DNA from: Planktomarina sp.
Lineage (GTDB): Bacteria; Pseudomonadota; Alphaproteobacteria; Rhodobacterales; Rhodobacteraceae
Direction: 5' to 3'
DNA: 39,494 bases
Assembly: GCA_020630015.1 (NCBI GenBank)
Contig: JAHDCF010000026.1
Span: forward strand, 1 to 39,494
Positions 1 through 39,494 of this stretch are shown piece after piece (position 1 is the stretch's first letter; each line of letters opens with the position of its first letter). The position numbers and the translations under genes are program-made. A model generated the notes under the pieces. It searched no databases. It was given only the letters and a program-made list of their open reading frames with translations, and was not told the origin of the DNA.

Positions 1-246
1 TTTGCATCACTTGGCTACGAAAAGGCCAACGGCGGATTTGCAGGAAACCTGACTCCAAGCGATGGTCAGCGCAGCATCTCTATCGGTGGTAGCTACAACG
101 TGAACGACAACGTCACATTGCGCGGCGGTATTTCATACATCAACATTGGTGATGCGAACGTGATCACCACTGCCCAGCCTTCGATCTCTTCCTTTACGGA
201 TAACAGCGCGATCGGGTTTGGCCTTCAGATGAAGTATAGCTTCTGA
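1..246 (+). CDS. FadL/OmpP1-type outer-membrane protein, C-terminal fragment
   Basis: Only the last 81 codons are in the window, open at the left edge in frame 1 and ending in TGA. The peptide alternates polar and hydrophobic residues in antiparallel strands (SISIGGSYNV, VTLRGGISYINIG, AIGFGLQMKYSF) and ends in a C-terminal Phe, the usual signal for insertion of outer-membrane barrels by the BAM complex. The pattern matches the last strands of the FadL/OmpP1/TodX family, which takes up long-chain fatty acids and other hydrophobic compounds through the outer membrane. A FadL N-terminal fragment on the same strand closes the right edge of the window, so the two may be halves of one gene (see findings). 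Substrate cannot be told from this fragment. Confidence 0.75.
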   Translation, partial: FASLGYEKANGGFAGNLTPSDGQRSISIGGSYNVNDNVTLRGGISYINIGDANVITTAQPSISSFTDNSAIGFGLQMKYSF

Positions 247-265
247 TCAAATCACAATTGATTTG

Positions 266-295
266 AAAAAGCCCCCGCAGGTCGGGGGCTTTTTT
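266..295. terminator. Bidirectional rho-independent terminator
   Basis: A GC stem GCCCCCG / CGGGGGC (271-277 and 283-289) with a 5-nt loop is flanked by an A-tract on the left and a T-tract on the right, so it can work on both strands. It lies 20 bp after the FadL fragment's stop and just before the end of the convergent EamA gene, and would serve both. Confidence 0.9.
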
Positions 296-301
296 ATAGG
301 T

Positions 302-1216
302 TCATTCAAAGCGACCCAACACGTGTTTCAAAAGCCTTCCATCGGTGACGGCAAATCCAAGACAGATGATTGCAAACCCAAACCACATGGTTGGGGGAAC
401 AACTTCGCCTAAGAACGCGCTGCCTAGGGCGATGGCGAATGGGGGGATCAATAAAGTTACTAGCATCAGATTGGCGGCCCCGGCGCGGGTGAGGATTGCA
501 AAATACAAGGCATAAGCCAAAACCGTGGACAGGCTGGCCAATCCAAACAAGGCGGCCCAGGTTATGGGGGTTAGGGCAAGGGCAGGGGGCCCATCAAAAA
601 CCCAAACGATTGGGATCATCAGGACGGTGCTGCCGATCAGCATACCAGTGGCATTTACCAATGGCGGCTGACCTGACAGATGTGTTTTCCCCCAAACACC
701 GGCGAACGAATATGAAATTGCAGCCCCAAGAATTGCCATTTGGGCAAGATTGGTCACGTTGATCCCTGAAATCGCATCGCGGCCCATGATCACCGCAACC
801 CCAAGCAAACCAATGGCGGCGCCCATAAGTTTGCGCCGCAAAAGCGGTTCATCGGCCAACATCAACCCCGCAATGACAGCCCCAAAAATACCCGTGGTGG
901 CATTTAAAATTGATGCCAAACCACTGTCGATTTGGGATTGGCCCCAAAAGATAAGGGAAAAGGGCAAGGCATTATTCAAAGCACCCATCACCAGATACGA
1001 CCCCCAAATCGGACCAAAGGCCGGCAGGTGCAAACCCATAAACCGCAAAACAAGCAGCAAAAGCGGCACAGCCCAAAACACGCGGTGCAGCGCAATGGTA
1101 AGAGGGGGCACCTCTGTCAAAGCGAGCTCTGCAAAAAAGAAGGATCCCCCCCAAACGGCGGCCAAGGCCAAAAGCATCGTGCCTGATTTAAAATCCATTG
1201 TTGGGGAATGGGTCAT
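302..1216 (-). CDS. EamA/DMT-family transporter
   Basis: A 304-aa polytopic membrane protein with about ten hydrophobic segments arranged as two EamA repeats, typical in length for the drug/metabolite transporter superfamily. Family landmarks are the opening segment with AAVWGGSFFFAELAL and, in repeat 1, an ALNNALPFSLIFWGQ stretch followed by SGLASILNATTGIFGAVIAG; the second repeat carries LASLSTVLAYALYFAIL and the closing LGEVVPPTMWFGFAIICLG. Such proteins export or import small metabolites (amino acids, purines, cofactors); the substrate cannot be predicted here. It faces the FadL fragment across a shared terminator. Its upstream gap to the dehydratase gene (113 bp) has no FNR-type box, so it appears outside the local regulon. 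Confidence 0.88.
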   Translation of the reverse strand: MTHSPTMDFKSGTMLLALAAVWGGSFFFAELALTEVPPLTIALHRVFWAVPLLLLVLRFMGLHLPAFGPIWGSYLVMGALNNALPFSLIFWGQSQIDSGLASILNATTGIFGAVIAGLMLADEPLLRRKLMGAAIGLLGVAVIMGRDAISGINVTNLAQMAILGAAISYSFAGVWGKTHLSGQPPLVNATGMLIGSTVLMIPIVWVFDGPPALALTPITWAALFGLASLSTVLAYALYFAILTRAGAANLMLVTLLIPPFAIALGSAFLGEVVPPTMWFGFAIICLGFAVTDGRLLKHVLGRFE

Positions 1217-1329
1217 TGTTGTTCCGATCTTATACGCCGGGTGACCGTGATCGGATTTAGAGTCAGTTGCAAGATGATGCGGTGGTTTGAAGTGTGTGTA
1301 TCAAGCGCGGATAATGATGATTATGTTAA

Positions 1330-2172
1330 TTAAGTACCACGCAGGATATCCCAAATGGCGGTTTGCATATCCGATGATGTCAGAAATCGCCCTAATTTGA
1401 AGGATGCTTGCGCATGCAGCCAGCTTGCCAATGGTATTGCGGTTTGTGCGCCAATGTTTTGCGCCAAAAGACCACCAATCAATCCTGTGAAAACATCCCC
1501 TGTGCCGGCGGTTGCCAACCATTTGCTTCCCTTTGGAAGAATGGAAATTGCCCCATTTGGGCGGGCATAAAGTGATCGCCTTCCTTTCAATACAATATGG
1601 GATTTGGAATTTTCGGCCTGCGTTGAAAGATGCGCCGCACGATCCCGCACGCCCAACGGGGCAGACCCAAAGACACGGGCATATTCGCCGTCATGAGGGG
1701 TTAAAACAGTTTGAGGGGTTCGAGGGGTGATCAGGTTTGCAAAGTCATCCTTTGCGGTTTCGAATGCACTGATGGCGCCGGCATCCAAAATCAGATTTGC
1801 GTTTGTCTGGCACATGGCGGCAATGATGTTTCGCGTTTCATCTGTTGGGGGTAACCCGGGCCCTGCGATACAACTGTCAAAGTGGCTTGTGGCCAAAAGG
1901 GTGGCAAAATCAGACGCCGATCCAAAGGGTTCAACCATGACAGATGGGTTCAATATCACATGCAACGCCATGGTATTTTCAGGGGCAACAACCGTAACCA
2001 ACCCGGCCCCAACGCGCAGGGCATTGGATGCGGCAAGTGCGGCCGCCCCTGCTTTTTGCACGGGGCCAGAAATGACAAGACAATGCCCCCTACCGTATTT
2101 ATGGCCTGCAGGATGGGGGTTGGGCAAAAGCGATGTCCAATCTGTGCCCCGCAGGTCAATAAATTCTGGCAT
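1330..2172 (-). CDS. nnrD: ADP-dependent NAD(P)H-hydrate dehydratase
   Basis: A 280-aa protein of the ribokinase-like YjeF C-terminal/NnrD family, which uses ADP (ATP in eukaryotes) to dehydrate damaged S-NAD(P)HX back to NAD(P)H. Visible motifs are the N-terminal HKYGRGHCLVISGPVQKAGAA segment, the AGPGLPP loop, VLTPHDGEYARVFG at about 156-169, KGRRSLYA near 196-203, and the catalytic GTGDVFTG at 223-230 with Asp226. The usual N-terminal epimerase domain (NnrE) is absent, so this is a stand-alone dehydratase. It begins 12 bp after the stop of the universal stress protein gene and is the last gene of an hsp20-usp-nnrD run probably read from the FNR-type promoter before hsp20. A nucleotide-repair enzyme fits a stress operon. 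Confidence 0.88.
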   Translation of the reverse strand: MPEFIDLRGTDWTSLLPNPHPAGHKYGRGHCLVISGPVQKAGAAALAASNALRVGAGLVTVVAPENTMALHVILNPSVMVEPFGSASDFATLLATSHFDSCIAGPGLPPTDETRNIIAAMCQTNANLILDAGAISAFETAKDDFANLITPRTPQTVLTPHDGEYARVFGSAPLGVRDRAAHLSTQAENSKSHIVLKGRRSLYARPNGAISILPKGSKWLATAGTGDVFTGLIGGLLAQNIGAQTAIPLASWLHAQASFKLGRFLTSSDMQTAIWDILRGT

Positions 2173-2184
2173 GTGCGCCCTTTT

Positions 2185-3021
2185 CTATTTTGAATAGAGT
2201 ACAGGCAATTTTGCGTCGCGAAGCAAGGTCCAAGACGTGGCCCCAATGACAAAATCATAAATCCGACTGTGGCCAAAAGCGCCAACCGCCATGACAGAAG
2301 CATCTGTTCGCTTTGCTTCAAGTTGAAGAATTTCAGCGGCGGAATGGCCGGCGAAATCGCGGTGGGTGACTTCGGTTTTATGTCCATGCCGCGACAGGAA
2401 TTCCGCCATTGCAATGCCGGTGGAATCGCGAAGTTCTTCATGGAGATAGGGTTTGACGGATAACACAGTTATGTCCGCACCTGGAAAAACGGTGGTTACG
2501 TCATGGGCCGCGCGCGCCGCCTCGCGGGTATCACTGTGGCCCAGCAAAACATTACGTCCAAGGTTTTCGCCATCATAATCATGGGGGATCACCAAAACGG
2601 GGGTCCCTGCCCCACGAATAACTTGGGATTGCAAAGAATGTTGATCTGTACGATCGGTTTTGGCGTCTTCCATCGGCATCACAACCAGATCAGCGGCACG
2701 GGCGCTTTCAACGATACGTTCTGCGGCAGATGATGCATAGGTTTTGAGCGTGCGCCATTCGGTTGGAAAGTCGTATCCTTGAACAGCCTCTTCAAAGGTG
2801 GCTTGCAATTCATCCGCCACTTTTTGTTCAGCCGCGCTGAAATCCGCGTAGATACCGTCGGGGATATGCATGGCCACACCGGGATAAATCACCAAGGCTT
2901 GCAATGTGTGCAAACCGATCAGATGGGCCCCAGAAGCCTCTGCCAATTGAATGGCCGCTTTCAAGGTCGGCCCTGCGTGGGCCTTTGTTGTTAGGCAAAC
3001 AAGTATCGTTTTCGTAGACAT
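2185..3021 (-). CDS. Universal stress protein with tandem Usp domains
   Basis: A 278-aa cytoplasmic protein, about twice the length of a single Usp, made of two UspA folds (about 1-147 and 155-278). The first domain begins TKTILVCLTT and ends GTPVLVIP. The second keeps the nucleotide-binding pattern G-2x-G-9x-G-(x)-T/S as G247, G250 and G260-A-T-S, so it probably binds ATP; the first domain lacks a clear copy. The start has a strong AAGGAGG ribosome-binding site. The gene lies 59 bp after hsp20, with a stable hairpin in the gap, and 12 bp before nnrD. Universal stress proteins of alphaproteobacteria are often induced by low oxygen through FNR/FixK regulators, which agrees with the box before hsp20. 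The exact function is unknown. Confidence 0.88.
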   Translation of the reverse strand: MSTKTILVCLTTKAHAGPTLKAAIQLAEASGAHLIGLHTLQALVIYPGVAMHIPDGIYADFSAAEQKVADELQATFEEAVQGYDFPTEWRTLKTYASSAAERIVESARAADLVVMPMEDAKTDRTDQHSLQSQVIRGAGTPVLVIPHDYDGENLGRNVLLGHSDTREAARAAHDVTTVFPGADITVLSVKPYLHEELRDSTGIAMAEFLSRHGHKTEVTHRDFAGHSAAEILQLEAKRTDASVMAVGAFGHSRIYDFVIGATSWTLLRDAKLPVLYSK

Positions 3022-3039
3022 GATATACCTCCTTATTTT

Positions 3040-3074
3040 GGGGATATGGCGTGGGGGACATACGCCATACCCCC
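3040..3074 (-). promoter_or_regulatory. Intercistronic hairpin between hsp20 and usp
   Basis: A 13-bp inverted repeat (GGGGATATGGCGT at 3040-3052 and ACGCCATACCCCC at 3062-3074, loop of 9) becomes a fully paired stem with one G-U wobble in the minus-strand RNA. No T-run follows, and the usp ribosome-binding site comes directly after it, so it is more likely an RNA processing or stability element, or an attenuator, than a simple terminator. Confidence 0.6.
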
Positions 3075-3080
3075 TAGGGT

Positions 3081-3524
3081 TTAGGCGGATTTGATCTCCA
3101 TCTTTCGGGTGGTTTCTTCAACCTTTTCTGGTCGTTCGATTTTCAAAGTCAGAACGCCATCTTTGACATTGGCATCCACTGCGTTGGGGTCAGGTTCGAA
3201 CCCCAAAGGGATCGCACGATAAAAGCTGCCTTGGCGGCGTTCGACGATGTGCCATTTCTCATCTTTTTCGTCGCGCTCTGTTTTCGTTTCACCCTTTAAG
3301 ATTAGGGTCTTTCCCTCAACGGCAACTTCAAGATCGTCAGCGGCGACACCGGGAACATCTGCTGTAATTAGGATTGTTCCCTCGACTTCGGAAACGTCAA
3401 TCGCAGGTGTTGTGGCTGTCGCAAGCGGTTTTCCAAGAAGTCGGGAAAAAAGATCATCGAAATCTTGGTGCATTGGTGAAAACCGGGGTGACCAAATGCT
3501 TGGGGATTTGTTTGTGTTGGCCAT
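3081..3524 (-). CDS. Hsp20/alpha-crystallin family small heat-shock protein
   Basis: A 147-aa small heat-shock protein, an ATP-independent holdase in the cytoplasm. The N-terminal arm has SPMHQDFDDLFSRLL, then the alpha-crystallin domain follows (about 40-135) with PAIDVSEVEGTILITADVPG, the EKWHIVERRQGSFYRAIPLG strand region, and the family's G-V-L-T-L signature (GVLTLKIERPE). The reading frame can be extended to 3614, but the start at 3524 (MANTNKS) has a near-perfect AAAGGAGGG ribosome-binding site and the extension would cover the FNR-type box at 3583-3596, so 3524 is chosen. It is the first gene of a likely hsp20-usp-nnrD operon and lies just downstream of the FixK-like regulator gene on the same strand, separated from it by a terminator. 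Confidence 0.92.
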   Translation of the reverse strand: MANTNKSPSIWSPRFSPMHQDFDDLFSRLLGKPLATATTPAIDVSEVEGTILITADVPGVAADDLEVAVEGKTLILKGETKTERDEKDEKWHIVERRQGSFYRAIPLGFEPDPNAVDANVKDGVLTLKIERPEKVEETTRKMEIKSA

Positions 3525-3555
3525 GGAACCCTCCTTTCTTTTCAAGGCTGATTCC

Positions 3556-3561
3556 ATGTTA
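3556..3561 (-). promoter_or_regulatory. Candidate -10 element of the hsp20 promoter
   Basis: TAACAT on the minus strand lies about 30 bp from the centre of the FNR-type box at 3583-3596. This is the spacing of a class II FNR-activated promoter (box centred at -41.5), which would put the transcript start near 3548 and give a 5' leader of about 24 nt. Confidence 0.5.
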
Positions 3562-3582
3562 ATGGCGGGGGTTGTCTTGGCC

Positions 3583-3596
3583 TTGATGCAAATCAA
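3583..3596. promoter_or_regulatory. FNR/FixK-type box upstream of hsp20
   Basis: TTGATGCAAATCAA, a perfect match to TTGAT-N4-ATCAA, centred 65 bp before the hsp20 start. The regulator encoded next door carries the E-x-x-S-R recognition-helix motif that reads this half-site. Confidence 0.82.
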
Positions 3597-3639
3597 AATC
3601 CGAAAATATTTCATCCGCCCTGCCCTGAATTTTGACCAA

Positions 3640-3667
3640 AAGAAAAGCCGCGAACCAGGTTCGCGGC
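3640..3667 (-). terminator. Rho-independent terminator of the crp/fnr gene
   Basis: A near-perfect palindrome GCCGCGAACC-A-GGTTCGCGGC at 3647-3667 is followed on the minus strand by the T-rich run CTTTTCTTTT, 26 bp after the regulator's stop codon. It separates the regulator from hsp20. Confidence 0.75.
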
Positions 3668-3692
3668 AAGTTAGGGAGGAAAGAAACTGTGA

Positions 3693-4349
3693 TTATCCGG
3701 CGGCGTCTTGCAGCATGTCATGATCAAGGATCACAACGGTGCGTGTACCATCGACGGCAATGATTTTGGCTTTGCGCAGCTCGGACAATTGGCGCGAAAC
3801 GGTTTCAATTGTCATGCCAAGGAAATCCGCAATATCCGTGCGTGCCATGGGCAAGGACACTTCGGTGTAATTGCCCAACTCACGACCAGACCGTTGAGAA
3901 ACAGTTAACAAGAACGATGCCAGCTTTTCCTTAGCTGTTTTCAAGGCCAGCATCATGAAGTGATCTTGCATACCGGCTATTTCTTCCATGGCATAGGCCA
4001 TCAGATCAGATTTTGCAGGATGGGACGTGGCCGGATCATTCAAGATCTTTGCAGGGATCAATTCCAGTTCAGCGGTTTCCAAAACGTCGCAATTTGTATG
4101 GTGATACCCTTTCACGGGAAGCCCGACGATATCCCCGGCAAAGCCAAACGAGATGATCTGAGTGCGGCCGTCGGGCAAAACACGGCTTTGACGCAAAACA
4201 CCGGATTTGATTTTGTACAGGTAATTTGCCGTATCCCCTTCAAAGAACAGGGACTGACCATTCGCAACTTGTTTGATTACAGATTTTGCAACCGGCACCG
4301 CCGGGGTATGAAAATCAGCGGCACTTTCGAAATCAAGCGTGACATACAT
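3693..4349 (-). CDS. Crp/Fnr-family regulator, FixK-like (no Fe-S cysteine cluster)
   Basis: A 218-aa regulator with a cyclic-nucleotide-binding-type beta-roll (about 20-120, including GQSLFFEGDTANYLYKIKSG), a dimerisation helix (about 120-150) and a Crp-type winged helix. The recognition helix holds E182-T-V-S185-R186, the E-x-x-S-R pattern of FNR/FixK proteins that read TTGAT half-sites. The N-terminal cysteines that bind 4Fe-4S in FNR are missing; the only Cys is residue 87. It therefore probably does not sense oxygen itself and may be controlled at transcription level or act with a chromosomal FnrL. A GGGAG ribosome-binding site precedes the ATG. Divergent from the response-regulator gene (151-bp gap). 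Four matching boxes nearby suggest it governs this cluster. Confidence 0.88.
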   Translation of the reverse strand: MYVTLDFESAADFHTPAVPVAKSVIKQVANGQSLFFEGDTANYLYKIKSGVLRQSRVLPDGRTQIISFGFAGDIVGLPVKGYHHTNCDVLETAELELIPAKILNDPATSHPAKSDLMAYAMEEIAGMQDHFMMLALKTAKEKLASFLLTVSQRSGRELGNYTEVSLPMARTDIADFLGMTIETVSRQLSELRKAKIIAVDGTRTVVILDHDMLQDAAG

Positions 4350-4500
4350 TGGTCGTCTCCCACATATTTGTTGATTTCAATGTGGAAGGTGATTGTCGCA
4401 GGCGTACCCTTGGTCTGGTATCGGTTTGTATCAAATTGTTTCATGGCATTATATCGGTGTTGTGATCACGTGGTGGCGGGACCGTTTCCGAGGATAGGTA

Positions 4501-5214
4501 ATGCAAGAAACAACAATCTTGATTGTGGATGATGATCCGAAGGTGCGCAGTTTGCTTGCCAATTGTTTCGAAGAGGAAAGCATCAAAACGATCCAAGCCG
4601 AAGACGAAGAATCTGCGATGACCGCCGTTAAGCGTAAAGCGCCGGATTTGGTGACGCTTGATCTGCATCTTGGATCTGAAAATGGCTTGGATATTGCCCG
4701 AAATATCAAGGCCCATTCAGATGTGCCTATCATTATGGTCACGGGCAAAGATGATGTTATGGATCGCATTATCGGTTTGGAAGTTGGGGCTGATGATTAC
4801 ATTACCAAGCCGTTTCACGTGCGAGAGGTTTTGGCACGTGTTCGTGCCGTTCTGCGCCGGGCCGAAGGAAAACCGGACACTGCAGAAAACCCCGGCAAAG
4901 TTGCCAAGTTTGCGGGCTGGCGGGTGGATCCAGATAGATTTGAGATCACCCAGCCAAATGGGTCGCCGTGTGTTTTAACGACAGCCGAATTTAAACTGTT
5001 GAATGTATTTTTGCAGCATCCGAAACGAATTTTATCTCGGGAACAGCTGATGGATTTGGTGGAAGGCGGTAACTGGGCCCCGTTGGACCGAACCATCGAC
5101 AATCAAATCGCACGGTTGCGGCGTAAAATCGAAGAAGATCCCGCCAATCCTGCTTTGATAAAAACGGTGCGTGGCGTCGGGTATTCGTTCACAACCGATG
5201 TGGATTGGCGCTAA
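4501..5214 (+). CDS. OmpR/PhoB-family response regulator
   Basis: A 237-aa two-component response regulator. The receiver domain (about 5-118) has the acidic pair D10-D11, phosphoacceptor Asp54 in LVTLDLHLG, Thr81 and Lys103 in DDYITKPFH. The C-terminal winged helix (about 132-233) shows the OmpR-type LTTAEFKLLNVFLQHP, SREQLMDLVEG, RTIDNQIARLRRKIE and TVRGVGYSF segments, so it is a DNA-binding transcription factor. It is divergent from the crp/fnr gene and stands tail-to-tail with the PAS hybrid kinase, with only 3 bp between the stop codons. That arrangement suggests the two are a cognate pair even though they are not in one operon. No clear FNR box precedes it. Target promoters are unknown. 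Confidence 0.92.
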   Translation: MQETTILIVDDDPKVRSLLANCFEEESIKTIQAEDEESAMTAVKRKAPDLVTLDLHLGSENGLDIARNIKAHSDVPIIMVTGKDDVMDRIIGLEVGADDYITKPFHVREVLARVRAVLRRAEGKPDTAENPGKVAKFAGWRVDPDRFEITQPNGSPCVLTTAEFKLLNVFLQHPKRILSREQLMDLVEGGNWAPLDRTIDNQIARLRRKIEEDPANPALIKTVRGVGYSFTTDVDWR

Positions 5215-5217
5215 AGA

Positions 5218-6753
5218 TTATCCCTTAATCAGATGATGAATGCGTTTTGCCAAATCCGGCAGGCGATACGGTTTGCGCAACAAATCAAATTTTTCTGTGT
5301 CAGTTTCGGGTTTGATAACATCGTTGGCATACCCTGAAGTCAGCAAAACTTTTATTTCTGGAAACATCTGGGTTACTTTTTCAGCCAATTCAAATCCGTT
5401 GAAGTCCCCGGGCATCACGACGTCACTGAACAAGAGGTCAACCCGCCCGAATTCATCCAAAAGGCGCAACGCCTCATGTGCGTCTTCGGCGGCAAGCACA
5501 TTATAACCGATGTCTTGAAGGCGCGCGCACGACAGCTTGCGTACCTTTTCATTGTCCTCCACCACCAAAATGATTTCACCATTCCCTTTGGGGATTTTAT
5601 CATCAGGTGCGTCTTGTTCCCCCGTGGCATCGGTGCCTTTGTGTTCTGGAAAATACAAAGAAAAGGTCGTGCCTTGATCAACCTCGCTGTAAACGGTGAT
5701 TTGCCCCCCGGATTGGCGCACAAATCCATGGATCATGGACAGGCCCAGCCCACTGCCCTTTCCGGTTTCTTTGGTCGAAAAGAAAGGTTCAAATACACGG
5801 GCTTGTTGATCCGCGGTCATTCCTTCCCCGGTATCCGAGAATGACACACGAACATACCGCCCGGGTTCGACGCCATCTTCCTGCGCGATATAGGTATCGT
5901 CAATGACAACAGGATCAATTTCGATCAAAATCTTCCCGCCATCGTGCATGGCGTCGCGCGAATTGAGGGCCAGATTGATTAAGGCGGATTGAAATTGCCC
6001 GGGATCAAGGAACACGCGGTCCGACGCATTGTTGGGTTTCAACAAAACCTCGTACCTTGCCCCCAATGTCCGCTTTAAAATGGAGATGGCTTCCTCACAT
6101 TTTTCGGTCAGATCGAAGGATTGCGGGGCAAGTTCGCTTTTGCGGGCGAAGGTAAGCAAACGCCGGGTCAAATCTGCACCCAATTCGGCCGCATCGGTTG
6201 CATCTTTGATAAGATGCGCGTGTTTGGCATCCGTGCGCATCTCTAACAATTCAAGATTGCCAACAATGATCGTCAACAGATTGTTGAAATCATGGGCGAT
6301 ACCACCCGTCATTTGCCCAATGGCATCCAAACGTTGCGACCGAGACAATGCCTCTAACGTTGCGTGCCTTTGGGTTAGATCGTGTAAGATGCCAATAAAC
6401 AAAAGTTGGCCATCCACCTGCGATTTGCCAACCGACAAATGCAATGGAAAAACTTCGCCACTTTTGCGTCTGCCCTTCACATCTCGGCCGATCCCAATGA
6501 TCCTTTTTTCACCGGTGCGTTTATGGTGATCGATGTATTCATCATGTTCTGCGGCAAAATCAGGGGGCATCAAAACGCTAACGTTTTTCCCCAACAGTTC
6601 ATCGATTTCATATCCAAACAGTTTCGCGCATGCCGCGTTTACGCGGGCGATCATTCCTTTTTCATCTGAAACAACAATGGCATCAACCGCCGCGTCAAAC
6701 ACAGCAGACAGAAGCGCAGTATCGCGCAAACCGGTCGAATGTTCAGTTGTCAT
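5218..6753 (-). CDS. PAS hybrid histidine kinase with C-terminal receiver, FixL-like PAS
   Basis: A 511-aa soluble hybrid kinase. The PAS domain (about 14-128) resembles the FixL haem-PAS: His70 in EHDEYI aligns with the haem ligand (His200 of Bradyrhizobium FixL) and Arg90 in IIGIGR with the oxygen-gating Arg220, although the FixL Arg206 position is His. The kinase core has an H-box with His154 (GGIAHDFNNLL), N-box Asn264, G1 DTGEGM at 307-312 and G2 GKGSGLGLSM at 331-340. The receiver domain (about 393-511) has phosphoacceptor Asp444 (FSDVVMPG) and Lys494. No membrane segment is seen. It may sense oxygen or a redox ligand; that is inference from two residues and context. An FNR-like box is centred 52 bp before its start. 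Convergent with the response regulator gene. Confidence 0.88.
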   Translation of the reverse strand: MTTEHSTGLRDTALLSAVFDAAVDAIVVSDEKGMIARVNAACAKLFGYEIDELLGKNVSVLMPPDFAAEHDEYIDHHKRTGEKRIIGIGRDVKGRRKSGEVFPLHLSVGKSQVDGQLLFIGILHDLTQRHATLEALSRSQRLDAIGQMTGGIAHDFNNLLTIIVGNLELLEMRTDAKHAHLIKDATDAAELGADLTRRLLTFARKSELAPQSFDLTEKCEEAISILKRTLGARYEVLLKPNNASDRVFLDPGQFQSALINLALNSRDAMHDGGKILIEIDPVVIDDTYIAQEDGVEPGRYVRVSFSDTGEGMTADQQARVFEPFFSTKETGKGSGLGLSMIHGFVRQSGGQITVYSEVDQGTTFSLYFPEHKGTDATGEQDAPDDKIPKGNGEIILVVEDNEKVRKLSCARLQDIGYNVLAAEDAHEALRLLDEFGRVDLLFSDVVMPGDFNGFELAEKVTQMFPEIKVLLTSGYANDVIKPETDTEKFDLLRKPYRLPDLAKRIHHLIKG

Positions 6754-6798
6754 ATTGGCCTCTCAATCACACTTAACGATGCCCTTAAGATTCAGAAT

Positions 6799-6812
6799 TT
6801 GACAAGGATCAA
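6799..6812. promoter_or_regulatory. FNR/FixK-type box between kinase and host-attachment genes
   Basis: TTGACAAGGATCAA, one mismatch from TTGAT-N4-ATCAA, lies in a divergent promoter region, 52 bp from the kinase start and 60 bp from the host-attachment start. A TAGATT -10-like hexamer at 6834-6839 has class II spacing for the rightward gene. Confidence 0.65.
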
Positions 6813-6865
6813 ATTTTTGATCGGCCAAGATCATAGATTTCGTCCCAAAAGTAGGGGAGATCCTC

Positions 6866-7294
6866 TTGGCATCCAAAATCACATGGGCGCTTATCGCCAA
6901 CAACCGTGGGGCAAAAATTGCCGAACACCAAGGGGCGGTTGCGGGATATCATATCATTCGGAATTGGAATGCTTTCTTAGAGGACAGACCCTCTTGGGGT
7001 GCGCGTCGACAAGATGGATCACCTTTTGGAAAATCAGCGCTGAAAGAATATGAAAACGTTCAGGCAGAATCGATTGGGTTTGTGCGGGACGTTGCATCAT
7101 TTTTGGCAAAGCGATTATCTGAACATAAGTTTGATCGGCTGATCATCGCGTCTTCGCCTGAAATGTTAGAAAAACTGCATGATGCCTTGCCCCAAGATGT
7201 GACGGGCACGGTGGTTGGTGAAATCAAGCATGATTTGACGCGGCTTCCAGACCAAGAACTTTCCAAAGCTTTTCAGAGCGTCACGCTGGTATAG
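6866..7294 (+). CDS. Host attachment protein family (bacterial eRF1-like)
   Basis: A 142-aa protein of the family annotated as 'host attachment protein' after Agrobacterium work and related to archaeal/eukaryotic Rf1 domains. It opens with the family's ITWALIANNRGAKIAEHQG strand, has the FVRDVASFLAKRL helix, the LIIASSPEMLEKLHDALP segment and the EIKHDLTRLPDQEL motif. The start is TTG with a GGGGAG ribosome-binding site 6 nt upstream; no in-frame ATG fits the family's N-terminus. It is divergent from the PAS kinase, sharing an FNR-type box, and its last 14 bp overlap the 3' end of the flavodoxin-like gene on the other strand. In many alphaproteobacteria this family accompanies stress and low-oxygen genes. 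Its molecular activity is unproven. Confidence 0.82.
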   Translation: MASKITWALIANNRGAKIAEHQGAVAGYHIIRNWNAFLEDRPSWGARRQDGSPFGKSALKEYENVQAESIGFVRDVASFLAKRLSEHKFDRLIIASSPEMLEKLHDALPQDVTGTVVGEIKHDLTRLPDQELSKAFQSVTLV

Positions 7295-7775
7295 ACACTG
7301 ATGGTTCTAAGATTTGGGCGACAAAATCATCAATGTTTTGATCTGTCTTCTTACTTCCCTCATCAGGGTTGGGTACTTTCAGCACCGCTTTAAAACTTCG
7401 CCCCAATCTGTTTTCGAGCTTTGAGATTGGATCGGCATTTTGTTTCGGGCTGCCACATGTCAAGGCAAGGGCAACAGGATGATTTTGTGACTTTAGCTGA
7501 TCCACAATGGCGTTTAGGGGACCACATGCCCCCCCTGCCCAGACTGGGCCAACGATGATCACCGTTTCATCACTTGGTGGCAATTGAAGGGGCAATGCAA
7601 TTTTGGGGGCTGCTGCTTTGATCCCATCGCGAACCGCCAAAACATAGCCTATCAAAGGCCAATCGTACTTATTAACTTTTACGTCTTCGACATCGGCACC
7701 GGTGCGCATCGACAAACGTTCAGCCAAATCTTTGGACTGCCCGGATTTGGAATACACAAATATTTTGGATGGCAT
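7281..7775 (-). CDS. Flavodoxin-like protein
   Basis: A 164-aa protein with a flavodoxin fold: an N-terminal FMN phosphate-binding loop of the form S-x-S-G-x-S/T (YSKSGQSKDLAERL, 8-21), a central IIVGPVWAGGACGPLNAIVDQL segment that matches the second FMN-contacting loop, and ALTCGSPKQ as the third. It is probably a cytoplasmic electron carrier or FMN-dependent NAD(P)H oxidoreductase; partner unknown. The start codon lies 66 bp from the centre of a perfect FNR-type box, with a TATGAT -10 at the class II position, making this the best-formed FNR-type promoter in the window. Its 3' end overlaps that of the host-attachment gene. Confidence 0.8.
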   Translation of the reverse strand: MPSKIFVYSKSGQSKDLAERLSMRTGADVEDVKVNKYDWPLIGYVLAVRDGIKAAAPKIALPLQLPPSDETVIIVGPVWAGGACGPLNAIVDQLKSQNHPVALALTCGSPKQNADPISKLENRLGRSFKAVLKVPNPDEGSKKTDQNIDDFVAQILEPSVSIPA

Positions 7776-7806
7776 GGCATACCTCAGCTTTGAAGTTCAC
7801 AGATGA

Positions 7807-7812
7807 ATCATA
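7807..7812 (-). promoter_or_regulatory. -10 element of the flavodoxin-like gene promoter
   Basis: TATGAT on the minus strand, five of six bases matching TATAAT, sits about 32 bp from the centre of the FNR-type box at 7835-7848, the geometry of a class II activated promoter with a start near 7800. Confidence 0.6.
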
Positions 7813-7834
7813 CCAAAACAGAAGGATGCACGTT

Positions 7835-7848
7835 TTGATGCATATCAA
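7835..7848. promoter_or_regulatory. FNR/FixK-type box shared by flavodoxin-like and clbS-like genes
   Basis: TTGATGCATATCAA is a perfect TTGAT-N4-ATCAA palindrome. It sits midway in a divergent 124-bp region, 66 bp from one start and 58 bp from the other, so one bound dimer could drive both genes. Confidence 0.85.
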
Positions 7849-7899
7849 GCGGCGACACTTTTTTCGGGTTATTTATGTACATCAGAAAGAGAGGAGATC

Positions 7900-8391
7900 A
7901 TGCCCGCCGTCGTCACCAAAAAGCAGCTGCTGGAGAAAACAACAGATGAATTTGAAGCTCTGATGCAAACCCTGAACCGGTTTGACCCAAGCAAAGCAGA
8001 TTTGTGTGACCAAGATGGATATTGTGCCAAACGGGTTGTTGGGCATCGTGCCGAATGGATTTCGTTTTTTTTCAAATGGTGCGATGCAGTTGCGGCCGGT
8101 GAAAAACCAGACATTCCGGCAAAGGGGTTCACGTGGAAAGATACACCAGCCATGAACCTCAAAATTTGGGATCGGCAAAAGCAAATGTCATGGCAAGATG
8201 TATTGCAGTTGCTTGTCAACAAACACGCGCTGCTTTTGAAACACATCGAAACCAAATCCGAAAATGAACTTTATTCTCAGCCATTGTTTCCAGGCACCAA
8301 ATGGACCCAAGGAAGATACGCAGAGGCCGCAGGCCCAAGCCATTATCGAAGTGCCAATAAGTTTTTGAAAAAACTGTTGAAACAAGTCTGA
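7900..8391 (+). CDS. ClbS/DfsB-family four-helix-bundle protein
   Basis: A 163-aa protein of the ClbS/DfsB (DUF1706) family, DinB-like four-helix bundles named for the colibactin self-protection protein ClbS. Family landmarks are the start KKQLLEKTTDEFEALMQTL, the KRVVGHRAEWISFFFKWCDA helix, the N-L-K-I-W-D-R segment and the closing WTQGRYAEAAGPSHYRSANKFLKK. ClbS is a cyclopropane hydrolase; whether this member hydrolyses a reactive metabolite is unknown, and no colibactin-like pathway is nearby. The ATG has a GAGAGGAG ribosome-binding site. It is preceded by a perfect FNR-type box and followed 21 bp later by the DUF2238-like gene, probably in one transcript. Confidence 0.85.
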   Translation: MPAVVTKKQLLEKTTDEFEALMQTLNRFDPSKADLCDQDGYCAKRVVGHRAEWISFFFKWCDAVAAGEKPDIPAKGFTWKDTPAMNLKIWDRQKQMSWQDVLQLLVNKHALLLKHIETKSENELYSQPLFPGTKWTQGRYAEAAGPSHYRSANKFLKKLLKQV

Positions 8392-8412
8392 CTGGCGTAG
8401 TCAAAATATGAC

Positions 8413-9066
8413 ATGTCCATTTTACGAAACTTAAACAATCCCCTGATGATTGGCATATGGCTGGTCCTATTCATAACCGGGCTGTCTGCTTTGTTCTTTG
8501 CCAGGTGGGAGTTGGCTTTGGTCAGCTGGGCAACACTGGTGCTTGCCCTTTCGCCACCTTTACTGGCGGCACGGTGGTCTCTCTCTCTGCCTCTACCATT
8601 TTTATTAGCCACTACATTGTTTTGTATCGCCTCTATCTTTCTGGGAGAGGCGTTTGATTTCTATGAACGGTTTTGGTGGTGGGATCTGGTGTTGCATGGC
8701 AGTTCGGCCATTGGGATTGGTCTGTGCGGGTTTTTGTTTGTTTTTATGCTTTTCGAAGGTGACAGCTTTGCGGCGCCTCCATCCGCGATTGCCTTTATGA
8801 CGTTCTGCGTCGCCATGACCACAGGGGCCTTGTGGGAGGTTTTCGAATTCCTGATGGACAGTTTTTTTGGATTGAACATGCAAAAAAGCGGTTTGCCCGA
8901 TACGATGGAAGACATGATGTTAAACGCAGTGGGTGGGATCTTGGCCGCGGTGGCCGGGTATATTTTCATGACACGTCCCCACCCGGGCCTTTTGGGGGGT
9001 GTGATTGGGCGCTTTATCGAAATGAATGCACGCCGATATCAGAAGTTTCGAAACCGACGCCGCTAG
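8413..9066 (+). CDS. DUF2238-like integral membrane protein
   Basis: A 217-aa inner-membrane protein with about six hydrophobic segments. The central FDFYERFWWWDLVLHGSSAI, the ALWEVFEFLMDSFFG motif and the later DTMEDMMLNAVGGILAAVAGY helix are the conserved acidic/His-bearing patches of the DUF2238 family (YjdF-like). The function of the family is unknown; the conserved Glu, Asp and His residues near membrane ends suggest a metal- or proton-linked role, which is inference. It is the second gene after clbS-like and is convergent with the cation antiporter, with 7 bp between the reading frames. Confidence 0.75.
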   Translation: MSILRNLNNPLMIGIWLVLFITGLSALFFARWELALVSWATLVLALSPPLLAARWSLSLPLPFLLATTLFCIASIFLGEAFDFYERFWWWDLVLHGSSAIGIGLCGFLFVFMLFEGDSFAAPPSAIAFMTFCVAMTTGALWEVFEFLMDSFFGLNMQKSGLPDTMEDMMLNAVGGILAAVAGYIFMTRPHPGLLGGVIGRFIEMNARRYQKFRNRRR

Positions 9067-9073
9067 ATCGGGA

Positions 9074-10138
9074 TTACCCGCCTGCATTTTGAATGAAATA
9101 AAGCCCCACAAGGCTGGCGATATAAATGCAAAGTACCATCCAACTATCCACCCCCGCCCCAGAAAATCGGGGTGTTTTCCGCACCAGAATCCCCGCAACA
9201 TAAATGGCAGAGACAACCGCGCCGCAGATGAGACTGAACTGTGCCATTGGCCCCATTTCCGCAAGAATAGGCCCTTTGCGGTAAATCGCATCCGCAGGGA
9301 ATATCAACGCCAACATGATCAGGTTGCTGCCAAAGATATTCGAAATTGCCATGGTATAGGCCCCAATGCGGGCAGCAGCGATTGTTGTGCTTAACTCTGG
9401 CAGGGATGTGGCAGCGGCCAAAAGGGCGGCCCCCACGAACGATGCGCTTAAGCCCGTTTGATCGGCAATCAATTCCGCACGGTCCGTGGCGATGACACCC
9501 GCCCCCAGAATGATAAGGGCCAAAACAATGCTGGATACTATCAATCGTGAGGTGGCCCAATCTTCGACATCTTGGTTTGGCAATGGCATGTGCTTGATAT
9601 CTGTGTCGGGGGGTACATCAATTGGCATCCATGTTTTGCGGGCATCATAGCGGCGCAAAAATCCAATTGCGGCTGGATAAGCGATGAACAAAGCAGTGGC
9701 ACCCAAACCAATGGGCCCCCAGATTTGCACATCACCCACAATTGAAATGGCCAATAAAACATTGATGAAAACGATCAAACAAATCGCTTCTAAGGCATGG
9801 GTCGGTTTGCGTGGCCAACTGGTCAGGGCGTTGCGAACAACAAAAATGTCGATCACGGCAAGAATCGCCGTTTGCATTGTGACACCACCAAAAAGGTTTC
9901 CCAAAACCAACTGCGCATTGCCAACATATGCCCCTGTCAATGTTGTCACGACCTCAGGCAATTCAGTTGCCGCGGCCAAAAAGAACAGACCGATGAATTC
10001 TTTGGTCAAGTTGAAGCGTTCGGCGATCTCATTGCCAATAATCACCATTCGGGTGCCGGCAAACCAAACCATTACAGCGGCCAAACCAAACAAGGCAAAA
10101 TTGGCCATCAATGGAAGTTCGGACAAAATCGGCAACAT
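9074..10138 (-). CDS. Ca2+/cation antiporter (CaCA superfamily) sodium/calcium exchanger
   Basis: A 354-aa membrane antiporter with ten or so transmembrane segments in two inverted halves. Both alpha-repeats are clear: alpha-1 at about 54-85 (AAATELPEVVTTLTGAYVGN, with Glu59 and Glu62) and alpha-2 at about 241-272 (AAATSLPELSTTIAAARIGA, with Glu248 and SNIFGSN). The halves are joined by a hydrophilic cytoplasmic loop (about 162-195). The protein probably exchanges Ca2+ or another cation for Na+ or H+. It starts 21 bp after the APC permease stop, so the two are likely co-transcribed from the promoter with the FNR-type box at 11467-11480. Confidence 0.88.
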   Translation of the reverse strand: MLPILSELPLMANFALFGLAAVMVWFAGTRMVIIGNEIAERFNLTKEFIGLFFLAAATELPEVVTTLTGAYVGNAQLVLGNLFGGVTMQTAILAVIDIFVVRNALTSWPRKPTHALEAICLIVFINVLLAISIVGDVQIWGPIGLGATALFIAYPAAIGFLRRYDARKTWMPIDVPPDTDIKHMPLPNQDVEDWATSRLIVSSIVLALIILGAGVIATDRAELIADQTGLSASFVGAALLAAATSLPELSTTIAAARIGAYTMAISNIFGSNLIMLALIFPADAIYRKGPILAEMGPMAQFSLICGAVVSAIYVAGILVRKTPRFSGAGVDSWMVLCIYIASLVGLYFIQNAGG

Positions 10139-10159
10139 TGGGATTACGCTTTCTTCCCC

Positions 10160-11395
10160 TCAAAAGAAGATCAAAGGACCAACCAACAAAAACAAGCAGG
10201 CAAAGATTCCAATCGCAGGGAATGCAATATGGACGGTGAATACCCCCTCTGGGGCGGGCACCCCGCGCGCCTTCACAACCACCAGCGACAGGTTAACCAT
10301 GGCAAAGACCGCCAAAATAATTTGTGATGTCAAAGACGCCAGCGTTTCAAGCGGCGCAACAAGGGCCAAACCAACCATAACCAAGGTGACCAAGATGGTC
10401 GCGTTCAGGGGGGTTCTGCGTTTCGGATCAACCTTCGCCAATGCCTGTGGCAACAAATGGCGTTTCCCCAGGCCATAAATCACACGCGCGGCGATAATGA
10501 TTTCGATGACCACACCATTCAAAGTCGCAACGATTGCCACCAAAGTGATCGACAATGGGGACATGCCTGTTAACCGCTCAAAAAGAAGACCCACCGGGGC
10601 GTCAGAGGCTTCAAGCTGTGATGGGGCGATTGATTGAACCGCCACAAACATGACCAAGAAATAAATCACTGTAACCGCGACCAAGGCAATGATGATGGCC
10701 CATGGCATGATGCGCTTTGGCTCTTTCGTTTCTTCCACCATGTTGACGATGTCGTCAAAACCGATGAACGCGAAAAAAGCGATTAAAGAGGCCGCAAAAA
10801 TACCATTCCACGCCAGTCCATTCGACCAATCCGGGAAAACAGAGGGGACTTGGGTGATTATGTCGGGGTTGGCCTGAAACCCAGCCCAGACGATGACAAC
10901 CAAACCCAAGATTTCGATGACGGTAAGGATGGCAGCAAACACAAGGGATTCCAATACGCCGCGCGCCGCCAAAAGACCCATCAGCAGGATTACGACCACG
11001 GCAATGCCTGCCTTGGGCAATCCCAACAATTCCACGATATATCCTGCACACCCTAAACTGATGGCGGCCCCGGCAATGGTTGCCGCCGCCGCGATCGAAA
11101 GGCCAACTGCATTCGTCAGCCAAGGCACACCGAAAGCGGCGTCAACATAGACCGCTTCGCCTGCACTTTGGGGGACACGGCCTGAAAACTCTGAAAAGCT
11201 GAGGGCGCTGAAGGTCATCACAAATGCGGCCACCAAAAAGGCCGCAGGGGCATGAATGCCTGCAACCGCTGCTGTCTCTCCGATTAAAACATAAATACCG
11301 GCCCCAATGGTGATGCCCAGGCCATATAAAACCAATAACGGCAGTCCAATTGCCCGTCTTAGGGCCGGTTGTGTGGGTTGATTGGTGCTGTTCAT
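10160..11395 (-). CDS. APC-superfamily amino-acid permease
   Basis: A 411-aa permease with about twelve membrane segments. The family's first-helix signature is present as LGITIGAGIYVLIGETAAVAG, the conserved FSEFSGRVPQSAGEAVYVD follows, and helix 6 and the next loop show FIGFDDIVNMVEETKEPKR, the E-E-x-K-x-P-x-R hallmark of amino acid/polyamine/organocation permeases. It probably imports an amino acid or amine; substrate unknown. The ORF lies between the P-loop kinase gene (101-bp gap) and the cation antiporter (21-bp gap). A perfect FNR-type box in the upstream gap suggests induction at low oxygen. Confidence 0.88.
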   Translation of the reverse strand: MNSTNQPTQPALRRAIGLPLLVLYGLGITIGAGIYVLIGETAAVAGIHAPAAFLVAAFVMTFSALSFSEFSGRVPQSAGEAVYVDAAFGVPWLTNAVGLSIAAAATIAGAAISLGCAGYIVELLGLPKAGIAVVVILLMGLLAARGVLESLVFAAILTVIEILGLVVIVWAGFQANPDIITQVPSVFPDWSNGLAWNGIFAASLIAFFAFIGFDDIVNMVEETKEPKRIMPWAIIIALVAVTVIYFLVMFVAVQSIAPSQLEASDAPVGLLFERLTGMSPLSITLVAIVATLNGVVIEIIIAARVIYGLGKRHLLPQALAKVDPKRRTPLNATILVTLVMVGLALVAPLETLASLTSQIILAVFAMVNLSLVVVKARGVPAPEGVFTVHIAFPAIGIFACLFLLVGPLIFF

Positions 11396-11466
11396 GTGTC
11401 CCTGCCCTTTCGTGATTTACAAAAGCTGCATTTCGTTCAGCATGGCATGACAGGGGTAATGTCAGA

Positions 11467-11480
11467 TTGATCTGGATCAA
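11467..11480. promoter_or_regulatory. FNR/FixK-type box upstream of the permease-antiporter pair
   Basis: TTGATCTGGATCAA, a perfect match to TTGAT-N4-ATCAA, centred 78 bp before the permease start, in the gap after the kinase gene. The -10 at the class II position is poor, so the exact promoter is uncertain. Confidence 0.75.
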
Positions 11481-11496
11481 TTTCCCAAGGGGAAGA

Positions 11497-12117
11497 TCAC
11501 CCTATGACAATATCGGCAGGTGCAGACATCTGATCAACCGTTTGGGCATTGGAAAGATCGTTTGAATGGGTTTTGGTGTGCGCCTCTTCTTGCGAAAACC
11601 CATGTGCCAGCCATCTGTCGATCAAGCGTTGTTCGATCACATCCAAAGGGGGTTTCAGTTGGATGGTGAAATCCCAAAATGGCCGTAGATCCCGCCAAAT
11701 CGGCATATCCAAAAGAAGGTAATTGCCTTCGAACAAGATGGTTTGGCAATCTGGATTGATGGCCCCTGCCCCAGCGATGGCCATATCCAATGACCTGTCA
11801 AACAGGGGGTAAACAGCCGCATTCCCCGATGCGATGCGAGACACTAGATTAAGAAACCCTTGGGCATCAAAGCTGTCGGGGCTTCCTTTGCGCGCGCGCA
11901 GGCCGCGGGCATCCAAGATGCGATTATCCAGATGAAACCCATCCATGGGCACCACCTGTGTTTCATGGCCCGTGGAATTCAGATCTTGTGCCAATTGATC
12001 GGCCAAGGTGGATTTACCACTGGCCGGTGGTCCGGAAATGGCCACCATGCGCCACCTGCCCCGGCAGGGGGCAGATGTTATGATGTCTGGTTCAATGGAC
12101 ACATCAGAACTTAACAA
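11497..12117 (-). CDS. P-loop kinase, uridine kinase/FrcK-like
   Basis: A 206-aa P-loop kinase. The Walker A motif is GPPASGKST at 29-37, followed by the substrate-site motif PMDGFHLDN (about 57-65), RARKGSPDSFD, YPLFDRSLD and an EGNYLLLD strand, the order seen in uridine kinase, pantothenate kinase and the sugar-kinase-like FrcK proteins of rhizobia and roseobacters. The product probably phosphorylates a nucleoside or sugar; no transporter operon is adjacent to fix the substrate. The start is uncertain: TTG at 12117 overlaps the end of the barrel gene by 14 bp, and GTG at 12102 is equally possible; neither has a good ribosome-binding site, so translation may be coupled to the barrel gene. 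Confidence 0.75.
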   Translation of the reverse strand: MLSSDVSIEPDIITSAPCRGRWRMVAISGPPASGKSTLADQLAQDLNSTGHETQVVPMDGFHLDNRILDARGLRARKGSPDSFDAQGFLNLVSRIASGNAAVYPLFDRSLDMAIAGAGAINPDCQTILFEGNYLLLDMPIWRDLRPFWDFTIQLKPPLDVIEQRLIDRWLAHGFSQEEAHTKTHSNDLSNAQTVDQMSAPADIVIG

Positions 12118-15100
12118 TCAGATTCACAAAGACACCTTCGTCGTCATAGGTCATATCCGTCAGATCGTCGCTGAAATCGCCGGTGTTGTACCCCACGCCC
12201 AGCTTAACATTGTTGCCTAGGTGACGATGCACAGAAACAAGGGCCCCAGTTTGGCTGAAACCGGCGTCCCATGCCTCCATCCGGCGCACTTCCAACAATG
12301 CATCCCACTTATGGGTCATGTGATACCGGGCGTTCAAGACGGCCAAGGCCGCATCATTTTCGCTGAAGGCGACACCGGCGGCAGGGGATGTTTTTGATTT
12401 CCGCACACCCAATTTGGCCCCAACGGTCCAATGTTTGTTCACATCATATTCCATGTCCCAATTCAAAACATGGCTGATCTGACGCGGGCCAGGTGTGGAT
12501 GTTCCATCAATTGTTTGCCCATACATGTCGCGCAGATACGTGTATTTGAACAACATGTTCAGCTTATCATTATCGACCGGACGACGCGCATACCCAAGGG
12601 TGAATTGCGTCAGCTCTCCATCATTGAAAGAGGCATTGTCGGCCTTCGTGTCGGCGTGATGGAACGTTGCCAACAAACGCGCATTTTCATTGAATTTATA
12701 TCGCAAAGTGCCAGAGGCGACGAGGCTGTCTACGTTACGGCTTGCCGACCCGACCATGCCCCGTTCTTTGCGCAGTTCAAGTCGCGCTTTGGCCCTAAGA
12801 TCGTCACCGTTGTCGTAACGTAGGCCAAATGACACCGCGGTTCGGGTGAAATCACCATTTACCGTATCACGAATTTCGCCGCGTTCGATGGATGACCCAA
12901 AGCTCAATTCTTCGGTCGGGGTGTATTCTACACCATAGGCCGCCGTTAGCGACTGATGCTCTCCGAACAGATCATAGGTGTTTTCACCCCATGCGGTTGT
13001 TGTGTCATTGATGCGGCGTTTGCCGCCGGCAATCAAGCGGCCGCTGTCTTTGCCAGTTAAGGTTACACCGTTGATGGTGCGATCTGGGGTCAACTCGTAA
13101 CCAAAATAAGTGCTGTTGCTTTCGTCGGCCTGATATGTGGCCAAGGCACGCACGCCCATACCAAGGGTTCCATCAGAAAGATCCCCTTCGAATGACCAAT
13201 TGTTGGGGCCTTCGTATTTTGCCGCAATCCCATATCTGTCATCACGGGTCAGACCACCGGATACATCGACGCCATGCCGCAAATAGGGGCTGACGGTCCA
13301 ACGATCGTTCAGTCGTACATCCGCGCGTACGGCCAATTCAGTGCGGGTACCAGTTTTGGTGGCATCGCCGGGATCCACTTGATCCAATTGACTTAGGCCC
13401 AAGTGCCAAGTCAGGCGGTCGGATGTTTTAAGACTGGCTTCCACTGTTGCTGTATTTTTTCTGTCGCCTGCGTCGCTTTCATATTGATCAATTGCGATTG
13501 AAAATTCAGAGGCATCCGTTGGTTTAAAACTGGCTGAAACGCCCCACAGGGTTTCGTCATCCGTTACATCGTGATTGACGGTGGAAAAACCCTTTGTGCG
13601 GTCCTCGTAATAGGCCGAGATATCGCCGTTCCAATTGGCATTAATATCGTTCAGATCAACATTGGTATCAAACCGAAGGGCCCGGCCTTCTTGACCGGTT
13701 GGTGCATTCGTATCGATGATAAAACCACCATCTGCCGAAAAGGTGGATGCGTTCGCAGCGCCCATGGATTTTGCGTATTCTAATTCGGCCCATGTGCTTT
13801 CGGTTGCTTGATACCGAATATCAGCACCGTACAATTTATGTTCATCTGTTCCGCGATCTTCCAACATGCCGGTCACGCCGACACGCCATTTATCACCCAA
13901 CCAGGCTTGCGCGCGTCCACCGTAGGAAAACACATCAACATCGCCGCTTGTGGGCGTGAATTCATAATTCACCACCAAACGGACTTCGTTTGATGTGGCG
14001 GTATTTGTGCCTGTTCCGGCCAAACCAGACCCAGAATAGGCCGACAAAGGACGGCTGAGGACCACCTGCCCTTGCAGGTAATTCACGTCATAATCCGAAC
14101 CCGGCGCCAGTTCGACACGATCCAAAATGCGCCCTGTGATTGGGTCAACCACCTCAACAAACAGGGTCTCTGATCCCAAAGAGATATCTTGCCGCGATAA
14201 AAAGTAGACAGAACCACCTGTCCCACGGAACACATCCCGGCCGGGCAAATTGTCAGGCTGCGCCGCAAATACGGTCACTTCTGCCTTGGCGTCGCCATTG
14301 GCCGTCACGGCCTGCGTTTCATAATGGGCTTGCAGACCATAAAGCGTGCGATCATTGCGGATGTAATTGGGGCTGGCCAAGCGGCCCTGATAATTGCCCC
14401 ACATGACATAGTTATTGTCGCGTTCAATCTTTACGTAAAATTTGCCGCTGGTGGGGGCATCATCCTCAGCCCGGCTATCGTCACCATAAACGGGAAAGCC
14501 ACGATCATCGTCAAACCGCGTCAAAAGTGATCGTGGGTCTTTCTTATCCAAATTGCGGAAGATATCTTCCAGATCTTCTTCGCCCGTATCAACAGATGCG
14601 GTGATTTCATATCCATTTGCAGTTTTGCCATTGGCATAAAACGCAATGCGACCGTGGCTGTATGTTCCGGTTTCACCACCCACACCAGCCGAGGTTCGTT
14701 TTCCAACGGTGATGTCGCCGATGGCCACATAAAACCATTCACTGGCCGGGATTGTGATGTCACGGATCACGTCCAACTTTTGTTGGCGACCGTTCACCTT
14801 CACATCAATTCCGTGATCACCAGGGGGCAAAATGCGTTGAACAACAAAGGCTCCGTTTGGATCAGGTTTGACAGTCTCGTTCAGGGTTTCAACCCGTGAT
14901 CCGGGCAGCACATTTTGCCCCGAAACGGTGACGGCCCCACCGTTCACACGAAAGCCTTGGCGCGCGGTGGCATCTGTGCCTTCTTCGATACCCGGTTGGC
15001 TTTGACGCGCTTGGCGCGCTGTCAGCTCTATCTCTCGTGTTTCGTTGTATCGGCCTTTGTCATCGTAAACCCGATGCACAACAACAAGGTTTTCACCTTC

Positions 15101-15694
15101 TGGGATTGTTGTTTGAACCGTGCCGTTGGCGCGAACTTCAACCACCTTAACCGTTTTGCGGCGACCACGACTGTCCACAGACAATATGCGCATTTCACCG
15201 CGACTTACCCACGCGGGATAATTGGTTTGGCTTTGTAATGTGACAGACGCCCCGGGGCGGAAACTGCTGTCGCCAATGGCAACATCCAAACGTGGGCGCA
15301 CGTCAAGGCCATCAAATCGCACTTGAACTTCGGCCTTGGCCAAAACCACGTCCGCCTTACGTTGCCCATCGCGTGTGCTGGGGGCGCGGCGTGTACGGTT
15401 TTGTTCAACCGCGATCCTGGGGTCGCCTTCAACTTGTTCGCCATTGATCGAAATGGCAAAGCCTTCGTCACCGGGATCATCTTCATTGTCCATCTCGGTG
15501 TTTTCACCAACGGGCATTGTCACCGTATCATCGCGTTCGGCGAATTCACATTCGGGATCAACAATTCCGCCAATGGTGGGGCATCCGCCCGTATTGGTGG
15601 ATTGCGCCGGAAGGGCAAGTGTCAGACCCAGTGCGGACACGCCTGTCAGCAATGCTGCCTTTGAAAGAAATATCTTGTTCAATGACTTACTCAT
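12104..15694 (-). CDS. Large outer-membrane beta-barrel protein paired with the giant repeat protein
   Basis: About 1,196 aa from the ATG at 15694. A Sec signal peptide (ALLTGVSALGLTLALPAQS) is followed by about 290 residues of Ig-like beta domains with an acidic linker, then from about 325 a long run of alternating strands with Asp/Gly-rich turns ending LIVKF, a C-terminal Phe typical of BAM substrates. The SVYFLSRQDISLGSE ... SDYDVNYLQGQVVLSRPL region resembles a motif found in other large outer-membrane proteins associated with DUF11 proteins; no assigned function is known to me. The open frame extends to 15769, but that would overlap the giant gene and hide the signal peptide; a GGGTGGG ribosome-binding site supports 15694. 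It begins 14 bp after the giant gene's stop, so the pair is an operon. Export or anchoring of the giant protein is a reasonable inference. Confidence 0.8.
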   Translation of the reverse strand: MSKSLNKIFLSKAALLTGVSALGLTLALPAQSTNTGGCPTIGGIVDPECEFAERDDTVTMPVGENTEMDNEDDPGDEGFAISINGEQVEGDPRIAVEQNRTRRAPSTRDGQRKADVVLAKAEVQVRFDGLDVRPRLDVAIGDSSFRPGASVTLQSQTNYPAWVSRGEMRILSVDSRGRRKTVKVVEVRANGTVQTTIPEGENLVVVHRVYDDKGRYNETREIELTARQARQSQPGIEEGTDATARQGFRVNGGAVTVSGQNVLPGSRVETLNETVKPDPNGAFVVQRILPPGDHGIDVKVNGRQQKLDVIRDITIPASEWFYVAIGDITVGKRTSAGVGGETGTYSHGRIAFYANGKTANGYEITASVDTGEEDLEDIFRNLDKKDPRSLLTRFDDDRGFPVYGDDSRAEDDAPTSGKFYVKIERDNNYVMWGNYQGRLASPNYIRNDRTLYGLQAHYETQAVTANGDAKAEVTVFAAQPDNLPGRDVFRGTGGSVYFLSRQDISLGSETLFVEVVDPITGRILDRVELAPGSDYDVNYLQGQVVLSRPLSAYSGSGLAGTGTNTATSNEVRLVVNYEFTPTSGDVDVFSYGGRAQAWLGDKWRVGVTGMLEDRGTDEHKLYGADIRYQATESTWAELEYAKSMGAANASTFSADGGFIIDTNAPTGQEGRALRFDTNVDLNDINANWNGDISAYYEDRTKGFSTVNHDVTDDETLWGVSASFKPTDASEFSIAIDQYESDAGDRKNTATVEASLKTSDRLTWHLGLSQLDQVDPGDATKTGTRTELAVRADVRLNDRWTVSPYLRHGVDVSGGLTRDDRYGIAAKYEGPNNWSFEGDLSDGTLGMGVRALATYQADESNSTYFGYELTPDRTINGVTLTGKDSGRLIAGGKRRINDTTTAWGENTYDLFGEHQSLTAAYGVEYTPTEELSFGSSIERGEIRDTVNGDFTRTAVSFGLRYDNGDDLRAKARLELRKERGMVGSASRNVDSLVASGTLRYKFNENARLLATFHHADTKADNASFNDGELTQFTLGYARRPVDNDKLNMLFKYTYLRDMYGQTIDGTSTPGPRQISHVLNWDMEYDVNKHWTVGAKLGVRKSKTSPAAGVAFSENDAALAVLNARYHMTHKWDALLEVRRMEAWDAGFSQTGALVSVHRHLGNNVKLGVGYNTGDFSDDLTDMTYDDEGVFVNLIVKF

Positions 15695-15708
15695 ACTCTT
15701 GCCCACCC

Positions 15709-18700
15709 TTAATTCGGCCGCGTGATTGTGCGTTCGATGACCAGTTTGTACCGGCCCACACCGCGCCATTTGCGACGAATTATTTTTTCAAGATGCCTGA
15801 TCCTGACCTGTGCACCTTTTGTATCTTCACCTTTGCGTAAAACATAGGAAATACGCAACATCGAAGGTTTCGATCGGATCTGGCGCAACACGCGATTCAG
15901 CGCTTTATCAAATCCCGGTTTGATATCCGCCCGGCCCGAGATGAACGCTTTGTGATTGATATCAATATCCACAATGTTCGAGATCGCGACACCAAAGTTC
16001 AGCTTGGCCATTTTACCCGGTGTCACACGAATGACGCGCGGGTTTTCCGTTGTCAGGCGATACCCTGTTGGCAAGCTGCGTGTATCCAACTTCATGATGA
16101 AATTCGAACCAATGTCTTTCGGCAATGCACCACAAGGCACGTGGAAGCGGCCATATTCATCGGTCGTGACACGCAAACCATTCGGGGTAACAAGACGGAC
16201 CCCTGCCATACCCGGTTCTGTTTTGTTAACGGTTTTCGGACGTGCCAGTTTATCACCATAATACGTCTGATCCGTGATCCCACGCAGGGTATCAGGGCCG
16301 TCCTGATATCCGTTTTGGTTCACATCATCAAAGACTTTGCCAATGATATCGGAACAATCAAAGACGTGCTCTGGCTCCATCCGAACGGATGCCGTCGCCA
16401 CGTTGGACACGCGGGCACCGTCATCTTCCATCCATGTGCGGTTGGTTAAGGTTCCGTCATTGCCATTCGCGCCAATCCGCGCTGACAATCGCACCGTCAC
16501 GGTTTGGGCCGGGGCCAAATCAATCGGCGTCCATGACAAAACTTGCCCTGAGATTGCAGGTTCATCTGCAACGCCATCCACCACGGCCGTGCCCGGCGTA
16601 TACAGAACGCCTGGCGGCAGACGATCGATGATTGTGGCATCATCCACAGGCCGCGATGTGTTGTTGGTGAATGTCAAAGTATAAGTAACCGTATCCCCAA
16701 ACACGACGGATGTTTTATCAACCGATTTGGTTGCCAAAATATCGGGCGTTCCAGAACAATTCCGCAATGGGATGTTGTTGTTCAAGATGATTGGGTCACC
16801 CGCCTCTACCGTGAAGGAAGTATAGAAAGGTGTATTCGTTGGGGCAGAGAAATCCGCCAAACGACCAGAACTTCCAAATTCGCTGGATCCAAGGGAAACA
16901 GATCCTGCCCCAAGCGAAGTCACATCAACATTGCCGGATGTGATCCGATCGGTGCTTGGCACACCGCCCGGTGGGTAAGTCAATGACAGTGTATAGGTTC
17001 CAGGCGCGGAAACATAGAACTGGAAGTACCCATCAGAACCATCGCGCACGATGTTAATATTATTGCTGACGCCCACGCCAGTTTGTGTTCCGGCAGGGCC
17101 AGTTACTGAAATCAAACCACCTGACAGGATACGCCCGTCTTCTTCGCAATAGAAGTACCCGGTTGGATCATAGTCTTGGCTGTCGCAGACACCATCGCCA
17201 TCGCGGTCGTCATTCGGGCCGCAACCTTCGGCGTCGTCGGGGGCGCCATCACCATCACGATCAATCATGGTCGCGGACACGGCCGCACTGTTTGGTGTTG
17301 GGATTTCATCCGACACTACAGACGCCACATTCGAATTGGCTGGGAAGCCATTCAAGGTGAAATAGGTCGCCGTGACAAGGATGGTTCCAGTCTGTCCTGA
17401 TGCCAATGAAACAGGGCCAGCCAGAGTTTCGATATCATTCACACCATCATAACCGGAATTTGCAGATCCATCGGTAAAGCCGGTGTTGCTGGTGGTGGCC
17501 GGGTAAACCGTTGTCATCAATGTGGCCGGTGCAACAAATGCCGTCAGATCATCCTGCACGCGCAGATTGTTCAGGGTAATGTTCCCCGTATTTTCAACTT
17601 CGATTGCAAATGTCGTGGCAAATACCTGCGGGAACAGAGTCACTGTCTCAACAATAGATTTGGTGATCGCAACATCGGGGCGCGGATTGATAGGCACAAC
17701 CGTTGGATCATCAAAGGTATTCCCATCCGTGTCATCACCATCATCAGATGTATCCGTCACACCCGCACCCAGTGGGGAAGTGCCTGTGGCAACAACGCTG
17801 TTGGAAACAGAGCCTGAATCCACATCCGCCTGTGTGGTTTGATACGTTACAGTATACGTGGCCGTTTCACCCGGCAACAACGTGCCAGCCACAGACCCAA
17901 GCGAGCTGGATCCAAAGACCAGTGTTGGGGCCACAAGGGCATCCCCATCACCATTTGTCATTGTATCGGCCAAAGCCACATCCAACAGGGTCACATTCCC
18001 AGTATTTTCGACAACAATTTCGAAGATGATGTCGTCTCCTACCTCGATGTCAGACGATGTTAGGGTCTTCGTCGCCTCAAGCGATGGCATTGGGGTAAAC
18101 AGTACCTCGGCCGGATCATCTGTGGTGTTGCCATCGCCCGGAACATTGTCATCGGACACGTCGGAAACTTCGTCCCCTGATAAAACATCGGTGCCCGCAA
18201 TGGTGGCAGAGTTCAGCACACCACCGGCGTCAATATCAGCTTGGGTCAGGGTATGGGTCGCGGTCCATGTCCAAACTTCGAGCACATCTAACCACGTGTC
18301 CCCATCAATATCGCCGGTTGGTCCACTGATGGTCAACGACAACGGTGTTCCATCCACACGGGTGAACGTATCGGTCAACATGATGTCTTCCAAATCGATG
18401 TCGCCCACATTGCGCCCGGTGAAGGTAAAGGTCACCACATCCCCGGCAACTGCATTTGGATCAACACTTGCGGTTTTTACCAAATTGATCGCTGGCCCCG
18501 GAACAATCTCATACACGGTTGGGTCGTCGCTGGTGTTTCCATCATCATCTATCCCATCGTCAGAGATATCTGTTACGCCTTCGTTGTTTGGATCCTCTGC
18601 CGTGACAGTCACACTGTTGATCAAACCGCCGGCATTAATATCGTCTTGGGTCAGGGTATAGGTGGCTGTGTATGTCCACACCTCGTCCACATCCAATTTC

Positions 18701-21700
18701 AAATCGGTGTTCAGATCACCGCTGATCAGGGCGAATGGGCCATCCAAAGCGGTTGCCCCGCCCGTATTTGTAACCATTGTGTCCGTCACACCCACATTGG
18801 TCAGGGTCACATTGCCCGTATTTTCAACCAACAAAGTATACGTAACGGTCGAACCCACAGCCGTTCCCGAGGACACAAATGTTTTTGTGGCCTCAAGCGC
18901 AGGTACCTGTTCAGGGCCTTGGGTTGTGATGCTGTCATCATCCGTGGCCTCTGACCCATCTGGTGATGTGCCGGTGGCAGACGCGGTATTGGTTATGCTG
19001 GCCGCATCAACATCCGCCTGCGTTACCGTGTAAGGCGCGGAACAGGTGGTATCTGTCGCACCCACAGCAATGGACGGGATCACACAGTTAAACCCTGTGA
19101 TCAATGGATCGGTCACCGCGACATTTGTCAGCGTTACATTGCCCGTATTTTCCACGGCAAACATATAGGTCACCACAGTTCCCACTGCCCCGAATGGGGA
19201 TGGGTTTGCGGTTTTCGTTAATTCCAAGGCTGGCGCATTTGCCGGGCCCGGCAATGTCACACTGTCGGTGTCTGTTACGGCATCCCCATTCGGATCAAGT
19301 GCAGTCACAGACGCCGTGTTCGTCAGTGTTGCCGCATCAATTTCGACCTGCGTAATGGTGAACGTGCCTGTGCAACTGTGGGTGTCACCCGGTGCCATGG
19401 ATGGCAAGGTGCACGACAAGCTTGGGATCAATGGATCGGTTACCACCATACCTGTCAGGGTTTGGTTCCCAGTGTTTTCCACATCAAATGTGTATTCGAT
19501 AACATCATCCACAAAACCAAACCGTGCAGGAACAGCCGACTTAACCAAATCGATCGATGGGTTTTGATCACCGGTCACAGTAACCTGATCCACGTTCGAG
19601 CTGACCTCAGTCCCCACAAAATTTGTTTGTGCATAGGCATCATTGATGACTTCACCCGCATCAACATCCGCCTGTGTGATCGTGTATTGTGCCGTGCATG
19701 TGACAGTTTCACCTGCGGAGAAATCTGGATCACCCGGCAGTGCCGTCCAACACCGGAAATCGCCAATCTTGTTGTCAAAGATCCTGATATCCTGCGTAAA
19801 CGCAACCTGACCACTGTTGGTGACGGTATATGTGTAATCGACAACATCGCCCACGTTGGCAAAGGTTGATCCAGCAACCGCCTGTTTATCCAAGGTCAAG
19901 GATGGGGTGCCCTGATTTGGGATGGTCGCGCTGGTATCGTTGCTGTCGATGGTGCCATCACTGGCGCCGGCAATATTTGTCACCGATCCCAATGTCACAT
20001 CGGTGGACGTGATCGTATAGGTGGCCGTACATGTGTATGTTTCCGTTGGGGCCAAACCTGCGGCCGGATAGGCCGGGCAGGAAATATCACTGGCCGGGAT
20101 AAGGTTGTCTGTCACCGTGATCGGTGATGTCAGGGTCGTGTTGCCCGTGTTGGTCACCACATACGTATAGGTCGCAACAGCACCTGTTACATAATCCTCA
20201 GGCTCCATCGGATCTGGTGTTTTAACCAATGACATTGCAGGTGACTGGATTGCCGGAACACTGACGTCATCTTCGTTTGATGTGGTTGTGCCGTCACTTG
20301 CGGTGGCTGTGTTATCCACCTTGCCTGCATCGATATCGGCCTGCGTAACAGTATAACTGCCCGTACATGTAACAGATGCCAGTGGTGCCAAAGGCGGTGC
20401 CGGGCATGTAATTGTGCCCCCTGCCCCGGTGATCAATGGATCTGTGATACCGATCTGATTTGTCAGGGTCACGTTGCCAGTGTTGGTAACAATGAATTGG
20501 TAATCAATCACATCACCAACCGCATCAAAGCTTGCCAATCCTGCTGGATCCAACTGCTTTAACAAGGCAAGCGATGGATCAGCCGGAATTTCCAAAACAG
20601 TCGGATCATCATCGGTGTTCCCATCGGTATCATCCGCATCATCAGACGTATCTGTCACAGGTGTACCGGTGGGCGGTGTCCCTTGGGCAAGGGCGGTGTT
20701 CTGAATGCCGCCGGCATCAATATCCGCCTGCGTCAGGATATAAGTCGCCTGATAGGTGGCCACCTCGTTCGGGATCAATACCCCAACAGAGGATCCCGCA
20801 TCGGCAGACACCCAACTTGGCCCCGATGTCAAAGCCAAAACGGTGCCATCTGCACGGGTTAAGGTATCACTTGCAATTACAACCCCGGACAACGTGACGT
20901 TGCCTGTGTTTTCAACCAACAATTCAAATGTGACCGTTTCACCCAATGCAATGGTCGAAGACGTGATTGTTTTTTCCAAGTTAAGGGATGGATCAGGATT
21001 GATCATCAACTTGGCATCATCATCATCGCTGATGGTGTCGCCACCTGGATCATCCGCCGTAACGGCAATCACATTCAAAATACCACCGGCATCAATGTCA
21101 GATTGCGTCAGCGCATAGGTCGCTTCAAATACCCAAGTTTCATCAACCTCTAGGATCGACGTGGGCGGGTTGTCCCCGCTGACATAATCCGGCCCGCTGG
21201 CCAATGTCAGACCAACACCGGACAGATCCGTCAATGTATCCGTCAACACAACATTATCCAGGGTCACATTCCCACTGTTTTCAATTGTGATTTCAAAGGT
21301 CACAAGATCACCGGCAACAACACCTTCGAGGCTGCTGATGGATTTGGTAACAACCATATCCGGATCGCGCGCTTCGGGTTGTACCGATGCATCATCCGTG
21401 GCGTCGGGGTTCACCCCATCTGGGCTGGTGGATGTGACAGTCGCCACATTTGTGAGGGGGTTATTTCTGTCGACATCCCTTTGGGTAACCGTATAGGTCG
21501 CGGTGAATGTGACAACATCACCGGGGGCCAACACATCCCAAACGCCATTGGCGGATGCATCTGCGCTGTCACCAGAAATACCATTGTCCGTTAACAATGT
21601 ATCCCCTGCAATGGGCAATGCCGAGATGGCACTGGCACTTGTATGCGTGTCGGCCATGGTGACATTTGTTAAGGTCGTGTTTCCTGAATTCGTGACCGTA

Positions 21701-24700
21701 TAAGTGTATGTGATCACGTCACCTACCTGCGCACCCGAGGTGATCGACGGGGTTTTCACCAATTCGATCATCGAATCCCGAACAGCATCCAAAGTAACGG
21801 TGTCTTGGTTCGAAACCGGCGTTTCATCATTGTCGGCCGTTGCAATATTGGTCAGGCTGCCGCTGTCCACATCGGATTGCAAAACTGTGTAAGTCGCGCT
21901 GCAAGTTACAAATGCACCCGGGGCCAAACCGCCGCTTGGCATGGTGCCACAGTTGAATGTGCCAATCTTGTCATCGGTCACACTGATTTGGCTGAACAAC
22001 GTGATGTTGCCGGCATTTGTGACCTTGTAGTCATAGGTCAAAACCTGACCTGCCGTGGCATAATCAGCATGAGTTGTGGATTTTTCCAAAGCCAACAACG
22101 GGTTCGCGGGTGGGCCTTGCACAGGAATGGTATCGTCATCTGTGACAGGGTCATCATCGCTGGCTGGTGTGCCAACGGCATTGGCCGTGTTTGTGATCGC
22201 CCCCGCATCAATGTCCGCCTGTGTGACAGTATATGCAAACGTACAGGTTGCATCTGTTGCATTGGGCAAAAGCGGGCCAACCGTACAGGTTCCGGGCACC
22301 AAGCTGTCGGTAACAGCAACGGAATTCAGGGTCACATTGCCGGTGTTCGTGACAGTCATCACAAAATTCACCACATCCCCTGGATTGGTATAGGCGGGAT
22401 CCGTCCCGGGATTAGGCGTAATCGCCTTTACCACCTGAACGGCGGGTGCGGCATCCACCAACGGATGAACATCTGTGGCGTCCGGTGTCAGCGCATCCCC
22501 ATCAGGATCTGTGCCTGTTGCGTTTGCCGTATTGGTCAAGATTTGGGCATCAATGTCGGTTTGCAAGACTGTATATGTGCCGGTGCAGGTCAAAGCCTCT
22601 GTTGGCAACAACGTCACCGGGGCCACGATATCACAGGTTAATGCACCCAACATCGGGTCACTGATCGCAACCGTCGACAATGTCTGGTTTCCAGTGTTCG
22701 TCGCAACCAAAGTATAGGTCAAAACATCCCCAACGGCGGCAGGATCATTGCCCGCGGTCACCGCCTTGATCAGACCCAAGTTTGGCATGATGTCACCCAC
22801 GATGGTTTCATCGTCAGAGTTTGAATAGACCTCAGTGGTCAACGCTGGATCATCTGGGGCAAATGTCGTGTTCGCAACCGCGACATTCACCACCTGACCG
22901 GCATCCAGATCATCCTGTGTCACGCTGTAAGATGCGGTACAGGTTACCGTATCACCCGGATTAAAGGCGGTTCCGGTCGGTGGCGTGTAACAGGCAAAAG
23001 ACCCAATCTTATCGTCAACCAGTGTCAACGTATCCACGAAAGGCACAGCACCCGTATTGGTCAGGCTGTATTCATACGTCAGAACATCACCCACACTGTC
23101 AAAACTTTGGCCGGCCGGATTTTGCGTCTTTGTCAGGCTCAATGCACGCGGGGCATCCGTCGGGATTTGTTCGTCATCTGCATTTGACGTCACATTTCCA
23201 TCGCTGGCCGTGGCCACGTTCAACACCGAACCAATCGCCGCATCACCTGCGGTGACGGTGTACAGGCCTGTACATGTGATGGATGCGTTGGGGGCAAGGC
23301 CGGGTGGGTTTGTGATGGCGGGGCATGTGATGCCTGAGGCCGGGATTTTGTTATCCGTCACGGTGATCGCGTTGGTGATCGTCGTGTTGCCGGTGTTGGT
23401 CACCACATAATCATAGGTCAGCACAGACCCAACCGCAAAGGTGCCAGAGTTGAACGTCTTTACCAGACCAAGGGCCGGGCTTTGCACCGCGTTCACCGTT
23501 TCCGTATCCGTGTTCGATGTGGTGGTGCCATCGCTGGCACTGGCCACGTTCGTCACAGACCCTGCATCAATATCCGCCTGCGCCGCAGTCCAAACCGCGG
23601 AACATGTCACACTGTCGCCCGGCGCAACCGCCGTCGCAGAACAGGTGATCGGGCCGCTGATCTTATCGTCGGTCACGTTCAGCGGTGTGCCCAGCGTTGT
23701 GTTCCCGCTGTTCGTCACAGTGTATTCATAGGTGATCTGATCACCCACCGCCGCGTATGTCGTCGCCGATGTGGATGCCAAATCCTTTACCAATGTGATC
23801 TCAGGCGTTTGTGTGAACGTCGTGGTGTCAGACGCATCCACCTGTGCGGTTTGATCGGTGGTCACACTGGCCGTGTTCACCAGATCATTGCCATCATCCA
23901 CATGGGATTGCAGCGCCGCAAACGTTGCTGTCCAGGTCCAAACTTCGCCTACATCCAGCGATGTATCCCCATTGCCATTGGCCGTAATCGTGGGGCCAGA
24001 CGTCAAGGTGGCCCCTGTGCCATTTTGATCCAACGCATCGGTTAACATCACACCCGTCAGGGTCTGGTTGCCCGTGTTCGTCGCCGTGATCGTATAGGTT
24101 AACGTGCCAGGCGCGCTGAGGGTTGGGATATCAACCACCTTGGCCAAGGTCATCGCCGGTGTCAGGGTGATGGTCGTGGTCGCATCATCTGATTGCGACG
24201 CAACCTCATCCGTGACAAAGCTGGCGGTGTTTACAATATCACTGCCCGTGTCCAGCATGGCCTGCGTTACATCAAGTGTCGCCGTATAGGTCCAAACCTC
24301 GCCCACATCCACAAGCATGTCCCCATCATCCCCAGACAAAACAGGGCCAGAGGTTAACGTCGGCGCCGCCGCACCTTGGGCCACAACATCCGTCAAAACA
24401 GGGGACGTTAGGGTCGTATTGCCCGTATTTGTCACTGTAATCGTATAGGTTAACGTGCCCGGTGCCGTCAGGGCCGCCGTGTCTACATCCTTAACAATCG
24501 TAAACGCTGGCGTCTGATCAAAGGTGGTTTCCGCAGTGTCGGATTTGGGGCCAGCCTCGGTCGTGTCAAACGTCGCCGTGTTGATCAAAACCGTGCCGTC
24601 ATCCACGTGATCCTGCGTCGCATTCGCCGTCACCGTATAGGTCCAGGTTTCCCCAAAATCGAGGTCCCCATTCCCATCATCCCCAACAGGACCCGCCGTA

Positions 24701-27700
24701 ACAGTCACGGGAACAGGCGTCGTCCCCTGCGCCGCGGCGTCGCTGAAAACAACATTCGTAAGCTTAACATTGCCCGTGTTCACAATCGTAACCGTATACG
24801 TCAACAAACCAGGTGCACTCAGCTCTGAAACGTCAACAACCTTCGATATCGTAAAGTTCGGCTGACTATCTATTACCGTCTTGGCGGTGTCGGTCAGGCT
24901 GCCGGCCTCATCGGTCGTCAACGTCGCGGTGTTAATGATATCCCCACCGTCATCCATATGCGTCTGATCAGCCGCAATCGTGACAGTCCATGTCCAAACC
25001 TCACCAACATCAAAGCTGCTGTCACCATTTCCATTGCCGGTCACTGTCGGGCCAGACGCAAGGGCAACCGTCGACGCCCCTTGAACCGCGCTGTCAGCAA
25101 GAACAACATTTGTAAGAGAAACGTTGCCCGTGTTTTCCGCGCGAATGGTGTAGGTCAATGTTCCAGGCGCATCTATGGACGCCTGATCAACGGTCTTCAA
25201 AAGTGTGAAGGCCGGATTTTGCGTCATGACTGTTGACGCATCATCCGATTTTGCACCCGCCTCTGCCGTTGTGAAAGTGGCGGTGTTATCAATGGTATTG
25301 CCGGCATCAAGGTTGGCTTGATCGGCATCAATGGTGACGGCATAGGTCCATGTTTCACCCACATCCAATTCACCATTTCCATCGTCCCCGGTGGGCCCTG
25401 TCGGACCTGTGGTCAGGGCAACCGCAGCAGAATTTTGTTCCGCAACATCGCCAAAGTTCACACCCGTCAGAGTGACGTTACCGGTGTTTTCAATTTCGAT
25501 ATCATAAGTCAGCGTGCCAGGGGCAGAAATGCTGGCCAGATCCACAGATTTTTCAATCGTGAAGTCAGGGTTTTGAGCGATCGTGGTGGTGGCATCATCC
25601 GATTGCACCGGCAACTGATCAGTATCGATCGAAGCCGTGTTCACGATATCCGCACCATTATCAATCATGTCTTGAGTGACGGACAGGGTCGCAAGATAAT
25701 TCCATGTTTCACCAACATCCAACAGGTTGTTCCCGTTATCGCCAGCCCGGAATGGGCCATTGGTCATGGCAGGTGTGGTTGTCCCTTGGGCCAATGTATC
25801 TGTGAACACAGGATTGGTCAGGGTGACGTTGCCCGTATTTTCAATCGATATGGTGTAAACCAATGTTCCCGGCGCATCCAAAGACGCGATGTCAACATTT
25901 TTCGTAATCACCACCGCAGGGGTCTGGGTGAAGGTCGTTGTGGCATCATCAGTTTGGCTTGGCACCTCTTGGGTCGTAACGGTGGCTGTGTTCACCAAAT
26001 CGTTGCCATCATCCACATGGGATTGAAGGGCATTGATCGTCACTGTCCAAACCCAAGTTTCACCCACATCCAACGCATCATCGGCATCGGTATCACCCGA
26101 CAGGGTTGGCCCGCTGGCGATTGCGATCGACGCGCCATTTTGCGCCGCCGTATCCGTCAAAGAAACACCCGTCAAAGTGACGTTCCCGGTGTTTTCCGCC
26201 GTGATGGTATAAGTCAAAGTCCCCGGCGCCGATAGATCAGCAATATCGACATCTTTGGTCAAACTAAAGGATGGGGTTTGCGTAATCGTTGTTGTCGCAT
26301 CGTCAGACTTTGCCGACACCTGATCGGTTGTCATGGTCGCGAGGTTATCAATATCAGTGCCCGCATCGATCATAGCTTGGGTCACAGCAACAGTCGCCGT
26401 GTAGACCCATGTTTCGCCCACATCAATCGCACCCACCGTTCCCGTGTCAGCCCCCAACGTTGGGCCGGACGCCAATGGAACGGAAACGCCATTTTGATCC
26501 GCCGCGTCGGATAACACCGGGCCCGTCAACGTGGTATTGCCCGTATTTTCGACAGAAATCGTATAGGTCAACGTACCGGGTGCCGCGATATTTGCCAGAT
26601 CCACATCTTTGGTGATTGTGAAATTCGGGGATTGCGTGAACATCGTGATCGCATCGTCAGATTGGGCATCGGTTTGATCGGTATCAACCGTTGCTACATT
26701 CACAAGGTTGCCCCCATCATCAACATGGGTTTGATCCGCGGCGATGGTAACGGTGTAGGTCCAAGTTTCACCAACATCCAAGGCGTTGTTTCCATCATCA
26801 CCGGTCGGGGTTCCCGGACCAGATGCCAAAGAAACAGGGGCGCCACTTTGGCTGGCCGCATCCGCCAAACTGACATTGGTCAGGGTTTGGTTCCCGGTAT
26901 TTTCCACGGTGATGGTATAGGTCAAAGTACCCGGTGCCGTCAGAAGCGCGGTATCAACCGACTTGGCAATCACCAGCGATGGTTCCTGACTTGCGGTCAA
27001 GGTCACATCATCTTCGTTTGAAGTGGCTGTAACCGTGCCCTGCCCTGAAATTGGCTGATCCACCTGTGCAGAGGCGGTATTCGTGACAGACCCATTATCG
27101 ATATCCGTCTGGGAAATCGTATAAGCCCCCGTACACGTGATGAAATCACCCGGTGCAAGACCCGTCGCCGGCAAAGCTGGGCATGTCACGGATGCGATCT
27201 TATCATCGCTTACGGTGATCGGGGCGGTCAAAGTAATATTACCAGTATTGGTCACCTTATAGGTAAAGTTCGCAACCTGACCCGGCGCATCATATTCACC
27301 GGCAAACAATGTTTCTTTGTCCAAAGAAATCGCTGGTTCACGGCTTGGGCCGGTCAATACAACCGTATCATCGTCAGATGCCGATGTGCCAAGTGTGCTT
27401 TCGGCCGTAACACTGGCGGTGTTTTCGCGGCTGCCCGCATCGATATCCGCTTGGGTCAGGGTATATGTTCCCGTCAAGGGGGTACCGTTTGCACAGGATG
27501 TCACAACATCACCCGGCGCCATGTCCGGCAACAAGCAAGACAAGCCAATCAATGGGTCAGACACCGTGACATTCACCAATGTCACATTGCCCGTGTTTTC
27601 AACCGAAATTGAATAATCTTCTGTGGTTGGCAAAGCATCGAATGTGCCGGTTCCATCAACTTCGGTCTTTGTCAGCTCAATTTTGGGATCCTCTGTCGGG

Positions 27701-30700
27701 CCAGTCGCAGTGTGATTGTCATCATCATCCACTGTTCCACCCAACGGCGGGTTGGCCACAACGGTTGCTGTATTCAAAATGCTGCTCGCATCAACATCAG
27801 ACTGTAAAACGGTATAGGTTCCGGTACAGCTGCCTGTGGCGTCTGGTGCCAAATCTGGGATCGCACAGGTCAATCCGGGGATTAACGGATCAGAAACCGA
27901 AATCCCACTCAATGTCACTGTTCCTGTATTTTCCACGGTAAACGTATACGTCAGGGTTTCGCCCGCCGCCGTAAAGGTGGTTGGGCCGTCTTTTGTCAAT
28001 TCGATCGCTGGCGCTTGGGTACCCGTGATTGTCACGTCATCAGGCTCTGATGTCACCTCTGTCGTAAGGGTTGGGTTGTCAGGCGCAAACGTTGATTGGG
28101 CATATGCCTCGTTCAAGACTTCGCCCGCATCCATATCCGCCAAAGTTACCGTGTAACTGGCCGTACAAGAAATACTGTCACCCGGGTTAAAGGCCATCCC
28201 AGATGGGGGAACATAACAGGTGATCGTCCCGATCTTGGAATCCACAATTTCGATATCATCGACAAATGGCGCACCACCTGTATTCGTGACATCAAATCGA
28301 TATGTCAAAACATCACCAACCATGGCAAAGCTCTGCCCTGCTGGATCTTCAACCTTATCCAACGTAAGCGCCGGATCAGCAGAGGTCGGCACGTTTTCAG
28401 ATGCCTGATTTGATGTGGCATCCCCATCGCTGGCCGTTGCAATATTCGTAACAACACCCAAGGCCGCATCACCTGCGGTGACGGTGTACAGGCCTGTACA
28501 TGTGATGGATGCGTTGGGGGCAAGGCCGGGTGGGTTTGTGATGGCGGGGCATGTGATGCCTGAGGCCGGGATTTTGTTATCCGTCACGGTGATCGCGTTG
28601 GTGATCGTCGTGTTGCCGGTGTTGGTCACCACATAATCATAGGTCAGCACAGACCCAACCGCAAAGGTGCCAGAGTTGAACGTCTTTACCAGACCAAGGG
28701 CCGGGCTTTGCACCGCGTTCACCGTTTCCGTATCCGTGTTCGATGTGGTGGTGCCATCGCTGGCACTGGCCACGTTCGTCACAGACCCTGCATCAATATC
28801 CGCCTGCGCCGCAGTCCAAACCGCGGAACATGTCACACTGTCGCCCGGCGCAACCGCCGTCGCAGAACAGGTGATCGGGCCGCTGATCTTATCGTCGGTC
28901 ACGTTCAGCGGTGTGCCCAGCGTTGTGTTCCCGCTGTTCGTCACAGTGTATTCATAGGTGATCTGATCACCCACCGCCGCGTATGTCGTCGCCGATGTGG
29001 ATGCCAAATCCTTTACCAATGTGATCTCAGGCGTTTGTGTGAACGTCGTGGTGTCAGACGCATCCACCTGTGCGGTTTGATCGGTGGTCACACTGGCCGT
29101 GTTCACCAGATCATTGCCATCATCCACATGGGATTGCAGCGCCGCAAACGTTGCTGTCCAGGTCCAAACTTCGCCTACATCCAGCGATGTATCCCCATTG
29201 CCATTGGCCGTAATCGTGGGGCCAGACGTCAAGGTGGCCCCTGTGCCATTTTGATCCAACGCATCGGTTAACATCACACCCGTCAGGGTCTGGTTGCCCG
29301 TGTTCGTCGCCGTGATCGTATAGGTTAACGTGCCAGGCGCGCTGAGGGTTGGGATATCAACCACCTTGGCCAAGGTCATCGCCGGTGTCAGGGTGATGGT
29401 CGTGGTCGCATCATCTGATTGCGACGCAACCTCATCCGTGACAAAGCTGGCGGTGTTTACAATATCACTGCCCGTGTCCAGCATGGCCTGCGTTACATCA
29501 AGTGTCGCCGTATAGGTCCAAACCTCGCCCACATCCACAAGCATGTCCCCATCATCCCCAGACAAAACAGGGCCAGAGGTTAACGTCGGCGCCGCCGCAC
29601 CTTGGGCCACAACATCCGTCAAAACAGGGGACGTTAGGGTCGTATTGCCCGTATTTGTCACTGTAATCGTATAGGTTAACGTGCCCGGTGCCGTCAGGGC
29701 CGCCGTGTCTACATCCTTAACAATCGTAAACGCTGGCGTCTGATCAAAGGTGGTTTCCGCAGTGTCGGATTTGGGGCCAGCCTCGGTCGTGTCAAACGTC
29801 GCCGTGTTGATCAAAACCGTGCCGTCATCCACGTGATCCTGCGTCGCATTCGCCGTCACCGTATAGGTCCAGGTTTCCCCAAAATCGAGGTCCCCATTCC
29901 CATCATCCCCAACAGGACCCGCCGTAACAGTCACGGGAACAGGCGTCGTCCCCTGCGCCGCGGCGTCGCTGAAAACAACATTCGTAAGCTTAACATTGCC
30001 CGTGTTCACAATCGTAACCGTATACGTCAACAAACCAGGTGCACTCAGCTCTGAAACGTCAACAACCTTCGATATCGTAAAGTTCGGCTGACTATCTATT
30101 ACCGTCTTGGCGGTGTCGGTCAGGCTGCCGGCCTCATCGGTCGTCAACGTCGCGGTGTTAATGATATCCCCACCGTCATCCATATGCGTCTGATCAGCCG
30201 CAATCGTGACAGTCCATGTCCAGGTTTCGCCAACCTCAAACACATTATCGCCGTCATCCCCAGAAGGGGCTCCGGGCCCACTGGCCAGCGTCAGCGTGGT
30301 TGGCCCCTGATTTGCACTGTCGGTCAACACAACATCGGTCAAAGAAACATTGCCCGTATTTTCCGCGGTGATCGTATAGGTCAGCGTCCCCGGCGCGCTT
30401 ATCGTCGCCTGATCAACAGATTTATCCAGCGTGAATTTTGGTGTTTGAGTGATGGCGGTTTTGGCACCACTTTCCTTCGTATCAACACCATCAGCGGCGA
30501 ACCCAGCCGTGTTCACGATGGTATTGCCGTCATCAATCATGGCTTGGGTCACATCAACCGTGACGGTGTAAACCCAAGTTTCTGACACCTCCATGTCGCC
30601 ATTATTATTAGTGTCGCCCGCAAGCGTTGGACCAGATGCCAGCGGCACAGACGTTCCGTTTTGGTCGGCCGCATCCCCAAAGGCAATCCCGGTCAGTGTT

Positions 30701-33066
30701 GTATTGCCCGTGTTGCGCACAGTGATGGTATACGTCAGGGTGCCCGGCGCAGTGATTGTGGCTTGATCCACGACTTTGTCTATCTCAAAGTCAGGCTCTT
30801 GCTCGATGGTGGTTTGGACGGTGGCATCTTGTGAGATCGCCTCATCCACATCAAATGTCACTTTGTTTTGAATCGCAGCACCGTCATCAATGTTGCCTTG
30901 CGTGACAGCATAAGTCGCATCGTAAACCCAAGTTTCGTCCGGATCGATTTCACCGTCCCCATCGGTATCGCCAGACAAAGTTGGACCCGACGTTAATGTA
31001 AGGGTTGTGCCGCCTTGGTTGATCACATCCGTGATTACCGGATTTGTCAGAGAAACATTGCCCGTATTTTCCACCGTGATCTGATAAGCCAAAACCCCTG
31101 TGGCATTGATGGTGTCTTGATCCACAGTTTTTTCTAAAGTGAAACTTGGATCTTGCTTAATCTCTGTTACGGCGTTGGCGTCTTGTGGTTTTGCCTCATC
31201 AAAGCCAATCGAGGCTTTGTTCACAATATCCGCACCTGCATCGATATCATCTTGCGTGGCGTCGTAAGTCACCGTGTATGTCCAGGTTTCCCCGACATCC
31301 AATTCACCATTCCCATTGTCCCCGGACAAAGTCGGGCCAGATGTGATTGGGCCCGCACTAATCACATCCGTCAAATCAGGATTGGTCAAAGTAACATTGC
31401 CCGTGTTTTCGACAGTAATCGTATAGGTCAATGTTCCCGGCGCAGTGATCGTATCAAGATCAACCACCTTTTCCATGGTGAAGAGCGGCTTATAACTGAC
31501 CGGCGTCTCTGCGGTGGCGTCTTTCACCTCGTCCGTTTCTTCGGTTTCAGCGGTAACGGTGTTAATCAGATCAGTATTGGCATCAATATCGGCCTGTGTG
31601 GTGGTATAGCTGATTGTGTATGTCCAAGTTTCATCAAGATCCAAATTGCCAGCAGCGGCATCCGCATTGGTGCCGCCTGCCTCAACCGGGCCGGACAATG
31701 TGCCGGTGCTGCCATCCGGCAAGGTATCATCCACCACAACATTGGTCAGCGGAATCTCACCCGTGTTTTCCACGACAATTTCATAATCAATCACCTGACC
31801 CGGCTCGGTGATCGGGTTCGGCCCGCCCACTTGCTTTTTGGTCAGTTTAAAATCAATGATGGCTTTGATTTCGATTGTTACGGTGGCCTGCGCTGTCAGG
31901 CCCGATGCGTCAACGATCTCATATACAAATGTATCGGTCCCAACGAACCACATATCTGGCGTATAGGTAAAGTTGCCCGCCGCATCGATTGTGACAGATC
32001 CATTTGAAGGGCCGGAAATAAGACCCGGCTGAACCGATATCGATGTGCCTTCGGGATCGTTGTCCATCCCATTTCCATTGTCGACAATCACATTGCCCGA
32101 CACCGGCACATTTACGGGTGTTACAAAATCATCATCAAACGCCAATGGGGGAAGATTAGGAAATGGTGCTTGGTTACACGAAAATCCATCGTTGTTTCCT
32201 GATGGAACACCCACCGCCCTCAATACCGCCGTTGGTGATCCAAAAGGATCTGAAACCTCATAGATTTGGCCGGTACTATTATTAAACGTAAATATTCGCC
32301 CGGCAGAGTCCGTCCAAGTTGCACCAAACCCGCCAGCGTTAATCAAGCCAGGAACGGAAACGGTGGCAACTGTACCGTCAGTAATATTATAGAGCGTTTG
32401 CCGCCCGCCGCCTGCGTAACCAACCAGATACTCTTTCCCGCCGAATTGAACATAGGCAACATCCGCAACACCGGCGATGCCAGAACCCGTAAAATTAACC
32501 GTTGTCACGGCGCCTGTGGCAATGTCTATTTTATAATAGCTGGTGTTGTTTCGACGCAGCCAATAATTATTGGATCGGTCAACGTCCCCCGAATATGACC
32601 CAAAACCCAAATTGTGGACACGTTCAACAGTGCCGTCCGCGTGGATGCGGATCAACCAACCACTTTGGGAACCATAGGCATAATTATCAAGAACGTTGTA
32701 CCCAGTCGCATTATAACTGCCTTGGTTCGTACCAACATTTACATATGTCGACGTGACCGGATCAAAAATTCGCAACTGGCCTGATTGCACCTGATATACA
32801 TCGCCAGTGCACATAAAGGGGCCTGCATGGGCAGGTGTCGCCACAAATGAAAATGACGCCAACGATATTACCATCGTCAACGTCGCAGTGATCAGCCCAA
32901 GTATCTTGGATTTCAAGAAGGATTTCGACCTTTTAAATTCATCCCCAAAACTGGTCCGGTTAAGCCGATATTCACTACCCTGCCCCATAACGCCTATCCC
33001 TAAGCACTCTGCAACTTTGAGTTGATCATCATTACCAAACCAAAGCAACAGTTGTTTAAACAACAT
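15709..33066 (-). CDS. Giant secreted protein with about 41 tandem DUF11/DUF7507-like modules
   Basis: A single intact frame of 5,785 codons. Order: signal sequence ending VATPAHA (cleavage near 81); a beta-propeller-like DUF6923-type domain (about 85-300); a cadherin/Ig-like domain (305-403, NVIVDNGNGMDNDPEG, GNFTYTPD); about 41 modules of 95-120 residues (404 to about 5264), each with a P-x-hydrophobic-x-x-x-K start and a Y-x-[IVF]-x-V-x-N-T/S-G core; a DRDGDGAPDD/DRDGDGVCD Ca2+-binding-type segment (about 5267-5300); a Cna-B-like domain; one more DUF11 module (about 5440-5570); an SdrD-B-like domain (KVFDDVNQNGYQDG); and a degenerate OmpA-like end (about 5705-5785). No sortase motif or RTX repeats. 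It is probably a long surface adhesin or fibre. The start is unclear: ATG 32988 has AGGGAT upstream, and TTG 32916 would give a 31-aa signal peptide. Confidence 0.85.
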   Translation of the reverse strand: MLFKQLLLWFGNDDQLKVAECLGIGVMGQGSEYRLNRTSFGDEFKRSKSFLKSKILGLITATLTMVISLASFSFVATPAHAGPFMCTGDVYQVQSGQLRIFDPVTSTYVNVGTNQGSYNATGYNVLDNYAYGSQSGWLIRIHADGTVERVHNLGFGSYSGDVDRSNNYWLRRNNTSYYKIDIATGAVTTVNFTGSGIAGVADVAYVQFGGKEYLVGYAGGGRQTLYNITDGTVATVSVPGLINAGGFGATWTDSAGRIFTFNNSTGQIYEVSDPFGSPTAVLRAVGVPSGNNDGFSCNQAPFPNLPPLAFDDDFVTPVNVPVSGNVIVDNGNGMDNDPEGTSISVQPGLISGPSNGSVTIDAAGNFTYTPDMWFVGTDTFVYEIVDASGLTAQATVTIEIKAIIDFKLTKKQVGGPNPITEPGQVIDYEIVVENTGEIPLTNVVVDDTLPDGSTGTLSGPVEAGGTNADAAAGNLDLDETWTYTISYTTTQADIDANTDLINTVTAETEETDEVKDATAETPVSYKPLFTMEKVVDLDTITAPGTLTYTITVENTGNVTLTNPDLTDVISAGPITSGPTLSGDNGNGELDVGETWTYTVTYDATQDDIDAGADIVNKASIGFDEAKPQDANAVTEIKQDPSFTLEKTVDQDTINATGVLAYQITVENTGNVSLTNPVITDVINQGGTTLTLTSGPTLSGDTDGDGEIDPDETWVYDATYAVTQGNIDDGAAIQNKVTFDVDEAISQDATVQTTIEQEPDFEIDKVVDQATITAPGTLTYTITVRNTGNTTLTGIAFGDAADQNGTSVPLASGPTLAGDTNNNGDMEVSETWVYTVTVDVTQAMIDDGNTIVNTAGFAADGVDTKESGAKTAITQTPKFTLDKSVDQATISAPGTLTYTITAENTGNVSLTDVVLTDSANQGPTTLTLASGPGAPSGDDGDNVFEVGETWTWTVTIAADQTHMDDGGDIINTATLTTDEAGSLTDTAKTVIDSQPNFTISKVVDVSELSAPGLLTYTVTIVNTGNVKLTNVVFSDAAAQGTTPVPVTVTAGPVGDDGNGDLDFGETWTYTVTANATQDHVDDGTVLINTATFDTTEAGPKSDTAETTFDQTPAFTIVKDVDTAALTAPGTLTYTITVTNTGNTTLTSPVLTDVVAQGAAAPTLTSGPVLSGDDGDMLVDVGEVWTYTATLDVTQAMLDTGSDIVNTASFVTDEVASQSDDATTTITLTPAMTLAKVVDIPTLSAPGTLTYTITATNTGNQTLTGVMLTDALDQNGTGATLTSGPTITANGNGDTSLDVGEVWTWTATFAALQSHVDDGNDLVNTASVTTDQTAQVDASDTTTFTQTPEITLVKDLASTSATTYAAVGDQITYEYTVTNSGNTTLGTPLNVTDDKISGPITCSATAVAPGDSVTCSAVWTAAQADIDAGSVTNVASASDGTTTSNTDTETVNAVQSPALGLVKTFNSGTFAVGSVLTYDYVVTNTGNTTITNAITVTDNKIPASGITCPAITNPPGLAPNASITCTGLYTVTAGDAALGVVTNIATASDGDATSNQASENVPTSADPALTLDKVEDPAGQSFAMVGDVLTYRFDVTNTGGAPFVDDIEIVDSKIGTITCYVPPSGMAFNPGDSISCTASYTVTLADMDAGEVLNEAYAQSTFAPDNPTLTTEVTSEPDDVTITGTQAPAIELTKDGPTTFTAAGETLTYTFTVENTGTVTLSGISVSDPLIPGLTCAIPDLAPDATGSCTGTYTVLQSDVDASSILNTATVVANPPLGGTVDDDDNHTATGPTEDPKIELTKTEVDGTGTFDALPTTEDYSISVENTGNVTLVNVTVSDPLIGLSCLLPDMAPGDVVTSCANGTPLTGTYTLTQADIDAGSRENTASVTAESTLGTSASDDDTVVLTGPSREPAISLDKETLFAGEYDAPGQVANFTYKVTNTGNITLTAPITVSDDKIASVTCPALPATGLAPGDFITCTGAYTISQTDIDNGSVTNTASAQVDQPISGQGTVTATSNEDDVTLTASQEPSLVIAKSVDTALLTAPGTLTYTITVENTGNQTLTNVSLADAASQSGAPVSLASGPGTPTGDDGNNALDVGETWTYTVTIAADQTHVDDGGNLVNVATVDTDQTDAQSDDAITMFTQSPNFTITKDVDLANIAAPGTLTYTISVENTGNTTLTGPVLSDAADQNGVSVPLASGPTLGADTGTVGAIDVGETWVYTATVAVTQAMIDAGTDIDNLATMTTDQVSAKSDDATTTITQTPSFSLTKDVDIADLSAPGTLTYTITAENTGNVTLTGVSLTDTAAQNGASIAIASGPTLSGDTDADDALDVGETWVWTVTINALQSHVDDGNDLVNTATVTTQEVPSQTDDATTTFTQTPAVVITKNVDIASLDAPGTLVYTISIENTGNVTLTNPVFTDTLAQGTTTPAMTNGPFRAGDNGNNLLDVGETWNYLATLSVTQDMIDNGADIVNTASIDTDQLPVQSDDATTTIAQNPDFTIEKSVDLASISAPGTLTYDIEIENTGNVTLTGVNFGDVAEQNSAAVALTTGPTGPTGDDGNGELDVGETWTYAVTIDADQANLDAGNTIDNTATFTTAEAGAKSDDASTVMTQNPAFTLLKTVDQASIDAPGTLTYTIRAENTGNVSLTNVVLADSAVQGASTVALASGPTVTGNGNGDSSFDVGEVWTWTVTIAADQTHMDDGGDIINTATLTTDEAGSLTDTAKTVIDSQPNFTISKVVDVSELSAPGLLTYTVTIVNTGNVKLTNVVFSDAAAQGTTPVPVTVTAGPVGDDGNGDLDFGETWTYTVTANATQDHVDDGTVLINTATFDTTEAGPKSDTAETTFDQTPAFTIVKDVDTAALTAPGTLTYTITVTNTGNTTLTSPVLTDVVAQGAAAPTLTSGPVLSGDDGDMLVDVGEVWTYTATLDVTQAMLDTGSDIVNTASFVTDEVASQSDDATTTITLTPAMTLAKVVDIPTLSAPGTLTYTITATNTGNQTLTGVMLTDALDQNGTGATLTSGPTITANGNGDTSLDVGEVWTWTATFAALQSHVDDGNDLVNTASVTTDQTAQVDASDTTTFTQTPEITLVKDLASTSATTYAAVGDQITYEYTVTNSGNTTLGTPLNVTDDKISGPITCSATAVAPGDSVTCSAVWTAAQADIDAGSVTNVASASDGTTTSNTDTETVNAVQSPALGLVKTFNSGTFAVGSVLTYDYVVTNTGNTTITNAITVTDNKIPASGITCPAITNPPGLAPNASITCTGLYTVTAGDAAIGSVLNVATASDGNVTSNADDEQIPTDAPRALSLTKTQNPAGQSFDSVGDVLTYEYSLTNTGAVPFVDTLTLVDDKIGSFACYTPPTGTAFNPGDTVTCTASYSVTQDDLDAGQVVNVAVANTTFAPDDPALTTEVYSNSDDETIVGDIMPNLGLIKAVTAGNDPAAVGDVLTYTLVATNTGNQTLSTVAISDPMLGALTCDIVAPVTLLPTEALTCTGTYTVLQTDIDAQILTNTANATGTDPDGDALTPDATDVHPLVDAAPAVQVVKAITPNPGTDPAYTNPGDVVNFVMTVTNTGNVTLNSVAVTDSLVPGTCTVGPLLPNATDATCTFAYTVTQADIDAGAITNTANAVGTPASDDDPVTDDDTIPVQGPPANPLLALEKSTTHADYATAGQVLTYDYKVTNAGNITLFSQISVTDDKIGTFNCGTMPSGGLAPGAFVTCSATYTVLQSDVDSGSLTNIATADNDETPVSNQDTVTLDAVRDSMIELVKTPSITSGAQVGDVITYTYTVTNSGNTTLTNVTMADTHTSASAISALPIAGDTLLTDNGISGDSADASANGVWDVLAPGDVVTFTATYTVTQRDVDRNNPLTNVATVTSTSPDGVNPDATDDASVQPEARDPDMVVTKSISSLEGVVAGDLVTFEITIENSGNVTLDNVVLTDTLTDLSGVGLTLASGPDYVSGDNPPTSILEVDETWVFEATYALTQSDIDAGGILNVIAVTADDPGGDTISDDDDAKLMINPDPSLNLEKTITSSTIALGETVTFELLVENTGNVTLSGVVIASDTLTRADGTVLALTSGPSWVSADAGSSVGVLIPNEVATYQATYILTQADIDAGGIQNTALAQGTPPTGTPVTDTSDDADDTDGNTDDDPTVLEIPADPSLALLKQLDPAGLASFDAVGDVIDYQFIVTNTGNVTLTNQIGITDPLITGAGGTITCPAPPLAPLASVTCTGSYTVTQADIDAGKVDNTATASDGTTTSNEDDVSVPAIQSPAMSLVKTPDPMEPEDYVTGAVATYTYVVTNTGNTTLTSPITVTDNLIPASDISCPAYPAAGLAPTETYTCTATYTITSTDVTLGSVTNIAGASDGTIDSNDTSATIPNQGTPSLTLDKQAVAGSTFANVGDVVDYTYTVTNSGQVAFTQDIRIFDNKIGDFRCWTALPGDPDFSAGETVTCTAQYTITQADVDAGEVINDAYAQTNFVGTEVSSNVDQVTVTGDQNPSIDLVKSAVPARFGFVDDVIEYTFDVENTGNQTLTGMVVTDPLIPSLSCTLPSMAPGDTHSCTGTFTITQVEIDAATLTNTASVTALDPNGDAVTDTDSVTLPGPANAPALELTKTANPSPFGAVGTVVTYMFAVENTGNVTLTNVAVTDPLITGFNCVIPSIAVGATDTTCSAPYTVTQADVDAASITNTASATGTSPDGSEATDDDSITTQGPEQVPALEATKTFVSSGTAVGSTVTYTLLVENTGNVTLTNVGVTDTMVTNTGGATALDGPFALISGDLNTDLKLDVDEVWTYTATYTLTQDDINAGGLINSVTVTAEDPNNEGVTDISDDGIDDDGNTSDDPTVYEIVPGPAINLVKTASVDPNAVAGDVVTFTFTGRNVGDIDLEDIMLTDTFTRVDGTPLSLTISGPTGDIDGDTWLDVLEVWTWTATHTLTQADIDAGGVLNSATIAGTDVLSGDEVSDVSDDNVPGDGNTTDDPAEVLFTPMPSLEATKTLTSSDIEVGDDIIFEIVVENTGNVTLLDVALADTMTNGDGDALVAPTLVFGSSSLGSVAGTLLPGETATYTVTYQTTQADVDSGSVSNSVVATGTSPLGAGVTDTSDDGDDTDGNTFDDPTVVPINPRPDVAITKSIVETVTLFPQVFATTFAIEVENTGNITLNNLRVQDDLTAFVAPATLMTTVYPATTSNTGFTDGSANSGYDGVNDIETLAGPVSLASGQTGTILVTATYFTLNGFPANSNVASVVSDEIPTPNSAAVSATMIDRDGDGAPDDAEGCGPNDDRDGDGVCDSQDYDPTGYFYCEEDGRILSGGLISVTGPAGTQTGVGVSNNINIVRDGSDGYFQFYVSAPGTYTLSLTYPPGGVPSTDRITSGNVDVTSLGAGSVSLGSSEFGSSGRLADFSAPTNTPFYTSFTVEAGDPIILNNNIPLRNCSGTPDILATKSVDKTSVVFGDTVTYTLTFTNNTSRPVDDATIIDRLPPGVLYTPGTAVVDGVADEPAISGQVLSWTPIDLAPAQTVTVRLSARIGANGNDGTLTNRTWMEDDGARVSNVATASVRMEPEHVFDCSDIIGKVFDDVNQNGYQDGPDTLRGITDQTYYGDKLARPKTVNKTEPGMAGVRLVTPNGLRVTTDEYGRFHVPCGALPKDIGSNFIMKLDTRSLPTGYRLTTENPRVIRVTPGKMAKLNFGVAISNIVDIDINHKAFISGRADIKPGFDKALNRVLRQIRSKPSMLRISYVLRKGEDTKGAQVRIRHLEKIIRRKWRGVGRYKLVIERTITRPN
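23237..24996 (-). repeat. 1,760-bp identical direct repeat, copy 2 in protein order
   Basis: Appears identical base for base to 28463-30222 (offset 5,226 bp). The left edge differs at 23236 (c) against 28462 (g), and the right edge changes after 24996/30222 (aaacc against ggttt). It encodes residues about 2691-3276, from the end of module 20 to most of module 25. Confidence 0.93.
28463..30222 (-). repeat. 1,760-bp identical direct repeat, copy 1 in protein order
   Basis: Partner of 23237-24996. It encodes residues about 949-1534, from the end of module 5 to most of module 10. The repeat unit spacing is 1,742 codons, so exchange between copies keeps the reading frame. Flanking modules remain alignable but diverged. 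Confidence 0.93.
33051..33064. promoter_or_regulatory. Perfect 14-bp palindrome at the 5' end of the giant gene
   Basis: GTTGTTTAAACAAC covers the first codons of the longest reading frame of the giant gene. If translation really starts at 32988 or 32916, this is a leader-region operator candidate. No regulator can be assigned. Confidence 0.4.
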
Positions 33067-33345
33067 TAAAACTCAACCCATGGTCGCATCATTTTAAGGC
33101 TGATTTATGGCAGATGTCCTAAAAAAGTCAGACTTCAGGGGTTTCGGAATCAAAACCAGCGATTTTCAGCTTGTTAGACTCTAAATAGAGTATTTCTCTC
33201 GGCGTATTATTGCCGATTGTTTCCAATATTGAGACAGACGGCCACATTTTCGCCACAATTCAGCAGTGTCTGATGAAAGCTCAGCAAATTGCAGGATCGA
33301 ATTCTTAAGTCTCTAATTAGGGTTTACAGGATCCCCAAAACGAAG
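33067..33345. other. Intergenic region before the giant gene
   Basis: This 279-bp gap follows the replicase stop and should hold the promoter of the giant-barrel operon. It contains an inverted repeat ACTCTA-AA-TAGAGT at 33178-33191. I see no convincing promoter hexamers, FNR box or riboswitch, and no clear terminator after the replicase gene. Confidence 0.5.
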
Positions 33346-34047
33346 TCAGTTCACGGTAATTCGGATGTCTTTGACATCCTGATCAACCTCTTTGAATGAA
33401 GGCAAAAGAACATTGAAAAAGTGTTGGGATATGTATTCAGCCACAAACGAAGATGGTGCTGTTAAGTAAACAGTACCATTTTGTGCATCACTCCAACTCA
33501 GTTTTCTAAACCAAGCATCAAAAGTTGCGGCATCACGTTGTTGCAAGCGCAGACAAACCTCTGTCCAAACGCTGGGCTGGTCTGGATTACGATCAATCGG
33601 ACGCAACGGAACAACATTGCTGACGTCCGTTTCAATTGCCGTACCAGACATTCTGGCAAAGAAATCTGGGCCGACCTGGTTCCAAAACGGCATTGTGTCA
33701 GACAACACATTTTCCACGTTTACCGTATGGCGCGTAACGCGATTGCGTGCGGCAGGGACAAGAACTTCTATCCAATTCGCTTTGCGAAGGGCTGCAAGCT
33801 CTCGTTTTGCGGTGCGTTCAGTAACACCCCAAAGTTTTGCCAATTCACGTTGCCCCACTGCAAAGCTGTGCGTTTGCCAATTAAACCGCGCTGTGATCAG
33901 CAAAGACAAGCGCAGCGCTAAACGACTTTGAAGTGGCGCACCTTGGGCGGCAAGCGTCAAAAGAGCGGTGATAAAATCATATTTTATGGATGCTGCACCC
34001 GGCCCCACAAACCGTGGTGCGGAAACAGAAGACGACCGCCCGATCAT
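33346..34047 (-). CDS. DnaA-like plasmid replication initiator
   Basis: A 233-aa protein of the DnaA-like replicase type known from Rhodobacterales plasmids. The N-terminal half (about 20-115) is a winged-helix domain (FAVGQRELAKLWGVTERTAK followed by RELAALRKANWIEVLVP). The C-terminal part (about 157-231) matches DnaA domain I: W161 in SVWTEVCLRLQ, F176-x-x-W179, and GTVYLTAPSSFVAEYISQHF. No AAA+ ATPase region and no DnaA domain IV are present, so it must recruit helicase without its own ATPase. The ATG has an ACGGAGAG ribosome-binding site. It stands divergently from parA across a 432-bp region with iteron-like repeats, the expected layout for this replicon class. Confidence 0.88.
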   Translation of the reverse strand: MIGRSSSVSAPRFVGPGAASIKYDFITALLTLAAQGAPLQSRLALRLSLLITARFNWQTHSFAVGQRELAKLWGVTERTAKRELAALRKANWIEVLVPAARNRVTRHTVNVENVLSDTMPFWNQVGPDFFARMSGTAIETDVSNVVPLRPIDRNPDQPSVWTEVCLRLQQRDAATFDAWFRKLSWSDAQNGTVYLTAPSSFVAEYISQHFFNVLLPSFKEVDQDVKDIRITVN

Positions 34048-34479
34048 ATATGCTCTCCGTTCTGATCTAACGCCAGATTGTTGATGGATGCGCCATTTAG
34101 AAACAAATTACAACGCTTTTCCAGATTGTGACGGAATTAACGTTGGAAACAGTGTGGGAGTCAATGATTCTTCATGATTGAACCAAATCGACCAACAACC
34201 CTAAAGGAAAAAATGGGTTTCTTGGTATTGGGGGACGTTCAAGATGTCCCCCCATCGACACAAGATGTCCCCCCAATTTGACTCTAAAGCCCTTGGGTGT
34301 CCCCCAATATATTGTGCCAGTGGGTCTCGTTGGGCTTTTGGCCCGATTCGGATCAGGTGTTCTTCAGGTGGCGTTAAAAACCTATGGAAAGTGTATTTTA
34401 GAAAGAAATGACATATCTCGACAAAAGAGGCAAATTCGGCGTAAATACGAAAAACCACTGAATTAGCGTCCGAGGTATT
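34048..34479. other. Candidate replication origin region between replicase and parA
   Basis: This 432-bp gene-free stretch separates the divergent replicase and parA genes. It has AT-rich parts (about 34098-34130 and 34375-34460) and, near its middle, a cluster of C-tract repeats. No perfect chromosomal-type DnaA box was seen. Promoters for both genes must lie here, but none stands out. Confidence 0.6.
34226..34309. repeat. Iteron-like cluster in the candidate origin
   Basis: AAGATGTCCCCCCA occurs at 34241-34254 and 34262-34275, exactly 21 bp apart (two helical turns). Two shorter GTCCCCCA elements flank them, one inverted at 34229-34236 and one direct at 34299-34306, and TATTGGGGGA / TCCCCCAATA (34226-34235 and 34300-34309) form an inverted repeat that encloses the set. 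This fits a replicase-binding array. Confidence 0.7.
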
Positions 34480-35817
34480 ATGCTCACCCACACTGATCTG
34501 AGAAATCTGCAGACCCGATCCTTGAAAATGCAAAGCTGGATTCGTCAGCAGACATTTTCACCCGAAAACACAAAGACCCTGCGACGGTTCTCGTCTTGGG
34601 AGGTGTCAGAATTGATCTTGGGCCTGAACCAATCCACGTTCCGGGGCAAGATCGCAGCCGACCCAACCTTACCCGCGGGTAAGGTCGAACCGGACGGGCG
34701 GCAGCGATGGTTTTCTCTGGACGAGGTTAATATCTTGCGGCGCAAACTTCGCCCACGGGATAAAACGCTTACCCCACCAAGGCCCAGTGGGCGGGCGTTT
34801 CGAACAGCGGTTGCAAACTTCAAAGGCGGTGCGGGGAAGTCCACTTTGGCCCTGCATTTCGCCCATGCCGCCGCCCTGGATGGATACCGGGTTTTGTGTG
34901 TGGATTTCGATCCGCAAGCAACGCTCAGCCATGCGATGGGCCTGACTGATGTGGGCGAAGAGCAAACCGTCTGGGGTATCATGGCCCGCGATTTGGTGCA
35001 TGAGACAGAGGCGATGAATGCAGCCCCCGTCGCAGCGGCCAGTGGCACCGCCCTGCCCCGCCGCCACATTCCCGCCAGCATTACCAATCTTGGCCTACAG
35101 GATCTCCGGATCGGCGACTTTATTCAGCCTACGAACTGGCCCACGATTGATATCATTCCGTCCTGTGCCAATGCCGCATTTGTAGAATTCGCCAGCGCAC
35201 AATACCGCCACTTGAACCCTGAATGGTCGTTCTTTGCGGCGGTGTCACGGTATTTGGATCAGCTGCCTGATGATCAATGGGATTTGATCTTTTTCGATTG
35301 TCCTCCGGCGATTGGATATCAATCCATGAATGCCGTCTTTGCCGCGGATATGCTCTATATTCCGTCTGGCCCTGGGTATTGGGAATACGACAGCACGACG
35401 TCCTTTATCGGCCAGTTGTCAGAGGCGTTAGAGGATTTGGCAGAAGGATTTACCGGGGCATTGCCAGCGGGGGATGTCAACCTTCCAAAAGCGTTTCATG
35501 ATATTCGTTTTGTGATGACCAGATATGAACCGGGTAATGATTTGCACCGTGCGATGTACGAAGCTTTTGGTAAGGTTTTCGGCGAAAAGTTGGCCAAACA
35601 TCCTGTTGAAATGACCCGCGCGGTGGAACAATCAGGGCGGTTCTTATCCTCGATCTATGAGATGGATTACAGGGATATGACCCGCGAAACATGGCGTCGC
35701 GCCCGAAAAAGTTTCGACACCGCGTATCAAGAATTTCGCGATGTGATGCTGCCGGCGTGGCAGGGAATGAACGACAAAACCTTATCCGCGGATAAGGTTT
35801 CGCAAGAGGAGGGGTAA
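34480..35817 (+). CDS. parA: ParA partition ATPase with N-terminal DNA-binding domain
   Basis: A 445-aa ParA of the longer type: an N-terminal helix-turn-helix-like region (about 1-90, FSSWEVSELILGLNQSTF ... WFSLDEVNILR) that probably autoregulates the operon, then a deviant Walker A K115-GGAGKST, the D-F-D-P-Q-A-T motif (142-148) and LIFFDCPPA in the central sheet. It drives replicon segregation with ParB and parS. Two perfect palindromic candidate parS sites lie inside its coding sequence and encode TLPAGKV and TLSADKV, the second 17 bp before the stop codon. parB follows after 3 bp. The start overlaps no other gene; no strong ribosome-binding site was seen before the ATG. Confidence 0.93.
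   Translation: MLTHTDLRNLQTRSLKMQSWIRQQTFSPENTKTLRRFSSWEVSELILGLNQSTFRGKIAADPTLPAGKVEPDGRQRWFSLDEVNILRRKLRPRDKTLTPPRPSGRAFRTAVANFKGGAGKSTLALHFAHAAALDGYRVLCVDFDPQATLSHAMGLTDVGEEQTVWGIMARDLVHETEAMNAAPVAAASGTALPRRHIPASITNLGLQDLRIGDFIQPTNWPTIDIIPSCANAAFVEFASAQYRHLNPEWSFFAAVSRYLDQLPDDQWDLIFFDCPPAIGYQSMNAVFAADMLYIPSGPGYWEYDSTTSFIGQLSEALEDLAEGFTGALPAGDVNLPKAFHDIRFVMTRYEPGNDLHRAMYEAFGKVFGEKLAKHPVEMTRAVEQSGRFLSSIYEMDYRDMTRETWRRARKSFDTAYQEFRDVMLPAWQGMNDKTLSADKVSQEEG
34666..34685. promoter_or_regulatory. Candidate parS site 1 (inside parA)
   Basis: ACCTTACCCGCGGGTAAGGT is a perfect 20-bp palindrome within parA codons 63-69. It differs from sites 2 and 3 only by one symmetric base pair change (CCC/GGG against TCC/GGA). 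Confidence 0.75.
35777..35800. promoter_or_regulatory. Candidate parS site 2 (end of parA)
   Basis: A perfect 24-bp palindrome with core CCTTATCCGCGGATAAGG, in the last codons of parA just before the parB ribosome-binding site. Confidence 0.82.
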
Positions 35818-35820
35818 CCC

Positions 35821-36927
35821 ATGGCTGGTAAACGACGTATCTTTGATATCGATATTCCTGATGATCCGCTGGATGAGCCAGAGGAAACGCAAGCGGACAA
35901 AGCCCCCACAAAGCGCGGCCCAATGGCCAGCGCGATCACCGAAAATGCAGCGGCCTTGCAGGCGCGGAAATCCACCGCACAGGCCATCCGCGAAGAAAAT
36001 GATGCCTTGGCCCATGAATTTGTCAGCCTGCGCGAGGCAGGGCAGGTGGTGTTGTCTGTGCCGTTAGAGCAGGTGCATACAAACCTTTTGGTACGGGATC
36101 GCTTTGTCGCTGAGGATGCGGAGCTGGAGGATCTTGTTACATCGATCCGTGACATCGGCCTGTCAAACCCCATCAGAGTGCATATGCGCGCCAATGAGGA
36201 GGGGTACGAGCTTATCCAAGGGTATCGCCGCCTGTCGGCCTTTAAGCAGCTTCTGGCGGAAACTGGCAGCGCGGAATGGGCACGCATTCCCGCGTTGGTG
36301 ACACCCGGCGATGCAGACATCAGCGATTTGTATCGCCGCATGGTGGATGAAAATGTGATCCGCAAAGATTTGTCCTTTGCTGAAATGGCATTTGCGGCCC
36401 AAAATTTTGCCGCTGATCCGTCCACACCCGCCAGAGATTTGAAAGAGGCGGTGGCCACCTTGTTTCAATCTGCCCCGTATTCCAAGCGCAGCTATATCCG
36501 GTCATTCGCGCGTCTTTTGAATCGGTTGGATAAAGTTTTGGAATACCCGGCTGAAATTCCGCGGGCATTGGGTGTGACGTTGGTGCGCGCCATGGAAAAC
36601 AATCCAGAGATCAGCGGGCGCATCAACACAGAGCTGCGTCAGATGGGCCCCCGATCGGTTGAAGCGGAGCTGGCCGTTTTGCGCCGGTATGCCGGCCTTG
36701 GGGATGGGGATGATTTGGATGCATTGCCCACGCCCAAACCCAAAGGGGGGAAGGCTGGCTCCGGCCCCAAAACGAAAACCACTTTCAATATGTCCACGGC
36801 CCTTGGTCAGGCCAAGTGCACAGCTGCGCAAGGACGGTTGGAAATCAAACTGGAAAGGGATTTCTCTGCCATTGATCGTGCACATTTGGAACGCGCGATC
36901 GCGGCTTTGGTGGATGGGTTGCCCTAA
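35821..36927 (+). CDS. parB: ParB partition protein
   Basis: A 368-aa ParB/RepB-like protein. The N-terminal part (about 1-70) is charged and probably contacts ParA. The ParB nuclease-fold/CTP-binding domain runs from about 78 to 165, with VRDRFVAEDAELEDLVTSIR, GLSNPIRV and G134-YRR-LSA, the variant of the GERR box usual in plasmid ParBs. A helix-turn-helix follows (DLSFAEMAFAAQNF to YSKRSYIRSFARLLNRLDKV) and the C-terminus (about 325-368) looks like a dimerisation domain. It should bind the three palindromes nearby. The ATG has a strong GAGGAGGGG ribosome-binding site 7-8 nt upstream; the stop codon overlaps the third palindrome. Confidence 0.93.
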   Translation: MAGKRRIFDIDIPDDPLDEPEETQADKAPTKRGPMASAITENAAALQARKSTAQAIREENDALAHEFVSLREAGQVVLSVPLEQVHTNLLVRDRFVAEDAELEDLVTSIRDIGLSNPIRVHMRANEEGYELIQGYRRLSAFKQLLAETGSAEWARIPALVTPGDADISDLYRRMVDENVIRKDLSFAEMAFAAQNFAADPSTPARDLKEAVATLFQSAPYSKRSYIRSFARLLNRLDKVLEYPAEIPRALGVTLVRAMENNPEISGRINTELRQMGPRSVEAELAVLRRYAGLGDGDDLDALPTPKPKGGKAGSGPKTKTTFNMSTALGQAKCTAAQGRLEIKLERDFSAIDRAHLERAIAALVDGLP

Positions 36928-36952
36928 AAACCTTATCCGCGGATAAGGTTTT
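36927..36952. promoter_or_regulatory. Candidate parS site 3 (after parB)
   Basis: A perfect 26-bp palindrome with core CCTTATCCGCGGATAAGG that overlaps the parB stop codon and lies between convergent parB and hipA. With its A and T flanks it could also act as a terminator, but the same core inside parA favours parS. Confidence 0.8.
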
Positions 36953-36988
36953 ACAAAACATCAATAAAAACAAAGGCTTATGTGGCTC

Positions 36989-38290
36989 TTACCTGCCTGT
37001 TATCACCAAATCCCGCTCCGGAATCTTGGTTTTAAGGTCCATCAGATTGGCCAAATGTTGGGCCTGATGGGCCATTACATCACCCAATCTTTTGGCCTTT
37101 GGGCCCTGCTGGGTGTCAATCAGGCCGATCGCTTTGTCGATCATGTGTTTGATGTGTTGCGTCAGGGCAGGGGTGCGCCGTCGAAATCCCAAGTCAGAAA
37201 TCAGGGCATCCAAATCGTTGATGGTGATATCTTCGCTGTATTGCGCGCGGCCGATATCAAAGGACAGTTGGTGACTGACCGTTTGATCCAAAAGGGTTGG
37301 AACAACATCATATGCCGGGGCCAACCTTGGGCGTGGCCCGGTGTAAATCAGGGCGTGGTTTTTTCCGTGATTGTCGGTGTTGCCCAACAAAAGGTTGCAC
37401 AGGGTCAGGTCTAAAAATGCTTGGCGGCTGATGCCGGGTTCGGCGGTTTGGTCCAGAATGTTGCGCAGGGCAGGGGGGGCAAAATGGCGATCTGCGATCC
37501 CATTGCGTTGGTATTTCAAAGATGGCCCAAGGCCCATGGCCTGACAAAAATCTTCTTGATGAATGCGAAAAACTTGCGTGCCTTTGACCCGACGATCAAA
37601 CCGGGTGATCAGCAGGCCTTGTAAATCCCCTTCGCCGAAGGGTTCTGTGATGGCCACGGGGTGGGGTTGCAGATTTGCCAACAACCCCATCGCGCGGTGT
37701 TCCAAATTTACCAATTCCATTTCAGCGCGCCGGGGCACCTTCAGAATATGGGTGGTGGGCACATTCCGATCTTTGCGGGGCAGGGCAAAACGCCCATCGG
37801 GAAGTTGGGCCAAGGCAATTTTGCCCTGAACCCCGGCCAAGGGTGATGGATCGCCCGTGGCGTCGGGAACACGCCGGTGGTCCCGCAGCGATTTCATGAT
37901 AAGGATTAAATCACTGTCTGACAGTGGCACGTAATCTGTGGTCAGATCCCCGGGGTGCTTTGTGGGCCCGGATCCTTGTGGAACGCAAGACAATGCCCCT
38001 GGGCAATCAGCCCCAAGGTGAAATAATTGTCCCACCACATCGTTTTCGGCCAGTCCGTGAACTTGCATGATCCGATCACGTTGGGTGTTCTCAAACAACA
38101 AGTTGCTGAAGAAGGCCCGTGTTATGGGATCTTCAAATGGTGCATCACGAATTGGCATGGACAACGATATGGGATGGGGCAGGGGGGTTTGATCGCCGTA
38201 TTGGAACCTGATGTTGTTGTCATCGTCCCGTGTCAGTGTGCCTGCGGGGGTTGTTACGCCATCCAAAAAGACATCCAGAATGAGGGGCAT
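36989..38290 (-). CDS. hipA: HipA-family serine/threonine kinase toxin
   Basis: A 433-aa HipA-type kinase, usual length for the family. The N-terminal subdomain has VFLDGVTTPAGTL and FSNLLFENTQRD; the phosphate-loop region is DPSPLAGVQGKIAL (147-160), where Ser149 is the counterpart of the HipA autophosphorylation-loop serine. The catalytic loop is LLGNTDNHGKNHAL with Asp306 and Asn311, and the metal-binding Asp328 lies in AYDVVP. All key residues are present, so it is likely active. HipA of E. coli phosphorylates GltX and causes persistence; other members have other targets. Its ATG follows the hipB stop codon with no gap, giving translational coupling. The pair stands directly after parAB, where it would add post-segregational stability. 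Confidence 0.88.
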   Translation of the reverse strand: MPLILDVFLDGVTTPAGTLTRDDDNNIRFQYGDQTPLPHPISLSMPIRDAPFEDPITRAFFSNLLFENTQRDRIMQVHGLAENDVVGQLFHLGADCPGALSCVPQGSGPTKHPGDLTTDYVPLSDSDLILIMKSLRDHRRVPDATGDPSPLAGVQGKIALAQLPDGRFALPRKDRNVPTTHILKVPRRAEMELVNLEHRAMGLLANLQPHPVAITEPFGEGDLQGLLITRFDRRVKGTQVFRIHQEDFCQAMGLGPSLKYQRNGIADRHFAPPALRNILDQTAEPGISRQAFLDLTLCNLLLGNTDNHGKNHALIYTGPRPRLAPAYDVVPTLLDQTVSHQLSFDIGRAQYSEDITINDLDALISDLGFRRRTPALTQHIKHMIDKAIGLIDTQQGPKAKRLGDVMAHQAQHLANLMDLKTKIPERDLVITGR

Positions 38291-38497
38291 TTACTCTGCC
38301 ACCTTCAGCTGCAAACCCAGATCGCGACACAGTTGCAATACCAACCCGATTTGGGCCGATGGTTTGCCGTTTTCAATGGCGCTGACCGTAGGAAGGGAGA
38401 CGCCGCTTTGCATCGCCAATTGTGATTGGGTCAGGTTCTTGCTTTGCCGTCTTGCCCGGATGGCGTGGCCCAAAGACTTCGAATCGGTGATAAGCAT
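38291..38497 (-). CDS. hipB: HipB-like antitoxin, XRE-family DNA-binding protein
   Basis: A small helix-turn-helix protein (68 aa from ATG 38497) with the XRE fold: GHAIRARRQSKNLTQSQLAM, then SGVSLPTVSAIENGKPSAQIG as the recognition region, then VLQLCRDLGLQL. It should bind HipA and repress the hipBA promoter. The open frame extends to 38572, but 38497 has an AAAGGGG ribosome-binding site and leaves two matching palindromes upstream as operators instead of inside the coding region, so it is preferred; 38542 is a second possibility. The stop codon abuts the hipA start. Confidence 0.85.
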   Translation of the reverse strand: MLITDSKSLGHAIRARRQSKNLTQSQLAMQSGVSLPTVSAIENGKPSAQIGLVLQLCRDLGLQLKVAE

Positions 38498-38517
38498 GCG
38501 GGATGCCCCTTTGAGTT

Positions 38518-38535
38518 TTTCAATGATCGTTGAAA
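38518..38535. promoter_or_regulatory. Candidate HipB operator, proximal
   Basis: TTTCAATGATCGTTGAAA, an 18-bp palindrome with one mismatched pair around a GATC centre. It lies between the -10-like AGTATAT (minus strand, 38541-38547) and the hipB start. Confidence 0.6.
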
Positions 38536-38568
38536 TTTCCATATACTTTGCCGGTTTGGTTCGAGATG

Positions 38569-38582
38569 TCAACGATCGTTGA
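38569..38582. promoter_or_regulatory. Candidate HipB operator, distal, overlapping a -35 element
   Basis: TCAACGATCGTTGA, a perfect 14-bp palindrome with the same core as the proximal site, centred 49 bp from it. On the minus strand its edge forms a consensus -35 TTGACA (38567-38572), so binding would block RNA polymerase. Confidence 0.62.
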
Positions 38583-38745
38583 AATTCGATAATCGAAGTT
38601 CAAAGGAATGTGTGGGTTTCATGGCGGTGCCAAAATGTAACGCTTTGTGCCTGAGAAAATCTGACGTCGCGTCCGTTATTGACCGTTTAAACCCCTGAAA
38701 TTTAGACAGATGTCAAATAAAAAGAAATTTGTTCGGGAGGACATT

Positions 38746-39494
38746 ATGAAAAAACTTCTATCATCAGCCGCCCTGATCGCATTGGCCACCGGCGCCTCTG
38801 CGGGTGGGATTGAACGGTCATCACAATCAATCGGTTTCTTGTTTGACGAAGGTGATGTGCTCAGCCTTGGTATTTCGCACGCGAAGCCAGATGTTTCTGG
38901 TGTCACGACCGGCCCAATCACCGGGACCCCAATTATGGGCGGTGAATCTTCTGGCGACATGGCAGGCGATTACACAAGTTTTAACCTAAGCTATAAGCAG
39001 CAAGTTTCCGACCAGTTGCACTTTGGGATCATCTTGGATGAATCTGTTGGTGCTGATGCGGCATACCCGGTTCAGCTGTATCCACTGGCTGGTGCGTCTG
39101 CATTTGTTGATGGGCAAGCGATCACTGGATATGTTCGGTATGCGCTGCCAAGCAACGTCAGCTTGATCGGTGGTATCCGGTTTGAAAAAGTATCTGGTGG
39201 CGTAGGCAACCTTCCTGATGGTGCAGGTGGCGTTTACAATCTGGCAACCGATGAATCCACAGAAACCGGCTTTGTATTGGGTGTTGCATATGAACGCCCG
39301 GATATCGCTTTGCGGGTTGCTTTGTCATACAATTCAGAAATCACGCATACGTTGAACACAACGGAAAACGGCATGCCGTCAGGATCAATGGATGTAACAA
39401 CACCAAAGTCTTGGAATCTTGAGTTCCAATCTGGCGTTGCTAAAGACACATTGGTTTTCGGGAACATCAAGTGGCGTGAATGGTCTGCCTTTGA
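38746..39494 (+). CDS. FadL/OmpP1-type outer-membrane protein, N-terminal part
   Basis: The gene runs off the right edge after 249 codons plus two bases. It starts with a signal peptide (MKKLLSSAALIALATGASA) and a GGGAGG ribosome-binding site 5-6 nt before the ATG. The mature part has the N-terminal hatch-like stretch GGIERSSQSIGFLFDEGD, and then barrel strands such as TSFNLSYKQQVSDQLHFGII, AITGYVRYALPSNVSLIGGI, TGFVLGVAYERPDIALRVAL and NIKWREW, the order seen in FadL/OmpP1/TodX proteins. It would carry hydrophobic compounds such as fatty acids through the outer membrane. A weak promoter (TTGACC at 38679-38684, TTAGAC at 38702-38707, 17-bp spacer) precedes it. Confidence 0.85.
   Translation, partial: MKKLLSSAALIALATGASAGGIERSSQSIGFLFDEGDVLSLGISHAKPDVSGVTTGPITGTPIMGGESSGDMAGDYTSFNLSYKQQVSDQLHFGIILDESVGADAAYPVQLYPLAGASAFVDGQAITGYVRYALPSNVSLIGGIRFEKVSGGVGNLPDGAGGVYNLATDESTETGFVLGVAYERPDIALRVALSYNSEITHTLNTTENGMPSGSMDVTTPKSWNLEFQSGVAKDTLVFGNIKWREWSAF

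Follow-up and report, generated by a model that had tools for sequence, protein, structure and literature searches.

A giant DUF11-type repeat protein and a predicted outer-membrane barrel form a linked gene pair that may build and hold a surface fibre

In two-partner secretion (type Vb), adjacent genes encode a large cargo protein with a Sec-type signal and a dedicated outer-membrane barrel. Classical autotransporters (type Va) carry the passenger N-terminal and the barrel C-terminal, and their barrels are much smaller than the one described here. Type IX secretion combines SprA, a very large barrel, with cargo that has a conserved beta-rich C-terminus and a variable remainder. Chaperone-usher pili place an outer-membrane barrel beside the fibre genes and follow a donor-strand logic, and giant type I-secreted adhesins such as SiiE are strings of Ig-like domains. 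In the TasA/TapA fibres of Bacillus subtilis, subunits are linked by N-terminal donor strands and a separate base protein is predicted to give the first strand (PMC9674648).

The 39,494-nucleotide stretch of DNA analysed here, referred to as the window, is the whole of contig JAHDCF010000026.1 in an assembly of Planktomarina sp. (Rhodobacterales; Rhodobacteraceae) and carries genes for a giant modular protein and a predicted outer-membrane barrel side by side (Table 1). This is the gene arrangement of a two-partner system, but the window barrel matches no POTRA family, the scanned parts of the cargo match no two-partner family, and the conserved part of the cargo is C-terminal, not N-terminal; the pair may function as such systems do without belonging to their family. 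Three relatives in which cargo and barrel are fused (L063, L140 and L151) have the passenger and barrel order of classical autotransporters, whereas the window barrel is a separate gene and matches no autotransporter family. The conserved beta-rich cargo C-terminus, the variable rest and the possibly very large barrel recall type IX secretion, but no type IX C-terminal domain was found at the end of the cargo. Scans of 19 barrel family members returned 14 Pfam families at E up to 0.1, with no POTRA, usher, autotransporter, TonB-plug or receptor family among them, and the best 25 of 37 NCBIfam families at E up to 1 included no SprA, TonB-plug or receptor family. The pair shares with chaperone-usher pili a barrel beside a fibre gene and, in the split loci described below, a possible donor-strand logic, but the usher family PF00577 was absent from the barrel and had zero matches in the window's genome (an E. 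coli control was positive), and no chaperone gene was noticed adjoining the pair. SiiE is likewise a giant string of Ig-like domains, but it is secreted by a type I system; no genes of that kind were seen in the window, whose giant has a signal peptide by eye. The donor-strand logic of TasA/TapA resembles that proposed for the split loci, whereas those fibres are Gram-positive and lack a barrel (PMC9674648); here the domains completed by donated strands would be of DUF11 type, and the fibre of the window itself, unlike TasA/TapA, is a single covalent chain. A first-pass annotation of the window had stated that known export routes for giant adhesins do not obviously apply, and our scans, in which no known exporter family was matched, agree. 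Its further statement that no type I secretion genes are seen agrees with our reading of the window by eye and with Pfam on five flanking genes; TolC-type proteins are encoded elsewhere in the genome (OEP, five matches in three frames). POTRA_2 was matched once in the same genome, by a 794-aa frame scoring below cut-off. No report of this pair was found in the titles and abstract openings of the literature matches listed, from a collection whose scope excludes most subscription journals and bioRxiv preprints.

Table 1. Features of the gene pair and of the neighbouring genes, in window coordinates
Feature	Position	Strand	Details
Giant modular secreted protein (proposed fibre)	33066-15709	minus	5,785 codons
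N-terminal head, DUF6923	32173..32754	minus	giant residues about 105-298; Pfam PF21959, E 6e-23
Big_9 Ig-like domain	31873..32157	minus	giant residues 304-398; Pfam PF17963, E 4.1e-15
42 DUF11/DUF7507-type repeats	16582..31809	minus	giant residues about 420-5495; last two partial
Conserved C-terminal domain (proposed docking domain)	15712..16416	minus	giant residues 5551-5785; alignment A2
Predicted outer-membrane barrel protein	15694-12104	minus	1,196 aa from ATG at 15694
N-terminal region of barrel protein	14660..15469	minus	about residues 76-345; Ig-like by eye; alignment A1
Predicted beta-barrel domain	12107..14659	minus	about residues 346-1196; roughly 36-40 amphipathic strands (crude count); C-terminal Phe
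Helix-turn-helix plus DnaA_N protein	33346-34047	minus	Pfam
ParA-like	34480-35817	plus	Pfam
ParB-like	35821-36927	plus	Pfam
HipA-like	36989-38290	minus	Pfam

We consider it somewhat probable that the pair forms a fibre on the cell surface whose C-terminus is docked on a dedicated barrel and whose N-terminus is the tip. The giant would be exported by Sec, as its signal peptide read by eye suggests, and its N-terminal head would become the distal tip of the fibre, while the 42 repeats would form a stalk of about 160 nm if each measures about 4 nm. The C-terminal domain (SdrD_B-like, with a probable disulfide and a variable tail) would stay at the base and dock on the periplasmic N-terminal region of the barrel. 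The barrel, probably very large, would most likely let the stalk pass to the surface and then anchor it, and passage of the giant through it is likely. In some genomes the fibre seemingly consists of several smaller secreted proteins that donated beta strands hold together, and in these split builds the docking-domain protein would give a strand to the last subunit. We infer the surface location, the docking, the passage through the barrel, its direction and the strand number from sequence features. The reading as fibre and holder draws on conserved linkage, on a conserved C-terminus combined with a variable head and length, on fused chains and on co-variation of the partners.

The giant is a DUF11/DUF7507 repeat protein, with its repeat family above curated cut-off. 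Over residues 1-2400, Pfam returned DUF7507 at E 2.7e-258 and DUF11 at E 4.1e-74, with cut-offs exceeded by PF24346 (837.7 bits) and PF01345 (246.7 bits), and TIGR01451 of NCBIfam scored 288.5 bits. The 42 repeats were counted with a profile built from such repeats, and 40 of them span at least 91 of its 108 positions. These results, together with the confirmed minus-strand frame, uphold the giant protein with DUF11-type repeats of the first-pass annotation. That it lacks RTX and autotransporter domains stands for the parts covered by the family-library scans (residues 1-2400 and the last 785), where the families listed included none for RTX, autotransporter, two-partner or type IX C-terminal domains. 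Its Sec export, also claimed earlier, is consistent with a signal region visible at about residues 48-81; signal peptides of both the giant and the barrel protein were read by eye, with no predictor behind the reading. Because the signal region sits so far into the frame, the true start of the giant may be Met27 rather than Met1. The gene also contains a direct repeat of 1,815 nt at 99% identity (window 28408-30222 and 23182-24996; residues 949-1553, with the second copy 1,742 residues later), which reflects either the recent duplication of about five repeats within the gene or an effect of assembly.

The ATG of the barrel gene lies 14 bp after the stop of the giant and is preceded by GGGTGGGC; an alternative in-frame start at 15769 would lengthen the protein and make the two genes overlap. 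The frames, the gap and the C-terminal Phe are thus as first annotated, with the signal peptide again read by eye. The protein ends in VNLIVKF, and a C-terminal Phe was present in all two-gene barrel relatives compared, save L072 (Tyr); the full-length barrels of this set measure 1,124-1,260 aa. Nothing in Pfam or NCBIfam exceeded cut-off with the window barrel protein: its best Pfam match was OMP_b-brl at E 0.0022 (18.7 bits against a cut-off of 28.7), a family found in 12 of 19 barrel family members at E up to 0.1, and NCBIfam gave zero families at E up to 1. The Ig-like N-terminus suggested earlier is plausible by eye, but family searches found no Ig-like family in that region of the window protein. 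The strand number comes from a hydropathy-alternation scan, crude in nature, that gave 51 peaks from residue 312 on, trimmed by eye to 36-40. Against solved structures, the A1 barrel profile gave a single chance-level match (AdpA, E 0.47).

Linkage of the two genes was surveyed in 394 genomes of the same family with a barrel search and a profile of the giant's C-terminal domain. Strong barrel matches were those of at least 200 bits; 22 of 70 rows were dropped as weaker, leaving 48, the window's own included. A C-terminal-domain match lay within 1 kb upstream on the same strand in 43 of these 48, one of which (G367) is a fused chain, and the five others comprise a pair in reverse order (G378), three matches at contig ends (G021, G155, G166) and a fragment (G339). 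Stop-to-start distances were -4 to 27 bp in 27 of the 32 pairs measured, the exceptions being L054, L062, L137, L142 and L164. Counted from the other side, 43 of 50 strong C-terminal-domain matches were paired with a barrel in the linkage table; the remaining seven are L158 and L159, which have a barrel beside them that went unscored in the barrel search, the reverse-order G378, two matches at contig ends in G120, L160, and the split locus L161, where no barrel was found within the 15 kb read. Strong barrel matches occurred in 43 of the 394 genomes, and per genome both genes were found in 39, only the barrel in four, only the C-terminal domain in one and neither in 350 (Fisher p 4e-48, a value overstated since the genomes are related). 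The distribution of the pair is patchy, since the same-genus genome G045 has neither gene, and the pair is also present on a 4.3-Mb single-contig genome (G300). The tight pairing on which the first-pass annotation partly based its suggested exporter or anchor, and against which rare adjacency in other genomes would have counted, is supported by this survey. One further match is adjacent in reverse order, and single-chain fusions of the two proteins occur in L063, L140 and L151.

Two loci from this survey have unusual layouts. In the reverse-order pair (G378, L157 2539-16680) the barrel comes first and the genes lie 45 bp apart. L160 (4983-5720) encodes a 245-aa protein, secreted by eye, with little beyond the docking domain, no repeats and no adjoining barrel; its genome (G054) has a full pair elsewhere.

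The C-terminal ~235 residues of the giant are conserved among relatives, at 39-62% identity to those of the window (alignment A2, 48 rows), with the consensus FDC.D.IGKVFDD.N.NGYQD...GEPGL.GVRL.T..G..ITTDE.GRFHVPCA.LP...GSNF.LKLD.RSLP.GYR.TTENPRV.R.T.GK....NFG. The domain consists of an SdrD_B-like part and then a more variable tail; Cys5571 and Cys5645 (giant residues) are invariant, and a disulfide is probable. SdrD_B was matched in 37 of the 48 domains at E up to 1, with a best value of 1.4e-8 and only 0.25 for the window. Among solved structures nothing matched the domain below E 0.5. An OmpA-like tail, suspected by eye, was rejected: Pfam OmpA matched none of the 48 members, and a profile comparison gave a probability of 0.1 with a weak two-row profile.

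The rest of the giant varies. Intact giants, counted without L056 and the split loci, range from 985 aa (L003) to 6,195 aa. Heads and repeat numbers differ among relatives; a head beginning GD(V/I)YQVQSGQLRIFDP is common to the window, L033 and L157, and many others start with a different domain. A conserved C-terminus with a variable head and length agrees with the N-terminus being the distal tip and the C-terminus the dock at the base. Pairwise distances between barrels and between C-terminal domains were correlated at 0.67 over 38 pairs, as high as in none of 5,000 permutations, with species descent left uncontrolled. For eight paralogues in four genomes, the cognate partner correlated better in six, in one case by a margin of 0.01, and nearest-neighbour agreement was seen in four. 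The L056 giant has 727 aa, and the frame upstream looks like the same gene cut. L170 (7334-9538) encodes a 734-aa protein in which five stretches in tandem resemble the SdrD_B portion of the docking domain; the 16 kb fetched contained no barrel.

In some relatives the two proteins are joined and in others the giant is divided. The C-terminal domain and the barrel form one chain in L063 (2,626 aa), L140 (4,545 aa) and L151 (2,079 aa, open at the 5' end), and more distant single chains of 1.7-2.2 kaa combine DUF11, SdrD_B-like, sometimes OmpA, and barrel-like stretches; two of them have SdrD_B over cut-off, one of these also OmpA. A single chain of this sort may have split to give the two-gene form. 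At three loci small secreted DUF11 proteins stand in place of the giant (L161 9240-14335, L165 1-6490 and, by eye, L141 4741-10713). In L165 and L161 these proteins have 200-342 aa and signal peptides by eye and precede a docking-domain protein of ~1,010 aa, and L141 has, by eye, a chain of three. Because the L161 and L165 proteins are only 38-49% identical, the split arrangement has been kept across lineages.

The boundaries of these small proteins suggest how they could be joined. Their last DUF11 match ends at position 83-84 of 108, at most 4 residues from the protein end (4 of 4), and the short starts of the next mature proteins on their own gave no significant match to the repeat profile (best E 0.05). 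When each end was joined in a script to the next start, the match in L161 and L165 extended from position 83-85 to 99-105, and the joined-domain score exceeded that of every one of 1,000 shuffles and 1,000 background pieces at three of four junctions; the score of the fourth was matched by 62 shuffles and 40 background pieces. Seven of eight single-chain loci have a secreted-looking protein with a similar end directly upstream. A further donor-strand test covered nine junctions with 500 shuffles and 500 background pieces each, leaving out L168, whose upstream frame holds no such protein. L066 was clear (0 shuffles, 0 background pieces), L067 (25 and 37), L065 (27 and 33) and L144 (36 and 17) were borderline, and the profile test was unsupportive at the other five, namely the two of L141 and those of L145, L064 and L156, where ends and starts look alike by eye. 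In the split loci, though not in the window, subunits seem to supply strands that complete the DUF11 domains of their neighbours. We regard a wider and more tentative reading as possible: a previously undescribed outer-membrane fibre system, present in more than one order of the phylum, would combine a very large barrel (about 36-40 strands by crude count) with a C-terminal docking domain and exist in two interchangeable builds, as a covalent chain of dozens of DUF11 domains like that of the window or as donor-strand subunits, the last of which receives a strand from the docking-domain protein, ancestral single chains having split into cargo and barrel.

Searches outside the family used A1, an alignment profile of 46 barrels. 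At E up to 1e-5 it matched 12 of 385 genomes at class level and 57 of 398 at phylum level; many phylum-level matches are weak, partial and of the L156 type, represented here by L156. From the class and phylum matches, 17 strong loci in 16 genomes were picked by hand, of which 12 are paired (L137, L141, L142, L146-L150, L152-L155), two fused (L140, L151) and three solitary. The sequence fetched around the solitary barrels, from two genera (L138 625-4281, L139 637-4305 and L143 12801-16811), contains no giant; the barrel can therefore occur alone, and its family is not tied to the giant everywhere. This is the main fact against a strict cargo-exporter reading. Named carriers include many Rhodobacterales, and the pair was also found in further classes of the phylum. 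In two genomes belonging to the same genus the barrel gene is broken into two frames, and the break lies at a different point in each (L142 6877-10865 and G412:C77:652-4108).

The barrel is also carried by plasmids. It was found in 23 of 72,556 named plasmid records, with at least 80% of the query covered in 19 of the 23, in genera that include Sulfitobacter, Roseovarius, Roseivivax, Loktanella, Phyllobacterium and Sinorhizobium. The complete plasmid pSG53 of Sulfitobacter guttiformis carries the pair, with a giant of 6,195 aa, as does plasmid accessoryA of Sinorhizobium meliloti (order Hyphomicrobiales); in both of the two plasmid records whose neighbours were checked, a DUF11 protein lies directly upstream of the barrel. 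The window's own contig is probably part of an extrachromosomal replicon. The plasmid-type replication protein encoded upstream was considered as a conserved neighbour and rejected, with no match in the 42 loci then compared.

An unlikely but substantial alternative is that the barrel is an anchor only and that the giant gets across the outer membrane in some other way, such as a TolC-type or unknown path, before its C-terminal domain clamps the barrel. The TolC-type proteins in the window's genome could supply such a route, anchoring alone would explain the fused forms just as well, and no energy source or translocation domain was seen. Against this, the giant has an N-terminal Sec-type signal by eye, which type I cargo lacks, and no exporter gene was seen adjoining the pair, either by Pfam on the five flanking genes (11497-12117 and 33346-38290) or by reading translations in the rest of the left flank. 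An arrangement in which the whole complex is periplasmic, with repeats and barrel forming an envelope scaffold or tether and nothing displayed outside, appears improbable. OmpA domains near the junction in some relatives (three stretches in the L147 barrel protein, one in L156) and the existence of solitary barrels would suit it, but 42 Ig-like repeats, if extended, would be several times longer than the periplasm is wide, and the heads vary between genomes as adhesin tips do, with DUF6923 in the window and other starts elsewhere.

Public annotation points towards a third role, as seven of the 23 plasmid records label the barrel a TonB-dependent receptor (others call it a hypothetical protein, an OmpA family protein or something else), and the giant would then be a lid or bait for the substrate of a transporter or receptor. 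We judge this very unlikely, since the name looks like an automatic label and the families listed in the scans of 19 members described above include no TonB-plug or receptor family. That the genes merely travel together on plasmids and islands with no interaction, as the plasmid-type replication genes adjoining the pair and the plasmid-borne relatives might suggest, is scarcely credible given the fusions, the overlapping stop and start codons, the adjacency kept in reversed order and the pairing on single-contig G300.

Any role of the pair in attachment to surfaces is a guess. If the reading as a fibre docked on a dedicated barrel is true, the pair would provide a route, open to direct test, by which giant proteins with a Sec-type signal are exported and anchored where every known outer-membrane exporter is missing. 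It would also assign a partner to a barrel family labelled TonB-dependent receptor or hypothetical in public records, and would link covalent and donor-strand builds of the same fibre within one gene family.
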